Shown here piece by piece: positions 1-64,000 of a DNA stretch of 64,000 bases. The notes under the pieces are model-generated. The model did not search any database. It was not told the DNA's origin and saw nothing but the letters and a program-made list of their open reading frames with translations. The translations under genes were made by a program, and so were the position numbers. Source of the stretch: a virus. How positions within the stretch are numbered: the stretch's first letter is position 1; every line of letters begins with the position of its first letter. The stretch covers positions 1 to 64,000 of the IMG/VR virus record IMGVR_UViG_3300023110_000024; one strand, 5' to 3'.

Positions 1-672
1 TTCTGCGTCTTTGCTTTTCTTTCCAAGGATGTTAAGACTCTGCCAAGTGCATATGGTATGTTTTTTGGCAAGGTCTTTTCGATCACCAAAGTATACGCCG
101 ACGTCCAGCCCGCAGTTTCTGTAATCTTCTTCAGTCTGCTGCACAAGAGATTTGTTTGGTACAATGACAAGTGTTCGTCCATGTTGTTCTGCTATGTGTG
201 AGAGTGTGGCTGTGGTAATAGTTTTACCTGCGCCCGTAGCTATTTCCTGCAGTGACTGCGGGTTAGCTAAAAAATTATTTATCGCTTCTACCTGGTAGTC
301 ACGTAGTAGTATTTTTTCACCCTCAGCAGGATGTCCTTTGGGCCAGCATACTCCTTGGTTCGCCCAATAGTTCTCTGTAATAGTTGGAAACTGTAAGTCT
401 ATTGTCTGCCGTCTATCATCAATATCTGAGATAGTGTAGTTGTGTTTAGATAGGATCTCTACCACAGTGCCTAGATGATTGACATATCCTGTTCCTCCTA
501 TGTTGAAGAAAGGAACTTTGCCATCCCAACGCCCTAGCTTGTAGTGTGGCGTATGCCTAGCATATGGAACTTCAAACTTTAGAGCGTTTGCTATTTTGCG
601 TCTTACATCTACTGGCAAGCCTTCTAACTTGATATTGACTTCGTCTTGTATTACAAGTTTACATGGTTTCAT
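1..672 (-). CDS. uvsW: UvsW-type recombination helicase, N-terminal part (cut by window edge)
   Basis: The frame is open from an ATG at 672 to the left edge, giving 224 residues without a stop. An N-terminal domain of about 120 residues precedes a superfamily 2 helicase core. The Q-motif-like RDYQVEAI and the Walker A sequence ATGAGKTITT (about residues 144-153) are visible. T4 UvsW is about 500 residues, so the DEAD box and second RecA lobe lie outside the window. UvsW unwinds branched DNA and R-loops and helps shift T4-type replication to recombination-dependent initiation. The start overlaps the stop of the upstream 445-aa gene as ATGA, implying translational coupling. Domain calls are by eye; the family is clear, and the T4 orthology is supported by uvsX and uvsY nearby. 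Confidence 0.88.
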   Translation of the reverse strand, partial: MKPCKLVIQDEVNIKLEGLPVDVRRKIANALKFEVPYARHTPHYKLGRWDGKVPFFNIGGTGYVNHLGTVVEILSKHNYTISDIDDRRQTIDLQFPTITENYWANQGVCWPKGHPAEGEKILLRDYQVEAINNFLANPQSLQEIATGAGKTITTATLSHIAEQHGRTLVIVPNKSLVQQTEEDYRNCGLDVGVYFGDRKDLAKKHTICTWQSLNILGKKSKDAE

Positions 673-2006
673 ATTGTAAAGTAATGATGTCCTGTGAAAA
701 ATTCATCTGAGTACGTTAAGTTTAAGTCTGCTGATTCTCTAAAAACAGTAATAGTTCTATTAGTAGAGATAGAAGCTCGTAGCATCAATACAGTTCTAGG
801 CCTCCAACTAGATTCAAGCAGTGGCTTAGGTATTCTCTTTTGCTGATGTAAAAAGATAACTTTAGTGTCCTTGGTTGGTAAATTATTTAGTTCGTGTCTA
901 GTGACATAGTTATTAAATTCACAATCATCTATTGATCTCTTATCCTTGCGATACAAAACTGCCATCTCAGAATTTTTTACATATGATTCTAAATATGTAT
1001 GTAGCTTGGCTAGGATAACAATATCAGGAACTGACTCGCCAGGACCTAAGACATGATCAATTCCATTAGCTTGATAGAATGAAACAGACTCGTGTCGAGA
1101 TAATACTGGCATAGATATGAGTAATGGATATCTATCTAGCTCGTGTATGCTTTCAAAAATTTGATCTAGTCCATATATTTTAGATGAAGCAAAGCAAAGA
1201 TTAGTAGTTCTCAATAATATATTTTGGCTGACTTGTGTTAGCTTCGCATCGTTTTCTCTACTAGCTTTCAAATCAAAATGAGACAGTCCTAATATACCTG
1301 CAGCATCTCGATATAAATGTAAGTTGTGCGGTCCTGGTTCGCCAAACTTTTCATGTGCGTATTCAACCACTCGTGGATGAACATTGCGTAACTGATAATC
1401 ATATACACCAGGGCAATGAGTATCACTGTTAGATTGTATTTGACATACCTCATCATAATACTCTAATAGCTGAGGCTCAATATCAAATTCTAAATCTTTG
1501 AAGTGTGTGATAATATCTAATGCGTTGCGTTCGTTTAGTTTGACGAAGTGCGTCTTTGTTTTATTGTCGTACATTTTTTTATCTTGTACAGACTTGATAA
1601 AATCAATATGCTTTATCATTTTATTAGAAAATGGAAAGCGTATAGCCATCATCTGAGCTTTGATGAGTCCCCCAAACACTGGCACTTCTCGCTCTATTAC
1701 TTTGATAGTTCTTGTTCTATCAATAATACGATATGGGTGACGCAGATGATCCAAGTCTTCTCTAAAGTCAGGATAGCGTGCCTCGAGCCACTCAGAGTAT
1801 TCAAGTAGTTTGAGTTTTAGCAGTTCGTGCTGCCGTTCAGTCAAACCCATACCCTTCATAGATTGTCTGTGTAAGCTATAGAATAACTTTTGATCAGGAT
1901 CTGTTAGAATTTTTTTATTAGCTGATATAATATCTAAATAATCTTCAATAGTCACTGGGTCCTGTGGTTCGTGAGAATCTACATCCTCTAGTCCAAATGT
2001 CATCAT
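669..2006 (-). CDS. Conserved phage protein of unknown function, coupled to uvsW
   Basis: A 445-residue soluble protein with no signal peptide or membrane segment. The N-terminal 110 residues are charged and helical, containing GLTERQHELLKLKLLEY. No Walker, nuclease or DxD motif was found. It starts with two consecutive ATG codons; AGGTAG lies upstream. Its stop overlaps the uvsW start (ATGA), so the two products are probably made together. That position suggests a role beside the UvsW helicase or in replication and recombination, but this is inference from context only. I do not recognise the family with certainty. Confidence 0.6.
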   Translation of the reverse strand: MMTFGLEDVDSHEPQDPVTIEDYLDIISANKKILTDPDQKLFYSLHRQSMKGMGLTERQHELLKLKLLEYSEWLEARYPDFREDLDHLRHPYRIIDRTRTIKVIEREVPVFGGLIKAQMMAIRFPFSNKMIKHIDFIKSVQDKKMYDNKTKTHFVKLNERNALDIITHFKDLEFDIEPQLLEYYDEVCQIQSNSDTHCPGVYDYQLRNVHPRVVEYAHEKFGEPGPHNLHLYRDAAGILGLSHFDLKASRENDAKLTQVSQNILLRTTNLCFASSKIYGLDQIFESIHELDRYPLLISMPVLSRHESVSFYQANGIDHVLGPGESVPDIVILAKLHTYLESYVKNSEMAVLYRKDKRSIDDCEFNNYVTRHELNNLPTKDTKVIFLHQQKRIPKPLLESSWRPRTVLMLRASISTNRTITVFRESADLNLTYSDEFFTGHHYFTI

Positions 2007-2036
2007 AAATTCTACCTATACTTTCATTATAACAGG

Positions 2037-2885
2037 TTATAAAATATTTGTCAATCGTTTTAGTGGCTTACCCGTAGATATTTCTTTCGTAGTCCATTCG
2101 GTATATGCAAAATCATTCAGCCATTGTCGTCTGTCAGGTGTGTCTGGATTGTTTATATTATTTACATCCAGATTACCCACGCTCCACGCTAGGCTCGAAA
2201 AGGAAGTAAAGAGTGGTATTCCTTTCATTGCTGCTATGATGCCTGGGTTGGAACTCCAATTGACTACGGCGTATGCCTTCTCAACAGTAAAGTCATAGTC
2301 ATCATATGTGTTAGGAATCTTTTTAGGTATTTGTAGAATAGTGTTGGCAGGTAGGTTTCTCAGACGCATTGGGCATCGTGGATGCTGCCTTACAATAATA
2401 TTTCTATCAGTATGTTTTCTTATTGTAGCTAGTGTATCCATCAGCCATCGCTCTTGATGTTGCTCGTCGTGCCATTGTGCTGACTTATTGTTTTGACAAG
2501 CTATGAGTATAGAACCATTTGTGTTTTGTTTCCATGGATCTAGCTTTAGTCCTAGCTTGTCAGCTCGCTTGCTGTCGTTTGCTCGAGGTCCAAAGTAAGC
2601 TGAGTTATTGACTCCGCCTACTCCCATTTTCCATGTGACATTGCGTTCTATAGCACCTACTTCTAATACTATGACAGGTGTACGATTGCGAGCTGCTCTG
2701 TGCCATATCTCTTTGTTCTTCAACATTCTACCATGCCAGAGGACGCCCCATATGACATCTACATCTCCTTTGTCGGAGTTATGGTAAACAGTGTAGCCTA
2801 ATCGTTTAGCTCCAGCCTCGAAGGCAGCGAATACAGATTTGGAGTTGAGTGCTCCATTATTTGTGTGCAAATTAAATGATTTCAT
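2037..2885 (-). CDS. Capsule-type (KpsC/KpsS-like) glycan transferase
   Basis: 282 residues, paralogous to the 319-aa gene ending at 4451. Both share a centre with IRKHTDR followed by (V/I)R.HP, then a conserved N/YxSNPG or YNSSPG element followed by GIPL or GVPL, and a C-terminal DR..WL block with a WTTKEI or WKMEEL element. The (S/N)-S-x-P-G-x-x-x-A-x-x-G-x-P layout resembles the nucleotide-sugar half of GT-B fold capsule-polysaccharide transferases. The substrate cannot be deduced. It is divergent from the next gene and sits in a glycan island inserted between uvsW and uvsY. Likely roles are glycosylation of phage components or alteration of host surface glycan; both are inference. Confidence 0.55.
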   Translation of the reverse strand: MKSFNLHTNNGALNSKSVFAAFEAGAKRLGYTVYHNSDKGDVDVIWGVLWHGRMLKNKEIWHRAARNRTPVIVLEVGAIERNVTWKMGVGGVNNSAYFGPRANDSKRADKLGLKLDPWKQNTNGSILIACQNNKSAQWHDEQHQERWLMDTLATIRKHTDRNIIVRQHPRCPMRLRNLPANTILQIPKKIPNTYDDYDFTVEKAYAVVNWSSNPGIIAAMKGIPLFTSFSSLAWSVGNLDVNNINNPDTPDRRQWLNDFAYTEWTTKEISTGKPLKRLTNIL

Positions 2886-2886
2886 A

Positions 2887-2894
2887 TTAAATAC
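2887..2894 (+). promoter_or_regulatory. Possible late-promoter variant TTAAATAC
   Basis: TTAAATAC lies 30 bases before the ATG at 2925, in a 39-base divergent gap otherwise made of TATATA runs. It matches the CTAAATAC variants before other genes in this window. An AGGAGA ribosome binding site follows at 2914-2919. Confidence 0.3.
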
Positions 2895-2924
2895 TTATAT
2901 ATACTATATATACAGGAGAAACTG

Positions 2925-3770
2925 ATGACAGACATTCTTGCGGTAACAACTTTCAACAAAGAGGGTTTAGATCTCTATGCTCAAAAGTTCTTAGACACAT
3001 GGGCACAAAATACAGATGATAATATGAAGTTGCTAGTGTATGCTGAGGATTGTGATCCAATCAATCCCGCACCTAGCAAGATTCTAATATTGAATCAACG
3101 GGAAGCATTACCAAAGTTGATGAAGTTCAAAAAGAAATGGGGCAAGGTTCCTAAGGCTAATGGCGAGTGTCCTTTCCCGCACAAGCGTCCTAGGGACTAT
3201 GATAAAAAATTCAAATGGGATGCGATGCGATTTGCAAACAAGGTATATGCGGTATTTGATGCTTGTGAAAGAAATACTGGCAAAGGTTGGGTTGTATGGA
3301 TTGATGCTGACATGGTTGTGCATAGTCACTGGAACTATGAACAATATGCATCTCTGTTCCCTTCTGATGTATGGCTAACATATGTAGGCAGAGGCAAAGG
3401 ATCTCAGACATGGCCTGAGTGTGGCTTTTATGGGATTGATTGCAAATCCGCTAAAGCACGACAGTTTGTAGCTAATCTTGAATATCAATATGAGAATGCT
3501 GAGGACGGGATATTCAAATTAGATGAATGGCACGATAGTTATGTGTTTGGCTCCTGCTTAGAAAAATTTATGCGTATGTATCCAGATGTGTTAGATTACA
3601 GTGCTGGTATGTATAGCGTGGCTGTAAAGACTGGTGGGGGAGGACATCCTCTCATCAATGGTGTGTTAGGTACTTGGTTAGATCATCTAAAGGGTGACAG
3701 AAAACAAACAGGTAAAAGCAATAAAAGAGATCTTATGGTGAAGCGTGGAGAAAAATACTGGAAGTTTTGA
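2925..3770 (+). CDS. DxD glycosyltransferase (GT-A like)
   Basis: 281 residues starting at an ATG with a good AGGAGA site. The protein opens with a short beta strand (DILAVTTFN) and carries WIDADMVVHS around residues 125-134, the DxD metal and nucleotide-sugar site of GT-A transferases. A second aromatic-rich region with DEWHDSYVFG follows near residue 200. The downstream gene, overlapping by 26 bases, is a paralog with the same start and the same D-A-D site. The donor and acceptor sugars are unknown. Together with the flanking capsule-type transferases it forms the glycan island. It is on the plus strand while most of the region is minus. Confidence 0.65.
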   Translation: MTDILAVTTFNKEGLDLYAQKFLDTWAQNTDDNMKLLVYAEDCDPINPAPSKILILNQREALPKLMKFKKKWGKVPKANGECPFPHKRPRDYDKKFKWDAMRFANKVYAVFDACERNTGKGWVVWIDADMVVHSHWNYEQYASLFPSDVWLTYVGRGKGSQTWPECGFYGIDCKSAKARQFVANLEYQYENAEDGIFKLDEWHDSYVFGSCLEKFMRMYPDVLDYSAGMYSVAVKTGGGGHPLINGVLGTWLDHLKGDRKQTGKSNKRDLMVKRGEKYWKF

Positions 3771-4494
3771 TGTTGTAACAAGTATGAGTCTCGACTATTA
3801 CAACAAGGTTGGGACTTATATGATTCAAACTTGGCTGAAGTATTGGACTGGCTTTACTCTTACTGTTTATACAGAAGACACTTTGCCTATAACTGATCCT
3901 AGAATTACAATCAAGGATGTGAATAATTTAGGATCTGCTTTTCATAAATTCCAAAAAGCAACACATACTAACAGCCGAGCTACTATATTTTCTAAAAAGG
4001 CATTTCCTATTATAGAACATCTCAAGCCTTCTACTGGTTATCTAGTATGGGTAGATGCTGATGTAATCTCAGAAGGTTACATTACACCCCTTTGGTTACA
4101 CTCTTTGATAGGGGATGATAGTTCAGATAATATATCTGCTCACTTTGGAGTTCCCCAGCAAGGTTACTATTCTGTAGAGACAGGATTCTTTATAATCAAT
4201 CGAGAGCATAGATACAAGCCTATGTTCTATGCAAAGTATCGCAGCATCTATCATCGTCGAGACTTTTCAAATATGTATAAGCCTTTTGATGGAGATTCGT
4301 TTGGTAGAGTTATTCGTGAGTGTAGAGAGTTTGTAGATGACTTTAGCTATAGAGAATTATCTCCAAAGCCAGATAAGATACTAAGCCCATTCAATAATCA
4401 AATGCAAGGAAAACTATGGCATTTAAAAGCAAAGCACAAAGATAAAGACTTTACTTCTTCCCTAAGGTTACATAAGGCTCTTTATCGGAGATAA
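3745..4494 (+). CDS. DxD glycosyltransferase, paralog of the upstream gene
   Basis: 249 residues from a GTG at 3745, overlapping the previous gene by 26 bases. An in-frame ATG at 3784 would remove the first beta strand (FDVVTSMSLDYYNKVG), which matches the start of the upstream paralog, so GTG is preferred although no strong ribosome site is seen. The DxD motif is in VWVDADVIS near residue 105. The 3' end overlaps the convergent gene on the minus strand by 44 bases. The product is probably a GT-A transferase working with its neighbour. Whether they add successive sugars or are redundant duplicates cannot be told. Confidence 0.62.
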   Translation: MEKNTGSFDVVTSMSLDYYNKVGTYMIQTWLKYWTGFTLTVYTEDTLPITDPRITIKDVNNLGSAFHKFQKATHTNSRATIFSKKAFPIIEHLKPSTGYLVWVDADVISEGYITPLWLHSLIGDDSSDNISAHFGVPQQGYYSVETGFFIINREHRYKPMFYAKYRSIYHRRDFSNMYKPFDGDSFGRVIRECREFVDDFSYRELSPKPDKILSPFNNQMQGKLWHLKAKHKDKDFTSSLRLHKALYRR

Positions 4495-5410
4495 ATTGTT
4501 TCATATGTCGCCAAGCATCGCCATTGCGTAGCTCTTCCATTTTCCAATGACACATAGCTAATCGCTGTAGCCAATCTGTTCTATCAAATGTTTGTGGAGA
4601 CTCAATAGTAGATAAATCTGTATTGGCTACAGCAAATGCTTGGCTAGTCTGTGGAATTGGATCTGTAACATACAGAGGTACTCCTTCAATAGCACTGGCT
4701 ACACCTGGACTAGAATTGTATGTTATTGTAGCCCATGCTTTTTCAAAATCCTTTTTGATACTTTTGTTGTTAGATATTTTATGCTTTGTCTCTCGCAAAT
4801 ATCTATGAGCGTGTTTGTCTCCTGGATGAGCTCTTACAAGTATGCCTCTGTCTGTATGCTTGCGGATCTCTTGAACTGTTTGATGAATCCAATCTACAAC
4901 AGACAGTCCTTTCATACTCCAACCTTCGTTGCGTTGGCAACATAGTAAGATGTAACTTCCTAACTTACGCCATGGCTTTACTTTTATATCTAAATCTGTG
5001 GATATCTTATCCCAGCGTGTCTCATCTACAATAGTATCAAAATAGTTAGCAGTAGTTGGAAATACTCCGCCCATGCTAAAACGATGATACATCATAGGGT
5101 GTAACTTATCTACATTGTAACCAAACAGGTTACTATCAATAACAATAAGATTTTTATTATCGTCTTGTTGTCGTTTTATAATACTACGACGAAAATTTAG
5201 ATGAGGAGTTCTTGAGGAATTCTCATGCACCCAGCCTTGTAATACAGCAACATCAACTGGGACGGGGCGATTATATCTAGAGTCATAAATTTTGCCAGAG
5301 TCTTTATTAGCATTGACTCCTTTGATAAAATTTATGAGTAAGTCTGCTTTGTGACTTCTACGGGCAGATGGAGGTATTGAGTTGATGAAGGCACAAACAG
5401 TGGTTTTCAT
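4451..5410 (-). CDS. Capsule-type (KpsC/KpsS-like) glycan transferase, second copy
   Basis: 319 residues, clearly related to the 282-aa gene at 2037-2885 through IRKHTDRGILVRAHPG, YNSSPGVASAIEGVPLYV and FDRTDWLQRLAMCHWKMEEL. It is about 40 residues longer at the N-terminus. The start ATG overlaps the stop of the upstream GT gene (ATGA). Two such paralogs flanking two tandem DxD transferases indicate that this island grew by duplication. No signal peptide or transmembrane helix is visible, so it should act in the cytoplasm. Substrate unknown. Confidence 0.55.
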   Translation of the reverse strand: MKTTVCAFINSIPPSARRSHKADLLINFIKGVNANKDSGKIYDSRYNRPVPVDVAVLQGWVHENSSRTPHLNFRRSIIKRQQDDNKNLIVIDSNLFGYNVDKLHPMMYHRFSMGGVFPTTANYFDTIVDETRWDKISTDLDIKVKPWRKLGSYILLCCQRNEGWSMKGLSVVDWIHQTVQEIRKHTDRGILVRAHPGDKHAHRYLRETKHKISNNKSIKKDFEKAWATITYNSSPGVASAIEGVPLYVTDPIPQTSQAFAVANTDLSTIESPQTFDRTDWLQRLAMCHWKMEELRNGDAWRHMKQFISDKEPYVTLGKK

Positions 5411-6123
5411 TTATCAACAGTGTCCTTGATGGTAAATTCTCTCTCCATTAGTTGTTGATACTCATCCTTCCAAACATCTGATAAGTCCTGCATAAAATAG
5501 TTTTTGAACCAAGGCCCGCCTTCTGTATAGTGTATTAGCTTTGGTGATCCATCGTGTTTGTAGTAGTGCCCTACAAGCCAGTTCCATTCGTGATGCAGTT
5601 CGCCTATCTCATCATCCTGCAGCCAATTGAAACGATGGAAGTATCCACCATCTTTAGATGGGTCACTAATAAGTTCCTTAGTCAAAACTTTATTAGAAGG
5701 ATGCTCACAGTTGAACAACATTACCGAGGACCAGTTTTTGCGTGGATATACAGTTTGTAGTCTGCCATCCATTTTAGTTTGGCTGAGTGGTGTGTAGTCG
5801 TGCTTCACTACCATTACAGCATACTTGTCGTCAGCTAAATCAAACAGTTCGTTCAAGTCAGTTTGTAATAGCGTATCACAATCAATAAACAATGCCCACC
5901 CTCTGTAGTGTGTTAGCGCAGGTACTAGAAATCTAGTAAATGTAAATTCAGTAGATGATAATCTATCTATTGGACGCCAGTACCAGCCTGACTTCTCTAA
6001 CATTGTTTTCTTAATTGGATATACAGTAGCGCCAGGTGTTCGTGTTAGAATGCTATGGCGACATACTTCATATGCTAAGTCCTCTCTTGGATCATAGCCC
6101 ACATAAATTTTTAAATCTCTCAT
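5407..6123 (-). CDS. GT8-like glycosyltransferase
   Basis: 238 residues. It begins with a Rossmann-like strand (LKIYVGYDPRE) and has FTRFLVPAL followed by ALFIDCDTLL, where D81-C82-D83 is the DxD metal site, then TDLNELFDL. This order is typical of GT8-type retaining transferases that use nucleotide sugars. A later LHHEWNWL and IHYTEGGPWF resemble the HxxGxxKPW end motif of that family (HYTEGGPW here). The gene overlaps the downstream transferase as ATGA and the end of the broken pyruvyl transferase by about 30 bases, so it is part of one minus-strand glycan operon. Confidence 0.68.
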   Translation of the reverse strand: MRDLKIYVGYDPREDLAYEVCRHSILTRTPGATVYPIKKTMLEKSGWYWRPIDRLSSTEFTFTRFLVPALTHYRGWALFIDCDTLLQTDLNELFDLADDKYAVMVVKHDYTPLSQTKMDGRLQTVYPRKNWSSVMLFNCEHPSNKVLTKELISDPSKDGGYFHRFNWLQDDEIGELHHEWNWLVGHYYKHDGSPKLIHYTEGGPWFKNYFMQDLSDVWKDEYQQLMEREFTIKDTVDK

Positions 6124-6852
6124 AAAACCGTTTGTTTAGATCTCTACATTCTTCCAAGTATGTAGGATGGATATACATAGTGTCATTGGACACATCATTG
6201 ATTGACTCTAACATTACAGGCGTATATTTAAAAGTTTTGAACTTTGTGCTCCACGGCACTACTTGAACATTCCTGCCAAGTAGCATAGCCCAATAGGCTC
6301 CGTGATAGCTAGTAGTTACTACAGTTTCGCCTGAAGCTAAAAAGCGAATAATATTATATATGTCTTTTGCCTTGTTAGTTAGTACAGGTGCATCTACATC
6401 TGGCTTTTCTTTTCTTGCGTGTAGATAATATACTTTGTCATGCTTTTTTTCATAGGATTATCAAATGCTGGATGCATACAAGTTACACACGGAACATATT
6501 CGCCAATGCCTATATTGTTAGCATCTCGCAAACCAATCATATCAGCATTGCCAAGCCATTCAGGATATCCTCTGTCCTTATTTACATCATAATTGGTTCC
6601 AATACCCCAGACTACGAGTTTTGCGGGTTGCTGTTTTACAATAAATTCAATATTCTCTGTGAACGTTGGATGTATCAAACCACCTCCTCCTATAACAACA
6701 ATCTTACCCTCGGCATCAGTTACTTGATATCTTGGATTATCTTGAAGTTGAATAGGACAAGTCTTGGCAGAAAAATCTGCAAAGTATCTGCTAGGGTTAC
6801 AGTAAAAGTCTCCTGCGTTGCCTCGATGCTGTCTATGAAATTCGTAAATCAT
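6092..6852 (-). pseudogene. Polysaccharide pyruvyl transferase split by a frameshift at an A7 tract
   Basis: Two reading frames belong to one protein. The 5' part (6394-6852) carries GNAGD, VIGGGGLIHP and MIGLRDANN, hallmarks of the polysaccharide pyruvyl transferase family. It runs out of frame after the A7 tract read on the minus strand (T7 at 6444-6450). Re-reading one base there continues as KHDKVYYLHARKEK, then the family motif TTSYHGAYWAMLLGRN, into the frame ending at 6092. The repaired product would be 253 residues. It could be a broken gene, a homopolymer sequencing or assembly error, or recoding by slippage on the A-tract. The family adds pyruvate ketals, or acts on related polymers, using phosphoenolpyruvate. 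The start overlaps the uvsY stop (ATGA). Confidence 0.75.
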
Positions 6853-7307
6853 AATGTTGCGTCCTCCATACCTGCTACTCTTAGTTTAGTAATGTTAGTA
6901 ATTTGCCATTGCTTCTGATCTAAGCCTTTCATAACGCCTAGCCATTTATTACGAAGCAGTGCAAACTCATTTATGATATGTTCAAAATCAACAACATCAG
7001 GTTCACCATCTACATATTTTTCTACATCTCTACTAGACAGTGCTCGCTGATAATTTTCTAAATATTTTTTAAAGAATGAGGATCTTAGTTTGCGAAGTTC
7101 TATGTTTAGGTAGTTGAGAATAGCCTCAATCTCTTGTAACTGATTGAACCTATGCTCAACTATACCTGGAAGTTCAGAACTAGCTTTTTCAAGTGAGCCT
7201 CTCAGCTTACACTCCATACGAGCTTGTGCTAGTTCTGATTCAAAGTGTTGAATAGCATTAGGTATAGAGTTTACGTCTCTAGTAACACTAGAGTACCATC
7301 CTGCCAT
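6849..7307 (-). CDS. uvsY: UvsY recombination mediator
   Basis: 152 residues, close to the 137 of T4 UvsY and typical of marine T4-like versions. It is mostly helical, with a charged middle (LRKLRSSFFKKYLENYQRAL), a conserved DVEKYVDGEP segment and a C-terminal LLRNKWLGVMKGLDQKQWQI. UvsY forms hexamers that load UvsX onto gp32-coated single-stranded DNA. It lies just downstream of uvsX, separated by a 70-aa gene, in the same direction. In T4 uvsY and uvsW lie close together; here the glycan island sits between them. Assignment rests on pattern and context. Confidence 0.8.
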   Translation of the reverse strand: MAGWYSSVTRDVNSIPNAIQHFESELAQARMECKLRGSLEKASSELPGIVEHRFNQLQEIEAILNYLNIELRKLRSSFFKKYLENYQRALSSRDVEKYVDGEPDVVDFEHIINEFALLRNKWLGVMKGLDQKQWQITNITKLRVAGMEDATL

Positions 7308-7309
7308 AT

Positions 7310-7522
7310 TTACTCATCGTATTCGAGGTCAGGTTCGTCCAAGTAGTAAGCAATTGCGTGATCCAAATAAGGACAGTTGCCTAATACAGTTTTTAACGTT
7401 GGATCATCTACCCCGTAGTCAGCACATAGTTCAACAAACTGTTCTGCTACAGCAGGTAGATTCTTTTTATCTAAATGATCTTTGAATAAAGTCCATGTAT
7501 CAACAATGAGCTGTTCATTCAT
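7310..7522 (-). CDS. Small acidic protein between uvsX and uvsY
   Basis: 70 residues, acidic, without signal or membrane segment. It ends DEPDLEYDE and contains AEQFVELCADYGVDD. It overlaps the end of uvsX by 8 bases and stops 2 bases before uvsY, so it is co-translated with the recombinase pair. I recall similarly placed small ORFs in marine T4-like phages but cannot name a function. Its acidic, helical character would suit a partner of UvsX or UvsY; that is inference. Confidence 0.65.
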   Translation of the reverse strand: MNEQLIVDTWTLFKDHLDKKNLPAVAEQFVELCADYGVDDPTLKTVLGNCPYLDHAIAYYLDEPDLEYDE

Positions 7523-8582
7523 CTTGTGTTATCTCCTCTTGAGTTTCAACATATGGTATATTTAGCTCAAGAGGACGATTGGGTAGATCATTTATAATCA
7601 TGTCTAGTCGCTCACCAGTCCATGCCTTGCGATACTCTTTATGCTCTACTCCTGCAGAGTCTGTGTAACGTAGTCTGTTGCCATCCTTTACAAGCAATCC
7701 TTTCTTCTCAAATAGATCCACTAATCCACTATACGGATCCATTCCTGTCTCATACGGAATCTTAACTTGTACTCCTTCAAACGGTTTAGCATATCGTGTT
7801 TTCATAACTTTACAAGCAGCACGAATGCCATTTACATTTGAGGTTTTATTTCCATCCTCATCTTCTTTTAGCTTTAGCTTTTTCATCGCTACTACAATAG
7901 AAGAGGCGTAAATAAATCCTTGTCCGCCTGAAATTTTATCATCCGGATCAAACATATCCTGAGATGCATATGTATGATTAGTTGCTACAAGTCCTACGTT
8001 ATGGCTACCAAACATATTGACACAATTTCTTACTAGGGCTGTTAGTGCTTTAGGTTTCCTACCCATATCACCTTTTAGATCGCCTTTGCCAAACTGATCA
8101 ACATCTGTTGGAGTTAGCAACATACCTAGTGAGTCAATAACAAATAATACTTTGGGTTTGTCTTCTCCGTCTAGCTTTTTGAAGTCATCCATAAAGACAG
8201 AGATTGTTTTAGCTACATCATCAATCATACTCATATTGAGTTTTAGCAGTTTGCTTTCGGATGTATCTACATTTAGATTGCGTAGCCATTCTTCGTCTAG
8301 TGCGTTCTCACTATCTACTAGCACAACGAAGATATCTTGTTCCTGTGCGGCTTTTACAATATTGCCAGCACAAATATAACTTTTACCAGCGCCTGACTCT
8401 CCTGCAAATACGCTCACTTTACCTAGAGGTATTCCTTTATAGAAGTCGCCGGATATCAAATAATTTAGTGCGTAGTTTCCTGTACTAACCCAATCAGTAG
8501 GATCATTAAATCCTGTACTCATACCTGAGATAGATTTAGTCAGTTCTTTGCGAAACTTTGATGGGTCAAAAGCCTTTGCCAT
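7515..8582 (-). CDS. uvsX: UvsX, RecA-like recombinase
   Basis: 355 residues (T4 UvsX is 391). Walker A is GESGAGKS at residues 61-68 and Walker B is VLFVIDSLG near 145-152. DSENALDEEWL follows strand 2, and a Q/N-rich segment with ATNHTYASQDM corresponds to the mobile DNA-binding loop region. The C-terminus is acidic, as in T4 UvsX. It forms presynaptic filaments and drives strand exchange for recombination-dependent replication. An AAGGA site precedes the ATG. It is immediately downstream of the tRNA gene and gene 32 and upstream of uvsY. Confidence 0.95.
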   Translation of the reverse strand: MAKAFDPSKFRKELTKSISGMSTGFNDPTDWVSTGNYALNYLISGDFYKGIPLGKVSVFAGESGAGKSYICAGNIVKAAQEQDIFVVLVDSENALDEEWLRNLNVDTSESKLLKLNMSMIDDVAKTISVFMDDFKKLDGEDKPKVLFVIDSLGMLLTPTDVDQFGKGDLKGDMGRKPKALTALVRNCVNMFGSHNVGLVATNHTYASQDMFDPDDKISGGQGFIYASSIVVAMKKLKLKEDEDGNKTSNVNGIRAACKVMKTRYAKPFEGVQVKIPYETGMDPYSGLVDLFEKKGLLVKDGNRLRYTDSAGVEHKEYRKAWTGERLDMIINDLPNRPLELNIPYVETQEEITQDE

Positions 8583-8603
8583 TAAATTCCTTAAAGGGTG
8601 AGG

Positions 8604-8677
8604 TGGAGCCCCGTACTAGAATCGAACTAGTAACGGAAGATTACAAATCTACTGTTATACCATTTAACTAACGGGGC
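8604..8677 (-). tRNA. tRNA-Thr (anticodon UGU)
   Basis: A complete cloverleaf reads on the minus strand. The acceptor GCCCCGT pairs with ACGGGGC, the D-stem GTTA with TAAC around an AATGGTA loop, the anticodon stem GTAGA with TCTTC (one T-T mismatch) around TTTGTAA, and the T-stem ACTAG with CTAGT around TTCGATT. The anticodon TGT is at 8645-8643. A U discriminator and an encoded CCA end the gene (74 bases in all). It would read ACA codons, common in an AT-rich phage, between uvsX and gene 32. Confidence 0.93.
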
Positions 8678-8686
8678 GCCAATATA

Positions 8687-9670
8687 TTAATCTTCAGACT
8701 TTTGTCTGTTACGGATCATTGCTAAAATGTCATTAGCATCAGCTCCACCTTTAGCAGCATCGGCTGCCGCTTTGGGCTCGTCTGGCTCAAATGGTAGATC
8801 GTCGTCTTCTACCTTTTCTACCTTAGCTTCTACCTTTGGAGCAGGTGCGGGAGCAGGAGCGGATTGTGGATCACCAGTCTTAGCTGCCAACCCAGCAGGG
8901 CGGAAGTAGCTACCCCACTTCTCTTCGTCATATGCCTCGCCATCGACAGATGCCTCAAACATTTCCTGCATAATCTTCAATTCTACATCTGTTGGCTTCT
9001 TTGGAAGGAAGTCATTCAGATTGAACAAGCCGTTGTTATTCACAGCCTGCATTTCAGCATCGCCTAGTGGGCGTGTTCGTCGTGCCCAGCTGGATGTTGA
9101 GTAATCAGCGTATCCACCTTTGGAAGTCTTCTTCAGTCTAAAGTCCAAGCCTGATGTGTAATCAGTTGGCATCTCTTCCATGTCTGGATCCATAAGAGCA
9201 TCCTTGACTAGGGTAAAGATTTGTGGACCAAGTATAAAACGACGAATAAGATTCTCAGGTTTCGATTCTTCGTTCATTGGATCTTCTACTACAAATCCTT
9301 GAAACAAATAAGAACGCTTCTTCCAATACTTACGCCCCATTGACTCCATCTCCGGAGACTTGAACCAAGCACGAACTTCGTTCAAGATAGGGCAAGACTC
9401 TCCGTACATTTCCATACAAGGAATCTGTACCTGTACTGGCTTAGAGTCCGTTTGTCCTTTGATGCCACCTTCAAAAGGTAGTTTAATCATCAAACGTTCT
9501 CGCCAAAAGAAAGTGTTGTTTGTATCTGCGTCAGGTAGAAATCTCAATACCGCAGTCGTTCCTTCTGAAATATTCCAGAAGGGATAAATTGCGTTATCGC
9601 CGCCACCTTGTCCTGTTGATTTGGATTCTTGTTCTTTGAGTTTTGCTCGGATTTCTGCTAAAGATGCCAT
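8687..9670 (-). CDS. 32: gp32 single-stranded DNA-binding protein
   Basis: 327 residues (T4 gp32 is 301). The basic N-terminal cooperativity region (SLAEIRAKLKEQ) leads to the core with AIYPFWNISEGTTAVLRFLPD. A cysteine-containing IPCMEMYGESCPI corresponds to the zinc-binding part. The C-terminus is alanine- and proline-rich with an acidic DDDLPFEPDEP stretch and a final charged tail, as expected for the protein-interaction domain. It coats single-stranded DNA for replication and recombination. AGGAGA lies just before the ATG, and a hairpin at 9725-9746 sits in its leader. Confidence 0.92.
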   Translation of the reverse strand: MASLAEIRAKLKEQESKSTGQGGGDNAIYPFWNISEGTTAVLRFLPDADTNNTFFWRERLMIKLPFEGGIKGQTDSKPVQVQIPCMEMYGESCPILNEVRAWFKSPEMESMGRKYWKKRSYLFQGFVVEDPMNEESKPENLIRRFILGPQIFTLVKDALMDPDMEEMPTDYTSGLDFRLKKTSKGGYADYSTSSWARRTRPLGDAEMQAVNNNGLFNLNDFLPKKPTDVELKIMQEMFEASVDGEAYDEEKWGSYFRPAGLAAKTGDPQSAPAPAPAPKVEAKVEKVEDDDLPFEPDEPKAAADAAKGGADANDILAMIRNRQKSED

Positions 9671-9724
9671 AATATTCTCCTATAATAATAGCCTGTTAAA
9701 TATGCCTAAGTTGAGTTAAAAGTA

Positions 9725-9746
9725 GCATATACTTCTTAGTATATAC
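9725..9746 (-). promoter_or_regulatory. Leader hairpin upstream of gene 32
   Basis: GTATATACT and AGTATATGC pair (9 bp, one G-U) around an AAGA loop, 55-76 bases before the gene 32 ATG. The segment down to the start is A/U-rich and open. In T4 a structured element in a similar place nucleates gp32 binding for translational autorepression. That the same happens here is inference; it could also be a weak terminator for the gene upstream. Confidence 0.35.
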
Positions 9747-9752
9747 TATATT

Positions 9753-10565
9753 TTATCTAAAGTCAAGAGGAAATATTTCTTGCTTTAGAACCGTTGTGCT
9801 AAATGAACTAGCTTCAGTTTTATTTATCCATAATGACAGCGCATTATAAAAAAGATGATGATTTGTTTCTGACAGATGATTGGGGGAGAGATTTATCTCA
9901 TGAGTGACGAAGAGTGAATCAGTATATGGCATATTCATATAAGTCTCCAGACCAGGTCCTTGATTGACGCTCACATTATCAAATATATGTTCATTATTTG
10001 CTTTTAAAAACATGTCTGTATAACTAGAAGACTCATTTAGTGGCAGTTGTGGAACTTGTATAACAAGAACCTTTTTAAATAATTTTCCTTGAGCAATTAA
10101 TGTTTGTAAGTTTCGAATTTCATCTATTTCATCAACATTATAAGGAATTCGATGATGCCGAGCATATATCTTAGCCCATTTATACCAAGGTAAATATTTC
10201 TCTGCGTCTTTAATTTCAATTATAGATTCCTCTCTAGTTCTATAAAACATATGTGCAAAATTACTAGCTTCACTAGCCTCAAATGGCTTAAAATCAAATC
10301 TATGAGCATAAGATAATAAAAAAATTAAATTTATATCTTTTAGCTGTTCAAGTTTTCGTTTATGTTTTATAATTTTCTTAAAAAGTTCATTCAGCATCCT
10401 TATGGGTGATGATCCACTAAGACAGTAATTTCTTACTTGATACTGATGGTTAAGTTGGTAGGTATATGTATATGGTATGTGGGAAAAGCATGGATCTCCA
10501 AAGCTATCTCCAAAGATCCAAACTTTTTCCCTTGTATCATCCTTCGTGGGAATGATTGTGATCAT
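9753..10565 (-). CDS. SGNH/GDSL-hydrolase-like protein
   Basis: 270 residues. Block I of the SGNH fold is present as WIFGDSFGD (G19-D20-S21), and a glycine element follows as NYCLSGSSP near residue 50. LIFLLSYAHRFDF resembles the strand before block III. The C-terminal NLSPNHLSETNH supplies the block V histidine, but the usual Asp of the DxxH pair is Ser (SPNH). Such proteins are esterases or acyl hydrolases; several phage versions are virion- or glycan-associated. There is no signal peptide. It overlaps the upstream lipoprotein gene by 29 bases. Activity is uncertain because of the altered dyad. Confidence 0.6.
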   Translation of the reverse strand: MITIIPTKDDTREKVWIFGDSFGDPCFSHIPYTYTYQLNHQYQVRNYCLSGSSPIRMLNELFKKIIKHKRKLEQLKDINLIFLLSYAHRFDFKPFEASEASNFAHMFYRTREESIIEIKDAEKYLPWYKWAKIYARHHRIPYNVDEIDEIRNLQTLIAQGKLFKKVLVIQVPQLPLNESSSYTDMFLKANNEHIFDNVSVNQGPGLETYMNMPYTDSLFVTHEINLSPNHLSETNHHLFYNALSLWINKTEASSFSTTVLKQEIFPLDFR

Positions 10566-10785
10566 GGTATTGATCGTGCTTCTTCACTGATTGGTGATGA
10601 TGAGGTGCTGGTGCCTCTGGTTTGTTATGCTCGTGGTAGTCACAAATAACATCTGTGCCACGGGTGTAGCAAATCTTATCGTGATCGTCGTGCTGCATGA
10701 AGTAAGGTCCTTCAACTGCAGGTTGAGGTGCTGTACAGCCTACTGCGATGAGTGCCACTGCGCTCAATGCCAAAAATAATTTCAT
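10537..10785 (-). CDS. Small histidine-rich lipoprotein
   Basis: 82 residues with a classic lipoprotein signal (MKLFLALSAVALIAVGC), which predicts cleavage before Cys17 and lipid attachment. The mature part is short and very rich in His, Asp and Glu (APHHHQSVKKHDQYHDHNHSHEG contains eight His), suggesting metal or acid-dependent binding. AGGAGA precedes the ATG. Phage lipoproteins often alter the host envelope, for example to block superinfection; this role is inferred. It begins a run of three small exported products. Confidence 0.72.
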   Translation of the reverse strand: MKLFLALSAVALIAVGCTAPQPAVEGPYFMQHDDHDKICYTRGTDVICDYHEHNKPEAPAPHHHQSVKKHDQYHDHNHSHEG

Positions 10786-10806
10786 TGTTTCTCCTAAATT
10801 ATATTT

Positions 10807-10814
10807 TATTTATT
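10807..10814 (-). promoter_or_regulatory. Possible late-promoter octamer AATAAATA
   Basis: AATAAATA, 22 bases before the ATG of the histidine-rich lipoprotein. It differs from TATAAATA at the first base and overlaps the end of the upstream gene. Confidence 0.35.
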
Positions 10815-11295
10815 ACCAAACAGTGAACCACAGCATATTGTTGCCAATAGGTGATTCCATGTCAGTAAGTTCAACCACTCCCATTTTCATATCGGGGTGT
10901 GCCTCAAACAAAGCCAATTCATGATAAGATATCATTGGCTCATCCTTTAACTTTTCGTATAACTCCATTACTTCCATTGGACTGTCAGCAATGAACAGAG
11001 TAATATCAAGATCAGGATAGGTTGTAAATCTAACGCCATGCCGTTGTGCTATTTGTCTATCGTAGTAAATATTTTTCATTTCAGCTACGACATAATCAAA
11101 TGAGAATGCATAGACGTCATCTCGAGATGTATAAAAAACAGGATATTCTACACCACCTCGCATAATAGGCCTTTTGATGTCATGGAAGATTCTTCCATTA
11201 CCTACATAGCCATTGTCGTGAATTTCAGCTGATGCTGTGCTTGTCATTATAACAGACATTACCAGTGCTACTAAAAGCCCGCTAATGTATTTCAT
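10813..11295 (-). CDS. Exported protein of unknown function
   Basis: 160 residues with a cleavable signal peptide (hydrophobic LLVALVMSVIMTS then TASA, cut before Glu24). The mature domain of about 137 residues has no cysteine or known motif; it contains RDDVYAFSFDYVVAEMKNIYYD. A GAGGAG site lies before the ATG. It follows a small lipoprotein gene in the same direction and precedes another lipoprotein gene, so the three probably act in the host envelope. I do not recognise the family. Confidence 0.65.
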   Translation of the reverse strand: MKYISGLLVALVMSVIMTSTASAEIHDNGYVGNGRIFHDIKRPIMRGGVEYPVFYTSRDDVYAFSFDYVVAEMKNIYYDRQIAQRHGVRFTTYPDLDITLFIADSPMEVMELYEKLKDEPMISYHELALFEAHPDMKMGVVELTDMESPIGNNMLWFTVW

Positions 11296-11306
11296 TCAGT
11301 ACTCCT

Positions 11307-11591
11307 CTACTTTATTTCCTCAACTATAGTTCTATCAACTGGAGTCTGAACATAACCTACTTCCTCACTCCAAAAATAATAGTAGCCTGTTGGTATTCCA
11401 TTCTCTTTTTGTCCTGATGTTATTTTGCCATCTTTAATGGTCCATGTCTTAACTACCTTTCCCTCATCTATATATGAGACACGATAGTCTTGCCCTATAA
11501 CATTATCAGCAGAACGAAAGAGTTTGTTTCTGGCTTCCTCGGTACAAGCAGATAAAAGTATCAATACAATCGTTATAATGATGACACGCAT
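11307..11591 (-). CDS. Small lipoprotein
   Basis: 94 residues from the ATG at 11591; a TTG 21 bases upstream would extend it to 101 but adds only non-signal residues. The signal MRVIIITIVLILLSAC ends in a lipobox with Cys16. The mature part contains KTWTIKDGKITSG and GYYYFWSEEVGYVQTP, suggesting a small beta-rich domain. A GGG-type site is weakly placed. The gene follows the 482-aa unknown. It probably sits in the outer or inner membrane of the infected cell; function unknown. Confidence 0.6.
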   Translation of the reverse strand: MRVIIITIVLILLSACTEEARNKLFRSADNVIGQDYRVSYIDEGKVVKTWTIKDGKITSGQKENGIPTGYYYFWSEEVGYVQTPVDRTIVEEIK

Positions 11592-11608
11592 CAATTGAGC
11601 TAACCCTT

Positions 11609-13042
11609 TCAAGCCCCTATTCCACTCAACCTAATAATATCATTCAATCCACCTGCAGAATCTTGTACAAACTCTCCACGTGATCTTGTGTGATATTCTT
11701 TGAACTTTTCGTTTATTGCTCTAATAAACTTATTAGCTCCTTCAACGTATTTTGGGCCATAGTCTTTTTCTACGGCTGTCAATACTGCTGTTTCGCCTTT
11801 AGGAAACTGTCCTGTTTCCTTATCATAGTAACCTAAAATAAATTCGGTTACGGGGATTTTCTTTTCTTCTCTATGATCCACTATCTCATCGTCGATAGGA
11901 TTGAACTTGCTACCTTTGTGATGATGACGCTTTTTTAGATCTCGTAATTTTTCTTGTTGGACTGCATTATCAACTCTATGTTGTGCCCAAGCCTCAAATT
12001 TTTCTACTGGGGATGAAGATTTTTTTGCTGCTCGATTTCTTTCTGTTGGTTCTTCTTTTACTAAATCGTCTGGACCAATTGACTCTAAAGGAGCCTCTGC
12101 TACTAGACGATAAAGGTAAGGGAATGCTTCTTTTAGCTCTTCATCAAATTGCTTTACAGTAAGTTGATCAATCCAATTTACAGAAATGTCCTCAGGAACT
12201 TCTGTAAGTTCCTCAGCTACGAATTGTGATGTAATGTGCTTGTAGCTATACTCACGTTGTATTGATTCTAGTGTTCGTTTGATTGACTGGATACGTTCTT
12301 TTACAAGTCCGTGATAGTTTTTCATTCCCTCTGTAACTGCTTTAGATTTGCCTACATAAGTTTTAAACTTACCTAAAATACCAAGCTCTTCAGATAGTCC
12401 CGTAATGTGTTTTCCAAAATCATCAAATGGATGCCCGCCTTCAGACATATGCCGTGCCATAGCTCGTGCACCGTTCAAATGCTTATATGGATATTTAAAT
12501 CTTTCTCCATCAGCATTTTCAATATAAATGTTTTTGATGTTCTGTGTTCTTGAATTCATCAAATCTTGATTTACCTTGCGGGTGTGCTCTAGGTGGATAC
12601 GTGATGTTCCAACATCTTGATAGCTATCTCGAGCAGTCCCGTATAGTTTTGATTCTGTCATTGCTTGATCCCCAAAGTGTTGTGATGACATAAATTTATA
12701 ATCGCGTTTGTCTAAGTTGCTCTTTGTAATGTTTCTCACATCAAAGTTCATTAGCCTTTTTCTAGCAAACTGTCGTAATTCTTTTAGAAAAGAATACCAT
12801 CCTTTTTTTGTAGTAGAGGTTTGGTCCTCTAGAAAAGTTTCAGCGTACATTACATTCAAACCCTCTTGGCTCAGTTCAACATTTATTGATCCTGTTCCTG
12901 GTTTGAATTCAAAGTCAAAGTAGCGTCCTTCCTTAGGATTGTTTGTAACATTTCCTGATTCGTCACCAATAGTAACCTCAGGAAATCTTCCGCGGATTTT
13001 ATTAAACAGCTCTTCGCCTATAAAGTCAATATTCTTATCCAT
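11609..13042 (-). CDS. Large phage protein of unknown function after gp17
   Basis: 477 residues from ATG 13042, or 482 from a TTG at 13057 whose TTGA overlaps the gp17 stop. The protein is hydrophilic and charged, with a lysine-rich middle (AAKKSSSPVEKFEAW) and a His/Lys tract (KKRHHHKGSKFNP). It ends GGLNDIIRLSGIGA, which resembles terminal peptides of the 339-aa protein and the gp22-like scaffold in this window. That shared tail and the position after the terminase suggest a virion or prohead protein (inference). No enzymatic motif seen. Confidence 0.6.
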   Translation of the reverse strand: MDKNIDFIGEELFNKIRGRFPEVTIGDESGNVTNNPKEGRYFDFEFKPGTGSINVELSQEGLNVMYAETFLEDQTSTTKKGWYSFLKELRQFARKRLMNFDVRNITKSNLDKRDYKFMSSQHFGDQAMTESKLYGTARDSYQDVGTSRIHLEHTRKVNQDLMNSRTQNIKNIYIENADGERFKYPYKHLNGARAMARHMSEGGHPFDDFGKHITGLSEELGILGKFKTYVGKSKAVTEGMKNYHGLVKERIQSIKRTLESIQREYSYKHITSQFVAEELTEVPEDISVNWIDQLTVKQFDEELKEAFPYLYRLVAEAPLESIGPDDLVKEEPTERNRAAKKSSSPVEKFEAWAQHRVDNAVQQEKLRDLKKRHHHKGSKFNPIDDEIVDHREEKKIPVTEFILGYYDKETGQFPKGETAVLTAVEKDYGPKYVEGANKFIRAINEKFKEYHTRSRGEFVQDSAGGLNDIIRLSGIGA

Positions 13043-13047
13043 AATTT

Positions 13048-13055
13048 TATTTATC
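13048..13055 (-). promoter_or_regulatory. Late-promoter-like octamer GATAAATA at the gp17/482-aa junction
   Basis: GATAAATA overlaps the gp17 stop and lies only about 6 bases before the ATG at 13042. If active it would give an almost leaderless transcript; otherwise it is chance in an AT-rich junction. Confidence 0.3.
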
Positions 13056-14634
13056 AATAATGATTAGATATAAAGATTGGCATTGGTGGTTCGTATTCGT
13101 CATCTTGCGTCAAACTCTTGAAAGAGTTATATATTCTAGGATCCCAATCTCGTAACACGCCAATCATTCGTATAGCCAGCAGCATGGCAGAAACCAAGTC
13201 ATCTGTTTCCTCCATCTTAGCACTATAAGATGCACCGTTAGCTACAAAATTTTTCAGTTCTGATATCAATGCTGCTGAATTTATTTCTAGTTCGTAGTTC
13301 TCAATCATAGTTTTCATTTTACTACACGCATTGAGTTTAGAGCTATGTGTAGTGTTGAAGCCTTTCCTATACTTCCGCATATGTCCTTTGCGGATAGGCT
13401 CGCTCAAAAATAATCCAGGTATATGTTCTTCACCTAAGTCATTAATAACAATAAGTGCCGCCTCACCAATGGAATTATTTTCTACACTCCAATATAATGA
13501 ATTTACATTGTCTAATTTAGATGCAATATGAATACACAAATCTTTTAGCAATCGTATTTGTCCAGGAATAGCAGTAGTGTTATGTCGCCACTCTGCTACC
13601 TGCTTCCAAGTAGGAACTTCTACAACTTGTATAGCAGCATAGTCACCACCAGTTCCCATAGCCGGGTCCAGTGCTACAACATATGTAGCCGCTGGATCTA
13701 TTTTTCTATACCAGCGTATCTGTCCCATGTTCATTATAATTTTGTTGCCTACCATCTCAGCTAAACGTATAGAGTTGATTAGTGTTTCATCATATACTAA
13801 GAACTCGCAGCCATATTCACGTCTAAAACGCTCTTCACCAATACGTCCTAGTTCAGCCTCTTTCCATTTTTCATCTCTATCAGGATGCTCGTCCCAGCGG
13901 CAGGTAAAAGATTTAAATCCGTTTATACCTAAATCTTGTTCGTTGCCGTGCTCGTCAAACTTGTGTTCAGCTTGCTTCCAAATTGTAGCAAATGTATCTT
14001 CGTCTGAGTTTGGAGTAGATGTAATAATGGCACGCCCACCAGTTGCTAGTGTAGGAGAGATAGAAGTCCAAAATTCTTCAGCTATGTTTGGAGCAACGAA
14101 CGCAAACTCATCACAGTATAGCAGTGATATGGACATACCTCTACCAGTGTTACCTGTAGTGGTTGCACTTACAATCCTGCTACCGTTTTCGAATTCAATG
14201 CTACCTTTATTGTAACTGATTACACCTGCACGAATATGATCTGGACAACATTCATACACATAGCGAACTCTCTGCATAATCTCTTGAGCGCCTGTGTATT
14301 TGTGAGCAGCGATTAGAATTGTTTGATCTGGATGAAACATAGCGTACCACATCAAATATATTGCCGCGCAGGTTGTTTTGCCTGTCTGGCGTGGTAGCAT
14401 ATTCACATTGAAGCGATGATTGTGATATGTATCCATTAGTCTGACTTGATAGTCAAACGGATCAAATAACAATTTACCTTTGACAGGATGTTGTATGTAA
14501 GCGTAGTGTTTGGAAAAGTGCAAGTATCCTTCCTCAGGATCCATGCACTTCATTAATTCTTCTATTTGTTCATTGGTGTATTGTTCTTGCTGGTTAGCTT
14601 TTTTAGTTAATACCCCATCCAAAGATTTTGACAT
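13054..14634 (-). CDS. 17: Terminase large subunit gp17
   Basis: 526 residues (T4 gp17 is 610). The ATPase carries LPRQTGKTT (Walker A, residues 80-88) and LLYCDEFAF (Walker B with the catalytic Glu), then ATTTGNTGRG and ITSTPN as the coupling motif. The RNase H-like nuclease follows with VALDPAMGTGGDYAA and a C-terminal DDLVSAMLLAIRM bearing the last acidic pair. It pumps and cuts concatemeric DNA at the portal together with gp16. In T4 gene 16 is directly upstream; here three genes intervene. The ribosome site is weak. Confidence 0.96.
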   Translation of the reverse strand: MSKSLDGVLTKKANQQEQYTNEQIEELMKCMDPEEGYLHFSKHYAYIQHPVKGKLLFDPFDYQVRLMDTYHNHRFNVNMLPRQTGKTTCAAIYLMWYAMFHPDQTILIAAHKYTGAQEIMQRVRYVYECCPDHIRAGVISYNKGSIEFENGSRIVSATTTGNTGRGMSISLLYCDEFAFVAPNIAEEFWTSISPTLATGGRAIITSTPNSDEDTFATIWKQAEHKFDEHGNEQDLGINGFKSFTCRWDEHPDRDEKWKEAELGRIGEERFRREYGCEFLVYDETLINSIRLAEMVGNKIIMNMGQIRWYRKIDPAATYVVALDPAMGTGGDYAAIQVVEVPTWKQVAEWRHNTTAIPGQIRLLKDLCIHIASKLDNVNSLYWSVENNSIGEAALIVINDLGEEHIPGLFLSEPIRKGHMRKYRKGFNTTHSSKLNACSKMKTMIENYELEINSAALISELKNFVANGASYSAKMEETDDLVSAMLLAIRMIGVLRDWDPRIYNSFKSLTQDDEYEPPMPIFISNHY

Positions 14635-14646
14635 TGTTCTATATTT

Positions 14647-15666
14647 TTAGAGCCCAGATAGTTTGCGGATGTCGTCCATCTCTTCATCATATTGACTACT
14701 ATTGATTTGATCCTCTGGTGCGTCCTCAATCTTCTTCTTTAGATGTGGAGGAAGATTGTGCTGCTTACCTTTGAGTTCTTTTTCTCGTGCTGCTTGCTCG
14801 CCTTCTGTTCTTCTTCCTGCAGATCCACCTGCACGTGTTCGACTAATGTTTGCTAAATGTCTGCGTTTTGCTTTCTTCTCTTCTCGTTCTACAGCCTCGT
14901 CATAGTCTGTGCCTAGATCCAATACTTTGTTGCCGTACATTCTTTTGAGTTTGCGGAATTTGGAGTTTGGAAGCGCCATGATGTCTGCGTTCTCATTAGG
15001 GACTTCAATGTCACCAGCAAAGCGATTATCGTCTTGGATGTCCATATAGTCATCGTCGTTAGGAACTATAAAGTATGTTCTGTCACTACGTCCTGAGAAG
15101 TTGTTACTACCTTCATCTCTGCCATCAATCTCTGTAAAGTATTTTTCATTCAATGCTTTCCAAAGTTCTTTCTTAAATTTACTTTCCATTGCCATTGGAT
15201 CCTTTACTCTAATGTCTGATTTTTTGTTGCTTGGTCCACCTGATACATTCTTTCTCAAAAAGTCTCCGTCTTGATATTTCTCATCTGGGGAGTTGTCCCA
15301 GTCACCATCGCCTTCTGCTTCTCCGCAGGGTTCGTCACCGTGGATTCCTCCACAAGTGTCACAAGTTGAAGGTCCGTCTAAATCTAATCCAAGAGGTTTA
15401 GATGGAGGCATCCCGTCCAAGTCTGGAGCAAGTGCTGGTCCAATTGGTGGCTTAATGTCTGGAATGTCCAGCCCAATTGGTGGCTTTGGTGCGTCACCTA
15501 ATCCAATTGGCGGGAGAGCGGGTTTATCTAAACCCATAGGTGGTTTATCTCCACCAGTAAAGATTCCCATCAAATCTTTTATCTCTTGACTGTTTGTTCC
15601 GTTTAGCGATATATTTACGCTAGCTTCATTCAGCCCAGCCAATTTTTTCATGTCTTGTAAATTCAT
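14647..15666 (-). CDS. Proline/glycine-repeat head-associated protein with LAGLNEA N-terminus
   Basis: 339 residues. It begins MNLQDMKKLAGLNEAS, where L-N-E|A fits the T4 gp21 prohead protease consensus (L/I-x-E before a small residue), so the N-terminus may be a removable capsid-targeting peptide. Residues 40-100 are about seven PPIGL/KPPMGL-type repeats, then CDTCGGIHGDEPC, a possible metal knuckle. The rest is charged, ending DDIRKLSGL, similar to the C-terminus of the gp22-like scaffold. AGGAAGG precedes the ATG. It lies between a giant protein and gp17. A virion-internal or scaffold-linked role is inferred. Confidence 0.6.
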   Translation of the reverse strand: MNLQDMKKLAGLNEASVNISLNGTNSQEIKDLMGIFTGGDKPPMGLDKPALPPIGLGDAPKPPIGLDIPDIKPPIGPALAPDLDGMPPSKPLGLDLDGPSTCDTCGGIHGDEPCGEAEGDGDWDNSPDEKYQDGDFLRKNVSGGPSNKKSDIRVKDPMAMESKFKKELWKALNEKYFTEIDGRDEGSNNFSGRSDRTYFIVPNDDDYMDIQDDNRFAGDIEVPNENADIMALPNSKFRKLKRMYGNKVLDLGTDYDEAVEREEKKAKRRHLANISRTRAGGSAGRRTEGEQAAREKELKGKQHNLPPHLKKKIEDAPEDQINSSQYDEEMDDIRKLSGL

Positions 15667-15667
15667 A

Positions 15668-18600
15668 TTACCTTCCTGTTATAAAGTATTTAGCGTTCCT
15701 GTATGTATTTAATCTCTCAGTAAGTTTTTTCATCTTACGATACAATATTATTTTGTGAGATTCTGTTGTTTCTTCTTTATAATGTCCTGAGCTAAGTCTT
15801 CTAAGAATAAATTCTTCGTGAGCATCAGCACGTTCATCTTTATATGCTAGAGGATTTATTGCCTTTACTCTTTCATATTGCTTCTCAGCTTCTGTTGCTA
15901 AAAATCTTGCCATCTCTACTTTTATACCAACAACACCGGATGCTCTTCCATTAAATATGTCATCAACATATCTTCTATCATTAGGATTTTTTATATTTTG
16001 GATAATTTGGTTATAGTTGTCTGTTAGAAAATATCCATCATAGTTATCGAGAACTTCTTGAAGGGCATACTTAGCATCTGTCATTTTATTTGGATCTACC
16101 ATACCAAAGCCCAAAGCCCCTTGACTCAAATCAACTGTAGGTGCGTTTCTAGCATCATACCTTCCAGCTGGAGCAGTTGTTTCATTACTTCCTATAATAA
16201 TAGGATGTCCTTCTGCAAATACTTGATTGTTAGGCTCGTTTCGTATATCCTTAAATGTTTTACTTAAGACTTGTAATCCACCATTTTTGTCAATATTTAT
16301 GAAATAATATGGTCCTTGCTTCCATCGTCTTGCTATACTTTCTACTCTTTTCCTAAACTCTCTCATATCACCGCTTGTTCTAGGTTGTTTAGGAACATCT
16401 CGAACAACACTTAATTTATGAATATTAAACGGAGTCAAAGGCATTTCTACAGGCTCATCTTTTCCTGTTTCAGCATTTGGTTTAGACACTGTTACAGCAA
16501 ATCCTCCTCCACCATATGTTTCTCCCATAAAGTTTTCTTTAGCCCATTTGTTGTTGAAAACTCTACCACCTGTAATATCGTTTTTCCATTGCTCAAGTCC
16601 GCCAAACCACCACTTTGGATTGAAGGCTGATACAGAATCATATTGTAACATTCTAGCTACATATGCTCGTTTATCGTCATCGCTAGTATCATCGTTTCTT
16701 AAATAGGCATCTATTTTTTCTAAATCTTTTTCTCTCAATGCCATTAGCTCTTCATTAGTGTCATCTATCCATCCAGCTGCTACCATGAGAACTACTATAT
16801 CATATACATCTAATAAATCAAGAGCCCATATAGCCAAACCAAATGCGGCACCAGGTACGGCACCAATAGCAGCACTGGTTGCAACTATTGCTATTCCTAA
16901 TTTTTTAGCTATTGAAGTTGCGACTGATTTAGGCATCTTAGCTAATCTCTCAGCTATCTCTCTACTAGATGGGAGACTTTTTGATACGTTAGCTTTATGT
17001 TGTTTCTCTAAACTTTCTGAGTTAGCTCCTGCTTCTATCTCTTTTCGTTGAGCCTCTATTTTTGCTGTGCCTTTGTTTATTGCTGTATCTAATTTCTTTT
17101 GTTCGTCTCTTCCGCCTTCAAGTTCATCAAGTTCTTTAGCATCCTTAACGCCTAATCTATCAGCCTGGGCTCTATCAGCATCTGTTAGGTTTTTCTTGCG
17201 TTCTTCAAAGTTGCCGCCTGACGTTCGTTCGTCGATAGCTTTTCTCTCTTCTTTAAACTCGCCCCATGTATTTTTATTTTCTTCAGATACTGGAATTAGT
17301 TTTCCAGGACCAGCTTTGTTTATTGCGTCCTGTGTTGTGCCTGCCATCGTGTTTGTTTCTGGGCCAGCCATACTACTTGATGTAGGCTTTTGTAGTTCTC
17401 CGTCTTTTGGGGTAATGTTTCTTTGATTTATAGTTCCTGGTTGTTCTGAGTTTGCTACGCCTAAATCGCTTAATGCTTGTTGCATTTGAGCATCAGCTTT
17501 TTGAGGTATAGTAGCAGTTTTTAGTGGAGTAGTGGGACTGTTAAGTTGTTGTGCTACAGTGCTAGTAGCCATTTTGCCAGTAGTATTATTTCTCCACTGT
17601 GCTCCTAGCCATTCATACTCAGCACCGTTTACCATCTTTTTGTCACCAACAGTGTATTTTGTTTGTGTTGAGGATGGCGGTGATTGACCATTCATAGCAG
17701 CAATTTTATCAGCTTGTGCTTGAATTTCTGCTGCTGGGGTAGATGGTTCTGGTTCTACTGTAAGCTGACTTTTAGGATCAAAGTTTGGTGATGGATCTGG
17801 CTCTGCTAGCTTTCTTTGTTGGATATTGTCAAACTCTGTATTGGCTTGTTTTGTTAGTTCAGCTGATTTATCTCCAGCTGGTGCTGTGCCAGTCTCTGGA
17901 AATGTTTTAGCATCGCGCATTTCTCGTTCAACAGATTGTTGTAGTTGTTCTGAGTTGGGAGAATTTTTTACAGAATTCCAATATGCTGTCGCTGCTTTAT
18001 TTGTATCAGCTTGGAGTTGAGCTATCTCTCTTTCATAGGCAGCAGTTCGTCTAGCCCTTGCTGCTTCTTCTCTACCTTCAGCTCCTAATTTTTGAGCATC
18101 TTCAATATATTTTTTTCTTGCGGCTTGTTCTGCTGCCATTGCTTTTTCATATGCTGTATATGCTCGCATACTTTCACCTTCGGCATTTTGCATCAGCCGA
18201 CGCATCTCTCTTTCATGTTTTTGCATAGCAAGAAGCTGTTCTTGCTTTCTAGCTATCGCAGCATTCTCTGCAGCTGATAGATTAGTTTCCAAACTACTAC
18301 CAAAAGTAGAACCATCAACCGGTCTATTGTTTGGTGTATGTGCTGCCAGTGTCTTGCTAATATTTGCCTGTCCCATAGCTTTTTCAAGTTTGTCTAAATC
18401 TATTGTGCTACCTTGCATAGCATTGGCAACAAACTTTGGAGCATTTTTATCTTTCCAAGTTACTTCTATAGACTGTGCAAACTCTTGAGGTTTTATTTGA
18501 CCATGTGTTAATCTTTCTAGTGCTTCTTGCCCAGCGTCTGAAGTTAATGATTTATTCAGTGTAGAATCTTTAGCTTGGAATATGTTTAATAATTCTTCAG

Positions 18601-21600
18601 TTTTTGTAACTTTTGGGTCCACCAGTTCAAATGGAATGTTATTTCGTGTAACCCCGTTTTGCTGTATCCATGATGCTAAATCATCTCCTGAAAGAACTGT
18701 AGCAGAATTTCGGTATCGCTCTAAATCTATTTCTCCACTCGTTAAAGGTTTAGATTCTTTTGAGATTGGTTCTAGTTTTGCGTTGGGTCTTGGTAGCCTA
18801 GTATCAACATTAATCTCAAAGTTTTTAAGCTCATCCATAAAACCTCCATTGGTATAAGTGGAGTTATTAGATATTAGTCCCGCAGTAACTTGTTTCAAGT
18901 TTGTCTTACTTGCTTCTGGCAATCCACCAACATTTATTTTACTGACATATAGTTTAGTTAAATCAGTAATGTCATCTAATAGTTTAGGATTAATATTTTT
19001 CATTGATGCCCGCATGTCATTTAGATACTTTTCTAAATTTCCATCTGGTGGATTATCAGCTCCGTCTAATATTCCTAGTAATAGTTTATGCTGAGCGTTA
19101 TGTTCTATTTTAGGAAGCTCAGGCATCTTGTTAGGATCAAGAGCTTGAAGCACCTTGACTGGAGTGTTGCTATTGATATCTATTTTGATAGGACGATGGG
19201 TTGCAGGTGTTATGCCTCCACCGCTTACTGATTGAGCTGGTGCAGGAATTTGATTTCCAAGTCTTAGTTGTTGAGCCGTAGGCATTTCTGCTTTTTTAGA
19301 TTTCGTAGATGCCGGCGTTATAATTGGCTCTTTAGGTAGAGCAGGCTTGACAGGTTTTTCACCTCGTAATGCACCTGGGTCATCGAGATTAACTGGGACT
19401 GGTCTTTTGCTTGGATCAGTTGTTTTTGTCCTTAAAGTATCGTCAACATCACCACTTCCTTGTCGAGCTACTCCTGATTTACCTGGACCTTCTTTATCAA
19501 ACTCTATTGGTGTATTTTTACTTGGAGTAACATCATCGTATTTTGATAATGGATTTTCATTTGGGTTTTTTAGAAACTGTTGGCTTTTAGCTATTGCTCT
19601 TTCTCTGCTAGCGTCATCTATACCTGTTTGCCATATAGGCTTTCTTTCTCCATATCCATCATTCGAACTAGTTTTAATGGTCTCTTTACCACCTGTCTTT
19701 TTTATTTGATCATTTCTTAGTGGCTGTTGCGGCCCATGTGGAGTGGGTCTAACGATTGGCTCTTTTATGCTTGATCCGCTTGGGGTAACATCATTGTATT
19801 TTGATAATGGATTATTTGGCTTTGGATTCTTAAGAAATTGTTGAGCTTTCCTAGCAGCATTCTGTCGTCGAAGTTCTTCAGGATCCAATTGCCCAGCAAG
19901 CTCGTCAGCGTGATTTGGACTGGCGCTAGAACCAACACCTGCTTTTAATCTATCTGGGGTTCTCCTGTATTTAGGACCAACATCGTTTGTCCTATATCTA
20001 TTAGCTAGTTCTGTATCAGGGTTAGATCCATCGTATGCTGCAGCATTTCTTCTTGCTAAATCATCAGCACTGCCTAATCTACTTTTGCTTATATCTGTCT
20101 TTTTAGATGCTTCCGGGCGTTGTCTAAATTGATCTTTTCTAGCATTGTCCCATTTATTGTAATTTGAATCGTAACCTGCGTATCTTTTACCGCCTAACCT
20201 TTGATGACTTCCTGCTACACTGCTTGGGCTAGTTAATTTTGATAATCTGTTTAATTTTCTAGTATTAATATCATCAGCTCTTCGTGCTATTTCTTCTGGG
20301 CTAGACGCTCTGTTTCTGCCCATACGAGTATTAGTTCTAAGATTTTGTTTTCGTCTAGTTTCAAAATCAGCAGCTCGTCTTCCTGCTTCATCTGGATTAG
20401 ATGCTCTAGTTCTTCCCCTATTAGCATCAACTCGAAGATTTTGTTTTCGTCTAGTTTCAAAATCAGCAGCTCGTCTTCCTGCTTCATCTGGATTAGATGC
20501 TCTAGTTCTTCCCCTATTAGCATCAACTCGAAGATTTTGTTTTCGTCTAGTTTCCCAATCAGCATTTCTTCTTCCTATTTCATCTGGGTTAGAAGTTCTG
20601 CTGAGATTGCGCCGTCTTTGATTTAATCTGTTTCGTCGTCGCCAGTCTTGCTCAGCCTTGGGATCATAGTCAAATGTATTTTGACGACTCATAGGCCTAC
20701 GGTTTGGATCTGGCTTTGGATCTGGCTTTGGATTTTTACCATCACTTCTGCCAGTGGCTACTCTTTTCTCACTCCATGGATCCTCACCATGGATCATTTT
20801 CTTTTTACGTTTTGAATCTAGTTCTTCAGGTGGTCGATTCTTTAGTGGTTTTTCAGGTGGATCTGCTCGTAATCTCTCAGGTGGTTTCTTTTCTGGTGTT
20901 GCTCCATTTACCCGTTTCCTACCAACAAGCCCAGCAGCGAGGATTGCCGGAAGAGCAGCAGCATTAACGGCATTAGATACTGCTTCCTCAGATGGTATAG
21001 TACAATCAATGTTAGCATTCAACTCGCTTACTGCTTTACGAGCTTCGTCAAAAGAAAGTTCTTTGTCAAAATAAGGATCACCTGCTTCTTTGCCTGGCTC
21101 AGATAGATATATTTTAAATTTTAATCCTGATCTTGCCATAAAAAACTGTGGACAGCCATCATCTTCTGCTTTAGCTGCCACAGGTTCAGTATTGGTTTTT
21201 GCGCTTACTGTTGTAGAATTTTGATTAACTGGACGTTGGACTACAGGAACTTCAGCAGGAGGTAGTTCTTCTTTAGGCTTTTTTTCTTGAGGTTCAAGTT
21301 CTGGTTCTGGCTGAGGTGCAGAGCGATTTAGTTCTATCTCATAATAGTCAGCTGCCTCAGGATGCAATACTCCTAAATCATTTAGTCGTTCAGCAGATGC
21401 TTTGTCACTATCATCTAAATCAATACCAGCGCCAGTTCCTTTTAGATTGGAATAAGCTACAGCAGGAGCTTTAGATCCAAAGAATTTAGTAATTGCATTT
21501 TGTCCCGCATAAAAGAATGCTTTTACTCCTAGCTTGCGAGCAATTCTCCCATAATAGTTATCAGAGAATGATGCTGCGCCAGCTGGACTTTTCCCCCAAC

Positions 21601-21775
21601 TAGATTTTGATTGCTCAAATTTTTGTGCTTGGGAATACCCTGCTTCAATTTGTTCAAATGTAGGATTGGCTGGCAGTGAATCAACTATACGTTGTATTTC
21701 AGCATCTAAAACTTTACCGCTGCCAGATTTCCCTTCAACTATTGGACGATGTATTGCGTAGTCCGACTGTTTCAT
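15668..21775 (-). CDS. Giant 2035-residue protein, candidate internal or ejected virion protein
   Basis: An uninterrupted 6.1-kb gene between gp16 and gp17. The N-terminus has PIVEGKSGSG, an I-V-E|G site matching the prohead protease consensus. Residues about 300-680 are Arg-rich and disordered and contain four 32-residue repeats (NPDEAGRRAADFETRR core) near 378-500. Residues 700-1550 are Pro/Ser/Lys-rich with coiled-coil stretches near 1170-1270. A hydrophobic segment at about 1615-1672 (IAIVATSAAIGAVPGAAFGL, then VLMVAAGW) could cross a membrane. The C-terminal 350 residues look globular. No polymerase, lysozyme or protease motif was found. Size, basic repeats and a membrane segment fit a DNA-bound head protein ejected into the host, but this is inference. 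Confidence 0.6.
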   Translation of the reverse strand: MKQSDYAIHRPIVEGKSGSGKVLDAEIQRIVDSLPANPTFEQIEAGYSQAQKFEQSKSSWGKSPAGAASFSDNYYGRIARKLGVKAFFYAGQNAITKFFGSKAPAVAYSNLKGTGAGIDLDDSDKASAERLNDLGVLHPEAADYYEIELNRSAPQPEPELEPQEKKPKEELPPAEVPVVQRPVNQNSTTVSAKTNTEPVAAKAEDDGCPQFFMARSGLKFKIYLSEPGKEAGDPYFDKELSFDEARKAVSELNANIDCTIPSEEAVSNAVNAAALPAILAAGLVGRKRVNGATPEKKPPERLRADPPEKPLKNRPPEELDSKRKKKMIHGEDPWSEKRVATGRSDGKNPKPDPKPDPNRRPMSRQNTFDYDPKAEQDWRRRNRLNQRRRNLSRTSNPDEIGRRNADWETRRKQNLRVDANRGRTRASNPDEAGRRAADFETRRKQNLRVDANRGRTRASNPDEAGRRAADFETRRKQNLRTNTRMGRNRASSPEEIARRADDINTRKLNRLSKLTSPSSVAGSHQRLGGKRYAGYDSNYNKWDNARKDQFRQRPEASKKTDISKSRLGSADDLARRNAAAYDGSNPDTELANRYRTNDVGPKYRRTPDRLKAGVGSSASPNHADELAGQLDPEELRRQNAARKAQQFLKNPKPNNPLSKYNDVTPSGSSIKEPIVRPTPHGPQQPLRNDQIKKTGGKETIKTSSNDGYGERKPIWQTGIDDASRERAIAKSQQFLKNPNENPLSKYDDVTPSKNTPIEFDKEGPGKSGVARQGSGDVDDTLRTKTTDPSKRPVPVNLDDPGALRGEKPVKPALPKEPIITPASTKSKKAEMPTAQQLRLGNQIPAPAQSVSGGGITPATHRPIKIDINSNTPVKVLQALDPNKMPELPKIEHNAQHKLLLGILDGADNPPDGNLEKYLNDMRASMKNINPKLLDDITDLTKLYVSKINVGGLPEASKTNLKQVTAGLISNNSTYTNGGFMDELKNFEINVDTRLPRPNAKLEPISKESKPLTSGEIDLERYRNSATVLSGDDLASWIQQNGVTRNNIPFELVDPKVTKTEELLNIFQAKDSTLNKSLTSDAGQEALERLTHGQIKPQEFAQSIEVTWKDKNAPKFVANAMQGSTIDLDKLEKAMGQANISKTLAAHTPNNRPVDGSTFGSSLETNLSAAENAAIARKQEQLLAMQKHEREMRRLMQNAEGESMRAYTAYEKAMAAEQAARKKYIEDAQKLGAEGREEAARARRTAAYEREIAQLQADTNKAATAYWNSVKNSPNSEQLQQSVEREMRDAKTFPETGTAPAGDKSAELTKQANTEFDNIQQRKLAEPDPSPNFDPKSQLTVEPEPSTPAAEIQAQADKIAAMNGQSPPSSTQTKYTVGDKKMVNGAEYEWLGAQWRNNTTGKMATSTVAQQLNSPTTPLKTATIPQKADAQMQQALSDLGVANSEQPGTINQRNITPKDGELQKPTSSSMAGPETNTMAGTTQDAINKAGPGKLIPVSEENKNTWGEFKEERKAIDERTSGGNFEERKKNLTDADRAQADRLGVKDAKELDELEGGRDEQKKLDTAINKGTAKIEAQRKEIEAGANSESLEKQHKANVSKSLPSSREIAERLAKMPKSVATSIAKKLGIAIVATSAAIGAVPGAAFGLAIWALDLLDVYDIVVLMVAAGWIDDTNEELMALREKDLEKIDAYLRNDDTSDDDKRAYVARMLQYDSVSAFNPKWWFGGLEQWKNDITGGRVFNNKWAKENFMGETYGGGGFAVTVSKPNAETGKDEPVEMPLTPFNIHKLSVVRDVPKQPRTSGDMREFRKRVESIARRWKQGPYYFINIDKNGGLQVLSKTFKDIRNEPNNQVFAEGHPIIIGSNETTAPAGRYDARNAPTVDLSQGALGFGMVDPNKMTDAKYALQEVLDNYDGYFLTDNYNQIIQNIKNPNDRRYVDDIFNGRASGVVGIKVEMARFLATEAEKQYERVKAINPLAYKDERADAHEEFILRRLSSGHYKEETTESHKIILYRKMKKLTERLNTYRNAKYFITGR
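15686..15693 (-). promoter_or_regulatory. Late-promoter variant CTAAATAC
   Basis: CTAAATAC, 20 bases before the ATG of the 339-aa gene, inside the 3' end of the 2035-aa gene. The same octamer precedes gp18 and the 166-aa gene. Confidence 0.4.
20250..20640 (-). repeat. 96-base tandem repeat inside the giant gene
   Basis: The unit has a 96-base period; its GATTTTGTTTTCGTCTAG element recurs at 20341, 20437 and 20533 on the plus strand. The two central copies look identical over at least 90 bases, the outer ones are diverged. Each encodes 32 residues with Arg pairs around NPDEAGRRAADFE. The frame is kept, so copy number can change without breaking the gene. Confidence 0.9.
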
Positions 21776-21777
21776 TC

Positions 21778-22281
21778 TTAATTGCTTTCACCTGTGGAAA
21801 AATTTACTGTTCTTTCTTTACGGGCTACTTCAAGTTCTTTGAGTAAGTCCATTACACGATTGGCTCCTACTTGATCCTGTGCTGATTCTCCACCAAGCTC
21901 TGGATTAGTAATAAGAGGCTCGTATGGTTTGTCCTCATCTTGCTTTGTATATTCATCCATAGGATCGTATTCATTGCGAATGCTTAGATGCGATTCTGGA
22001 AAAGGAACCTCATCTTTAATAATATTAGCCAATATCTGTGTAGTAGTAGGATAGTTTAGCTCAATATCAAAGTGTGTAACTTCTACATTGCTTAGGCGTG
22101 GAAAGTCCAATGGAGTTTCAGTAATAGGTGTTGTTTTAGCTTTTTGGCATTTAATAACCTCAAATTTATTTAGACAGCCTTCTAGCTTTCCTTCAAACCC
22201 TTCAGGTAGCTCTCCTGCTGCCCGTAATTTGAAAACATATGTTTTCTTAGTTTCCATTAAATAATCGTTAAAGTGTTTCAT
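21778..22281 (-). CDS. Head-associated protein with capsid-targeting-like N-terminus
   Basis: 167 residues. MKHFNDYLMETKK resembles the T4 internal-protein targeting peptide (M-K-x-[aromatic]-x-x-[aromatic/hydrophobic]-x-x-E), with L-M-E|T as a possible protease site. It continues with KKTYVFKLRAAGELPEGFEG, and LNYPTTTQILANIIK and GGESAQDQVGANRVMDLLKE follow. I recall similar proteins in T4-like marine phages and T7-like marine podoviruses, where they are treated as virion or capsid-associated. A GAGGA site precedes the ATG. It lies between gp16 and the giant gene and ends 2 bases before it, so the two are coupled. Confidence 0.65.
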   Translation of the reverse strand: MKHFNDYLMETKKTYVFKLRAAGELPEGFEGKLEGCLNKFEVIKCQKAKTTPITETPLDFPRLSNVEVTHFDIELNYPTTTQILANIIKDEVPFPESHLSIRNEYDPMDEYTKQDEDKPYEPLITNPELGGESAQDQVGANRVMDLLKELEVARKERTVNFSTGESN

Positions 22282-22301
22282 AATCAGATTCCTCGTTTCT
22301 A

Positions 22302-22799
22302 CTATTTATCAATATTTTTTAGTTTCTCAATGAGGCTGTTTCTGTCACTTACTACAAATCCTTCAGTCTCAATTACTCCTTGCGCCTCTTTAGGCTTAGT
22401 GTCGTGATCCAATTTGTCCTTTTTTAGTTGTAGCTCTACCATCTTTATCTTTTTATCTAGCTTTGCTACCTTGGCATCTAAATTAGTCTTTAGCATTTGT
22501 CCCGCTACTTCAAAGATGCGCGAGCTATAACGGGACTCTACGTTCATACCTAAGTCCATTAGATCATCATAAGCGTCCATGCTACGTTGTGCTACCTCGT
22601 CTAATTCAGCATCAGCAGCATCGCCCAAGCCTTTTACTTTAGGCAACGCTTCTGTAATTTTGTCAAAGTCTGCTACTTTACGGAGAGTATCATTCAACTC
22701 TTCTTTAGTTTTTCGTTGTTTGCGTTTTGGTTTGGCATCCTCTTGAATGATTTCCTGAGACTCAGGAAGATTCAAAAGTTCCTCAAGTTTTTTTGTCAT
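22302..22799 (-). CDS. 16: Terminase small subunit gp16
   Basis: 165 residues (T4 gp16 is 164), almost entirely helical. The basic N-terminal KPKRKQRKTKEEL precedes a central coiled coil with AYDDLMDLGMNVESRYSSRI and FEVAGQMLKTNLDAKVAKLDKK. This arrangement matches the ring-forming small terminase of T4-like phages, which stimulates gp17 packaging ATPase. AAGG lies before the start. It stands just after gp4 in the same direction. In T4 gp16 is adjacent to gp17; here they are 8 kb apart. Confidence 0.82.
   Translation of the reverse strand: MTKKLEELLNLPESQEIIQEDAKPKRKQRKTKEELNDTLRKVADFDKITEALPKVKGLGDAADAELDEVAQRSMDAYDDLMDLGMNVESRYSSRIFEVAGQMLKTNLDAKVAKLDKKIKMVELQLKKDKLDHDTKPKEAQGVIETEGFVVSDRNSLIEKLKNIDK
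22303..22310 (-). promoter_or_regulatory. Late promoter GATAAATA
   Basis: GATAAATA, 22 bases before the ATG at 22281, overlapping the end of gp16. It would start transcription of the three-gene cassette between gp16 and gp17. Confidence 0.52.
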
Positions 22800-22813
22800 A
22801 TATACCTTTTATT

Positions 22814-23254
22814 TTATTTAGTGTAACGTCCGGTGTGGAACATATCATTTTCGGTTACTACACGAAATGTCATTCCTTGTTGTTTGCAATATTGTCTAGC
22901 AACTTGCCATTTAGCTTGATTGACTATTAGGTGCATCTGATTTCGTTTGCTTCTGCCAACTCGTTCTTGTATTGCTTGGTTAGCAGGTTTGACTTCTATT
23001 AATTCTGTTTTGACGTTGCCTTCTTTGTCTTGATACTGTATTAGAAAGTCTGGTACATATACGGTATGTTTTCCTGTAACAGGATTTTGGTATGGTAAGC
23101 GTATTGGTTCTGAGGACCATTTTGTTACTGAGGTGTGATTATCACAGAAGCGCATAAATTGCAATTCCCAACCACTGCGATATGTTGGTAATGTGTTACC
23201 TAGGTATTTGTCTGGATTTGCGAGCTGATATCTGCCCTTAAGATACTTCCCCAT
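22814..23254 (-). CDS. 4: gp4 head completion nuclease-fold protein
   Basis: 146 residues (T4 gp4 is about 150). TYRSGWELQFMRFCD, KWSSEPIRLPYQNPV and the pair VPDFL (D69) and IEVKP (E87-x-K89) form a PD-(D/E)xK nuclease core as in T4 gp4. The C-terminal WQVARQYCKQQGMTFRVVTE is also characteristic. The T4 protein is needed to finish filled heads before tail attachment. It overlaps the upstream 167-aa gene by 17 bases. Confidence 0.88.
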   Translation of the reverse strand: MGKYLKGRYQLANPDKYLGNTLPTYRSGWELQFMRFCDNHTSVTKWSSEPIRLPYQNPVTGKHTVYVPDFLIQYQDKEGNVKTELIEVKPANQAIQERVGRSKRNQMHLIVNQAKWQVARQYCKQQGMTFRVVTENDMFHTGRYTK

Positions 23255-23741
23255 CGTTCTGCGTCAATAATATTTTTTGTCCTTGCACAATACCTATTCT
23301 TTGATTTGAGGTATTAGATACGGCGTTAAAATTTAATGCTGATAGTTTGTCAGGATTTGTAATAGTATCACCGATATTTCTTTCTTCATTTTTCATAGTT
23401 TTAGGTTTTTGTCTAAAACCTAACTGAGAAATTTTATCTCTATTTGTATTAAGAATTTTTAAAACAATATTGTTTAGTTCTAGTTTTGTATATCCTTTTA
23501 ATGAATCTAATAATTTAAATATTTTTATATTTTCCATTTTAGCTTGTGCTAATAATACTTGTCCAATAGTAGTGGCAGATGACTTATCAAAGCCACGCTT
23601 TTCAAAAAAGCCAATCACTGCATCAAAATCATTAGACGCAAATTCTAATCTTTGTTTGAATTTGTTATCAAAAAATGCTATAATTTTTTGATCATCTGAT
23701 AAAGAGCTTTGTGGTAAATCTGTTCGTGCTACTGCTTCCAT
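23238..23741 (-). CDS. Unknown protein upstream of gp4, probably structural
   Basis: 167 residues, mainly helical in the first 110 (FFDNKFKQRLEFASNDFDAV, then TTIGQVLLAQAKMENIKIFK), followed by a polar C-terminus with NAVSNTSNQRIGIVQGQKIL. A GGAGAT site precedes the ATG. It lies between a tube-like baseplate protein and gp4 and overlaps both, so it is translated with virion assembly proteins. I do not recognise it; a neck or tail accessory role is inferred from position. Confidence 0.55.
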   Translation of the reverse strand: MEAVARTDLPQSSLSDDQKIIAFFDNKFKQRLEFASNDFDAVIGFFEKRGFDKSSATTIGQVLLAQAKMENIKIFKLLDSLKGYTKLELNNIVLKILNTNRDKISQLGFRQKPKTMKNEERNIGDTITNPDKLSALNFNAVSNTSNQRIGIVQGQKILLTQNDGEVS

Positions 23742-24925
23742 TAATCATCTCCAAAAAATCCGCCTTCGCCGCTTACTACATTATCATATAGTCCGCCAAG
23801 TCCTTCATTAACCATTCCGCCTACTTCTTGCATAACACCTGCTTCTGTTAGTTTTCCAGCATTTTTCAAAATATTTACACCGCCAATAATAGCACCTAAT
23901 ATATTAGGTGATTTTGGAACTCCGCCTTTAGTATAATCAAATAACTCATTTCTTCCATCGTCGCCGCCGCCTCCGCCGCCGCCAGTAAATGAGTTTATAA
24001 TATCACCTGCTCCTCCAATGATACTTTTTAGACTTACGCCCCCGCCACCATATATACTATTTGGACTTGGTGTTACATCATAATGTGTAAGATTTCCAAA
24101 TCCTTTTGGTGAAGTTCCTGATAAACCTTTGCCTGCTTGTGTAGCACCACGCTCGATCCATACAGTCTCATAATTGAATGTTGCTCGCAATTCATTTACA
24201 CTATTATCGTTACTCGCCGCATCACCAAAATCCCAGCCAGTAAGTATTGGATTGATTATTTGAAATTGTGTATATGTATGGCGAGTCATTTGGCTAATTT
24301 GAATGCTTTTGAAAAACGGATTCTCAGCACCAGCATTTAAACCGTGTAGTGTTTTGTTCATAGCAGCATTTTTATAAGTATTGTCTCCCAGCCTCATTGC
24401 ACCTGATAGTGCCATCTCTTCTGCTTGTGGGTTATATATACTTGCTGCGCCTGTTCCAGTAGCAGCTCCTGGAAAGTTTTTATTATAAAACGTAGATACA
24501 ACATCTTTCCAACCATCGGCATAATAATATTTGAAGTATGCCTCAAGCATACCTGTCATCATACCTAAGTTATCATCATGGAAAGTCATATCAATAGCAT
24601 TATAACGAATGCCTGTTTGGACGTGTTTAGTTCTGTTATATTTCTTTTTAGTCTCTATGTCAATCTCCATAGCAGGAAGTCTAACAGATTTAACCATCAA
24701 GCCAGACTCTAAAGTATGTCGATCTTTCCAAGTTAACAGAATTTTGTCCATAGTGTTTGGTGAAAACTCAAAAAACACATGGTATAAGAACTTTACTTTA
24801 GGTGCTAATCTAAACTGATTAGCAACAAAAGTTCTAGAGGCATGACGATAATCAGCTAAATTCCCTTTGGGATTTAGAGTTCCACTGATTAGATTGTCAA
24901 AAAATCCGTTAAAAATATTGCTCAT
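23741..24925 (-). CDS. Tail-tube-like protein (gp54/gp48-type tube initiator)
   Basis: 394 residues. The N-terminal half has a tube-protein pattern (FLYHVFFEFSP, then GLMVKSVRLPAMEIDIETKK and YNAIDMTFHDD), comparable to T4 gp54 and to gp19 encoded just upstream. A second beta block follows with IQISQMTRHTYTQF and NPILTGWDFGD. The C-terminal 120 residues are Gly-rich (a run of GGGGGGG) and helical. Such proteins connect the baseplate hub to the tail tube and start tube polymerisation. Which of gp54 or gp48 it corresponds to, or whether it is a second tube protein, cannot be settled by eye. Confidence 0.55.
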   Translation of the reverse strand: MSNIFNGFFDNLISGTLNPKGNLADYRHASRTFVANQFRLAPKVKFLYHVFFEFSPNTMDKILLTWKDRHTLESGLMVKSVRLPAMEIDIETKKKYNRTKHVQTGIRYNAIDMTFHDDNLGMMTGMLEAYFKYYYADGWKDVVSTFYNKNFPGAATGTGAASIYNPQAEEMALSGAMRLGDNTYKNAAMNKTLHGLNAGAENPFFKSIQISQMTRHTYTQFQIINPILTGWDFGDAASNDNSVNELRATFNYETVWIERGATQAGKGLSGTSPKGFGNLTHYDVTPSPNSIYGGGGVSLKSIIGGAGDIINSFTGGGGGGGDDGRNELFDYTKGGVPKSPNILGAIIGGVNILKNAGKLTEAGVMQEVGGMVNEGLGGLYDNVVSGEGGFFGDD

Positions 24926-24940
24926 AGTATTTCAATATAG

Positions 24941-24958
24941 GGGGAGAAAACTCTCCCC
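24941..24958 (-). terminator. Hairpin after gp19
   Basis: GGGGAGA and TCTCCCC form a perfect 7-bp stem with a 4-base loop between the gp19 stop and the next start. No long U-tract follows, so it may stabilise the abundant tube mRNA or terminate weakly. Confidence 0.55.
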
Positions 24959-24964
24959 AATATA

Positions 24965-25594
24965 TTAGATACCGCCACCTGTAGCAAGAGTGCTAATAGT
25001 TCTACCAACATTAGTTCCAATACCGCCAGCCGAAATAGGCGACTGAATTGCGTTATCAAATCTAATAGTCAATGCTATTTGCACTACATCTGAGGTAGCG
25101 TAGTTCAGCGTGTTGTAGTTGGCACTTTCCAAAAAGCATCCGTAAAGTTCAAAAGTTTCCAATACAGTTGCTGCATGTGCGCCATTACCACCGTCAAGTA
25201 TTTCGATAGTCATTGTAAACTTATAATCTAAACCTGAGGCAGCACTTGATTGCTCATAGAAATCTAATTGTTTCTGTAGTTGCTCGCCAACAAGTTTTTG
25301 AACATTGTTGTTTACATCTTCACGCAAGTTAACTGAAAGTGATTCCCAGCTATGCTTGCCTGCTAAATTTACCTTTGAGTTGTACACATCGACTGTGATA
25401 GGCTCAAATGATACAGAAGGACGACTAACATCAATTACTTGTTTTGTCAATTCTGTTGTTGGAGTTGAAACTCCAAAGTTGTTAAATGTTACCCTAAACC
25501 GATATTGTAGTTTGGGCATCAACAGCCCTTGAGCGCTGGGCGAATCGCCCGTCGCTAATGGTACTGTCATTCTTGATAATGTTGCTATAGACAT
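24965..25594 (-). CDS. 19: Tail tube protein gp19
   Basis: 209 residues (T4 gp19 is 163). PKLQYRFRVTFNNFG, the QVIDVSRPSVSFEPI strand and KHSWESLSVNLRED are the typical opening of T4-like tube proteins. YGCFLESANYNTLNYA followed by VQIALTIRFDNA gives the closing sheet. Six copies form each ring of the inner tail tube. It follows the sheath gene gp18 directly, as in T4, with a CATAAATAC promoter and TAGGAG site of its own. Confidence 0.9.
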   Translation of the reverse strand: MSIATLSRMTVPLATGDSPSAQGLLMPKLQYRFRVTFNNFGVSTPTTELTKQVIDVSRPSVSFEPITVDVYNSKVNLAGKHSWESLSVNLREDVNNNVQKLVGEQLQKQLDFYEQSSAASGLDYKFTMTIEILDGGNGAHAATVLETFELYGCFLESANYNTLNYATSDVVQIALTIRFDNAIQSPISAGGIGTNVGRTISTLATGGGI

Positions 25595-25615
25595 CTAAAT
25601 GACTCCTAACTATAA

Positions 25616-25624
25616 GTATTTATG
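25616..25624 (-). promoter_or_regulatory. Late promoter CATAAATAC
   Basis: CATAAATAC, 22 bases before the gp19 ATG, in the gap after gp18. It gives the tube gene its own late transcript. Confidence 0.55.
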
Positions 25625-25627
25625 CTT

Positions 25628-28600
25628 TTATAAACCTGCGATTTCGCCAGTATTTTTAATCCTAATAGGAATGTAAATAAACTCAATTGCTTTGACAGGC
25701 TCAATAGCTATATCTACATATAGTTCGTTCCTATCAATCCTTGCGGGAGTGTTATTGGATTCATCACATACTACAAGATAATCATACAAAGCTCTCAAAC
25801 CAACAAGTTCAAGTAGCATAGTTTCTACTTGTTGTTTGATCTCATCACGAGTAATTTTATCGTTTGGTTCAAACAAGTATGGTTTAGCAAGAACTCTTAG
25901 TTGGCTACGCAAGTAAATAATCAATCGTGCTACGTTGATTCTATCAAGTGCGCTAGCTACAAGTTGTCGAGTCTTTTGTCCAAAACATACAAGTCCAGCA
26001 CCAGTTACAAATGTAATTGGGTTAACATTGTTGCTATACAATGTATCACGCATACCTTCGTTCAATGCTACACTACGGAATTCGCCTTCCTCTGTAATAT
26101 AACCTGAGCTTGTTGCGTTTGTAATGTTACCACGTCTTGTTCCAGCTGGAGCAAACCATGGATAACTAACTTGATCAGATAAAGCAATAGTTCGCATCAT
26201 CATATGACTTGCTGGAACTACTACATTGTTACCAAAGTTATCGCTTGTAAATCCTGAAGGATAATACACTGCCATATATGGATCAGTTGATACTAAACCG
26301 TTATCATTATCTTCTACTGCAAGATTTTGATTTGTTGCCCATTGTTGTAGTACCGTAGCGTTCGCCGGAAGTCTGAAAGGCGAGTCACCAATAATAAATG
26401 CTGTTAGTCCTCTGTCATAGTTTAGTGAGTTCATCTCACCAATAAGTTCTGAATAACCTGGACATGCCATTAGGTTAAACAGTTTTGATTCGTCATCACG
26501 GATCTCTTCGTTTGAGTTAACCAATGCTTGTAGTTTTTGAACTACTACTTTTCTCTGAGCTTTTCGTCCAAATGATCCTGAACCATCTACTTGGTTACCT
26601 GATTCAGTTACCCATCTGTCTCGGAAGTAAGCACCAATACTTTCATCGCCCATTGGTTGATCGTTGTATCGTGTATTCTTATCAACATAATCAATATAAT
26701 TTTTCTCATATCGTTTTACATTGAAGCCACTTCGTCGAAGATTAAACAGCAGCATTCCTTTTGGGTATAGTGCTGGATCTGGTGAGTCTGGATCAACATA
26801 GTCTGTTGTAATCATTTCAGAAATTTCACCGGGCTCATCGCTATTGTCGCCGCGTGTATTGTATCTTGCATCAGCAAATAAAATACCTTCCTCAGTTGTT
26901 TGATCTGATGTATCAACTTGGAACCATCGATTCTTTACTGGCAAGTCAGTTCTTTCTCCGTTATATTTGTATAACAACGGATAGTTTTCTAAATCGGAAG
27001 TGTCAATCCATAAATCACCTGTTACAAGAGGAGTTCCATCTTCTTGTGTTTCTGGCGCTGACGCCATTACAAGAGGACCCATTGGATCTGGTTGTAAGTG
27101 ATCATCAACATTATAGTATGGTGATGGACGTGGGCTCATTCCTGATTTTCCATCATATAAATAACCTACAAACTCGTGTCCGTTATGTACTAAAATATCT
27201 ACTTCATCTACAATAGAGTTATACCAAAGTGCTCCATGAAGTGTAGCATTTTTAATTTCTCTATTTTCAGCTTGATACTTCAATACATTCCAAAGGCTTC
27301 CGCGCATTTCTTTAACGGATGATGTGTCGTCTGTTCCTTGTTCCCAATACAAGTTTAGAGCGCCTGTGCTTCCGTTATATGGAACAAACCCAGCTTGAGC
27401 TAAAATATTGTCGCCCATTGTATTTGAATCATATTGGAATTTAATTTCACCACCTAATGAATGCTCAATTACTACTTTGTTATGAATGTTTACACGAGCG
27501 CTGACATTTGGAACATTGGAGTCATTAATAGCCGCAGCCAATAAGTTAGCATCAGTAAATTCTCCATCATAATTTGCAGTAACTAATACCCAAGGGCTGA
27601 ACTCAAGCATAGCAGCATCAGTTGATGCAATCTTAAATGAGTGCGTTCCTACTGATAATACATCTTTATTAATCTTTGCGCCAGAGATGGAAGTAGGTGC
27701 TACTGAGTCACGTCGATAAAACTTCACTGTTGCCAATGGGCGCTCATCGTTTGCTACGTTAGTAGCAGCATACAAATTGCCAGTTAGCAAGTTAGCGCCG
27801 CCACCTGCTTTATCCATGGAATATAATGCTTCTTCGTGAGAGTCATATAAATTGATATCAACATTATCCCAAAGTTTTGTAGAGTCATTCCATTTTCGAA
27901 CAACGTATTTTGCTCCTAAATTTGGAGTAGTTGTCTTCATCCATACAGATCCAGTTGGGCGTGGAAACTCGTCGTTCATTTTATACTCTGGAATATTTGT
28001 ATGTCGTGAGATTTGGAATTTTGGAATATTATAAAATCCTTGGTTAGTTGCTTCGTTGAAGTCAATACCAAGCCCTTCATCGGACATAGGTCCTAATGGA
28101 TTGTCTGTTCCTGGGATATTGATAAGCTCAATAGTTTCAATTAAGTTTCCAGCTCCGTCAGTTCCATCAGAGTAAATCTCAAGTCGTCCATAAACTTCTT
28201 TAGCACGGATATGTCCTGTTGCTACAAATGCATTTTCAATTTTTGTTACAATTTGAGCAATAGAGTCACCTGTATTGATAGTAATTGGAGTTGGTGTTCC
28301 GTTTACTACAATATTGAATGATCCTGGATTAGATTGATTGAAGATTGGATTGGCTGTAGTTCCTTTGATTACTGGATGGCTCTTAACCCATGCTGGGCTT
28401 CCAACTAATACCCAATTGCCCTCAATATTTCGATAAAAAATTCTGTTTAGTGTAGAGGTTGCTACAGCAGCATAATCGCCTACAGTTCCAATAGATTTTT
28501 TAGGAATATACCCTGCGTAACCATTTATAAAATAGCTACCAGTATTTTCAGTATCACCAACTTCATCAATTGTGATTACTTTTTTATTTTGGAAAACTTG

Positions 28601-29074
28601 TCCACCATCAATAACGGAAGTTCCTTTCCATTCTTGAATACCCCAAAGGCTAATGCTAGTATCAAACCAATATGATCCATCTGACGGATCACCACCTGGA
28701 GCATCTGCTTGTGGCTCGAGCTCATTCAAATCAATGTCTGCTCTTGTAATCCATGCTCGGTTAGCTACTCCTAAATATGAGTAGGCTGCTTGTAGTCCGT
28801 ATTCGTTTAGCTCGCTAGCATGAATTGGATTGTTGTTAATATCTGTTTTGAAGATCGGGTCGCCAAATGTATCAACCAAGTCACGTTGCGAAGTTAGCAA
28901 GTATGGAATACCTGCGTTCTTGCTCAGTGTTCCTGGAGCAACACCTGTTCCTGATCCATTAGGTTTGTTTCCAGCGGAAACAACAAAAATCATAGGTAAG
29001 GTACCTGGTTCAGCCGGCGTATAAAAACTTTCGTCAACGACAGTAACCTGTACACCTGGGGATACTAATGCCAT
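25628..29074 (-). CDS. 18: Tail sheath protein gp18, enlarged
   Basis: 1148 residues against 659 in T4. The N-terminus LVSPGVQVTVVDESFYTP is the sheath signature, and the C-terminal third has LTAFIIGDSPF, YPWFAPAGTRRG, FGQKTRQ and the final RINVARLIIYLRSQL ... IRIKNTGEIAGL domain shared by contractile sheaths. The extra 500 residues are inserted between and hold several short GxxWxxT and ...YKYNG-type elements (SYWFDTSISLW, GSVWMKTTTP, LWIDTSDLENYPLLYKYNGE) like those in the fibre genes. AGGAG precedes the ATG. Confidence 0.93.
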   Translation of the reverse strand: MALVSPGVQVTVVDESFYTPAEPGTLPMIFVVSAGNKPNGSGTGVAPGTLSKNAGIPYLLTSQRDLVDTFGDPIFKTDINNNPIHASELNEYGLQAAYSYLGVANRAWITRADIDLNELEPQADAPGGDPSDGSYWFDTSISLWGIQEWKGTSVIDGGQVFQNKKVITIDEVGDTENTGSYFINGYAGYIPKKSIGTVGDYAAVATSTLNRIFYRNIEGNWVLVGSPAWVKSHPVIKGTTANPIFNQSNPGSFNIVVNGTPTPITINTGDSIAQIVTKIENAFVATGHIRAKEVYGRLEIYSDGTDGAGNLIETIELINIPGTDNPLGPMSDEGLGIDFNEATNQGFYNIPKFQISRHTNIPEYKMNDEFPRPTGSVWMKTTTPNLGAKYVVRKWNDSTKLWDNVDINLYDSHEEALYSMDKAGGGANLLTGNLYAATNVANDERPLATVKFYRRDSVAPTSISGAKINKDVLSVGTHSFKIASTDAAMLEFSPWVLVTANYDGEFTDANLLAAAINDSNVPNVSARVNIHNKVVIEHSLGGEIKFQYDSNTMGDNILAQAGFVPYNGSTGALNLYWEQGTDDTSSVKEMRGSLWNVLKYQAENREIKNATLHGALWYNSIVDEVDILVHNGHEFVGYLYDGKSGMSPRPSPYYNVDDHLQPDPMGPLVMASAPETQEDGTPLVTGDLWIDTSDLENYPLLYKYNGERTDLPVKNRWFQVDTSDQTTEEGILFADARYNTRGDNSDEPGEISEMITTDYVDPDSPDPALYPKGMLLFNLRRSGFNVKRYEKNYIDYVDKNTRYNDQPMGDESIGAYFRDRWVTESGNQVDGSGSFGRKAQRKVVVQKLQALVNSNEEIRDDESKLFNLMACPGYSELIGEMNSLNYDRGLTAFIIGDSPFRLPANATVLQQWATNQNLAVEDNDNGLVSTDPYMAVYYPSGFTSDNFGNNVVVPASHMMMRTIALSDQVSYPWFAPAGTRRGNITNATSSGYITEEGEFRSVALNEGMRDTLYSNNVNPITFVTGAGLVCFGQKTRQLVASALDRINVARLIIYLRSQLRVLAKPYLFEPNDKITRDEIKQQVETMLLELVGLRALYDYLVVCDESNNTPARIDRNELYVDIAIEPVKAIEFIYIPIRIKNTGEIAGL

Positions 29075-29114
29075 ATTTTATCTCCTCATAGGCTTAAAAA
29101 ATAAATCGCTAACT

Positions 29115-29122
29115 GTATTTAG
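29115..29122 (-). promoter_or_regulatory. Late-promoter variant CTAAATAC upstream of gp18
   Basis: CTAAATAC followed by AG, 41 bases before the gp18 ATG in the divergent gap with the HNH-like gene. Confidence 0.45.
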
Positions 29123-29177
29123 CATATACCCGTAAATCTAGGCTGTTACAAACCATCGAAAAGGACAACGAAAAGGA

Positions 29178-29185
29178 TATAAATA
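29178..29185 (+). promoter_or_regulatory. Perfect TATAAATA just before the HNH-like gene
   Basis: TATAAATA ends 5 bases before the ATG at 29191. T4 late transcripts start a few bases downstream of this box, so the message would be leaderless or nearly so. AAGG at 29173-29176 is too far upstream to serve a normal start. It may be a true but odd promoter, or chance. Confidence 0.4.
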
Positions 29186-29190
29186 TTTGC

Positions 29191-29544
29191 ATGGAACGCA
29201 AAACACGGCCCTTATGTGAGAGTTGTAACTCTCAGCCGGCAGGAATCAATTATTATAAAGAAGGAAAAGCATACTATCGCAGGAAATGCGACAAGTGTTT
29301 GCGACAAACAAATAAGACTAGGGCTCCTTTTTGGAAGCGAGCTGGCTATGAGATGAAGAATTATTGTGAGAAGTGTAGCTACAAAAGCAATCACGCAGAG
29401 CAGTTCAATGTATTTCACATCGACGGAGATCTTACAAATTGTAAAATAAAAAATCTAAAAACTGTCTGCGCTAATTGTCAGAGGATATTGCACAAAGAAA
29501 ATATTAGGTGGAAACAAGGAGATTTGATTCCAGATATGATTTGA
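29191..29544 (+). CDS. Small zinc-ribbon HNH-like protein
   Basis: 117 residues. Cysteine pairs CESC, CDKC, CEKC and CANC are spaced through the protein; between the last two is FNVFHIDGDLTNCKIKNLKT, which fits the H..N..H core of HNH nucleases (HIDGDLTNC, LKTVCANCQ). Similar small proteins are common in marine T4-like phages. It may nick DNA as a homing-type element or act in packaging, which often uses HNH partners. It is on the opposite strand to gp18 and overlaps the end of the convergent kinase gene by 41 bases. Confidence 0.7.
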   Translation: MERKTRPLCESCNSQPAGINYYKEGKAYYRRKCDKCLRQTNKTRAPFWKRAGYEMKNYCEKCSYKSNHAEQFNVFHIDGDLTNCKIKNLKTVCANCQRILHKENIRWKQGDLIPDMI

Positions 29545-30100
29545 GCATATTGAGATCTCCATTGTTATTCACAATAGAATCCATTTTACTTGTAGCCCAG
29601 TTCCATTCTGAAGGATGAATATTATCAGGTATAATGTTTAGCTTTGTATAGTGCGTAAACCAAACAGGATCGTTCCCACGCTTTATACGCCAAATATTTC
29701 CTCCTAGTCCTTTAATCATATTAATTTCATTTACAAATCTTACATCAGGTATAACAAAATTTGTATCTCTATTAGATAGTAATTGCTGTTTGACTAGGCT
29801 TACCCAAATACCATCATAGAATCCTTCTCGCATACACTCTGTTCCATACAGTTGTAATACGAGTCTAGGTGTTACTTCTCTTCCTAGTTCCCTAGTCCAA
29901 AAGAAATCTACTTCCTCACGCCACGCACGTGACTCAGGTGTATCACCCTCAAGCATTTGTCTGTCCCAGCCAAACATAGCTGAGACACCATCTTTTAGTT
30001 TATCCGCGAATGAAATTTTTGTAAAGTTGTGTTCTTTGACTAGAATGTCTGCTACAGTTCCTTTGCCGGAACCAATTAAACCACATAGGCCTATTATCAT
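29504..30100 (-). CDS. Deoxynucleoside monophosphate kinase
   Basis: 198 residues (T4 gp1 is 241). The P-loop is GLIGSGKGT at residues 7-15, followed by FADKLKDGVSAMFGWDR, a nucleotide-binding helix typical of phage dNMP kinases, and FVIPDVRFVNEINMIK, which carries the Asp-Arg pair of the family. It phosphorylates dNMPs to feed DNA synthesis. It sits between gp13 and gp18, a place where marine T4-like phages often keep nucleotide metabolism genes. AGGAT precedes the start, and only one base separates it from gp13. Confidence 0.85.
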   Translation of the reverse strand: MIIGLCGLIGSGKGTVADILVKEHNFTKISFADKLKDGVSAMFGWDRQMLEGDTPESRAWREEVDFFWTRELGREVTPRLVLQLYGTECMREGFYDGIWVSLVKQQLLSNRDTNFVIPDVRFVNEINMIKGLGGNIWRIKRGNDPVWFTHYTKLNIIPDNIHPSEWNWATSKMDSIVNNNGDLNMLKSYLESNLLVST

Positions 30101-30101
30101 T

Positions 30102-30860
30102 TTATCCTATTAAGAAGCCGTACCCAGTTCCTCCTGCTGTTGCGTCTCCAACCTCTTTCTCAAGTTTTTCCATTTCTTGTTGTGCTTCAGCTTTGAGTGC
30201 ATCGCCATTTAGTGTACCACCTCCTTGTGGTCCTGCGATACTAGCAAACTTACTCCTCGCTTCGCCAATCATATATTTGGCTTGTGCAAGTGCGTAACTT
30301 TTGATCCAATAGCCGGATTGGTAGTCGTCTAGCAGTTGTTCTGTGGGACGATAGTTATAACATTTCAACAGTAGTGTTTCGTCGTCCGCCGATGGACGTT
30401 GTAATATAGTTAGCAGTTTTGTGGTCCGGTTCCAATTAAACTCGATAAATCCTCCAAACATTCTACCAGCTAGCTCTTGAAAGCCCGAGTATAATTCAAA
30501 TGTAGCTAAATTGCCTGAGGTTCCTTGCGTGTTCAACAAGTATGTATTTGTCTGTCCTACTTGGAATGGATCAAATCCGCCTGTAGAAGATCCTGAGCGT
30601 GAGGTTAGCCCTCTGCGAAATATGCGTTCTACTTCCATAATCTCTCGTGGAAGTGTGTAGTTGTTTTGATCTCGTATTAGTTGTAAAAAGAAATAAGATT
30701 CTTCAACACTATTATCAGAGCGTTGTCGATATCTATCTAATGCGTTATTTAAAGATATTTCGTAATGCGATGGGTCTAGTTCAACATCAACCATGCCACC
30801 GCCAAGCATATTATAAATGTAATCAAATATATCTTGTCTTGCTGCTCGTAGGTCCTTCAT
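30102..30860 (-). CDS. 13: Neck protein gp13
   Basis: 252 residues (T4 gp13 is 309). It opens with a helical DIFDYIYNMLGGGMVDVEL and then HYEISLNNALDRYRQRSDN, the pattern of T4-like gp13, followed by FLQLIRDQNNYTLPREIMEV. The middle beta region includes TTKLLTILQRPSADDETLLL, and LDDYQSGYWIKSYALAQAKY near the end is also conserved in this family. gp13 and gp14 seal the filled head and join the tail. GGAGAA precedes the ATG. The partner gp14 is divergently transcribed, unlike T4. Confidence 0.78.
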   Translation of the reverse strand: MKDLRAARQDIFDYIYNMLGGGMVDVELDPSHYEISLNNALDRYRQRSDNSVEESYFFLQLIRDQNNYTLPREIMEVERIFRRGLTSRSGSSTGGFDPFQVGQTNTYLLNTQGTSGNLATFELYSGFQELAGRMFGGFIEFNWNRTTKLLTILQRPSADDETLLLKCYNYRPTEQLLDDYQSGYWIKSYALAQAKYMIGEARSKFASIAGPQGGGTLNGDALKAEAQQEMEKLEKEVGDATAGGTGYGFLIG

Positions 30861-30876
30861 AAATATTCTCCTACTT

Positions 30877-30885
30877 GTATTTATT
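30877..30885 (-). promoter_or_regulatory. Late promoter AATAAATAC for gp13
   Basis: AATAAATAC, 17 bases before the gp13 ATG, paired back to back with the gp14 promoter 9 bases away. Confidence 0.48.
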
Positions 30886-30893
30886 TCTATAGC

Positions 30894-30902
30894 GATAAAT
30901 AC
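30894..30902 (+). promoter_or_regulatory. Late promoter GATAAATAC for gp14
   Basis: GATAAATAC, 25 bases before the TTG start of gp14. It is one of the few plus-strand copies of the motif and supports this strand switch being functional. Confidence 0.58.
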
Positions 30903-30926
30903 AATAAATCTTTAAAAGGAATCGTT

Positions 30927-32102
30927 TTGCCCAGACTAAGTTTATACAAACCCGAACGTGGGAAAGATTATCAGTTTATTGACGATAGAATCTTTGAGAT
31001 GTTTACTGTTGGTGGGACTGATGTAAATTTACATTTACTGTTAGGAACAACTAATCCAACAGATGAGGATGCTACTGCTACAACACCTCAATATGATGAA
31101 ATGAGTGTAACAAATATTCAAGACTTATTATTTTTAGAAAATAGAGATAGAAAGTATGAAGAAAATATTTATACCATTCGTGGGATTTATAATTTACAAG
31201 ATTTAGAATTCAACTTATCCCAGTTTGGTATGTTCCTAAGTAACGACATGCTGTTTCTAACTATTCATATGAATAGTACAGTAAAAACATTGGGTAGAAA
31301 AATTGTTATAGGTGATGTTGTAGAACTTCCACATTTGCGAGATGAGTATGCGCTAAATGATTTTCAATATGCTCTTAAAAACTTTTATGTAGTTGAGGAT
31401 ATTACACGCCCAGCAGAAGGATATTCGCCAACTTGGTTTCCGCATTTATATAGACTAAAGCTGAAACAAATAGCAGCAGGGCAAGAATTTAAAGATATTG
31501 ATGCTGACTCTACTAGAGAAAAAGAACTTGCTATCAACGAAGCTATTGTACAAGATGCTGAAGCAAATGCATTACTGAGTGGTTATGAGACTCAACATTT
31601 CTTTACATTACAAGTTAATGCTAACGGAGAGCCTGAACTCGTTAGAGCTGATACAACGATGATTGATGCCAGTACACACAAATTAAGTGGATCTATTGAT
31701 CATGTTATGAGAAATCCAGTAAAAGAAGGATACATGGGTTACTTGTTAGGAGACGGAATCCCACCAAATGGATTGCCTTTTGGGTGTGGTATATCATTTC
31801 CACCTACAGGTATTGACGGTGATTATTGGTTACGAACAGATATGATTCCTAATAGACTGTTTAGATATGATGGAAAACGTTGGATGAAATTTGAGGATAA
31901 TGTGAGAATGACATTGACACCACGTGAAGATAGATATACACAAAAAGGTACATTTATCAATAACACAAATTCTACAGAAATTTGTGGCGAGGATATTCCA
32001 GAACGGCAAAGTTTGAGTAAGGCATTACGCCCTAAAATAGATATGCCACATTTAGATAACCCTGAGGAATGCGATAGTAATACACCAGGGAGGCGCAAAT
32101 AA
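30927..32102 (+). CDS. 14: Neck protein gp14
   Basis: 391 residues, from a TTG start supported by AAAAGGA 6-7 bases upstream; no ATG fits better. T4 gp14 is 256. Core motifs are LEFNLSQFGMFLSNDMLFL, then TLGRKIVIGDVVELPHLRD and FYVVEDITRPAEGYSPTWFP. The extra C-terminal part contains GIDGDYWLRTDMIPNRLF and RYDGKRWMKF, the same W...Y-DG-W element as in the fibre genes, suggesting a surface decoration. With gp13 it closes the head. Stop and gp15 start overlap as TAATG. Confidence 0.85.
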   Translation: MPRLSLYKPERGKDYQFIDDRIFEMFTVGGTDVNLHLLLGTTNPTDEDATATTPQYDEMSVTNIQDLLFLENRDRKYEENIYTIRGIYNLQDLEFNLSQFGMFLSNDMLFLTIHMNSTVKTLGRKIVIGDVVELPHLRDEYALNDFQYALKNFYVVEDITRPAEGYSPTWFPHLYRLKLKQIAAGQEFKDIDADSTREKELAINEAIVQDAEANALLSGYETQHFFTLQVNANGEPELVRADTTMIDASTHKLSGSIDHVMRNPVKEGYMGYLLGDGIPPNGLPFGCGISFPPTGIDGDYWLRTDMIPNRLFRYDGKRWMKFEDNVRMTLTPREDRYTQKGTFINNTNSTEICGEDIPERQSLSKALRPKIDMPHLDNPEECDSNTPGRRK

Positions 32103-33583
32103 TGCAATGGTTTTATGATGCACAGATACGGCGTTATATTTTACAACTAATAAGAATGTTGAGCTATCTTACATATAAAGATGGCGATGGAGAGCTTATA
32201 CAAGTTCCTGTAATGTATGGTGATCCATCAAGATCCGCTGCTTTTATAATCAAAGACGGTAGTGAAAATATGGCGCAGTCTGCCCCAAAGATTGCTTTGT
32301 ATATTACAAATTTAGAGATGGATCGTGAGAGATCATCAGATAGTACATTTGTTAGCAAAGTCCAAATTAGAGAGCGAGCTTTTGATAAAGATAATCAACA
32401 ATATTTGCACAAGGAAGGACGTAACTATACTGTAGAGCGTCTTATGCCTACGCCATATAAATTATCAGTCAATGCTGATATATGGACAACTAATACAGAT
32501 CAAAAGTTACAACTAATGGAACAGATTCTAATGCTGTTCAATCCAAGTTTAGAAATACAAACAACAGACAATTTTGTTGATTGGACATCACTTACTGTCG
32601 TAGAGCTAGACTCTATTACATTTAGTAGCCGATCAGTAGGTGGTGGTAGCACAGAAACAGAAATTGATATTGCTACATTAGGGTTTTCAACACCAATATT
32701 CATATCACCCCCAGCTAAAGTAAAACGATTAAATGTAATTCATAATATTATTACATCTATATTCAATGAGCAACACGGATCTGTTGAGCGTGGTGAGACT
32801 ATGCCTGAGATGTTAGCATATGCTTCTAACAGAGCATATTTGTCTGATACAAAAACTCGTCCAGTTATAAATGAGGATGGAACATTAGGTATGGCAAGTG
32901 AAGGTATGAGAGCATCGCGCCCAGAGCCAAATACAGTAGCTTGGTCCACTACATATAAAAATTATGATTTGTTAGTCCTAAATGATAAACTAACATTTAT
33001 TGATAACAGAGATGAAGGCATACTTCCTTGGCGAGATTATATTAAAGCACACCCTAAAGGTGATTGTTATGAGCCGCATCTAACACAAGTAAAATTATAT
33101 CGCAGTGATTTTGAATCTCCACTAGCAGGTTATGTTCATATCAATCCTGACAATGAATATGAGATGCTTGTAGATTGGGATATGGATACATTACCAAGCG
33201 ATACAGTTCTTACAGGACCGTTAGGCGACAATACTAAAATAGATTATATTATAGATCCATTCAAAGTAGATGTTACTAAATTGAATAGAGTTGGGATGCG
33301 GATTCTAATTCTAAATGAGGATATTGGCAATAAAGATAATGAAGATGGTCCGGATGCTTGGAAAAATTATGATGGATCAGATTTTGTTGCTAGTGCTAAT
33401 GACATTATTGAGTGGGACGGACAGCGATGGTGGATAGTATTTGATGCTGATTTACATTATAATGATCAGACTGTATATACTACAAATCTAAACACTGGCA
33501 TTCAATACAAATATGATGGAGCTGAATGGCTATTGAGCTATGAGGGAGAATACTCAAATGGAACTTGGGCACTAGTGTATTAA
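32102..33583 (+). CDS. 15: gp15-like tail completion / sheath terminator protein
   Basis: 493 residues against 272 in T4. The first 240 residues match gp15: WFYDAQIRRYILQLIRML, IQVPVMYGDPSR, PKIALYITNLEMDRE and MPTPYKLSVNADIWT, then QILMLFNPSLEIQ. The remaining 250 residues are an extension with ILPWRDYIKAHPKGDC and repeated W/Y-DG-W elements (IEWDGQRWWIVF, YKYDGAEWLLSYEG). gp15 forms a hexameric ring at the top of the tail that binds the neck. The extension probably projects from the neck (inference). Confidence 0.84.
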   Translation: MQWFYDAQIRRYILQLIRMLSYLTYKDGDGELIQVPVMYGDPSRSAAFIIKDGSENMAQSAPKIALYITNLEMDRERSSDSTFVSKVQIRERAFDKDNQQYLHKEGRNYTVERLMPTPYKLSVNADIWTTNTDQKLQLMEQILMLFNPSLEIQTTDNFVDWTSLTVVELDSITFSSRSVGGGSTETEIDIATLGFSTPIFISPPAKVKRLNVIHNIITSIFNEQHGSVERGETMPEMLAYASNRAYLSDTKTRPVINEDGTLGMASEGMRASRPEPNTVAWSTTYKNYDLLVLNDKLTFIDNRDEGILPWRDYIKAHPKGDCYEPHLTQVKLYRSDFESPLAGYVHINPDNEYEMLVDWDMDTLPSDTVLTGPLGDNTKIDYIIDPFKVDVTKLNRVGMRILILNEDIGNKDNEDGPDAWKNYDGSDFVASANDIIEWDGQRWWIVFDADLHYNDQTVYTTNLNTGIQYKYDGAEWLLSYEGEYSNGTWALVY

Positions 33584-33596
33584 GATAACTATTTGT

Positions 33597-34028
33597 ATGA
33601 AAAAAGTTATCTGTAGCGGGGCATTATTTTATGCTCTATCATCTAATAGATTCTTATTTTTACATCGAGCTCGCAGTAAGCATTCTGATACATGGGGGCT
33701 TGTGGGAGGTGTAAATGAGGAAAAAGAAACTCCTTGGAATGCTCTTGAGCGAGAAATTGTAGAAGAAATATCACCTACTGAAATCAAAAAAACTATTCCT
33801 TTAGAAACTTATGTAAGTAATGATAACTTTTTTACTTTTCATACATATCTTTGTTTAGTTGAAAAAGAATTTATTCCTGTGCTAAATGAAGAACATGATG
33901 GATATGCTTGGGTAAGTTATAAGAAGTGGCCTCGACCATTACATCAAGGCCTAAAAAATACTCTAAATAATCGTATCAATCAAGTTAAATTAGATACTGT
34001 GATGAATCTAATCAATCTTATTAGTTGA
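33597..34028 (+). CDS. Nudix hydrolase
   Basis: 143 residues with a near-complete Nudix box at G38-x5-E44-x7-R52-E53-I54-V55-E56-E57. WGLVGGVNEEKE begins it, and the preceding FLFLHRARSKHSDTWG is the usual lead-in. Full-length Nudix domains are of this size. It would hydrolyse a nucleoside diphosphate linked to some group, such as an oxidised nucleotide, a nucleotide sugar or an RNA cap; the substrate is not predictable. A nucleotide-sugar substrate would link it to the glycan island, but that is speculation. It ends the plus-strand gp14-gp15 block and overlaps the convergent fibre gene by 8 bases. Confidence 0.85.
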   Translation: MKKVICSGALFYALSSNRFLFLHRARSKHSDTWGLVGGVNEEKETPWNALEREIVEEISPTEIKKTIPLETYVSNDNFFTFHTYLCLVEKEFIPVLNEEHDGYAWVSYKKWPRPLHQGLKNTLNNRINQVKLDTVMNLINLIS

Positions 34029-35088
34029 AGGTGTAAGTTACATCAGTACCAGATTCTTCTCTAACAATACGTGGATCTGGATTTCCTGTATCAACCATAT
34101 TTCCATTTTGTGTTAGTGTACCTAAAAAGTCAATACTTCCTGTTACATATAAATCATCTACAACATATGTCATACCACTAGCTGAGTCTAACTCTAGGTT
34201 TCCAGTAGTTGTGTCAATAGTATTGCCATCAACTATACCAATTTGAAGATTACCAAATGTAAAACCTGCCGCTGAACTACTACTCCAAGTATGCATTCCT
34301 GCTCCATCAGTGTGTAACAGTTGTCCAGAAGTTCCTTCCATAATATTAAAATCTGCTAGTGTTTGTGGTGGTGTTACAAATGATACTGTACCGCTGCCAT
34401 TAGTTGTTAGCACTTGTCCAGTAGTTCCGTCTGTAGTTGGGAATGTATAGTTACCATTAAAATTAACACTGCCCATAACTGTTACAGTACCGCCTACTGA
34501 ACTTACTGTTAAGTTTCCTGAGAGTGTGTTTATGTTATTTGTTGTGGTTGCAAGACTATATACATTTCCCCAGGTATTAGTTGTTGCTCCTAAACTGTAA
34601 ACAGCACTAATAATAGGTGCAATTGAGCCTGTAATATTTACATTTCCTGATGCAGTTATATTACCAGATGCAGAGTCGAGAATCAAAGTACCCGAAGTTG
34701 TGTCAATCTTTAGGTCGGAATCAACACCAATTCTAATATTACCAAAGGTTCGTGTTGGATCTGCAAAGGACACGGTGCCTGAGCCATCTGTTTTTAATAT
34801 CTGCCCAGCAGTTCCATCAGCTCCAGGAAGTTCATAGGAACTGTTGATTTTATATCCTGTTGTGATGAGATCGGCTGCTAATACAACATTCCCAGTAGCT
34901 CCTAATACTAAATCTCCTGAGGAGGTATCAATAGTGTTGTCAGTTGTTACGCCTACTTGAATATTATCTACAGTTTGTTCGCCTGTAGTTTCAGCAATAA
35001 CATTCCATACAGTGCCATTATATTCCCAAGTAGTTCCGCCTTCTGAATATTGTTGCCCACTTGAGGGCGATGCGGGAAAACTAATCAT
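34021..35088 (-). CDS. Modular tail fibre / adhesin protein, 355 aa
   Basis: It starts with the W-x-Y/W-NG-x-W module (TTWEYNGTVWNVI), then alternates IDT..G.L.LDSA.GN blocks (NTIDTSSGDLVLGATGNVVL) with G.IL.TDGSGTVSF blocks. It ends RIVREESGTDVTYTFN, nearly the same tail as the 756-aa fibre (RISREETATQVIYRFN). GGAAGGAG precedes the ATG and GATAAATA lies before that. The repeats are typical of trimeric beta-rich fibre shafts. Function in receptor binding is inferred from composition and locus. Confidence 0.7.
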   Translation of the reverse strand: MISFPASPSSGQQYSEGGTTWEYNGTVWNVIAETTGEQTVDNIQVGVTTDNTIDTSSGDLVLGATGNVVLAADLITTGYKINSSYELPGADGTAGQILKTDGSGTVSFADPTRTFGNIRIGVDSDLKIDTTSGTLILDSASGNITASGNVNITGSIAPIISAVYSLGATTNTWGNVYSLATTTNNINTLSGNLTVSSVGGTVTVMGSVNFNGNYTFPTTDGTTGQVLTTNGSGTVSFVTPPQTLADFNIMEGTSGQLLHTDGAGMHTWSSSSAAGFTFGNLQIGIVDGNTIDTTTGNLELDSASGMTYVVDDLYVTGSIDFLGTLTQNGNMVDTGNPDPRIVREESGTDVTYTFN

Positions 35089-35109
35089 AGTTTGCTCCTT
35101 CCTTTACAA

Positions 35110-35117
35110 TATTTATC
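35110..35117 (-). promoter_or_regulatory. Late promoter GATAAATA
   Basis: GATAAATA, 22 bases before the ATG at 35088; it overlaps the end of the upstream 245-aa gene by two bases. Confidence 0.5.
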
Positions 35118-35853
35118 AGTCTAGGATTTTATTTTTGAGGTGATGTTCTACTACTTCGTTAGGACAGTTGATGTATAAGGCTTCCATCTCATCTAGCCAA
35201 TTGAGTAAGTGTCTAATAGTAGGTGCTTTTCCTGCCTCAAATAATTCCTCAACAGTTTGAATATATTCTAAACAGTGCCGTCTTGCTACTAGTGGATGGA
35301 TTCCGCTCCATTCTAAACTCTCTTGGATTCCTCTAGGAATAGTTCCTGTGGCTTGGAATTCCTCAATAGCTCTCCTAAATGCTCCGCGGATTTTTTCACG
35401 CTTATCATTCTCACGAACCATCTCGGGTGGAATTTCATCTGGAAGATTAAAGTTTTTTCGTAGTGCATCAATTTGATCTTGATAGCTTTGTAATTCTTCC
35501 ATTGCGTTACGAATAGCAGTTCTAGAACTTTCAAGTCCTGCTTCAAGTTCCTCTGCTTTTAGTTGTGCCATAGGATCATTGATTTTCATACGATATTGTT
35601 CTATTCGTAATTCATTTTTCTTATGTCTAAACCAAGTTTCTCGTAAAGCGTTCAAACGGTTTTGTTGTTGCATGGCGCATTGTTGTAACCATACAAGAGG
35701 TGTTTGTCCTGAATATTGTAAATCAGCAATAGTTGTTTCTGCGTTTTTAGAAACAATAAGTTCATCAATTTGTTTTTGTACTATAGGCAGGGTTGCTTCA
35801 AGTTTTACAGCGATATCATTTGGTACTTGTCTAATATCAATTTCTGTTGTCAT
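35116..35853 (-). CDS. Coiled-coil protein within the fibre locus
   Basis: 245 residues, unlike its neighbours: mostly alpha-helical, with a long charged coiled coil from about 65 to 140 (NRLNALRETWFRHKKNELRI, then AQLKAEELEAGLESSRTAIR) and a globular C-terminus containing WSGIHPLVARRHCLEY and HLLNWLDEMEALY. No signal peptide. A GAGGAT site is present. Position among fibre genes suggests a fibre assembly chaperone or tail connector, but no motif proves it. Confidence 0.58.
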   Translation of the reverse strand: MTTEIDIRQVPNDIAVKLEATLPIVQKQIDELIVSKNAETTIADLQYSGQTPLVWLQQCAMQQQNRLNALRETWFRHKKNELRIEQYRMKINDPMAQLKAEELEAGLESSRTAIRNAMEELQSYQDQIDALRKNFNLPDEIPPEMVRENDKREKIRGAFRRAIEEFQATGTIPRGIQESLEWSGIHPLVARRHCLEYIQTVEELFEAGKAPTIRHLLNWLDEMEALYINCPNEVVEHHLKNKILD

Positions 35854-35864
35854 AATCCTCTATA

Positions 35865-36896
35865 TTATATGCCAGAGCTCACAGCTCCTTCAGTTGAGTT
35901 GCTCGCTAGACTGTTACTTGTAGTTATTATTTCTATCATATCCTCGTGACGAATATGGTTTATTCTGCTTATAGCGTCACCGTCACCTATCAAATCATGT
36001 CCGCCAGCGCCCATAATAACATCGCCATTGGAGCAGGTTTGAACTTCCTTTGTGGCTGTTGCTAGTGTTATTGATAAAGTAAGAACATAATCGTCATATC
36101 TTAATTTTCTAATTTGATTCCAATTAGCACTATAATCTGGTTCTTCCCCGCCAACTAGCACAATACAATTTCCTCCAGATGCTCCGTTAACATCGTTTCG
36201 TGCTGTTAAATATGAATCCATAGAGGATACAAATATAGAAGTAGAGGATGATCCTGCCATACGATATTTTTCATATGATGCTGTGGCAGCTCCTGCTATA
36301 ATTCCATCTCTTGCTTCGTCACTCCAACCTTGGCAAACAAAAGCATCTTCTCCATTGCCTGCTACAGTATGATGCCATCGTGCTACTGTAAAACTTGGAT
36401 AAGTTGTTGCTGCTGCCGAGTCATCATTTCTTAGTCTGTCTGGAGCGTTTATTACGGTGAACATTCCCGATCCCGCATTTCTACCACCAAAGAAATATTG
36501 TTCTGTAGCGGTTCCAGTTCCCATCAGTCCAGTTCGTGCTGAGGTTAGATTATTATTTGTAATAGTTACTGATGCTTCTGATGAGATTTGAAACTTTTCT
36601 ACTGCTTGTCTGTATCCACCAGATCCTCTACCCTGTGCTACATATATATTTGTTCCATCAGATGTTGAGCAGTGATGTCTTCTATCTTCAACCATAGTAG
36701 TTGTTGATGTTGTAACTACCACACTATCATCAAATCTTATTTTTTGTAATGAATCTGTTTGAGAGCCTGGTATTGACGGACGCCCGCCATTGTATATAGC
36801 AACATCAGCACACCCGTGCCCGTCAATTATAACTGCATCAGCTAAATCAGATGTTGTAATATCAAAAAATCCATCGGCAAATATAATGGCTGCCAT
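35865..36896 (-). CDS. Kelch-like beta-propeller adhesin (copy 1)
   Basis: 343 residues from the ATG at 36896, which overlaps the upstream stop as TAATG and has GGAGGA before it; an upstream ATG at 36917 would put that ribosome site inside the gene. Six repeats of about 45 residues each contain a (E/Q)K(I/L)RFDD-type element (LQKIRFDDSVVV, DRLRNDDSAAA, IRKLRYDDYVL) followed by a T/N-rich strand, an R and a Gly-rich turn. This is the layout of a six-bladed propeller closed by the N- and C-terminal strands. Three paralogs are in this locus. Glycan or protein receptor binding is likely but unproven. Confidence 0.65.
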   Translation of the reverse strand: MAAIIFADGFFDITTSDLADAVIIDGHGCADVAIYNGGRPSIPGSQTDSLQKIRFDDSVVVTTSTTTMVEDRRHHCSTSDGTNIYVAQGRGSGGYRQAVEKFQISSEASVTITNNNLTSARTGLMGTGTATEQYFFGGRNAGSGMFTVINAPDRLRNDDSAAATTYPSFTVARWHHTVAGNGEDAFVCQGWSDEARDGIIAGAATASYEKYRMAGSSSTSIFVSSMDSYLTARNDVNGASGGNCIVLVGGEEPDYSANWNQIRKLRYDDYVLTLSITLATATKEVQTCSNGDVIMGAGGHDLIGDGDAISRINHIRHEDMIEIITTSNSLASNSTEGAVSSGI

Positions 36897-38104
36897 TAGC
36901 TTATTCCTCCACCACAAGCGGCTTGTTTTGCTTCTTGTAGTCTTGTAGAAAGTATTTGACAGGCGGCGCTATCATCAAATTTCATTTTTTGTATAACATC
37001 GTTTCCTATTCCGCTCTGAGAACCAGCAGAAGTCCAACCATTAGATACATACGCACTTCCGTCAGCATAATCTCCTGCGCTTACATGGCCGGCTGCTCTA
37101 GTAGAGGTTCTATATGTTAGAACTGTGGAAGTAGTTGGATCATCATATTTGAATTTCCAAAAGGACCATGTAGAATAACTCACAACATCGCCATTATATT
37201 CTAGCATAGTTCCATTAGTGATAGCATTATAATTGGCTGTTGTTACTGCAGCAGCATCATCCGCATATCTGTGTTTCTCTCCAGATATTCCAGTTATGGA
37301 ATTACTCATTCCTGGAACTCTACCACCTACTCTTAAGTAATCATATTCCTGTCCTACGGTGCTAGCTCTATAATATGTTTGTGACATTGGGTTTGCTGCA
37401 ACTGCAACAACATTAGGGTCATCCCATCGATATTTGTCTATATCAGTTTGATAGAGATATCCTCCACTGCCACCAATAAAATCAAATTTTTCCATTGCTA
37501 CATTATGAATATCAGTATAATTAGATACTAAATTTCCTGTTGCAGAGCTTTCGATGCCGCTGGTAGTCGTAGCACCATATCCAACTTTCCAATTGGTTCT
37601 ATTAAATGATCCAGACCAATTTGCGGTTCCGTTTGTACGAAAAGCAGCAACATCATAATTTCTTGTAACTGAGGCGGTAGTAGTAAATGCATTATCTTCA
37701 GCAGGAATAGTACCAACTTTATGAGCCAAATCATCGAATTTGACTTGATCTATATGATCAAGATAATTTGGGATTGGAGTTCCATCTTCATCAAAGCCCA
37801 AGGGTTCTCCTCTTCCTCCCATTACTATTATAGAAATATTTCTTGGATATAGCTGGTGGATATAAGGAAGATTGAGATATTTTAAGGCGCTTATATAAAC
37901 TAATTTATTTGTAGTTGGGCATTTTACTGCGTCTAATACTGCATTAACTGGTTTGCCTTGGGTAATGTCTTGTCCTGCAACTTGAACAGGTCCTCGATTC
38001 ATATATGTCGTAAAGTCAGACGAGTTTGCGATTCTTGATAATTGTATTGTTGTTGGGTAAGTTTCTTTTGATTTTACACTAAAAAATCTAAATGTCGTTG
38101 CCAT
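36896..38104 (-). CDS. Kelch-like beta-propeller adhesin (copy 2)
   Basis: 402 residues, with about six repeats marked IDQVKFDDLAH, MEKFDFIGG, IDKYRWDDPNV, KHRYADDAAA, FWKFKYDDPTT and IQKMKFDDSAA. An N-terminal 90-residue segment (FFSVKSKETYPTTIQLSRIA) is not shared with copy 1 and may attach it to the tail. The end EAKQAACGGGIS matches the closing strand of other copies. GAGAG precedes the ATG with CATAAATAC upstream. It heads a two-gene propeller pair with copy 1. Confidence 0.65.
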   Translation of the reverse strand: MATTFRFFSVKSKETYPTTIQLSRIANSSDFTTYMNRGPVQVAGQDITQGKPVNAVLDAVKCPTTNKLVYISALKYLNLPYIHQLYPRNISIIVMGGRGEPLGFDEDGTPIPNYLDHIDQVKFDDLAHKVGTIPAEDNAFTTTASVTRNYDVAAFRTNGTANWSGSFNRTNWKVGYGATTTSGIESSATGNLVSNYTDIHNVAMEKFDFIGGSGGYLYQTDIDKYRWDDPNVVAVAANPMSQTYYRASTVGQEYDYLRVGGRVPGMSNSITGISGEKHRYADDAAAVTTANYNAITNGTMLEYNGDVVSYSTWSFWKFKYDDPTTSTVLTYRTSTRAAGHVSAGDYADGSAYVSNGWTSAGSQSGIGNDVIQKMKFDDSAACQILSTRLQEAKQAACGGGIS

Positions 38105-38127
38105 TAGCTCTCTTTAAATATTATAGT

Positions 38128-38136
38128 GTATTTATG
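38128..38136 (-). promoter_or_regulatory. Late promoter CATAAATAC
   Basis: CATAAATAC, 24 bases before the ATG at 38104, immediately after the terminator hairpin of the preceding fibre gene. Confidence 0.52.
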
Positions 38137-38142
38137 CAGAAA

Positions 38143-38166
38143 TGTCAAGCTCCAAAGAGCTTGACA
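38143..38166 (-). terminator. Terminator-like hairpin after the 563-aa fibre gene
   Basis: TGTCAAGCTC and GAGCTTGACA form a perfect 10-bp stem with a 4-base loop, 12 bases after the fibre stop and just before a new late promoter. TTTCTG follows rather than a long U-run. Placement at an operon boundary supports a terminator. Confidence 0.65.
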
Positions 38167-38177
38167 TATATGGATTA

Positions 38178-39869
38178 TTATAGAGGCTGGATCCAGTTTC
38201 CTACGCCTGTGCCGGAATCTACGACCCAAATATAAAGAATACCTGAGTTGCGATCCAACCACATCATGCCCTCATCTGGAGAGGCAGGTGCTGCGGTATC
38301 AACTGTACAAGCTCCGCCAACTTTTACGCCATCAACATACAAGTCGTTTCCTTGTACTGTCAATGGAATATTTACTGCTGGAGTTGCAGGATCAACCATG
38401 TGAATGGTTTGAGCATAAATGTTAGTCCAGCGAAGAGCTGCTCCGCCCAAGTCCCATGTCAAATCAGCGTTTGGGTTGATAGTATCGGCAGCTACACCAG
38501 CAAGTGAGCTTGCGCCAATTACACCAAGTGTTCCGCCAACTGTTGCGCCGTTTGTCACAGCCAATGTATCACCAGCAGTTACCGCACCAGTTACAGCCAA
38601 AGTTGAACTCAATGTTGCTGCGCCTGTTACATTCAATGCATCACTAAGTGTAGCCACTCCAGTTACGTCCAAAGTTGATGACATTGTAGCTGCGCCAGTT
38701 ACGCCCAAAGTTGAGCTTAGTGTAGTTGCTCCAGATACAGTGGTAGCTCCGTTGATACTAACGTTGCCACTATTTGAACTTAAAACCAAATCACCAGTAA
38801 TTGTGTCAATAGTTTGATCATCTGTTACAGCAATTTGGATATTACCAAAGTTAGTGCTTGGAACTGTCAAGTTGTTAACTGTAATGGAGTCAAAATAACC
38901 ATGGTTCCACATCGTCAATTCATGGCCCAAGTCGTATGTTTTGTCTGCTGATGGCATAACATGACCTGAAAAGTCAGCGCCACCAAATGCTACGTTGCCC
39001 AGTGTTCCTGAGAAAACTTCGCCTGTGTTAGTTGCGTCTGGCATAAAGGTAAATTTCTGAACTGAGCGATCAAAGCCAAAGAAACCAACCTTTGCTGCTG
39101 TGCCGTCGTGCCATTGGTACTCAATACCGCGATCCAATCCGTCGTTTGTAGTAGGAGCAGTGTCGCCACCCAGTGTCATAACGGGATCATCAAGTGTTAC
39201 AGTAGTTGAATTTACTGTAGTTGTAGTTCCATTTACAGTCAAGTCACCTGTAATAGTTACATTACCAAGTGTGCTTGTTCCACCAGTTGTGGAGCCTGTA
39301 ATCAAAATGTTACCAGCAATAGTTACATCACCGCCATCACCACTTGGGGAAGGATCAATAACAATAGCATTGGTTGCTGAACTAATAGTGTTGTTTGAGC
39401 CATCAATTGTCAAATCACCAAGAACTACTTTGCTACCATAAATGTTATTCCAAACATTAGAAGCAGTACCTAAATCGTATGTAGCAGTAGCCAATGGAGT
39501 AATAGTGTTTGAGGAAACAACGCCATTCAATGTAGTAGCGTCTGTAACAGCCAAAGAATTACCAAGTGCTGTAGCGCCAGTTACAGTGAATGTTCCACCA
39601 ACAGAAGCGTCAGTTGTAAATGTTGAAATACCTGTAACATCTAATGTGCCAGTTACAGCCAAGTTGTCATCAACTTGTGTATTACCAGTTGCAGAGTCTA
39701 AGATCAAGTCTAAAGTCTTAGTGTCAATCTCGTTGTCTGCTGTAATTGAGAGTTGAACATCACCGAAGGATGGTTGAACATTCCATACAGTACCGTCCCA
39801 TTCCCAAGTAGTCGCGCCGTAGGTATATAACTGTCCTACAGTAGTTGCGCTCGGAAAAGCAAAAGCCAT
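38178..39869 (-). CDS. Modular tail fibre protein, 563 aa
   Basis: It begins with the W-W-DG-W module (TTWEWDGTVWNVQ), then an IDT..LDSATGN block. Many copies of LAVTGA.T/LSSTL.VTG follow, a shaft repeat of about 12 residues. In the middle is the shared block TTTTVNSTTVTLDDPVMTL with GLDRGIEYQWHDG, found also in the 399- and 1280-aa fibres. The C-terminus is a GMMWLDRNSGILYIW module ending NWIQPL. AAAGGAG precedes the ATG. It is probably a trimeric fibre shaft; receptor unknown. Confidence 0.72.
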   Translation of the reverse strand: MAFAFPSATTVGQLYTYGATTWEWDGTVWNVQPSFGDVQLSITADNEIDTKTLDLILDSATGNTQVDDNLAVTGTLDVTGISTFTTDASVGGTFTVTGATALGNSLAVTDATTLNGVVSSNTITPLATATYDLGTASNVWNNIYGSKVVLGDLTIDGSNNTISSATNAIVIDPSPSGDGGDVTIAGNILITGSTTGGTSTLGNVTITGDLTVNGTTTTVNSTTVTLDDPVMTLGGDTAPTTNDGLDRGIEYQWHDGTAAKVGFFGFDRSVQKFTFMPDATNTGEVFSGTLGNVAFGGADFSGHVMPSADKTYDLGHELTMWNHGYFDSITVNNLTVPSTNFGNIQIAVTDDQTIDTITGDLVLSSNSGNVSINGATTVSGATTLSSTLGVTGAATMSSTLDVTGVATLSDALNVTGAATLSSTLAVTGAVTAGDTLAVTNGATVGGTLGVIGASSLAGVAADTINPNADLTWDLGGAALRWTNIYAQTIHMVDPATPAVNIPLTVQGNDLYVDGVKVGGACTVDTAAPASPDEGMMWLDRNSGILYIWVVDSGTGVGNWIQPL

Positions 39870-39900
39870 ATCTTATCTCCTTTAAAAATCAGTAGCTTTA

Positions 39901-39909
39901 TATATTTAG
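39901..39909 (-). promoter_or_regulatory. Weak late-promoter-like CTAAATATA
   Basis: CTAAATATA, about 32 bases before the ATG at 39869 and 6 bases after the upstream stop. It is less like the consensus than other copies. Confidence 0.28.
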
Positions 39910-39914
39910 CAATA

Positions 39915-40145
39915 TTACATTATTCTTGGTTGCACCCAAGTATCTTGTGTTCTAAAATACAGTTTGCCATTTTCTGTATTCAACCACCTATTCGCTTCAA
40001 TTACATCCTCAGGTTCAGTATCTTGAGCAAAAATAGTCTTTTTATTTTTTGTAACCCACTGTCCACCATTCCAAGCCCAAGTTCGTCCTTCGTGCTCAAA
40101 TAGTTCTCCTACAGTAGTTCCAGTGGGAAAAGCAAATGCTGCCAT
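39915..40145 (-). CDS. Stand-alone fibre N-terminal module, 76 aa
   Basis: It consists only of the two-part module seen at the N-termini of larger fibres here: TVGELFEHEGRTWAWNGGQW and then NRWLNTENGKLYFRTQDTWV. AAGGAGA precedes the ATG. It is one of three such short genes near 40-43 kb. It may be a small tail protein, a decoration subunit, or a remnant left after loss of the distal fibre part. Coding is supported by conservation of the module and by the ribosome site. Confidence 0.68.
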   Translation of the reverse strand: MAAFAFPTGTTVGELFEHEGRTWAWNGGQWVTKNKKTIFAQDTEPEDVIEANRWLNTENGKLYFRTQDTWVQPRIM

Positions 40146-40158
40146 TTAAGTCTCCTTA

Positions 40159-40404
40159 TTATGTTGGCTGATAGGCAGAGCCCATTTGTACCCATGCCCC
40201 TGAAGTGTCATAGAAATACATTCTGCCGTTTTCTGTGTTAAACCAATAGTTACCTGTTATTGGTGTTGGAGTTGTTGGGAGAGTATCTTGTACATACACT
40301 TCGTCACTGTATAATCGGTCCCAAGCAGTTCCATTATACTCCCAAGTGTTATCTCCTTCAGTATATAAGTTGCCTGCAGAGCCTGCAGGAAATGTAAGTG
40401 CCAT
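40159..40404 (-). CDS. Stand-alone fibre N-terminal module, 81 aa
   Basis: Same architecture as the 76-aa neighbour: NLYTEGDNTWEYNGTAW followed by GNYWFNTENGRMYFYDTSGA and a final W-V-Q. AAAGGAGAA precedes the ATG, and a perfect TATAAATA lies 19 bases upstream. Having its own late promoter argues that it is made as a separate protein rather than being a decayed end of another gene. Confidence 0.7.
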   Translation of the reverse strand: MALTFPAGSAGNLYTEGDNTWEYNGTAWDRLYSDEVYVQDTLPTTPTPITGNYWFNTENGRMYFYDTSGAWVQMGSAYQPT

Positions 40405-40422
40405 TCATATTCTCCTTTATAA

Positions 40423-40430
40423 TATTTATA
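40423..40430 (-). promoter_or_regulatory. Late promoter TATAAATA
   Basis: Exact T4 late box 19 bases before the ATG at 40404; it includes the stop codon of the FG-GAP gene. Confidence 0.58.
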
Positions 40431-42600
40431 CAGTTGTCCAAGGTTTAGCCATAGCTTCCGCTGGTGGTAATGCACCAGGACTAGATGATCCCAGCCATTC
40501 AGCATTAAATCCAGCAGGATTAGTGCCTATGTGTGTTGGTTGGATTATAGTGGCTGGATTTGACAATAAGGATATATGTTCTCCATCATCAGCTACGCCA
40601 ACAAAAAACAGTCTTGAATTAGCAGCAGCTATTGATTCATACTGTCCAAGATATCCTGGAAATCCTGGTATTTGTACTTCATTAGTATCTGGATTCATAC
40701 CCATTATAGCCCAACAAGGATATACAAATGAATTATCAGGGAAGGATCTTGCATAAATCAACATACCATAATAGGATATGCCTGCTCTTAAATTAGGTAC
40801 AGTTGTTGATCCATTCTCATTAACAAATTGATTAGTATCCGAATCCCAACTTGTAGTTATTGTTCGAGGAATATTTTGGGAAGCTCCTATATTAACAGCC
40901 CCTAGATTGTTTAGTCTTACCCGCATGAGTCTTGCTATTGTTGTTGTATTAGCATCTGATCCTGTTGAATATCCAACAAATGGGAATGTCTGCTCTGTCG
41001 TATTTTCTACATTGAGGGTAGTCATATTATCTGTTGAGACTGTACTATAAAACGAATCTATTCCTGCTATAATATTGGGTTCAAAAACATAAGCAGCTCC
41101 TGAGTCAGTTTGGGCATCACTAGATTCTTCACCGTATGCCCCGGCGATAGCATATGATTCACATATAGCTACTTGCTCCGCAAATCTATCTGTTCTTCCT
41201 GTGCTTTGTAAATTAGGATTGTCTACTGTATCAAGTAACTTTCCTGTTGCTGGATCAAAGACGTATGCTTTGCCAGAGTAGAGATCCGACGAAGTATGAT
41301 TCTCATTAGGAGCACCAACTATAGCATACGATTCACATATATCAACACCATAACCAAACTGATCACTTGCTGTTGTAGTAAGAGCATTTGGATTGTCTAG
41401 TGTATGAAGTAGAGCACCTGTTGCTGGGTTGTAAATGTATGCTTTACCAGACCATAATCCTGTACCACCACCTGGGTTACTTGATCCATCATCTTCTCCA
41501 TGTGCACCAACTATAGCATACGATTCACATATAGCAACAGCATAACCAAATAGATCATTATCAGCTACGTCAAATACATTTGGATTGTCTAGTGTATAAA
41601 GTAAATTTCCTGTTGATGTGTCGTAAATATATGCTCTACCAGAGTTGGCTCCTCCTTGATCTTCATATGGTGCGCCAACTATAGCATACGATTCACATAT
41701 ATCAACCCGGTATCCAAACCTAGGGGTAGTACCACCAGAGGTTGGATTGTCTAGTGTATAAAGTAAATTTCCTGTTGATGTGTTGTAAATATATACTTTA
41801 CCAGAGTCGGCTACTGCTCCTTCATCTGCATGAGGAGCACCAACTATAGTATATGAATCAGAAATAGCAAGACCCCAGCCAAATCTAGCAGTGGTTTCTG
41901 GATTTGGGTTATTTAATGTACGAAGTAAATTTCCGGTTGATGTGTCGTAAATATATACCTTGCCAGAAGCAGTTCCGCCAGTATCACTTTCTCCATATGC
42001 ACCAATTACGGCATAAGATTCAGATATATCAACACAATAACCAAAAAAATCATCTGCTGATGTGCCATCAACATTAGGGTTGTCTAGTGTATAAAGTAAA
42101 TTTCCTGTTGATGTGTCGTAAATATATGCTTTACCAGATTTATTTCCGCCAGCATCCTCTTCCCAATATGCTCCAACTATAAAGTATGAATCAGTGATAC
42201 CAACACCCCAGCCAAATCGATCACTAAGTGCATCACCATAAACATTAGGATTTTCTTTTGAGTATTTTAGGTGCAGGCTTATTGATTCTCTCCATGTCAT
42301 TGGTCGCCCAATAGGATTGACTCCCCAAGCATTTTTTGCGACAGCTTTATCAGTTTCAGCTGATGCAGTCGTAAATACTGACCCTTCGTTAATCCATTGC
42401 CCATCTAAATATGTATAAAGCCTGCCATTATCAGTATCAGTCCAATGTTGGCCCTCAACTGCTACTGTTGGAGCATCAGCTTGAAAGTAAGTTTTTGACG
42501 GGTCTAAATATTCCCATCCAGTTCCGTTATACACCCAGGTTGAAGTTCCATCTGTATATGTTTGCCCTACAGTGGTTGCTTCTGGGAATGCTATTGCCAT
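40426..42600 (-). CDS. Seven-bladed FG-GAP beta-propeller adhesin, 724 aa
   Basis: An N-terminal two-part module (TTWEYNG-like STWVYNGTGW, then GRLYTYLDGQWINEG) leads to seven repeats of 55-75 residues. Each carries D-x-FG-(Y/W)-x-V-x-I-x-(E/D)-SY-x-I-VGA then SGKAYIYDTSTGNLLYTLDN, the FG-GAP pattern of integrin-type propellers. Asp-rich loops that would bind calcium are present. A C-terminal domain of about 200 residues follows with TTSWDSDTNQFVNENG. Repeats are nearly identical in DNA. AAGGAGAA precedes the ATG. Adhesion to the host surface is inferred. Confidence 0.75.
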   Translation of the reverse strand: MAIAFPEATTVGQTYTDGTSTWVYNGTGWEYLDPSKTYFQADAPTVAVEGQHWTDTDNGRLYTYLDGQWINEGSVFTTASAETDKAVAKNAWGVNPIGRPMTWRESISLHLKYSKENPNVYGDALSDRFGWGVGITDSYFIVGAYWEEDAGGNKSGKAYIYDTSTGNLLYTLDNPNVDGTSADDFFGYCVDISESYAVIGAYGESDTGGTASGKVYIYDTSTGNLLRTLNNPNPETTARFGWGLAISDSYTIVGAPHADEGAVADSGKVYIYNTSTGNLLYTLDNPTSGGTTPRFGYRVDICESYAIVGAPYEDQGGANSGRAYIYDTSTGNLLYTLDNPNVFDVADNDLFGYAVAICESYAIVGAHGEDDGSSNPGGGTGLWSGKAYIYNPATGALLHTLDNPNALTTTASDQFGYGVDICESYAIVGAPNENHTSSDLYSGKAYVFDPATGKLLDTVDNPNLQSTGRTDRFAEQVAICESYAIAGAYGEESSDAQTDSGAAYVFEPNIIAGIDSFYSTVSTDNMTTLNVENTTEQTFPFVGYSTGSDANTTTIARLMRVRLNNLGAVNIGASQNIPRTITTSWDSDTNQFVNENGSTTVPNLRAGISYYGMLIYARSFPDNSFVYPCWAIMGMNPDTNEVQIPGFPGYLGQYESIAAANSRLFFVGVADDGEHISLLSNPATIIQPTHIGTNPAGFNAEWLGSSSPGALPPAEAMAKPWTTV
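41400..42150 (-). repeat. Near-identical DNA repeats within the FG-GAP gene
   Basis: Blocks containing GTGTATAAAGTAAATTTCC followed by CTGTTGATGT recur near 41590, 41755 and 42085, with diverged versions between, each corresponding to the YIYDTSTGNLLYTLDN strand region. Such in-frame repeats favour gain or loss of blades by recombination and are prone to assembly collapse. Confidence 0.7.
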
Positions 42601-42610
42601 TTATTTCTCC

Positions 42611-42847
42611 TTATATTGAAACAGCCGTTTTTGCTTGTATCCAAGCTCCGCCCATATAAAAATACAATTTGCCTGTATTCATATCATACCAAGTATTGCC
42701 GTCGATTGGATTTGCAGGTGCTGTAGCAGAGGCAAATAATTGATCCGCACTTACCGTTGCCCAACCAGTTCCATTCCACTTCCAAGTAGTTCCTCCTTCA
42801 GTATAAAGTTCACCAACTGTTGTACCTTGTGGAAATGATATTGGCAT
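42611..42847 (-). CDS. Stand-alone fibre N-terminal module, 78 aa
   Basis: From the ATG at 42847 (MPISFPQGTT...) it is a two-part module, TTWKWNGTGWATV then GNTWYDMNTGKLYFYMGGAW. An in-frame ATG at 42880 would add 11 residues, but AAGGAAAC lies just before 42847 and the TATAAATA box at 42865-42872 would fall inside the longer frame, so 42847 is chosen. It directly precedes the FG-GAP gene, whose N-terminus is the same module. Confidence 0.7.
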   Translation of the reverse strand: MPISFPQGTTVGELYTEGGTTWKWNGTGWATVSADQLFASATAPANPIDGNTWYDMNTGKLYFYMGGAWIQAKTAVSI

Positions 42848-42864
42848 AAATGTTTCCTTTATGT

Positions 42865-42872
42865 TATTTATA
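42865..42872 (-). promoter_or_regulatory. Late promoter TATAAATA
   Basis: Exact T4 late box, 18 bases before the ATG at 42847. It would drive the 78-aa module gene and the FG-GAP adhesin. Confidence 0.62.
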
Positions 42873-42889
42873 GCATTCAACCTATTGTA

Positions 42890-43918
42890 TTAAGTTGTAG
42901 CTTTTTCTAATTCTTCGACTCTTTTGGTTAATTCTTTTACGGCTTGAAGAAGTATTGTAGTCATTCTAGCATAATCTACAGTCAAATAATCTTGTCCAGA
43001 AAGACTCTCGCCATGTGCGCCTTCATCCATTTCAGATAATCTTACAAGTTCAGGAAATTGTTTTTGCACTTGTTGGGCACTCATACCATATTCTTCGCCT
43101 CTATTTTTTACACCTAGCGATTCAGCTAGTGCGTTAGGCGTATATTTGAATGTGGTTAGTTTTGATATTTTATCTAATACTTTGCCTAAATTGCCTGTTC
43201 TTGTTTTCAATCTGTCGTCTGAGGTTGTTGGGGGGACCATTGAAGTAGCTAATCCATGTGACATAGAATAGCCTGGCTGGATCCAAGATCCGCCTGCGTA
43301 AATATAGAGTCTAGCATTGTTTGTGCTAAACCACATATCACCTTCAACCATTGTAGCTGGAGGTGTGTTGCCTACATGAGTTGCGTTATTGTCAATTTGA
43401 ACTCCATTGACATACAAGTTGCCTTTTATATTTACATTGCCTGTAGCACTTGTAACAGTTAAATCTCCTACGGCTGTATCTAATTGGTTTGGATTTGTAA
43501 CCCCTAATTGTACATCGCCGCCAATAACACCTTTACTTACAAAAGCATTTCCGTTTATGTAAGCATTATTCATTGCTGTGATATCTTGTGCTACAGAAAC
43601 ATAACCTGCGTTAAAAGTTCCGTTATCACCAAACAAGTATTGTCTTGTTCCGTTATAGTGTAGAGCTAATTTTCCATTTACTGTTCCGTTAGCATCTAGT
43701 TGAAAGCTCCATTTGTGTGCATATGTTGATTCGGTGATACTTTGGACATACGATTGCGCTTCGCCTAAAACGTCAAAGTCAGTTTGAGGAGTTCCAGTTT
43801 TTACACCAATTCTTTGTTCTGAGACATCAAAGTATAAAAGATTATACTCAAATGCTAAGTCTTCACCATTACTTCTTGTAAGGTTACTTTTTAAATTTTC
43901 ACCTGCTACCTTTAACAT
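42890..43918 (-). CDS. Tail fibre with peptidase S74 chaperone domain
   Basis: 342 residues. The N-terminal two thirds are fibre modules (HKWSFQLDANG, NQLDTAVGDLTVTSATGNV, then GDMWFSTNNARLYIYAGGSW). From about residue 230, SDDRLKTRTGNLGKVLDKIS starts an intramolecular chaperone (peptidase S74) domain: the S-D-x-RLK motif is the self-cleavage site with its catalytic Ser and Lys, followed by FKYTPNA and YGMSAQQVQKQFPELV, and a C-terminal coiled coil (LLQAVKELTKRVEELEK). The domain trimerises the fibre and then cleaves itself off. GAGGA precedes the ATG. Confidence 0.88.
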   Translation of the reverse strand: MLKVAGENLKSNLTRSNGEDLAFEYNLLYFDVSEQRIGVKTGTPQTDFDVLGEAQSYVQSITESTYAHKWSFQLDANGTVNGKLALHYNGTRQYLFGDNGTFNAGYVSVAQDITAMNNAYINGNAFVSKGVIGGDVQLGVTNPNQLDTAVGDLTVTSATGNVNIKGNLYVNGVQIDNNATHVGNTPPATMVEGDMWFSTNNARLYIYAGGSWIQPGYSMSHGLATSMVPPTTSDDRLKTRTGNLGKVLDKISKLTTFKYTPNALAESLGVKNRGEEYGMSAQQVQKQFPELVRLSEMDEGAHGESLSGQDYLTVDYARMTTILLQAVKELTKRVEELEKATT

Positions 43919-43936
43919 TATTTCAAAGTCCTCATT

Positions 43937-44941
43937 TTAATATCCCGAAACCGACACTGCATCATATACTGAATTTGATAGATCATTACTATGTATAGTA
44001 TTAGCATAATCATCAAATTTAATTCTTTGTAATACTACTGTGCCTATAGTTCTTAAACTAGATAATCCTCCAGCAATCAATCCTTCTGTACTGTTGGTTG
44101 ACATTGTCATCCAATATCCTGGATTTGTAACAGTTGTAGTCAATGTTATTGTATCTACAAGATCATCAAATCTAAGTTTTTCTACAGTATCATATTCAGC
44201 AGCAGTTCCAGGATTCTGTCCGCCAACAATAATTGCTTCTTTTCCGTTTGAGCAAGCATCACCTTTTGATCTTCTAGTAGGAAGTGTTTTATCCATAACC
44301 ATTACAGCAATAGTGTCTGCTAATAGAACCTTTTCGTTATTTGGGATTGCATTGCCTGAAGCATTCTCACCTTCAAATATAATGGCTGATTCTCCATTTC
44401 CTGCAACTGCAGCATGATTTCTATTAGTGTTTAGGCTATTTGATGCTACTACTACTGATCCAGTATCATCATATGCTATTCTTCTTGATGTTGCTAATAA
44501 TCCTGTTGTGCCTTCTCCAGCTATAAACCATATATTAGATTTGTTTCCTGTTGCATGATGATGTCTAATTCCTAATCCTATATTGGTTGACATTGTTGTT
44601 ACAACCGTAGAGTCATCGATTCTCATTTTTTCAGCACTACTTAAATGGGTAGATGTTGTATTTTCTCCGCCACCCATTACAGCATCATAGTTATTTGATG
44701 CTCCGCCGTGTGCTTTTCTACTAGTGTTTAACGAATTGGTGTGAATAACTGTTGCCATATCATCGTTAAATCTAGCTCTTTCTATGTCAGCGGTAGGAGT
44801 ATCAGTGCTAGTAAGAGAACCTCCAACCATAATTGCTTGATTGCCAGCACCATGCCCATCTAAACAGAATACATAATCTGCTAGTTCTCCAACACTTATT
44901 CCATCCAATGAATCGGCAACTATAATAATATCTTTTGGCAT
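43937..44941 (-). CDS. Kelch-like beta-propeller adhesin (copy 3)
   Basis: 334 residues with six repeats marked IERARFNDDMA, AEKMRIDDSTV, SRRIAYDDTGS, NEKVLLADTIA, VEKLRFDDLVD and LQRIKFDDYAN, each followed by a T/S/N-rich strand and an R-x-x-H/A turn. It opens with DIIIVADSLDGISVGELADY and CLDGHGAG, as in copy 1 (IIFADGFFDI, IDGHGCA), and ends AVSVSGY, a closing strand. AAGG lies before the ATG. Same length class and order as copy 1, so the copy 1-2 pair and the copy 3-4 pair look like a duplicated gene pair. Confidence 0.67.
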   Translation of the reverse strand: MPKDIIIVADSLDGISVGELADYVFCLDGHGAGNQAIMVGGSLTSTDTPTADIERARFNDDMATVIHTNSLNTSRKAHGGASNNYDAVMGGGENTTSTHLSSAEKMRIDDSTVVTTMSTNIGLGIRHHHATGNKSNIWFIAGEGTTGLLATSRRIAYDDTGSVVVASNSLNTNRNHAAVAGNGESAIIFEGENASGNAIPNNEKVLLADTIAVMVMDKTLPTRRSKGDACSNGKEAIIVGGQNPGTAAEYDTVEKLRFDDLVDTITLTTTVTNPGYWMTMSTNSTEGLIAGGLSSLRTIGTVVLQRIKFDDYANTIHSNDLSNSVYDAVSVSGY

Positions 44942-44942
44942 A

Positions 44943-46052
44943 TCAATAACCTTGGGCGCTCGCTAATCCATATTTTGATTCTGATAGTAAATTTGTATGT
45001 ATTGCGTGAGCACTATCATCAAATTTTACAGATTCAACTGTATCTGTTGTATCCCCTGAATGTAAATTTCCTCCTGCTATCAATAATCCATCAAAACCAT
45101 TTGATTGTGCAGTAGCACTATGAACTGCTTGGGAATAGGTATTTACAAATACTGATGTAAAAACAGAATCATCAAATCTTGTTTTCTCAAATAGTGGAGA
45201 ATTAGTTGCACTATCACTATCACCAGTAAATATCATTTCAAATTCTGTTGATCCTCCAGATAATCTATTTCTAGGAACAGTTAAGGAATTAGATAGTGTA
45301 TAAGAGGGTACAACATCGTCATATCTAAATCTTTCTATGCTTGATAATTGCCCTGCAGAAGAGTTAACACCGCCAGCAAAACAAATTTGATTCCTATCTG
45401 ATCCTGCAGCACAATAATGTCTACCTACAGAAAGTCCGTTAGTCATAACTACCATAGCAGAATCATCAAATTTAACTTTATCAATTGCTGATACATCTGT
45501 TACACCGCCACCAAATAGTGCTTCTCCAAAACTTGCAGCGCCTGCTAATCCTCTTTTATTTGTTGATAATCTATTGGTAAATTGAACTGCAGGTATGCTA
45601 TCATCAAATTTTAGCTTTTGAATTAAATCAGCAGCACCACTTCCTCCCCCAAATACAGCCTGTCTTCCATCTGATGTGCCTGCTAGATAGTGTTTTCCAT
45701 TATTCAAATCGTTTGTATGAACAATAGTTGGTATAATATCATCATACCTTAATCGCTCAACTGTGCTACGACGTCCAGTACCACCTCCGCCAAATCCGCC
45801 ACCAAACACAATTTCTGTGTAGGATCTTTTTACAATAGCTGGGTGTCCTGAAAAAAATAAATCTTTTAAATAAACTTTCTTTGTCATATCCGAAGTCATG
45901 TATGCGTCAGCAATTACAACACGATCCTTTCCTGTAATTGAATCACCCGATGGAACTCCAACAACTAGTCCCAAGTCCATTGCATAATCGTCTTCGATTG
46001 CAAATTCATTCGTTGGGTTTTTTGTTTTTTCTAAATGCAACTTTACTGTCAT
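44943..46052 (-). CDS. Kelch-like beta-propeller adhesin (copy 4)
   Basis: 369 residues. Six clear repeats: VERLRYDDIIP, IQKLKFDDSIP, IDKVKFDDSAM, IERFRYDDVVP, FEKTRFDDSVF and VESVKFDDSAH, each with GGG-type turns such as FGGGSGAAD. The N-terminal 70 residues (VKLHLEKTKNPTNEFAIEDD) differ from the repeats, as in copy 2, and could be the tail attachment part. The end is GLASAQGY. It overlaps the upstream 756-aa fibre stop by one base (TAATG), so the two are coupled. Confidence 0.68.
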   Translation of the reverse strand: MTVKLHLEKTKNPTNEFAIEDDYAMDLGLVVGVPSGDSITGKDRVVIADAYMTSDMTKKVYLKDLFFSGHPAIVKRSYTEIVFGGGFGGGGTGRRSTVERLRYDDIIPTIVHTNDLNNGKHYLAGTSDGRQAVFGGGSGAADLIQKLKFDDSIPAVQFTNRLSTNKRGLAGAASFGEALFGGGVTDVSAIDKVKFDDSAMVVMTNGLSVGRHYCAAGSDRNQICFAGGVNSSAGQLSSIERFRYDDVVPSYTLSNSLTVPRNRLSGGSTEFEMIFTGDSDSATNSPLFEKTRFDDSVFTSVFVNTYSQAVHSATAQSNGFDGLLIAGGNLHSGDTTDTVESVKFDDSAHAIHTNLLSESKYGLASAQGY

Positions 46053-48322
46053 TAGTTAAACCTATAAATAACCTGAGTAGCCGTTTCTTCTCTAGATATT
46101 CTTTGTGATGTTGCTAAATCATACATATCTTTTATAACAAATTCATTATTAGCAAAGTCCCATTGTAATATCTCTCCATTGATTGCTTCTGAAGATTCAC
46201 TTGGTACTGTCAAACTAAATCCTGCTTGAAATTCATAAGAGCTAGTAGCAGCATTATAAGTTAGGATATCTCCATCGGTTGTAGTTCCAGATACATCATT
46301 TAAATCAGCAATACTAGCGGCAGCTATTCTAGCATCAGCTTGAGCATCTGTATATCCTGTTGCTGTGCCTGGTACCCATGCTGAAGTTCCAGAATCATAT
46401 ACTAGTGCTTGTCCATCACTTGGAGTTCCTATGGTTGTATCTGTTAAGTCTGCTAAAGTAGTTGATCCACCACCTCCGCTTGAAACAGTAGCTGGAATCC
46501 ATTTATTAGAAGAACCATCCCATGTAAGAACATCGCCAGTATTCGGTGATCCTGCATCTACATTGTTAAGATCATCCAATACTTTCTTTTGTGGAACCCA
46601 AGTATATCCTGTTCCTGCACCATTTACAATCATCTGATTTCCAGCAGTAAGTGAACCTGGTGCATTTACATTACCAATATCTGTAAGAAGTGCTACGGTG
46701 GTACCACCACCACTAGATACAGTTGTAAATGAAAAAGTACCTGCGCCATCAGTTGTTAATACTTGTCCAGCAGCACCGTCTATAATAGATAAATCAGTCA
46801 ATACAGTAGGAATGACAGGAGGAGTATAGGTAAAGACACCTGTTGAATTGTCATATGCCAATGTTCCTGTACCAGATGCGCTATTTTGGGTTACAGATAA
46901 ATTAGTTAGTGCAATACCTCCGTTGCCTGGTATCCATTTTGAAGTACCAGAATCATATACTAGTGCTTGTCCGTCACTTGGTGATCCTGCATCTATGTCA
47001 TTAAGATCGACTAATAGTTTCTTTTGTGGAACCCAAACATAACCTGTTCCTGAAGAGTGTACTACTAGTTGATTTCCAGCATTAGTTGATCCTGCAATAG
47101 CTACATCGCCAATATCTGTAAGAGACGCTACGCTAGTCAAATAATTAGAGTCATTTGTAAAGGTGCTAACATTTGTAGGAATGCGAGCATCAACTCTAGC
47201 ATCTGTATAATAAAGATTTGTAGATCCTTCAGTTAGATTATCTGTTGTTTTGGTATTGAATCTAGAATCAAACCTTCCGTTAGTGTAATATAAATTAGAA
47301 GTATGTTCAGTTACATTTGAAGTATCTAATGTGACAACGCCTGTTTTTCCAGCAACGGATGTAACTAAATTAGTATCATCTAATAAAGCTGACAAATCCA
47401 TTGTAAAAGTAGTTCCATCGTCTCTAGTAAATGTAACAATGCCTGTGCCTGAGTCTAATGTTCCTGAGGCTATTGAGCGAGAATCTTCATCTAATAATCC
47501 TGACAAATCTATGTTAGTAGTATTTCCGTTTTCATCACTATATGATAAAGTAGTTGTGCCTGCAGTGTATGAAAGTGCTGTTGGTTCTTTTGATCCTGGT
47601 ATCCATTTATTAGTAGAGTTATCCCATTGTAAAAATTGTCCATCTGTTGGTGATCCTGCATTTACGTTATTAAGATCATCTAATACTTTCTTTTGTGGGA
47701 CCCAAGTATATCCATCTCCTGTTCCATTTACTACCATCATATTTCCAGCGGTAGTTGATCCAGGAACATTTACATTGCCAATATCTGTAAGGATTGCTGC
47801 GCTAATTCTTCCATCAGCTCTAGCATCTGTATAATAAAGATTTGATGAGCCTTCAGCTACATCGTCAGTTGATTTAGTAGCGAGTCTTGTATCAAAATCT
47901 GTATTGGTCCTTGCTGTAGTATAATACAGATTTGTTGAACCTTCGGATACATTGTCAGTTGTTTTAGTGGTAAGCCTTGCGTCAAAATCTGTGTTAGCTC
48001 TAGCTGTTGTATAATAAAGATTTGTTGTTCCTTCTGCTAGATCATCTGTTGATCCTATAGCAGAGCCTGAAGTGATAGGAACCCATTTGCTAGTTGCGCC
48101 ATCAAAACTTAAAAGTTGATTATTAGTAGGCGCAGTAGAAAAATCTACATCAGCCAAACCTTCGATGGTTCCGGATGCTACTGTCTTGATATTATTTAAT
48201 GTATCTTTTACAAAAATTTTGCCATCGGCTAAGTTTAAGGCTACTTCGCCTGTTTGTAACGAAGATGGAGCAGGGACTGCTCCAGGAGTTGAAGAAGATT
48301 TTAGTTTTATTACGGTTGCCAT
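46052..48322 (-). CDS. Long repetitive tail fibre, 756 aa
   Basis: The N-terminus (TVIKLKSSSTPGAVP ... LQTGEVALNLADGKIFVKD) is the common fibre attachment module of many phages. Repeats then alternate: TTDNVSEGSTNLYYTTAR (five or more copies) and LDDLNNVNAGSPTDGQFLQW followed by KWIPG-type strands. It ends RISREETATQVIYRFN, matching the 355-aa fibre. AAGGAT precedes the ATG, with GATAAATAC upstream. Repeated DNA stretches encode YTWVPQKKVLDDLNN. It is likely a long trimeric side or tail fibre; receptor unknown. Confidence 0.75.
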   Translation of the reverse strand: MATVIKLKSSSTPGAVPAPSSLQTGEVALNLADGKIFVKDTLNNIKTVASGTIEGLADVDFSTAPTNNQLLSFDGATSKWVPITSGSAIGSTDDLAEGTTNLYYTTARANTDFDARLTTKTTDNVSEGSTNLYYTTARTNTDFDTRLATKSTDDVAEGSSNLYYTDARADGRISAAILTDIGNVNVPGSTTAGNMMVVNGTGDGYTWVPQKKVLDDLNNVNAGSPTDGQFLQWDNSTNKWIPGSKEPTALSYTAGTTTLSYSDENGNTTNIDLSGLLDEDSRSIASGTLDSGTGIVTFTRDDGTTFTMDLSALLDDTNLVTSVAGKTGVVTLDTSNVTEHTSNLYYTNGRFDSRFNTKTTDNLTEGSTNLYYTDARVDARIPTNVSTFTNDSNYLTSVASLTDIGDVAIAGSTNAGNQLVVHSSGTGYVWVPQKKLLVDLNDIDAGSPSDGQALVYDSGTSKWIPGNGGIALTNLSVTQNSASGTGTLAYDNSTGVFTYTPPVIPTVLTDLSIIDGAAGQVLTTDGAGTFSFTTVSSGGGTTVALLTDIGNVNAPGSLTAGNQMIVNGAGTGYTWVPQKKVLDDLNNVDAGSPNTGDVLTWDGSSNKWIPATVSSGGGGSTTLADLTDTTIGTPSDGQALVYDSGTSAWVPGTATGYTDAQADARIAAASIADLNDVSGTTTDGDILTYNAATSSYEFQAGFSLTVPSESSEAINGEILQWDFANNEFVIKDMYDLATSQRISREETATQVIYRFN

Positions 48323-48354
48323 TATGGTATATCCTTCGTCATAATTCTATAAAA

Positions 48355-48363
48355 GTATTTATC
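48355..48363 (-). promoter_or_regulatory. Late promoter GATAAATAC
   Basis: GATAAATAC, 33 bases before the ATG at 48322 in a 71-base gap after the LamG gene. Confidence 0.55.
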
Positions 48364-48393
48364 TTTATATAGAAATCGTATCGAAGGATATTA

Positions 48394-49197
48394 TTAGAAA
48401 CTAGCCGCCTCCCAAACTATCCCATTCCCAGATAAATCAAATTCTGTGACTGATACTGGGCCATCTATTTCTAAAAAGTAACCGTTAGTGCCAAATCCAC
48501 CCGTGTATGGTATTGCGCCAATATTTCCATTTGAGTCTGTGCTTATAAAGCTACTTGGATTTGGGAAATCGCCTTGATCGCCATCAATCATATAGCAGCG
48601 CCAAAAATTCATTCCTCCACTGTATGGTGTCATTGAGCCAGCATTATTTCCTATATAAGCTCCAATAGTATGCGTAATTTGTTCGCCTGTTGATGAAGTA
48701 TTTGCATTAAATGCTTGATAAGTGTGCTGATTTGAGAATAAGGAAGTCCAAGCGGTTACAGGTCCAATTATTGCTACACCGTCTCGATAGATAGTGACTG
48801 TTTGATCTGTTATATCAGCTGAATTTCTATAATGATTAACTTGTATATGATACCATTGCCCTGCTACCATACCTGACGCAGTAGATAGGTCTATATTATA
48901 TCCTGAATCATTATTGTGTTGCCAATAATGTAGAGAGCCATCGCTTCTTATCATAAGAGCAGATGATCGAGCAGCACTGCCTTGATATGCTGCTCCTGCA
49001 ATTGCTCTATTTTCTGTAAAGTCAGGTATATTGACCCACATTGATAAAACAAAAGAGCTTCCTAAATTATTAGCAAATGAACCGCCTGTTGATCTTGGAA
49101 ATTTTAAAAACTGATTAGTCCCAAGAGAACTACCTGTTGGCATAGTTATTGCAACAGGTGGTGTTTTATTTGTTTGGCTTATCAGCGGAAAGCTCAT
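48394..49197 (-). CDS. LamG/concanavalin A-like lectin domain protein
   Basis: 267 residues. SSFVLSMWVNIPDFTENRAI, then SALMIRSDGSLHYWQHN and GQWYHIQVNHYRN followed by VTIYRDGVAI, are the consecutive strands of a LamG-type jelly roll (the W-V-x-P and W-x-H/x-V signatures). The C-terminal part includes GGMNFWRCYMIDGD. Such domains bind sugars or cell surface proteins. It overlaps the upstream fibre gene by 4 bases, and AGGATC precedes the ATG. It is probably a receptor-binding or fibre-tip accessory. Confidence 0.78.
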   Translation of the reverse strand: MSFPLISQTNKTPPVAITMPTGSSLGTNQFLKFPRSTGGSFANNLGSSFVLSMWVNIPDFTENRAIAGAAYQGSAARSSALMIRSDGSLHYWQHNNDSGYNIDLSTASGMVAGQWYHIQVNHYRNSADITDQTVTIYRDGVAIIGPVTAWTSLFSNQHTYQAFNANTSSTGEQITHTIGAYIGNNAGSMTPYSGGMNFWRCYMIDGDQGDFPNPSSFISTDSNGNIGAIPYTGGFGTNGYFLEIDGPVSVTEFDLSGNGIVWEAASF

Positions 49198-49856
49198 GTT
49201 AAGGATCCTGAAGAGGCTACAAGCACATCAGTTCCATCAGTAAAATATGCTAACCAATAAATACCAGCGTTTCCATTGATTGCTGATAAATCGTTGGCTG
49301 ATATTTTTACATTAGTTCCTTGTGTAACTCCGTGCCCTCCACTGTTATCAAAATATATAGATCCAGATTGTCCATTTACTAAATTTGAAAAGCCTATAGT
49401 TATAGCTCCTGCAGGAGTGCATTTGAAATTAGTTCCTGCAGACATATCAAATGTTCCAGTAGTTTGTAATACTACTGCTGTAGATCCACCAAACGATGAG
49501 GTTCCGTCTGTATTAACAGTTGCTACATCAGTTCCATTATAGTTAAAAATCAGTTGATTACTGGCATTTACTGAAAATGTCCATTTGGTTGAGCTTATAA
49601 AAGATGCTTGAATACCAATTGGTCCATAAAAATCACTTCCTGATTTGTCAGCTTTATTCATAGACAAGCCGGCATCAACTGAATTTAAATTTTGTATAGC
49701 AGTATCTAGTTTCTCCAAACTTTGAACTACTGAATCTCCGCTAGAAATTGTCCCAGGTGATCCAGATACATTAATTGAGCCTGAGCTTGGATCAATTCCT
49801 ATACTTGAATTAGTAAGGGCCAGCTGGTTACTGACTGAACTTAGTGAAATTGCCAT
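49194..49856 (-). CDS. Modular tail fibre protein, 220 aa
   Basis: The N-terminal 80 residues are helical and polar (SVSNQLALTNSSIGIDPSSG, VVQSLEKLDTAIQNLNSV). They are followed by the KWTFSVNASNQLIFNYNGTD module that also occurs in the 342-, 399-, 461- and 1280-aa fibres, and a C-terminal beta domain (LQTTGTFDMSAGTNFKCTP, then ISANDLSAINGNAGIYWLAY). AAAAGGAT precedes the ATG. It is coupled to the LamG gene by a 4-base overlap, so it may be the shaft on which that lectin-like domain sits. Confidence 0.68.
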   Translation of the reverse strand: MAISLSSVSNQLALTNSSIGIDPSSGSINVSGSPGTISSGDSVVQSLEKLDTAIQNLNSVDAGLSMNKADKSGSDFYGPIGIQASFISSTKWTFSVNASNQLIFNYNGTDVATVNTDGTSSFGGSTAVVLQTTGTFDMSAGTNFKCTPAGAITIGFSNLVNGQSGSIYFDNSGGHGVTQGTNVKISANDLSAINGNAGIYWLAYFTDGTDVLVASSGSLT

Positions 49857-49867
49857 TTATAATCCTT

Positions 49868-51067
49868 TTATAAAGTTTCCTGTGCAGAAATGTCGCCAGC
49901 TGCTAGAACATTACCTGCTGTTGTAATCTTGAAAAGCGTAGAAGTTCCATGCTTAATAACTACATTCCCATCAACATCTTGTTCCATAGCCCAACCGCCA
50001 GCACCAACTGACAAAGTTTTAGTTGCAAAATCTTGCGTATTATCTCCACTGATGTTAGCCTTGTTAGGAAGTTCTGTTACAGTTACTGCAAGATTTACAT
50101 CAGCAGTACCGTCCAATGTTACGCTACCTGTAGTATCTCCACCTAATGTAATAGTTCTAGCAGTTTTCCATTTCTCTGCTCTTTTGACATTTAGTTTGAT
50201 ATCTGGCTTATTGGCTGTGCCATCGAATCCTACTGATCCAACAACATCACCTAAATTAGCTTCGTCGTCAATATATGTAACAGTAATAGGATTAGTCCAT
50301 TTGTCAGCTTGCAGAGCTGTTAGTGTTACATCAATGCTTCCTTCGTTACCAGTAAAAGCACCTGTTGAACCTGTAGCATATGTGCCAATAAAATTTACAG
50401 TCAAAGAATTTTCTAGTTGAGTAGCAGTATCAGCATTGCCACCAACTGGTCCAACAAAAGAATTTGCTGTTACAGTATTGAATGTTCCATCATTTACTAC
50501 AATGTTGCCTTTCATTCCGCTAAATGATTCGCTAGTGTTCGTAGCGTCAGGAATAAATGTAAAAGCATTATCGGCTCGGCTAAAGCCAAAATAACCAATT
50601 TTTGCACCAGCTCCATCATGCCATCGGTATTCAATACCGCGATCTAATCCGTCGTTTGTAGTAGGAGCTATATCACCACCTAGTGTCATAACTGGGTCGT
50701 CAATTGTAACTTGTTGTGAATTGACAGTTGTAGTTGTACCGCCTACAATCAAATTACCAATAACCGTTAGATTACTGCTGAAGGTTGAAGGTTGAGCCAC
50801 AGTCAAAGTATTGCTTAATGTTAGTGGTGAAGCAATAGTTTGTCCAGTAGCTCTGGTTTGTGATACTGAATCAACTTTAATATTTTCAACACTTGTATCC
50901 ATGTTGGAAAGACCCGTCATCAAAGGAACATTTGTTCCAAGATGTGTGCCTGTTACTGTTGATGATCCGCCAGCAAAAGTTCCTCTGTTGGCGCCTGTTG
51001 TTTCCATTCCAAAAGCGGCTAGGCTTTTTTCATAGTCGGTATTTAATTGATTTAATGAAACTGCCAT
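49868..51067 (-). CDS. Modular tail fibre protein, 399 aa
   Basis: The N-terminal helical part resembles the neighbour (LNQLNTDYEKSLAAFGM). Next come an LTVIGNLIVGGTTTTVNSQQ shaft and the shared block TIDDPVMTLGGDIAPTTNDG with DRGIEYRWHDGAGAKIGYFG. A beta region with repeated KWTNPITVTYIDDEA and KWKTARTITLGGDTTGSVTL follows, then a terminal GGWAMEQDVDGNVVIKHG module. AAGGAGT precedes the ATG. The shared block is close to identical in DNA with that of the 563-aa fibre (39120-39200), a sign of recent duplication. Confidence 0.7.
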   Translation of the reverse strand: MAVSLNQLNTDYEKSLAAFGMETTGANRGTFAGGSSTVTGTHLGTNVPLMTGLSNMDTSVENIKVDSVSQTRATGQTIASPLTLSNTLTVAQPSTFSSNLTVIGNLIVGGTTTTVNSQQVTIDDPVMTLGGDIAPTTNDGLDRGIEYRWHDGAGAKIGYFGFSRADNAFTFIPDATNTSESFSGMKGNIVVNDGTFNTVTANSFVGPVGGNADTATQLENSLTVNFIGTYATGSTGAFTGNEGSIDVTLTALQADKWTNPITVTYIDDEANLGDVVGSVGFDGTANKPDIKLNVKRAEKWKTARTITLGGDTTGSVTLDGTADVNLAVTVTELPNKANISGDNTQDFATKTLSVGAGGWAMEQDVDGNVVIKHGTSTLFKITTAGNVLAAGDISAQETL

Positions 51068-51081
51068 TTATATACTCCTTA

Positions 51082-52467
51082 TTATATAGTTACATCGGTT
51101 CCGCTCTGGAAGACACCAGTAGAATCCATTTTAAACATTACAGTTCCGCCAATAGAGAATAATATATCATTACTGGCGTTTGTTTGAATAGTCCAGTTGC
51201 CCAAATATACTGTGTCAGTAATTTTAGCTGAACCTTGTATTTCGATATTGTCATTTATTTGTACTGTTCCCCCAGCTGAATCTATTATTAAATTGCCAGC
51301 GTCAGTATCAATAGTGTTGCTAGTTGTTACAGCAGTTTGGATATTGCCAACTGCTGTATTTTGAGAAAGTAATCCACCAATATAAGCATACTGCCAATAA
51401 GTAGATGGAGATCCTAAAGATCGAGCTAAATCTGTGTCTGGCACAATATCAGAGTTTACGAGACCATATATTGCTACTCTATCATCTGAATTATTGCCAA
51501 GATAGTTTTCTGCTCCTGCTGCTATAAATGTTCCAAGGAATGTTGATTGTCCTACTACCGCTAGTTGAGCTCCTAATGTAGTATCTCCGGTTACAGTAAG
51601 CGTTCCGTCTAAACCACTATTACCTACTACATTAAAACCGCCTGTCACTGTAGTAGTGACTAAATTACTAGCACTTAAGACTGTCAAAGCACCGTCTATT
51701 TGCGTAGCGCCTGTAATACCAGCAGTTCCAGAAACAGACAAATTGTTGTTTATATTAGTAGCTCCTGTAACACTAAGAGTATTTCCTAATGTAGTAGCTC
51801 CCGTAACACCTAATGTTGAGCTTAGTGTAGTAGCTCCAGAAACTCCTAAAGTTCCGCCTATAGTAGTGTTTGAAGTAACACCTAATGTTGAGCTTAGTGT
51901 AGTAGCTCCTGCAACTGATAGTGTTCCTAGCAAAGTAGAATTTTCATCAATCTGTAAAGTATCAATAGTTGCTTTTCCGTTGATGTAGAGATCTTTCCAT
52001 TGTTGTGTTGTGCTTCCAAGATCATATGTATCATCTACATCTGGAATAATATTTGATGTAATGTCAGCAGCAATAGTCAATGTATCTGTAGCAGCATCAC
52101 CAGCATTGGAATTTCCGCCAATAGTAATATTTCCTGTCAAATCAAAATTGCCGCCTACTGCTAAGTCTCCACTAATAGTAAGAGAAGAAATAGATGGGCT
52201 TGATGTAAATGTTAATACACCTGCTCCGTCTGTTTGTAATACTTCTCCTGGATTACCTACTGTAGGTGGTAGCGTTAGCTTAATATTTGATGCTACTTCT
52301 GCTCCAACTATTTGTGTTGAGAATGAGTTAGCTGAGTTATTGACATAAAAACCGCCTCCTTCTCCTGCATCTCCTCGCAATAAGAAAAAATCACCTGGTG
52401 CTAGTTCGCCTAAGGCAGTTACTATTCCAGACGTTTTAATTGCTTTTACTAATTCAACTTGTGCCAT
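51082..52467 (-). CDS. Modular tail fibre protein, 461 aa
   Basis: A unique N-terminus (ALGELAPGDFFLLRGDAGEG) is followed by G.VLQTDGAGVLTF, then a long shaft of LSVTGATTLSSTLGVTG-type 12-residue repeats (more than ten), YDLGSTTQQWKDLYINGKAT, an IDTDAGNLIIDSAGGTVQI block, and a C-terminal NWTIQTNASNDILFSIGG module. The start has only a weak GGTGA. It is composed wholly of modules seen elsewhere in the locus. Likely a trimeric fibre shaft. Confidence 0.7.
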   Translation of the reverse strand: MAQVELVKAIKTSGIVTALGELAPGDFFLLRGDAGEGGGFYVNNSANSFSTQIVGAEVASNIKLTLPPTVGNPGEVLQTDGAGVLTFTSSPSISSLTISGDLAVGGNFDLTGNITIGGNSNAGDAATDTLTIAADITSNIIPDVDDTYDLGSTTQQWKDLYINGKATIDTLQIDENSTLLGTLSVAGATTLSSTLGVTSNTTIGGTLGVSGATTLSSTLGVTGATTLGNTLSVTGATNINNNLSVSGTAGITGATQIDGALTVLSASNLVTTTVTGGFNVVGNSGLDGTLTVTGDTTLGAQLAVVGQSTFLGTFIAAGAENYLGNNSDDRVAIYGLVNSDIVPDTDLARSLGSPSTYWQYAYIGGLLSQNTAVGNIQTAVTTSNTIDTDAGNLIIDSAGGTVQINDNIEIQGSAKITDTVYLGNWTIQTNASNDILFSIGGTVMFKMDSTGVFQSGTDVTI

Positions 52468-52469
52468 AT

Positions 52470-52685
52470 TTAATTCACCTTAACTTCTGTTTCGCTGCCA
52501 TCCCAGTTTGTAAATGGTACGTTACCAGCTCTATTTAAACATATTGGGCTAAATGCTCCGTCAGTTCTATAAAATGGAAATACTGTCAATGATATAAGCC
52601 AATTGTTGTTAGCTAAATCTATATAATCTATATCATCGTTACCAAAAGTTCCAATATACTCTAGATTAGTTTCTTCTCGGATCAT
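52470..52685 (-). CDS. Small protein of unknown function in the fibre locus
   Basis: 71 residues, with IDLANNNWLISLTVFPFYRT and ICLNRAGNVPFTNWDGSETE. GAGGAT precedes the ATG, and it overlaps the upstream 114-aa gene by 4 bases and ends 2 bases before the 461-aa fibre. The start MIREET recalls the REE.T tail of two fibres, but the rest is not similar. It may be a small tail protein. Function unknown. Confidence 0.55.
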   Translation of the reverse strand: MIREETNLEYIGTFGNDDIDYIDLANNNWLISLTVFPFYRTDGAFSPICLNRAGNVPFTNWDGSETEVKVN

Positions 52686-53026
52686 GCTACATCCTCAAGT
52701 ATAGATGCTAGTGCATCTAATGTTGCAAAGTTTGAGTATAGATGTATTTCATCTCCAAGATTCAATACTATTTTTTGTCCTGAAATAATCTTTAGGGTTC
52801 CTTTTACTGGAACTTCTGCATCTTTTACAATATGATATTGGGTACCTGCGCTAACATCATTTAGCAATACAGTAACATTCGCAATGTTTGTACCTACGTT
52901 AGCAATATCTAATTCTAATAAGATTGAATTTACAGGCGTTCCGTTATTGGCAGTATATAATACTGTTGGGTTAGATGGATCAGTTGATATTCCGTTTGTG
53001 CCTGCATTCTTGAAATTATTTGCCAT
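52682..53026 (-). CDS. Small beta-sandwich virion protein, 114 aa
   Basis: It is related to the 125-aa gene at 58823-59200: both have a central strand set with N-N/V-type hydrophobic alternation, then GTLKIISGQKIVLNLGDEIH here against ETFTFDTEKIVLGEGDKVVL there, and end after a short L-x-x-L segment. The fold is likely Ig-like. AAGGAT precedes the ATG and GATAAATA lies 23 bases upstream. The paralog pair suggests two positions on the tail or fibres; the role is inferred. Confidence 0.6.
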   Translation of the reverse strand: MANNFKNAGTNGISTDPSNPTVLYTANNGTPVNSILLELDIANVGTNIANVTVLLNDVSAGTQYHIVKDAEVPVKGTLKIISGQKIVLNLGDEIHLYSNFATLDALASILEDVA

Positions 53027-53048
53027 TTATAATCCTTATCTCTACTAT

Positions 53049-53056
53049 TATTTATC
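53049..53056 (-). promoter_or_regulatory. Late promoter GATAAATA
   Basis: GATAAATA overlapping the stop of the 1280-aa gene, 23 bases before the ATG at 53026. Confidence 0.5.
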
Positions 53057-56000
53057 AACCAAGTGCAATCGCCATCACTAGGGCAAATTCTTCTGTCGCT
53101 ATAGGTAATTCTCTTAGCGTTCCTGTTTCAGCTATTTGAATGTCTTTTGTTGTAATCATTTCTGTAGCGTCAATATTTGTAGCATCAATATCATTTACTA
53201 TAATATCACCTGGTAATCCACTAAATTCTTCAGCTATATTGGTGGCATCTGGGATAAAGGTAAATGCTTGTGCTGATTTGTCCCAACCAAAAAATCCTAG
53301 CTTTGGATCTGTGCCATCGTGCCATTGATATTCAATACCGCGATCCATTGTATCCGCCACTGTTTGTGGCTCGTCTCCGCCCAATGTAAATATTGGATCG
53401 TCAATAGTAACAGTAGTTGAATTGACTGTTGTAGTTGTGCCTTGTACTGTTAAATCTCCACCAACTACTACACTACCAGACACACTCAAGTCATCATCTA
53501 CAATAGTTTGCCCTGTAGCTGAGTCAAGTATGAGATCCATGCTAAGTGTATCTATTTCATTATTTGCTGTTACCGCTATTTGCAAATCTCCTACTGTAAG
53601 TGATCCTGGAATAGATGACCCAAAGTTAAATTCACCATTTCCATCGCTCAATAAAAACAGTCCTTCAGTAGTCAAAGGATCATTTGTTACAGTATCTAAA
53701 TCTACCATTAGTCTCAACTCAGGATAGATAAAATCATAAGTTGCATCGCCATTTGACACTAACATTAATCCTGGTATGGCTGTCGATGAAGGCGGTAGTA
53801 ATGGATTGATTGGGTCTGCGTATGTCCTATCTGCTTTGACAGTAGTTCCAACGGATTGTGTTACAGTAGTATTGACATCATACATATTATCAAGTCTAGT
53901 CATCCAATCTGATGGATTTCTAAAGTTGAATCCACCCATTCCATCAGTAGTTAATACAAGACCCATTACAGTTTGATAGTCATCAATACCATCAGGTGTA
54001 AAGTCAATATCAGTTAGCCCAACAAGTGTTTTTGTAATAAGAGTGTTTGGTTCTACAAAATTATACGCACCTCCGCCTCGGCTTGTTAGAACATAGTCAG
54101 CGTTGGTTGCGTCTGTAAAATCTACATCAGTTGCGTATTCAAGTTCTTGATCTACAAATTTATAATAAGGATCTGTTGCGTTACCAGTGCCTGTAGATAT
54201 CATAATCTTATTAGCAGTAGTCTTTGGATCATTAGTAATTGTATCTACGTCTGGTAAGTTATTGAACTCGTTGAATGTGCTAAAATGATATGTTCCGTCA
54301 CCCTTACTTGTCAATACCAAATTAGGAACAATGTCTGGATTATTTGTTGAAGCGTCTAAGTTACGCAGGTTTTGAATGCGTGGCTCAGCCTCTTTGAACA
54401 TATAAGTTCCATTTGTTCCAGTGCTTGTTAGCACAAGGTTCTCTGTTGTTTTAGGATTATTAGTTGTGTCATCTATATCAACTAAAAAGTCTAAAGTAGG
54501 AAACTTGAAGCTATATGTTTCATCTCCGTCTGTTACAAATACTAGATTAGGTGTAGTAGTTGGGGCATAAGTTGTGCCTGTTACAGGATGAACTGTAGTG
54601 TCATAATCAAAGTCTTCCCATCGTCTGTTGAACAAGTTGTTAGCAATATCTTTAAAGCTAAAAGTGCCATTACCGTTACTTGCTAGTACCCAATTTATCT
54701 CGCTGCCAGCAGTTGTTCCATTTGTAACATCCTGTAATGTTCTCATCAAAGGTTGTATAAATGAGAAGTTATCACTACCGTCTGTAATCATTATATAGCC
54801 AGCACCAGCGCCTGTAGTTGTTACTGAAGCAAATGAATCAAAGTCTAGTCTTTTGAATCCAAATGTGCCATCGCCACGTGATGTCATAACTAAATCATCT
54901 ACGTTACGTGGATCATTAGTTAGTGTATCAACATCTTCTGTAGTTTTTAGAAGTGGCTGTTTAAAGCTATAAGTTCCGTCTCCGTCGCTTGCCAAACTCC
55001 AATTATTTTGTGTGCTGTTAGCATAATCAATATTCAATAAATGATTGAAGTTTATATTTTCAAATGTATAATTACCCGCTGTATCACTCATTAATACAGT
55101 GTTTGGTGTTACAGCATTGCCTACATTTACATCGTCTAGTCTAGCTACAGATGGCATTTCAAATTGGAAGTTACCTGCGCCTGTGACAGTTAATACTGCT
55201 CCTATAGCATTATCATTGACTGGGTTCCAGCCTACAATATAATCTGTAAGTATGTTAGGAAGTTGGAATTCATATTGATCTGAACCCATTCCTAAACTTG
55301 TAAGAACTAGTCCTTGTGTAGTAATAGGATCTAGTGCAGTTGGTGTTTGTACAACATCTAATAGTCCTCTTACAGTCTCAATAGGCTCTACAAATTCGCA
55401 TATACCTGCTGCGGTTGTTTTTAGAATTAGATTTGGTGTTCTGAATGTTGTAGCATCTACATTTACATCTTCTAATACTTCCAAGCGTCTTTGTACTGCT
55501 TTCCATTCGTAGTTTGTTCCTGTGCTAGTTAGCACTAAATCAGGACCAATACTTGTGGACCAATCAATGTTTGTGATAGTTCCTGTAGGTGAAAAATCTA
55601 CAGTTGCTCGTTGCCAATCATACTCGCTACCGCCTTTGGAAGTTAGCACTAACCCTGGCATTGACTGTGGAGTGTTAGTAGCAAAATCTATGCTAGTAAC
55701 TTGATTGAAGTCTGCATATTCCCAACGGAATGATTGAACTCCTGTTGTAGAATCAATGTGTGATGTTAGATGAACTCCGTCTGTTGCGTATGGATTTGTA
55801 GTAGCCCAGTCAATTAAGTTGATGCCAGTAGGGGCAAAATCAACAGTAGGAACTCTCCAATTATAAGTTTCATCACCGTTAGATGTCATTACTAATCCGT
55901 CAATATTGTGCGGATCATTTGTAACAAAATCTATATTATATAAGTCGTTAAAGTCAGCAAAGGACCATCGAAATGAGTGTGCGCCAGTATTAGGATCAAT

Positions 56001-56897
56001 ATAAGATGATAAATGTAATCCTGAGAATGTATAAGGATCATTAGTAATCCAATCAAGTCCTGTTATGTCTTTCAAATCACTTGAGGGTGTTTGCCAAGTA
56101 AATTCATTTGGGTTAGGCCCTGATGTTAAAACTTTTCCTGCTGTTGTAAGAGGATCGTTTGTGTACCAATCAATCCCTGTTAAGTTAGTAAATTCTGAAG
56201 TAGGAACTTGGAATTGATATAACCCGCTGCCAATAGTTGTAAGCACAAGTCCAGGTGTAACTGTTGGATCTGGTGAGGCTCCCCATACAATGCTAGTAAG
56301 GTTATTGAAGTCTGCTGTTGGTATTTGGAAATTGAATCCGCCTACTCCATCTGTAGTTAGAACAAGTCCTGGAGTGTCTGTTGGATCATTTTCTTTTAGT
56401 ATATCCTGTGCTTCAAGGCTTACATCAAATAATTTTTTTAGTTCTGGTTGTTGCCATTCCCATATACCTGTTCCAACATCTGTTAGAACAAATCCGTTGT
56501 TACCTGCTGTTGTATGATCTATATCTTTTAGATGAGAAAATAATGTATCTCTAAAACTATAAGTTCCGTCACCATCACTAATCAATACAGTGTCTGTGAT
56601 AGCAGCATTAGAAAAATCAATATCAACTAATTCATCTAATTGCATATTGAGCGAAGAGGTAGGAACAAATCTAAATGTTTCGTCACCTTGAGATTGTAAC
56701 AATAATAAAGGAGTTACTTTTGCGTCATCTCTATTAGGAATGTCATATAAATGCTCAATAGCATTTATAGGTTCCATTGTAGAGAATGAATTTATAACCT
56801 CGCCTGTTTCAGATAATGTTACGGAAGACTGATCTCCATAAGCGAATTTTAAGTGATTGTCATTATCTAAAGATACCGACCATTTATTTTTTGCCAT
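53055..56897 (-). CDS. 27-repeat giant fibre protein, 1280 aa
   Basis: After an N-terminal KWSVSLDNDNHLKFAYGDQ module come about 27 degenerate repeats of 30-45 residues with the pattern L-x-D-(I/V)-D-x-x-T-N-(n)-GLVLTS-x-GDGTY-x-F-x-x-P. Each is two strands joined by a turn and a linker. The C-terminal 200 residues switch to an IDTLSMDLILDSATGQT block and the shared TTTTVNSTTVTIDDPIFTL with RGIEYQWHDG. Regular repeats of this kind would form a long rod or solenoid. GAGGAA precedes the ATG. A long tail or baseplate fibre is the likely role. Confidence 0.72.
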   Translation of the reverse strand: MAKNKWSVSLDNDNHLKFAYGDQSSVTLSETGEVINSFSTMEPINAIEHLYDIPNRDDAKVTPLLLLQSQGDETFRFVPTSSLNMQLDELVDIDFSNAAITDTVLISDGDGTYSFRDTLFSHLKDIDHTTAGNNGFVLTDVGTGIWEWQQPELKKLFDVSLEAQDILKENDPTDTPGLVLTTDGVGGFNFQIPTADFNNLTSIVWGASPDPTVTPGLVLTTIGSGLYQFQVPTSEFTNLTGIDWYTNDPLTTAGKVLTSGPNPNEFTWQTPSSDLKDITGLDWITNDPYTFSGLHLSSYIDPNTGAHSFRWSFADFNDLYNIDFVTNDPHNIDGLVMTSNGDETYNWRVPTVDFAPTGINLIDWATTNPYATDGVHLTSHIDSTTGVQSFRWEYADFNQVTSIDFATNTPQSMPGLVLTSKGGSEYDWQRATVDFSPTGTITNIDWSTSIGPDLVLTSTGTNYEWKAVQRRLEVLEDVNVDATTFRTPNLILKTTAAGICEFVEPIETVRGLLDVVQTPTALDPITTQGLVLTSLGMGSDQYEFQLPNILTDYIVGWNPVNDNAIGAVLTVTGAGNFQFEMPSVARLDDVNVGNAVTPNTVLMSDTAGNYTFENINFNHLLNIDYANSTQNNWSLASDGDGTYSFKQPLLKTTEDVDTLTNDPRNVDDLVMTSRGDGTFGFKRLDFDSFASVTTTGAGAGYIMITDGSDNFSFIQPLMRTLQDVTNGTTAGSEINWVLASNGNGTFSFKDIANNLFNRRWEDFDYDTTVHPVTGTTYAPTTTPNLVFVTDGDETYSFKFPTLDFLVDIDDTTNNPKTTENLVLTSTGTNGTYMFKEAEPRIQNLRNLDASTNNPDIVPNLVLTSKGDGTYHFSTFNEFNNLPDVDTITNDPKTTANKIMISTGTGNATDPYYKFVDQELEYATDVDFTDATNADYVLTSRGGGAYNFVEPNTLITKTLVGLTDIDFTPDGIDDYQTVMGLVLTTDGMGGFNFRNPSDWMTRLDNMYDVNTTVTQSVGTTVKADRTYADPINPLLPPSSTAIPGLMLVSNGDATYDFIYPELRLMVDLDTVTNDPLTTEGLFLLSDGNGEFNFGSSIPGSLTVGDLQIAVTANNEIDTLSMDLILDSATGQTIVDDDLSVSGSVVVGGDLTVQGTTTTVNSTTVTIDDPIFTLGGDEPQTVADTMDRGIEYQWHDGTDPKLGFFGWDKSAQAFTFIPDATNIAEEFSGLPGDIIVNDIDATNIDATEMITTKDIQIAETGTLRELPIATEEFALVMAIALG

Positions 56898-56909
56898 TCA
56901 TCATTCCTC

Positions 56910-58823
56910 TTATATAATTCCAGTAACTGTTTTCTGATTTAGATATATCAGTGTAATTCTCAAGTTATTGACATCAAAGTCAAAGTCTATCTTTATTGTT
57001 CCATCAGGATTTCTTATTTTGGTAACTGCGGCTGTATTAAGTGGTTCAGCAAATTGTATAAAGGTACCTGTTCTTCTTACAAGTCCGTTACCTCTACCTT
57101 TGCCAGTAATTTCGTGAATGTAAAATGCTCCACTACCGTTGCCTCCTAATATATCATCTTCTTCATATGCGCCTACAATAGCAAACTCGCCATCAGCAGC
57201 CAATGAGGATCCATATCTATCATTATCTCCGCTACCTATTACATTTGGATTTAGAATATCATTAATTCGTTCACCATCTGCTGTGTCAAATACATAAACT
57301 CGTCCAGTATCAGTTATGCCAGCAATATCTTCTTGATGAGCTGATGCCATAAAGAAATAATCTGAAACTGCAACCTTATAACCAAAAAAGTCGTTTGCGT
57401 CTGGCACATATGCATTTGGATTTACTATCTCGTATATTGGAACATTAGGCCTATGTCCTTTGATATCATAAATATAAATCCTACCTGATCCAGCTCCAGT
57501 AGGTGTCTCATAATTTGGAGCACCAATAATGGCAAATTCATTTGACATATCCATTGACAAACCAAACATATCTGTGTTATTATTATTTGGGTTGTTAATT
57601 GTAAATAAGTGATCGCCAGTAGCAACTTCAAATACATATACTGCATCTTGTGTATGTGTTCCTACCATAACATATACATCATTTATAGATACCACATCAC
57701 CAAAGTCTTGTCCTGTTGCTACTGGATTTTCTAATATCCAACGCGGTTTTGACAAGTCTGCCAAATCATATATGTATGCTTTGCCAGTAGGGTCTGCTTT
57801 AGGAGCGCCTACTACTAAATGAGTTTCTGATAGAGCTACACTATACCCAAACCAATCCTCAGCATCTCCAATGGATATATCTGGATTAGTAAGAGTGTTA
57901 GTCGGGGCTCCTGTCATTGCTGTGAGGCTATAAACATATGCTCTACCTGATTTGTTCCCCGTAGCTACTGCATCATCATCTCTCCAAGATCCAATAGCAA
58001 CCCAATTACTGTTTATTGCTACGCTAGCTCCAAAGTGATCGTCTTGTGCATCACCCACTGCTCTTGGATTGACTATTTTTTGTATTTGTGTTCCTGTTGA
58101 GTCATATAGATATGCAGATCCAGCACTTGCTTCACCCGATGCTGATGCTTCTTTAGGGGCGCCTATAATGCTAATACCGTTAGCAACATCTGCCGAGTAC
58201 CCAAAGTTATAGCCTACCATGCCTGGTGTTGGGTTAGGTACTTGTGCTGTTGTCGTAACAGTAGTTGTATAGTTAGCTACAAATATTGTCTCTTCATCTG
58301 AGTTTCCAGATCCTAATACTGTAAAGTCTGTATTACCAGTTTGAATAATCTGATATTCAACACCTTTTACAATTCTATTAGCAGAGACTTCTTCGCCTAT
58401 TCCTACTTCTGTTGGATTGCTAATAAAAGTATAATCTTGATTTGGTGTAAAGAATCTTTGATCGACAAACACCAATGTATTGTTTGGATCTAGTTCGTTA
58501 TCGCCATCATCAAGTATATCAGTTAGTGGTCCAAACATTACATCTTGTTTATCAAATCCACTATAGAATACTTCGTTGGTGATAAAAGTTGGTTGATCAT
58601 ATCCGTTTAGCCTCCATACACCATCTTGGAAGAACTCAAAGTTCATTAAGTCTGTATTATAACGAACGTATCCTTCAACACCTATTGGACGCTCTGCTGT
58701 AGTGCCTCTTGGTACAAGCATTACAGTTCCATCAAATGAGGTGATTTGGGTTAATGGATCATACTTCAATCCTTTACCTGTAATAACACGAGCATTTGTT
58801 GTTTGATTTTTGATTAGTCTCAT
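56910..58823 (-). CDS. Seven-bladed FG-GAP propeller adhesin, 637 aa
   Basis: The N-terminus has RPIGVEGYVRYNTDLMNFEF with DGVW, the surface module common in phage tail proteins, then a TQITSFDGTVMLVPRG strand pair. From about residue 195 seven repeats begin with FGYSADVANGISIIGAP, DHFGASVAIN, DWFGYSVALS, DFGDVVSIND, DMFGLSMDMS, DFFGYKVAVS and DRYGSSLAAD, each followed by a G-x-(A/V)Y-(L/I/V)-Y strand. This is a complete propeller related to the 724-aa gene but more diverged. It is a probable receptor-binding protein. Confidence 0.74.
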   Translation of the reverse strand: MRLIKNQTTNARVITGKGLKYDPLTQITSFDGTVMLVPRGTTAERPIGVEGYVRYNTDLMNFEFFQDGVWRLNGYDQPTFITNEVFYSGFDKQDVMFGPLTDILDDGDNELDPNNTLVFVDQRFFTPNQDYTFISNPTEVGIGEEVSANRIVKGVEYQIIQTGNTDFTVLGSGNSDEETIFVANYTTTVTTTAQVPNPTPGMVGYNFGYSADVANGISIIGAPKEASASGEASAGSAYLYDSTGTQIQKIVNPRAVGDAQDDHFGASVAINSNWVAIGSWRDDDAVATGNKSGRAYVYSLTAMTGAPTNTLTNPDISIGDAEDWFGYSVALSETHLVVGAPKADPTGKAYIYDLADLSKPRWILENPVATGQDFGDVVSINDVYVMVGTHTQDAVYVFEVATGDHLFTINNPNNNNTDMFGLSMDMSNEFAIIGAPNYETPTGAGSGRIYIYDIKGHRPNVPIYEIVNPNAYVPDANDFFGYKVAVSDYFFMASAHQEDIAGITDTGRVYVFDTADGERINDILNPNVIGSGDNDRYGSSLAADGEFAIVGAYEEDDILGGNGSGAFYIHEITGKGRGNGLVRRTGTFIQFAEPLNTAAVTKIRNPDGTIKIDFDFDVNNLRITLIYLNQKTVTGII

Positions 58824-59200
58824 TATACTTCCAAATAGCTTATCATCACACCTAAATCTGTTAACATCTGGTTACCAGGAACTAAACTAGGGTCGTCTAG
58901 TACGCCGGGTTGAGAAAATAAAACAACTTTATCACCTTCACCTAATACAATCTTTTCCGTATCAAATGTAAAAGTTTCTTCAGGAGCTAAAGTAAGATTA
59001 TTGATAACTTTGGTAGCATTTGGATCATTTTGCCCAGCACTAACTGGATCGCCTGCTCCAACAATATGCAAATCAAAACTTGAACTTTCAGTTGAGTTAT
59101 TATTACATACCGTAATAGTTGTAACTGCCAGAGTTTGTCCTGGTTGTGCAACTAATAATTCCAAATTCTCATTTCTTAATCTAACACTCTTAACCGCCAT
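58823..59200 (-). CDS. Small beta-sandwich virion protein, 125 aa
   Basis: Paralog of the 114-aa protein at 52682-53026. KSVRLRNENLELLVAQPGQT, then VCNNNSTESSSFDLHIVGA and EETFTFDTEKIVLGEGDKVV, ending LGVMISYLEV. The last element recurs in small structural proteins of marine T4-like phages as I recall. AAGGAT precedes the ATG; the stop overlaps the next start by one base (TAATG). It may be an Ig-like decoration of the fibre base. Confidence 0.62.
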   Translation of the reverse strand: MAVKSVRLRNENLELLVAQPGQTLAVTTITVCNNNSTESSSFDLHIVGAGDPVSAGQNDPNATKVINNLTLAPEETFTFDTEKIVLGEGDKVVLFSQPGVLDDPSLVPGNQMLTDLGVMISYLEV

Positions 59201-59209
59201 ATTTTATCC

Positions 59210-60238
59210 TTAAAAAAGCATACTAAAAATCAGTGAACGATTCCTGCTTATAATCTCATCTCTTGTTTCATGTCTGTTCACGTAGTATATTCCTGTGTCA
59301 CCTGGTCCTTCCTCTGAGGTATATAATCTTACACCTTCTGTGGGTCTTGTTGGTGTATTACCAGGTACTATTTCTTGTATTTCTATAACGTGATCCACTA
59401 CAACTACACCACCGTTTATGGCAGTTAGTTCTAAATTGCCTCCTGCCATAGCAGGGTGAATATTATTTTCAGTAAATTGCAATCCTCTTGTAGTAATGTG
59501 ATCGTTGTCAAATGTCATTTTAAGATCACCATCTACAGTAACTTCAACTCTGCTTGGATCGCCATCAAAGTCAAAATCATACGCAATGACTGAAGTATCG
59601 TAAGTAGAAATAATACTACCTGTGCCAATATTAGCAAAGGCATAATACATATAATCTACTAGAGCACGAACATTAGGAATATTATCATCATCAAGAATGG
59701 CGTCATTGCCATTATCAACAATATCAGCACCCACGTAATTGAAACACTTTCGTTCATAATCAATGCTATTAGTAACACTGATAACTTCGTTACCAACATC
59801 GATAAAAAGTGTTCCAGGCGATTTAATACCATTGATATAAATTGGTAGCGTACCATATCCAAGATCCTCAAATCTAAAAGTTCCTTGTCCTTTATCGCCT
59901 CCCATTTCCCAAGCAATAGCTTCATCCCAAACCATTCTTACTCGAGATCCGTTGAACCCTCTATCAATCTCAATACCTGATTGTCCTTCAAGAACTGTGC
60001 TAATTCCTGATCCATCTTTGTATTTGTTTAGCACAATGATATTATCATTAATATCTAAATCTGTTGAGTTGATTGTAGTAGTTTTACCTTTTACTTCTAA
60101 CTGTCCATTGATAATAACTTTACCAATAAGCTCGTTATCCGTATTGACTTGTCCTCTAGATGTATCTAGAATAATATGTTCACCAGGTTCAACCTTAACA
60201 ATGTAATTACCGTTTTCTACATTTAATACTTTTGACAT
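59210..60238 (-). CDS. Fibre or baseplate-associated protein, 342 aa
   Basis: The N-terminus (VENGNYIVKVEPGEHIILD) leads to a G.L.VKGKTTTINSTDLDIND segment that aligns with the TTTTVNSTTVTIDD block of three fibres, and GQSGIEIDRGFNGSRV with W..AIAWE is a diverged copy of the DRGIEYQWHDG block. The remainder is unique, with NVRALVDYMYYAFANIG and a C-terminal RPTEGVRLYTSEEGPGDTG. AGGA precedes the ATG. As the first gene of the fibre operon it may be the attachment protein nearest the baseplate (inference). Confidence 0.62.
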   Translation of the reverse strand: MSKVLNVENGNYIVKVEPGEHIILDTSRGQVNTDNELIGKVIINGQLEVKGKTTTINSTDLDINDNIIVLNKYKDGSGISTVLEGQSGIEIDRGFNGSRVRMVWDEAIAWEMGGDKGQGTFRFEDLGYGTLPIYINGIKSPGTLFIDVGNEVISVTNSIDYERKCFNYVGADIVDNGNDAILDDDNIPNVRALVDYMYYAFANIGTGSIISTYDTSVIAYDFDFDGDPSRVEVTVDGDLKMTFDNDHITTRGLQFTENNIHPAMAGGNLELTAINGGVVVVDHVIEIQEIVPGNTPTRPTEGVRLYTSEEGPGDTGIYYVNRHETRDEIISRNRSLIFSMLF

Positions 60239-60252
60239 ATTTGGTCCTATAA

Positions 60253-60271
60253 TAGGGAGACTTCCTCCCTA
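60253..60271 (-). terminator. Hairpin between the 166-aa gene and the fibre operon
   Basis: TAGGGAG and CTCCCTA form a 7-bp stem with a GAAGT loop; TTATAGGACC follows, which contains the ribosome site of the next gene. It may be a weak terminator or a structure affecting that start. Confidence 0.45.
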
Positions 60272-60283
60272 ATATAATATTTA

Positions 60284-60784
60284 TTAGAGCTTATCTTCTT
60301 CTACTTGTGCTTCCATTTTTACAGGCTCAGACTCTTCAGATGATCTTGTAACCTTTTCTTTGATTTGCTCAAACATTGTTTTCTCTTCTTTTTTAGCCGC
60401 TGGTGCTGGCTTTGGTTCAGCTTTTGCGTTTGGTGCTGTAAATCCTGGATTAGTATCAAAGCTCCAAGGTTGTCGAGTTCCGTGGAGTTTTGGGTCAGAG
60501 GAAACAATAGTCATTACTTTATTTTTGAGTGTGCCAACTTGTACTAGTGATCCGTCTTTTAGTTTGACATTAATAATCATCTGTCCTTCTGTTAGTGAGC
60601 TCATTTGTCGAACTTCATTTTGGACTAGATGGCATACTGCTCGATTTCCGTTAGCGTCTTGACATCTAAATTTACGATTCCCAATCTTTCGAATGATCCA
60701 TCCTTGAACGCTCTCTTGTCCATTGTGGAATTGACATTTGATTGGGTTGTCTGCTAGCTTTGATACGCCTAGTGGGCCTGACAT
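60284..60784 (-). CDS. Conserved phage protein of unknown function, 166 aa
   Basis: Residues 1-95 form a compact domain (NPIKCQFHNGQESVQGWII, RKFRCQDANGNRAVCHLVQ) with three Cys; GQMIINVKLKDGSLVQVGTL gives further strands. Then comes a Pro/Ala/Lys linker and an acidic helical tail ending QVEEDKL. TTAGGAG precedes the ATG. I recall relatives in marine T4-like phages close to the structural genes, without known function. It lies between iscU and the fibre genes. Confidence 0.58.
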   Translation of the reverse strand: MSGPLGVSKLADNPIKCQFHNGQESVQGWIIRKIGNRKFRCQDANGNRAVCHLVQNEVRQMSSLTEGQMIINVKLKDGSLVQVGTLKNKVMTIVSSDPKLHGTRQPWSFDTNPGFTAPNAKAEPKPAPAAKKEEKTMFEQIKEKVTRSSEESEPVKMEAQVEEDKL

Positions 60785-60804
60785 TTTTTTCTCCTAATAT
60801 AGAT

Positions 60805-60835
60805 ATTATGACTCATCACCATAATGAGTCATAAT
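60805..60835 (-). promoter_or_regulatory. Strong 12-bp hairpin in the leader of the 166-aa gene
   Basis: ATTATGACTCAT and ATGAGTCATAAT pair perfectly over 12 bp with a 7-base loop. It lies between the CTAAATAC promoter-like box and the ribosome site, with no U-tract after it. It could stabilise the message, be a processing site, or bind a dimeric protein as a DNA operator. Confidence 0.5.
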
Positions 60836-60843
60836 GTGTTACT

Positions 60844-60851
60844 GTATTTAG
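60844..60851 (-). promoter_or_regulatory. Late-promoter variant CTAAATAC
   Basis: CTAAATAC followed by AG, identical over 10 bases to the one before gp18; 60 bases before the ATG at 60784. Confidence 0.42.
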
Positions 60852-60868
60852 CCGTATATTAGAAATGA

Positions 60869-61006
60869 TTATTTTGTTTTTTTGTGAGGTTGAGGTTTGA
60901 GTTGTTGTTTTGCCCAGTTAGGCAAGTCTTTGTAGCGGTACTGAGTCATACCAATTGTGTCATTTTCGTCTAGGTTCCATTCGGGTAGAGGATCAGGTTG
61001 TTCCAT
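60869..61006 (-). CDS. 45-aa ORF translationally coupled to iscU
   Basis: It encodes MEQPDPLPEWNLDEND, then TIGMTQYRYKDLPNWAKQQL and a basic PHKKTK end. The start ATG lies 14 bases inside the iscU gene, giving an overlap typical of coupled phage genes. It is too short for routine detection, but it fills an otherwise empty gap, has no stop and balanced composition, and has W/Y residues unlike random AT-rich sequence. Function unknown; a link to IscU is only positional. Confidence 0.55.
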   Translation of the reverse strand: MEQPDPLPEWNLDENDTIGMTQYRYKDLPNWAKQQLKPQPHKKTK

Positions 61007-61388
61007 TTTCAGTGCATTGCTTTCTTCTATAGTCGTCTATTGCTTGTTTGATGGCGTCTTCTGCCAGTACAGAGCAATGAATTTTTACTGGAGGTAGAGA
61101 GAGTTCGTCAACTATGTGTGTGTTTTTGATTTCCAACGCCTCGTCCACTGTCTTACCTTTAATCCATTCTGTAGCTAGGCTTGAGGATGCAATCGCAGAT
61201 CCACATCCAAAGGTTTTGAACTTTGCGTCAGTTATTTTTCCGTCTTCAACTTGTATTTGTAGCTTCATCACATCTCCGCACTCTGGTGCTCCTACTAGGC
61301 CTGTGCCTACATTAGGTGCGGTTTTGTCTAGAGATCCGACGTTGCGTGGGTTGTCGTAGTGATCAATTACGCCTGTTGAGTATGCCAT
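60993..61388 (-). CDS. iscU: IscU, iron-sulfur cluster assembly scaffold
   Basis: 131 residues, full length (E. coli IscU is 128), with high similarity along its whole length. All ligands are intact: C37 in GAPECGDVMK with D39, C62 in FGCGSAIASSS, and H104-C105 in VKIHCSVLAED. The LPPVK motif at 98-102, recognised by the HscA chaperone, is kept, and YDNPRNVGS is conserved. It holds nascent [2Fe-2S] clusters made with host IscS. No other isc gene is in the window, so it must act with host partners. The start overlaps the lipoprotein stop by one base. Likely an auxiliary metabolic gene. Confidence 0.95.
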   Translation of the reverse strand: MAYSTGVIDHYDNPRNVGSLDKTAPNVGTGLVGAPECGDVMKLQIQVEDGKITDAKFKTFGCGSAIASSSLATEWIKGKTVDEALEIKNTHIVDELSLPPVKIHCSVLAEDAIKQAIDDYRRKQCTENGTT

Positions 61389-62518
61389 TACTTGTTGCCT
61401 TTATTGTTGCCATTGTTGTTTTCGTTCCCATTGCCATTACCATTAGAGTTCCCATTGCCATTGCTAGCATCACTATCGTCATTATCATCATTATTTCCAT
61501 TATTATTGTCATTCCCGTTATCATCGTCAACTATATTAACCTTTAATTCTTCATTTGTATAGCTACTAGTTCCATTAGTAATGTTATCAATATTTATCAA
61601 TATGTTCTCATTACCATTAGAATCATTAACATTATCGTCAATTGCGATTATAGTAATATAATTACTTGTTCCGCCAGCTAAAATGTCAATCCAGCTTGAG
61701 GATATTGAGTAGTCTTCTCCTGCTGCAGCTGTTCCTGTAACTTTTAGTGTAACTCTTACATCTACAGTTGTAACTTCTGACAAGGTTGCGGTTACAGTTA
61801 CATTGTCTTGATTTGCTTCTTTGATGTTATCCCCAGATATAGTTACAGTTACAATAGGAATTACTGGAGGAGGTTCTTCTTTAGGTTCTTCTTCCTCTTT
61901 GCCATACTCTTGTAGCGTAGTAGAAAGAACTTTTAGCTCTTCGTTGTCAGCAATATGCTCTGCCAATCCTTCTGATGATAGGGTTTGATGTAGGTGATCC
62001 AGTGCGTCTTCTGCTGTAACCATTGTCTTTCCTACAGTTGCAGTTACAACGGCTGCTTCTTCAGCAAACGAATCTACAGGTACGTCAAACTCTACAGACT
62101 CATACTTTAGTTTTTCTCTTGTGTTTGATGCGATTGTGATGCCATTTGACGGATCTCCGTCAGCATCTAGTGTCTGTAATAGTCTAGATAGGTTGATTAC
62201 TTTGTTATCTGCTGTACCAGAAGCGCCCATTACCTCTACTGGTGTTAGGGTAGGACCGGCTGTTGTAGTGCCTAAGTCAATATTACCTAGCTGAAAGGAT
62301 ACAGTGTCGCCCGGATTATACCAAAATCTACCTTGTTCATCTGTAATACCACCAAGTCCTGAGGAGGTTTGGTAATCTACGCCAGCTACTTCTGAGTCTT
62401 TGAATACGCCTGGTGTGCCTTCTCGTATCACATCATCCACAGTTAGGATTTCATCTTCGCTCAATGGGGCGCAGGATACAAGTAATAAGGGTATGAGTAC
62501 TTTAGAAAGGTGAGACAT
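61388..62518 (-). CDS. Lipoprotein with Calx-beta-like domain and Asn/Gly-rich tail
   Basis: 376 residues. The signal MSHLSKVLIPLLLVSC has a lipobox Cys16. A first domain of about 180 residues includes GVDYQTSSGLGGITDEQGRF, which resembles surface adhesion or carboxypeptidase-like modules. An E/P linker leads to a Calx-beta-type domain (VTVTISGDNIKEANQDNVTV, GTAAAGEDYSIS, then VNDSNGNENILINI). The last 45 residues are nearly all N, G, D, S and K. It would be displayed on the infected cell surface; its purpose is unknown, perhaps superinfection exclusion. No clear ribosome site; a terminator lies in its leader. Confidence 0.72.
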   Translation of the reverse strand: MSHLSKVLIPLLLVSCAPLSEDEILTVDDVIREGTPGVFKDSEVAGVDYQTSSGLGGITDEQGRFWYNPGDTVSFQLGNIDLGTTTAGPTLTPVEVMGASGTADNKVINLSRLLQTLDADGDPSNGITIASNTREKLKYESVEFDVPVDSFAEEAAVVTATVGKTMVTAEDALDHLHQTLSSEGLAEHIADNEELKVLSTTLQEYGKEEEEPKEEPPPVIPIVTVTISGDNIKEANQDNVTVTATLSEVTTVDVRVTLKVTGTAAAGEDYSISSSWIDILAGGTSNYITIIAIDDNVNDSNGNENILINIDNITNGTSSYTNEELKVNIVDDDNGNDNNNGNNDDNDDSDASNGNGNSNGNGNGNENNNGNNKGNK

Positions 62519-62531
62519 TATTGCAGCCCAT

Positions 62532-62558
62532 AAAAAAAGGAGCCAATAATTGACTCCT
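62532..62558 (-). terminator. Rho-independent terminator after gp23
   Basis: AGGAGTCAA and TTGGCTCCT form a 9-bp stem (one G-U) with a TTA loop, followed by a run of seven T on the minus strand. It follows the gp23 stop by 25 bases and would limit the abundant capsid transcript before the lipoprotein gene. Confidence 0.88.
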
Positions 62559-62563
62559 AATTT

Positions 62564-62571
62564 TATTTATC
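62564..62571 (-). promoter_or_regulatory. Late-promoter-like GATAAATA between gp23 and its terminator
   Basis: GATAAATA, 46 bases before the lipoprotein ATG, but upstream of the terminator hairpin. A transcript from it would begin at the edge of the hairpin, so that the structure may not form fully. Confidence 0.42.
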
Positions 62572-62583
62572 GACTTTGCAGTA

Positions 62584-63753
62584 TTACATAAAGGAAATGG
62601 TACTATCCTTAATACCAATTTTTCCTAAGTAATCAGCAGCATTACCAAGAGATGATGCAGTGTTTGTCAGCTCTACGTATCCGTATCGTGTCATAAACGA
62701 AACGACTGGCTCGAAGGTAGCTGGATCAAGCACAACGCCTGAACTCATCAATGGAATGTATGGACAGTAGAATGCAGGAGCATCGCTTTCAGATGTACCT
62801 TTGTATCCGATCAATACAGGAGCATCGTCACGAGCATATGTATCTACATAAATCTTCATGGAGTTATTCAAAGTTCCTACAAACTTGGTGTTAGTTGGAG
62901 CTTCAAATGTTCCTTCTGTTGTGCGAGCGAATGCACTTGTAGTTGCGCTCTGTAGGATTGTAAGTGTAAGAGGACTTACAACGGCCCAGTTAGCAGCACC
63001 ACGTCGTGTTCGCTGAGCGATTACGTTAGCAGCACGGTTAATCAATACTGCCAAAGCGGCATGCTCGTCACCAACGAATGTAGCATCGCCTGAAGTCATT
63101 GTTTGATCGAATTCAAACAAAGGTGATCCGCCAAGAACCTTCAAACTTTGAAGAACTTCTTGATCAATTTCAACTGTAATTTCTTGTGCAAGAGCAGCCA
63201 TTATTTCTGCTTCAACATCAATTCCGTGCATAGCTTGAGCATCTTGAGCTGCTTCAAAGGTCCAACGAGCACTTAGCTTTCGTGTCTTTGCTTCAACTGT
63301 TTGCTTCAAGATTTGAATTGACATCTTGCGTCCAGCGATACCTTCCATTGACGCTGTTGGGAGTGGCTTTCCATCAGGATCAGTTCCACCACCGGAGTAG
63401 GAAGTAGCAATTTTCCATGGTGTCAATGCTTCTTCACCTGCTGTTACGTTATCGTATGTATCTGCATAACGTACACGCAATGTATGAATCTGTCCTACCG
63501 GGCCGGTAAGAGGTTGAACACCAATAATTTCGTTAGCAATAACGGTAGGCATAACTCTTCGAATAACGGGAAGAATTACACGGTTCAATGTGGCAATATT
63601 ACCAGCTGAGGTTGTTCCAGCGGAAGCACTCTCAATAAGATGCTTTCGTGTGTTCTCAAGTGTAGTTGCCATTACGCTTTTCTTAATACCTTGCAAGCCT
63701 TCAAGAAGTGCTCCTTTGGTATCCTGCCAGCGACTTTCTAACAATTCTGACAT
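62584..63753 (-). CDS. 23: Major capsid protein gp23
   Basis: 389 residues; T4 gp23 is 521 and marine versions are often shorter. The N-terminal propeptide contains TLENTRKHLIESASAGTTSA, where L39-I40-E41|S42 is the likely prohead protease cut. The body has NIATLNRVILPVIRRVMPTV and GVQPLTGPVGQIHTLRVRY, the best-known gp23 signatures, and then LSARWTFEAAQDAQAMHGID. The end is YVELTNTASSLGNAADYLGK. AAGGAGA precedes the ATG. The gp22-like gene lies directly upstream and a terminator downstream, as expected for the head operon. Confidence 0.96.
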   Translation of the reverse strand: MSELLESRWQDTKGALLEGLQGIKKSVMATTLENTRKHLIESASAGTTSAGNIATLNRVILPVIRRVMPTVIANEIIGVQPLTGPVGQIHTLRVRYADTYDNVTAGEEALTPWKIATSYSGGGTDPDGKPLPTASMEGIAGRKMSIQILKQTVEAKTRKLSARWTFEAAQDAQAMHGIDVEAEIMAALAQEITVEIDQEVLQSLKVLGGSPLFEFDQTMTSGDATFVGDEHAALAVLINRAANVIAQRTRRGAANWAVVSPLTLTILQSATTSAFARTTEGTFEAPTNTKFVGTLNNSMKIYVDTYARDDAPVLIGYKGTSESDAPAFYCPYIPLMSSGVVLDPATFEPVVSFMTRYGYVELTNTASSLGNAADYLGKIGIKDSTISFM

Positions 63754-63764
63754 TTAATTTCTCC

Positions 63765-64000
63765 TTAATTAAGTCCTGCAAGTCTGCGAATGTCGATGAC
63801 ATTATCCCTTGCACCTGTTTGTTGTGTTTCGTCTTTTACTTTCTTGTTGCCTGTTATTTCTTTGCCTTCTGTTAACGTTGCCTTTTTAGTTTTTGGTTTT
63901 GAGTCTTCATTCAATACAGTCGGTAGGTATTTGTCGAAGGAAGATTTTAGTCGATCAGTTTGAACACTTTCTAACAAGTCCACCATAATAGTCTTTTGTG
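63765..64000 (-). CDS. 22: gp22-like prohead scaffold, C-terminal end (cut by window edge)
   Basis: The frame is open from the right edge to the stop. An ATG at 63986 would give 73 residues, but it has no ribosome site and the frame continues upstream without a stop, so it is taken as internal. The piece is charged and helical (LLESVQTDRLKSSFDKYLPT), contains A-T-L-T-E|G, a prohead protease consensus, and ends DIRRLAGLN. T4 gp22 is the scaffold core located just before gp23 and is cut into peptides by gp21. Position and composition support this; sequence similarity was not tested. Confidence 0.68.
   Translation of the reverse strand, partial: QKTIMVDLLESVQTDRLKSSFDKYLPTVLNEDSKPKTKKATLTEGKEITGNKKVKDETQQTGARDNVIDIRRLAGLN

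Follow-up and report, generated by a model that had tools for sequence, protein, structure and literature searches.

A 26-kb array of module-sharing genes, likely a host-recognition cluster, in an uncultured T4-like phage

Results

Gene content of the array

The window analyzed here is a 64,000-nt stretch of viral DNA (positions 1 to 64,000 of IMG/VR record IMGVR_UViG_3300023110_000024), and between positions 34021 and 60238 it carries an array of 23 open reading frames (26.2 kb), every one of which lies on the minus strand. The array is flanked at one side by gp23 (PF07068, E 1.6e-94) and at the other by NUDIX/gp15 (T4-gp15_tss, PF16724, E 1.6e-24), so that T4-like virion genes stand on both sides; a neighbor of NUDIX/gp15, 30927-32102, had no Pfam match. 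The source is a large, T4-like phage of marine type, and probably a jumbo phage. A megablast search of 34021-58000 against named phages returned no match. The T4 late promoter TATAAATA has 8 exact sites in the 76.6-kb record, two of which precede small genes with the WNG module described below by 18-19 nt, but eight sites are too few for us to make a claim about regulation.

We refer to each array gene by its lower coordinate. At the capsid side, 59210..60238 encodes a 342-aa protein with a DDPV block (residues 39-106), whose predicted structure gave no firm fold match (gp34-like Foldseek matches were weak, E 0.014, with Z at most 5.7). It is followed by 58823..59200 (125 aa) and by 56910..58823 (637 aa), in which a conserved N-terminal domain (residues about 1-190) precedes an FG-GAP propeller of seven repeats (196-575; FG-GAP_2, E 2e-41). 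The 1280-aa product of 53055..56897 has 19 TDGxGTxxF repeats (iE<=1e-3), then IDT and DDPV blocks, while 52682..53026 (114 aa) is a paralogue of 58823, and the 71-aa frame 52470..52685 found no relative among 29 related genomes. VTGATT shaft repeats, two DLGW blocks, IDT and, close to the C-terminus, a KW module make up 51082..52467 (461 aa); 49868..51067 (399 aa) carries a DDPV block, 49194..49856 (220 aa) a KW module, and 48394..49197 (267 aa) a concanavalin-like Laminin_G_3 domain (E 1.9e-6, 28.5 bits against a cut-off of 27.6). Five NLYYT repeats and TDG occur in 46052..48322 (756 aa).

Six KFDD repeats, whose spacing suggests a propeller-like fold, occupy 44943..46052 (369 aa; phrog_19111, E 3.9e-19); this protein had no match in named phages, and scans of viral contigs returned only strains of the same phage. 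Five such repeats are present in 43937..44941 (334 aa). The 342-aa product of 42890..43918 combines an N-terminal anchor (residues 1-60) with a weak KW module, IDT, GRLY and a Peptidase_S74 chaperone domain in its C-terminal part (residues 233-293; 34.4 bits against a curated cut-off of 22), and it matches tail-fibre PHROGs. Stand-alone proteins consisting of a WNG plug and GRLY are encoded by 42611..42847 (78 aa; a longer frame begins at 42880), 40159..40404 (81 aa, for which a structure was predicted) and 39915..40145 (76 aa), and the same two modules precede a seven-repeat FG-GAP propeller (FG-GAP_2, E 3.9e-58) and a C-terminal part in 40426..42600 (724 aa). In 38178..39869 (563 aa), an N-terminal WNG is followed by IDT, DDPV, DLGW, VTGATT and a C-terminal GRLY. 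KFDD repeats return in 36896..38104 (402 aa, four degenerate matches) and 35865..36896 (343 aa, five repeats). The product of 35116..35853 (245 aa) had weak hits only; judged by eye, it resembles a helical protein more than an adhesin, and it is perhaps an assembly factor. The last array gene ahead of NUDIX/gp15, 34021..35088 (355 aa), has a WNG plug, four IDT blocks, TDG and DLGW.

The propellers or lectin domain expected in the original prediction are present as FG-GAP_2 in 40426 and 56910 and Laminin_G_3 in 48394, but a Kelch match in 35865 was weak and below cut-off. Several proteins match phrog_697 (among them 38178, E 1.1e-44; 49868, E 2.8e-39; 53055, E 7.3e-34), a family filed under "head and packaging" and not under tail. 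Pfam searches of the 23 array genes gave no glycosyltransferase or metabolic gene, no T4 gp10-like docking domain, and no pectate-lyase or depolymerase match at E<=0.01, a threshold that remote members could escape.

Modules are shared within the array

It had been proposed that the array reuses a small kit of modules. In an all-against-all comparison of proteins (blastp with seg, composition-corrected, E<=1e-3), 34 of 253 array-array pairs were linked, compared to no array-other pair and 1 of 595 pairs among the 35 other window proteins; residue-shuffled array proteins gave no links in any of ten replicates. The proposal was borne out, as 20 of the 23 ORFs have a block in common with another array gene (16 by blastp and four more by profile). 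Profiles joined 59210 (its own-family profile, built from relatives and the window, matches 4 window proteins), 49194 (KW profile, left-one-out iE 1.3e-6) and the 58823/52682 pair (E 7.5e-5). Neither blastp nor profiles linked 35116, 48394 or 52470 to other array genes.

The kit itself required some revision. Both motifs of the predicted two-part W-Y-NG-W/GRLY module are present, but they are really two separate modules. The predicted KW.F..D..N.L.F block held up in 49194 and in 51082 (left-one-out iE 2.5e-4); it is weaker in 42890 (0.0032) and doubtful at the N-terminus of 53055 (0.047), and it was dropped from 49868, which the left-one-out test failed to recover. A further block, DLGW ("TYDLG...W..IY"), had been missed and occurs in 34021, 38178 and 51082. 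At the DNA level, copies of a module share 60-89% identity (20 of 33 repeat families listed), so the duplications must be old.

WNG and GRLY behave as separate modules

Six array genes bear a WNG plug. Among the matches listed, 62 of 66 proteins, on 36 contigs, had WNG at the N-terminus, a position taken by 0 of 72 GRLY domains; the WNG profile had been built mostly from N-terminal modules, and the contigs include near-identical phages and the source phage's own strain. WNG therefore appears to be nearly always an N-terminal plug, and its position suggests a docking role. Two or more WNG-type genes were present in 17 of 35 contigs, and the remainders of the proteins were unrelated in 21 of 27 same-contig pairs, again among the matches listed. 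Neither module had a credible match in PDB sequences or Pfam. WNG and GRLY had been suspected by eye on sheath and neck proteins, but the matches were marginal (iE 0.017 to 0.19) and we do not claim them. A word search of the literature, including parts of PMC2984593, PMC7824862 and PMC6892783, yielded no description of the WNG module, which is weak evidence of absence.

GRLY is a mobile element. Profiles detect it in 17 of 29 relatives within the protein of the 56910 family, but not in the window's own 56910. Its structural model has middling similarity to the collagen XV/XVIII multiplexin-type fold 3n3f_B (VIA Z 5.2 over 47 residues at 3.3 A, 3n3f_B having 53 residues), a score that, per the tool, may reflect merely a common arrangement, and on this basis GRLY is possibly a trimeriser. 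The best Foldseek E of any match was 0.13, with none at E<=0.001, and there was no sequence match. In 40159, the GRLY portion has a match to phrog_3304, "L-shaped tail fiber protein assembly" (E 6e-4), which would suit a reading of the stand-alone 76-81 aa proteins as fibre-assembly chaperones or caps rather than docking parts. We regard that reading as unlikely, given that the same two modules are fused N-terminally in 40426 and in many longer proteins elsewhere.

The flanks and a three-gene core are conserved while the remainder turns over

Among 29 relatives, four span the locus (G012, G015, G016 and G017), and each of these has a partner for every one of the 5 flank genes compared, at 34-79% identity, one of the 20 alignments covering just 52%. 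Full-length blastp partners of the 23 array genes numbered only 2, 2, 1 and 1 in G012, G015, G016 and G017, respectively, and any blastp match 6, 7, 4 and 6; 12 of the 23 had no blastp relative in any of the 29. The distance from gp23 to gp15 is about 25-48 kb in the four relatives. The array had been described as far more than the fibre set of T4; it is indeed large, but not unusual in its group, considering these distances and published clusters that average 34-45 kb (PMC7029224).

The capsid side behaves differently. Orthologues of 59210, 58823 and 56910 are consecutive in 30 of 30 genomes, except that in 2 of them one additional gene separates 59210 from 58823. An orthologue of 59210 was found in all 29 relatives, relatives of 58823 in 28 by blastp and 29 by profile, and the 56910 N-terminal domain was recognized at the N-terminus in 29 of 30 genomes (the exception being L087), the core-gene profiles having been built from the same genomes on which they were scored. 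Beyond this domain, the protein in the 56910 slot varies: it is 169-282 aa long in 24 of 29 relatives, carries other extensions to 1,974-3,133 aa in three, and bears the propeller in the window. The 42890 anchor has profile matches in 25 of 29 relatives. The three capsid-side genes are kept in order, and the remainder is a lineage-specific gene set that shares modules.

We also found modules in new combinations. One FG-GAP type sits on four different N-termini, namely WNG-GRLY in 40426, the 56910 core, a 42890-type anchor in G001 (61% over 114 aa; anchor E 4e-14) and a short unrelated start in G015. In a tree built on a short alignment, three window DDPV blocks form a clade with cyanophage copies (ultrafast bootstrap 100), apart from the resident 59210 copy; duplication of the 59210 block as the source of the other three was not supported. 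Together, the gene turnover, the four N-termini and the cyanophage-grouping DDPV blocks support exchange between lineages.

Strains carry a stable array under purifying selection

One of the options proposed had been a reservoir from which tips are exchanged by recombination. Recombination agrees with the comparison between lineages, but a reservoir feeding tip swaps among strains is not supported. Within their overlap with the array, four strain contigs were collinear and showed 99.92-99.99% identity (two cover it completely, one reaches 55486 and one only 39819), and a fifth, 97.6-98.7% identical, showed no swap across the 3.9 kb of array that it covers. We found no close strain whose array differs, so an exchange event was not directly seen.

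All 23 array frames are open, and no stop occurs among the strain SNPs in the array. Unique SNPs in the array genes comprised 31 synonymous and 10 nonsynonymous changes, indicating purifying selection, with dN/dS of about 0.10 in the array and 0.13 in the flank. High turnover between species, stability among strains and this low dN/dS together indicate an array that is constrained, yet hypervariable between species, and not a silent cassette store.

Discussion

Taking all parts of the account together, we consider it likely that the array serves as the host-recognition cluster in an uncultured T4-like phage that belongs to the PA5oct/Phosso/Vibrio 2.275.O group. Its products would sit on the virion as trimeric fibres and adhesins, attached through docking ends that may comprise the N-terminal WNG plug, the 42890 anchor and the 56910 N-terminal domain. 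GRLY would keep three chains aligned, and the shaft would consist of IDT, DLGW and VTGATT. Peptidase_S74 would act as a folding chaperone, while FG-GAP repeats, KFDD repeats and the LamG domain would form tips for binding to glycans or proteins of the host surface. Over long times, recombination at module borders or the replacement of genes there, with cyanophage-like phages among the partners, could change tips while docking ends stay, shifting host range between lineages. Several simultaneous fibres per virion would be plausible. We would give only a small chance to the bolder idea that WNG is a widespread, undescribed standard plug, by which virions with tandem WNG genes fit many tips to one kind of socket and carry a combinatorial mixture, so that each burst is mixed in binding specificity.

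The strongest competitor, to which we allow slightly less than an even chance, is a fixed and elaborate adhesion apparatus in which all products occur together at set virion positions and the shared modules reflect old duplication with little exchange. Its first half is compatible with the host-recognition account. Collinear strain contigs, 99.9% identical in the array, purifying selection and the divergence of the module copies all agree with it, but it does not sit well with high turnover at the same slot between related species, with one propeller type on different N-termini, or with DDPV copies allied to cyanophages and not to the resident copy. At the other extreme, the array could be a reservoir of silent or alternative cassettes that supplies tips, by recombination within a population, to a single expressed fibre. 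The short plug-plus-GRLY genes beside full fibres with shared modules do resemble cassettes; however, the open frames, the low dN/dS and the lack of near-identical donor DNA among the repeat families listed led us to reject a silent store, and with no reverse transcriptase (RVT_1) in the 76.6-kb record, itself a fragment, and no rearranged strain within the array overlap of the strain contigs, we judge the reservoir in any form very improbable.

Where the products sit on the virion bears on a further reading, that instead of being receptor-binding fibres they belong to the baseplate or serve as decoration or whisker fibres on the head, neck or sheath. The phrog_697 category points in that direction, as do the DDPV protein of cyanophage S-B64, which adjoins two genes annotated as neck proteins, and the NUDIX/gp15 genes at the array end. 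Against these stand the FG-GAP, LamG and Peptidase_S74 domains, the tail-fibre PHROG matches of 42890 and the annotation of PA5oct gp324 as a putative tail fibre, and we think this reading improbable. The locus allows a clean comparison, since capsid, neck and three core array genes remain in place and most of the others in the array vary from species to species. It also distinguishes two time scales, with exchange between lineages on one and stability within a strain on the other. The recurrence of WNG on adjacent fibre-type genes, with no convincing Pfam match, makes it a candidate common docking end.

Related arrangements are known in other phages. The gp323-gp328 slot of PA5oct (Arenbergviridae) has the same convergent order of gp23 and NUDIX/gp15, and gp324, for which the record notes ESI-MS/MS, matches the 59210 domain (aa 95-186, E 2.4e-13); this was found by profile alone, as tblastn of 59210 against named phages gave no match. 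The PA5oct slot differs in being just 7.3 kb, with a single large fibre. The equivalent slot of Phosso (27.7 kb) holds NAD-related and hypothetical genes and three annotated as tail fibre or minor tail, a content for which we did not count it as matching. Kyanoviridae encode a giant DDPV/YadA-type structural protein (phrog_697; P-SSM4, S-B64, S-SSM2, BUCT-ZZ01) whose DDPV block falls in one clade with the three window copies. In three of the four phages a single, very long chain holds two blocks (one block was seen in BUCT-ZZ01), whereas the window has them in three separate genes, each in company with other modules.

Like phiKp24 (PMC9700779) and RaK2/K64-1 (PMC10253068), the window phage would be a jumbo myophage with many fibre genes, shared N-terminal docking and varied distal domains, but most fibres described in those sources are beta-helical depolymerases that dock through T4 gp10-like domains, and Pfam finds neither in the array. 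Conserved N-termini with C-terminal domains exchanged across taxa, as here, were described for phage receptor-binding proteins by Smug et al. 2023 (PMC10684548), a general survey whose relevant passages do not discuss this locus. A close likeness is to the host recognition clusters of pelagimyophages and cyanomyophages, with mean sizes of 44.6 and 34.2 kb, respectively, which PMC7029224 describes as large non-syntenic islands among the structural genes of T4-like type, carrying fibre and lectin-type genes and bounded on either side by conserved virion genes. FG-GAP_2, Laminin_G_3 and Peptidase_S74 mark predicted carbohydrate-binding or fibre genes of this kind in the window. The array is split into many short genes, has no glycosyltransferase or metabolic gene recognizable by Pfam, and lies between gp23 and NUDIX/gp15, where the published clusters have VrlC and gp14 (neck) as their borders. 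It fits the published cluster type, with what appear to be different borders, and adds a fresh and informative case to a class of host-recognition regions that T4-like phages were already known to carry.

Results

The array runs from 34021 to 60238 on the minus strand and holds 23 ORFs, named here by left coordinate. These genes were predicted to reuse shared building blocks, and with blastp and profiles combined we found a shared block in 20 of the 23. In an all-against-all protein alignment blastp linked 34 of 253 array pairs; no array protein was linked to the 35 other window proteins, and ten replicates of shuffled array proteins gave no link. Profile domains in the window at iE≤1e-3, expressed as domains/proteins, numbered 6/6 for WNG (the W-Y-NG-W plug), 7/6 for GRLY, 10/5 for IDT, 5/4 for DDPV, 6/3 for DLGW, 6/5 for KW, 22/3 for TDG, 14/2 for the FG-GAP propeller, 20/4 for KFDD, 5/1 for NLYYT and 9/2 for VTGATT. 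Because the window itself supplied the profile seeds, seed matches are expected by construction; independent support comes from blastp and from left-one-out runs (IDT, DLGW and KW), which for KW supported three genes, weakly in one case.

The window comes from a virus record of 76,601 bases and encodes a T4-like major capsid protein (PF07068, gp23) nearest to those of large phages: Vibrio phage 2.275.O (70.5%), PA5oct-type Pseudomonas phages (67%) and CBB/GAP32/Phosso (67%). Judging from these relatives, the phage itself is probably of jumbo size. A tail sheath gene (phrog_10581) and gp15 (PF16724) lie on the opposite side of the array from the capsid gene. Between gp23 and the array is a NifU_N iron-sulfur scaffold gene (60993-61388), which had a blastp match in only one of 29 relatives (G001, 80%) and shares 72-74% identity with copies from phage C48C1 and from records named as Acinetobacter phage. 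Elsewhere in the window, the gene at 15668-21775 (2035 aa) contains a repeat (20258-20599) with a 96-bp register and two overlapping 246-bp stretches that are 86% alike.

The original prediction treated WNG and GRLY as a single two-part module. They are separate modules, and their positions in proteins differ. Profiles of the two halves, run on de-duplicated proteins, covered 41 loci among the matches listed, plus L011 and L012. WNG gave at least 66 domains in 66 proteins on 36 contigs, 62 of them beginning at residue 6 or earlier, and stood at the protein start in all six window proteins that carry it. GRLY gave at least 72 domains among the matches listed, none beginning that early; 17 of 29 relatives have it in the N-terminal part of their 56910-family protein, and several long fibres carry it near the C-terminus. 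Among the matches listed, 17 of 35 contigs had more than one gene with an N-terminal WNG, and same-contig WNG pairs had unrelated remainders in 21 of 27 testable pairs; some of these contigs are near copies of one another or of this phage, leaving fewer independent cases. Of 23 WNG contigs scanned, three contained Gp23 and the same three gp15; the others are fragments or other phages.

The model of the 81-aa protein 40159 was confident (pLDDT 89.6). The best alignments of its GRLY half were to the trimerisation domains of collagen XV/XVIII (Z 5.2); phage tailspikes and fibres came next, among them CBA120 TSP3 (Z 4.2, 1.9 Å over 39 residues) and the A-1(L) fibre (Z 3.3). Because Foldseek returned no match to the model at E≤0.001, and Z values below 8 may reflect only a common arrangement, we regard the apparent likeness to trimerisation domains as a lead and not as proof. 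Upstream of the WNG genes 40159 and 42611, at 18-19 nt, are TATAAATA sites (40423-40430 and 42865-42872, two of five on the minus strand), which we take to resemble T4 late promoters. For cyanophages, NATAAATA is mentioned in PMC2984593.

We compared the window with 29 gp23 relatives, picked from 80 loci by the presence of sequence downstream of gp23. All 30 genomes carried orthologues of 59210, 58823 and 56910 consecutively and in this order, except that G003 and G020 have one additional gene separating 59210 from 58823. Core-gene profiles, built from the same genomes in which they were counted, recognised the 56910 N-terminal domain in its N-terminal position in 29 of 30 genomes (the exception is locus L087); blastp alone found partners of the three genes in 29, 28 and 22 of 29 relatives. 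Profile searches placed the 42890 N-terminal anchor in 25 of 29 relatives, where the proteins bearing it range from 164 to 2,200 aa; many of these relatives have two per genome. The 56910-type protein is 169-282 aa long in 24 of 29 relatives, reaching 351 aa in L072, 1,974 aa in G013, 2,267 aa in L057 and 3,133 aa in G007; in the window it carries a propeller.

Blastp found no relative for 12 of the 23 array genes among the 29 genomes compared, though profiles found WNG and GRLY in G015. The whole locus is covered in just four relatives (G012, G015, G016 and G017), with gp23-to-gp15 distances of ~25, ~48, ~31 and ~44 kb, respectively, against 29 kb in the window; chains in G017 reach 3,740 aa. 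In the same order, these relatives had full-length blastp partners for 2, 2, 1 and 1 of the 23 array genes, and any match for 6, 7, 4 and 6. All five flanking genes tested had partners in all four, one of the twenty alignments covering only 52%. In G005 (L102-L103), two array ORFs were very long, at 5,602 and no fewer than 3,309 aa, the second combining three DDPV blocks with IDT, DLGW and VTGATT in one chain. The array of G015 includes a protease, subtilisin-like by eye (L096:8170-9738, G015_45764), adjoining an FG-GAP gene.

The FG-GAP propeller follows WNG-GRLY in 40426 and also follows the 56910 core. In relatives it follows a 42890-type anchor (G001; 61% identity over 114 aa, with E 4e-14 for the anchor) or a short unrelated start (G015). 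In a tree of 44 DDPV blocks, a short alignment with weak deep nodes, the copies of 38178, 49868 and 53055 grouped with Kyanoviridae copies (ultrafast bootstrap 100), and the 59210 copy fell among relatives' 59210 copies. The Kyanoviridae grouping indicates that part of the module kit was exchanged, in one direction or the other, with cyanophage-like phages.

Exchange of tips by recombination had also been proposed, and the strain contigs give it no support within the species. Four matched at 99.92-99.99% and were collinear in the array parts covered (all of it in G022 and G023, as far as 55486 in G021 and as far as 39819 in L114). The fifth contig, L113, matched at 97.6-98.7% and covers the array from 56334 upward. 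No module shuffling was visible among the five in the covered parts. Unique SNPs in array genes were 31 synonymous and 10 nonsynonymous, against an expected nonsynonymous share of 0.77 (p 2e-12), and a rough whole-gene estimate of dN/dS was ~0.10 in the array and 0.13 in the flank. The array genes are kept and hence presumably expressed. Beside the array, gene 61388-62518 (376 aa; a weak Calx-beta match below the cut-off, lipoprotein-like by eye) is absent from L113 and so was recently gained or lost. Outside the window, the gene at 65508-67178 of the record stood out for its number of strain differences (24 synonymous and 23 nonsynonymous) and, as aligned, has a stop at codon 196 in L113.

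Discussion

We conclude that the locus is a host-recognition cluster specific to its lineage, whose products would dock, trimerise and bind receptors. A word-based literature search found no description of this lineage's gp23-gp15 slot and the conserved three genes at its start, of its division into many plug-bearing genes, or of the WNG N-terminal module. PA5oct has the same gene order as the window, but its slot is only 7.3 kb and holds one long putative tail fibre, gp324, which is recorded as MS-detected and contains the 59210 domain. Loci of this kind are already known. T4-like pelagi- and cyanomyophages have published host-recognition clusters (PMC7029224), the exchange of modules among receptor-binding proteins has ample documentation (PMC10684548), and there are jumbo phages with multiple fibres (PMC9700779, PMC10253068).
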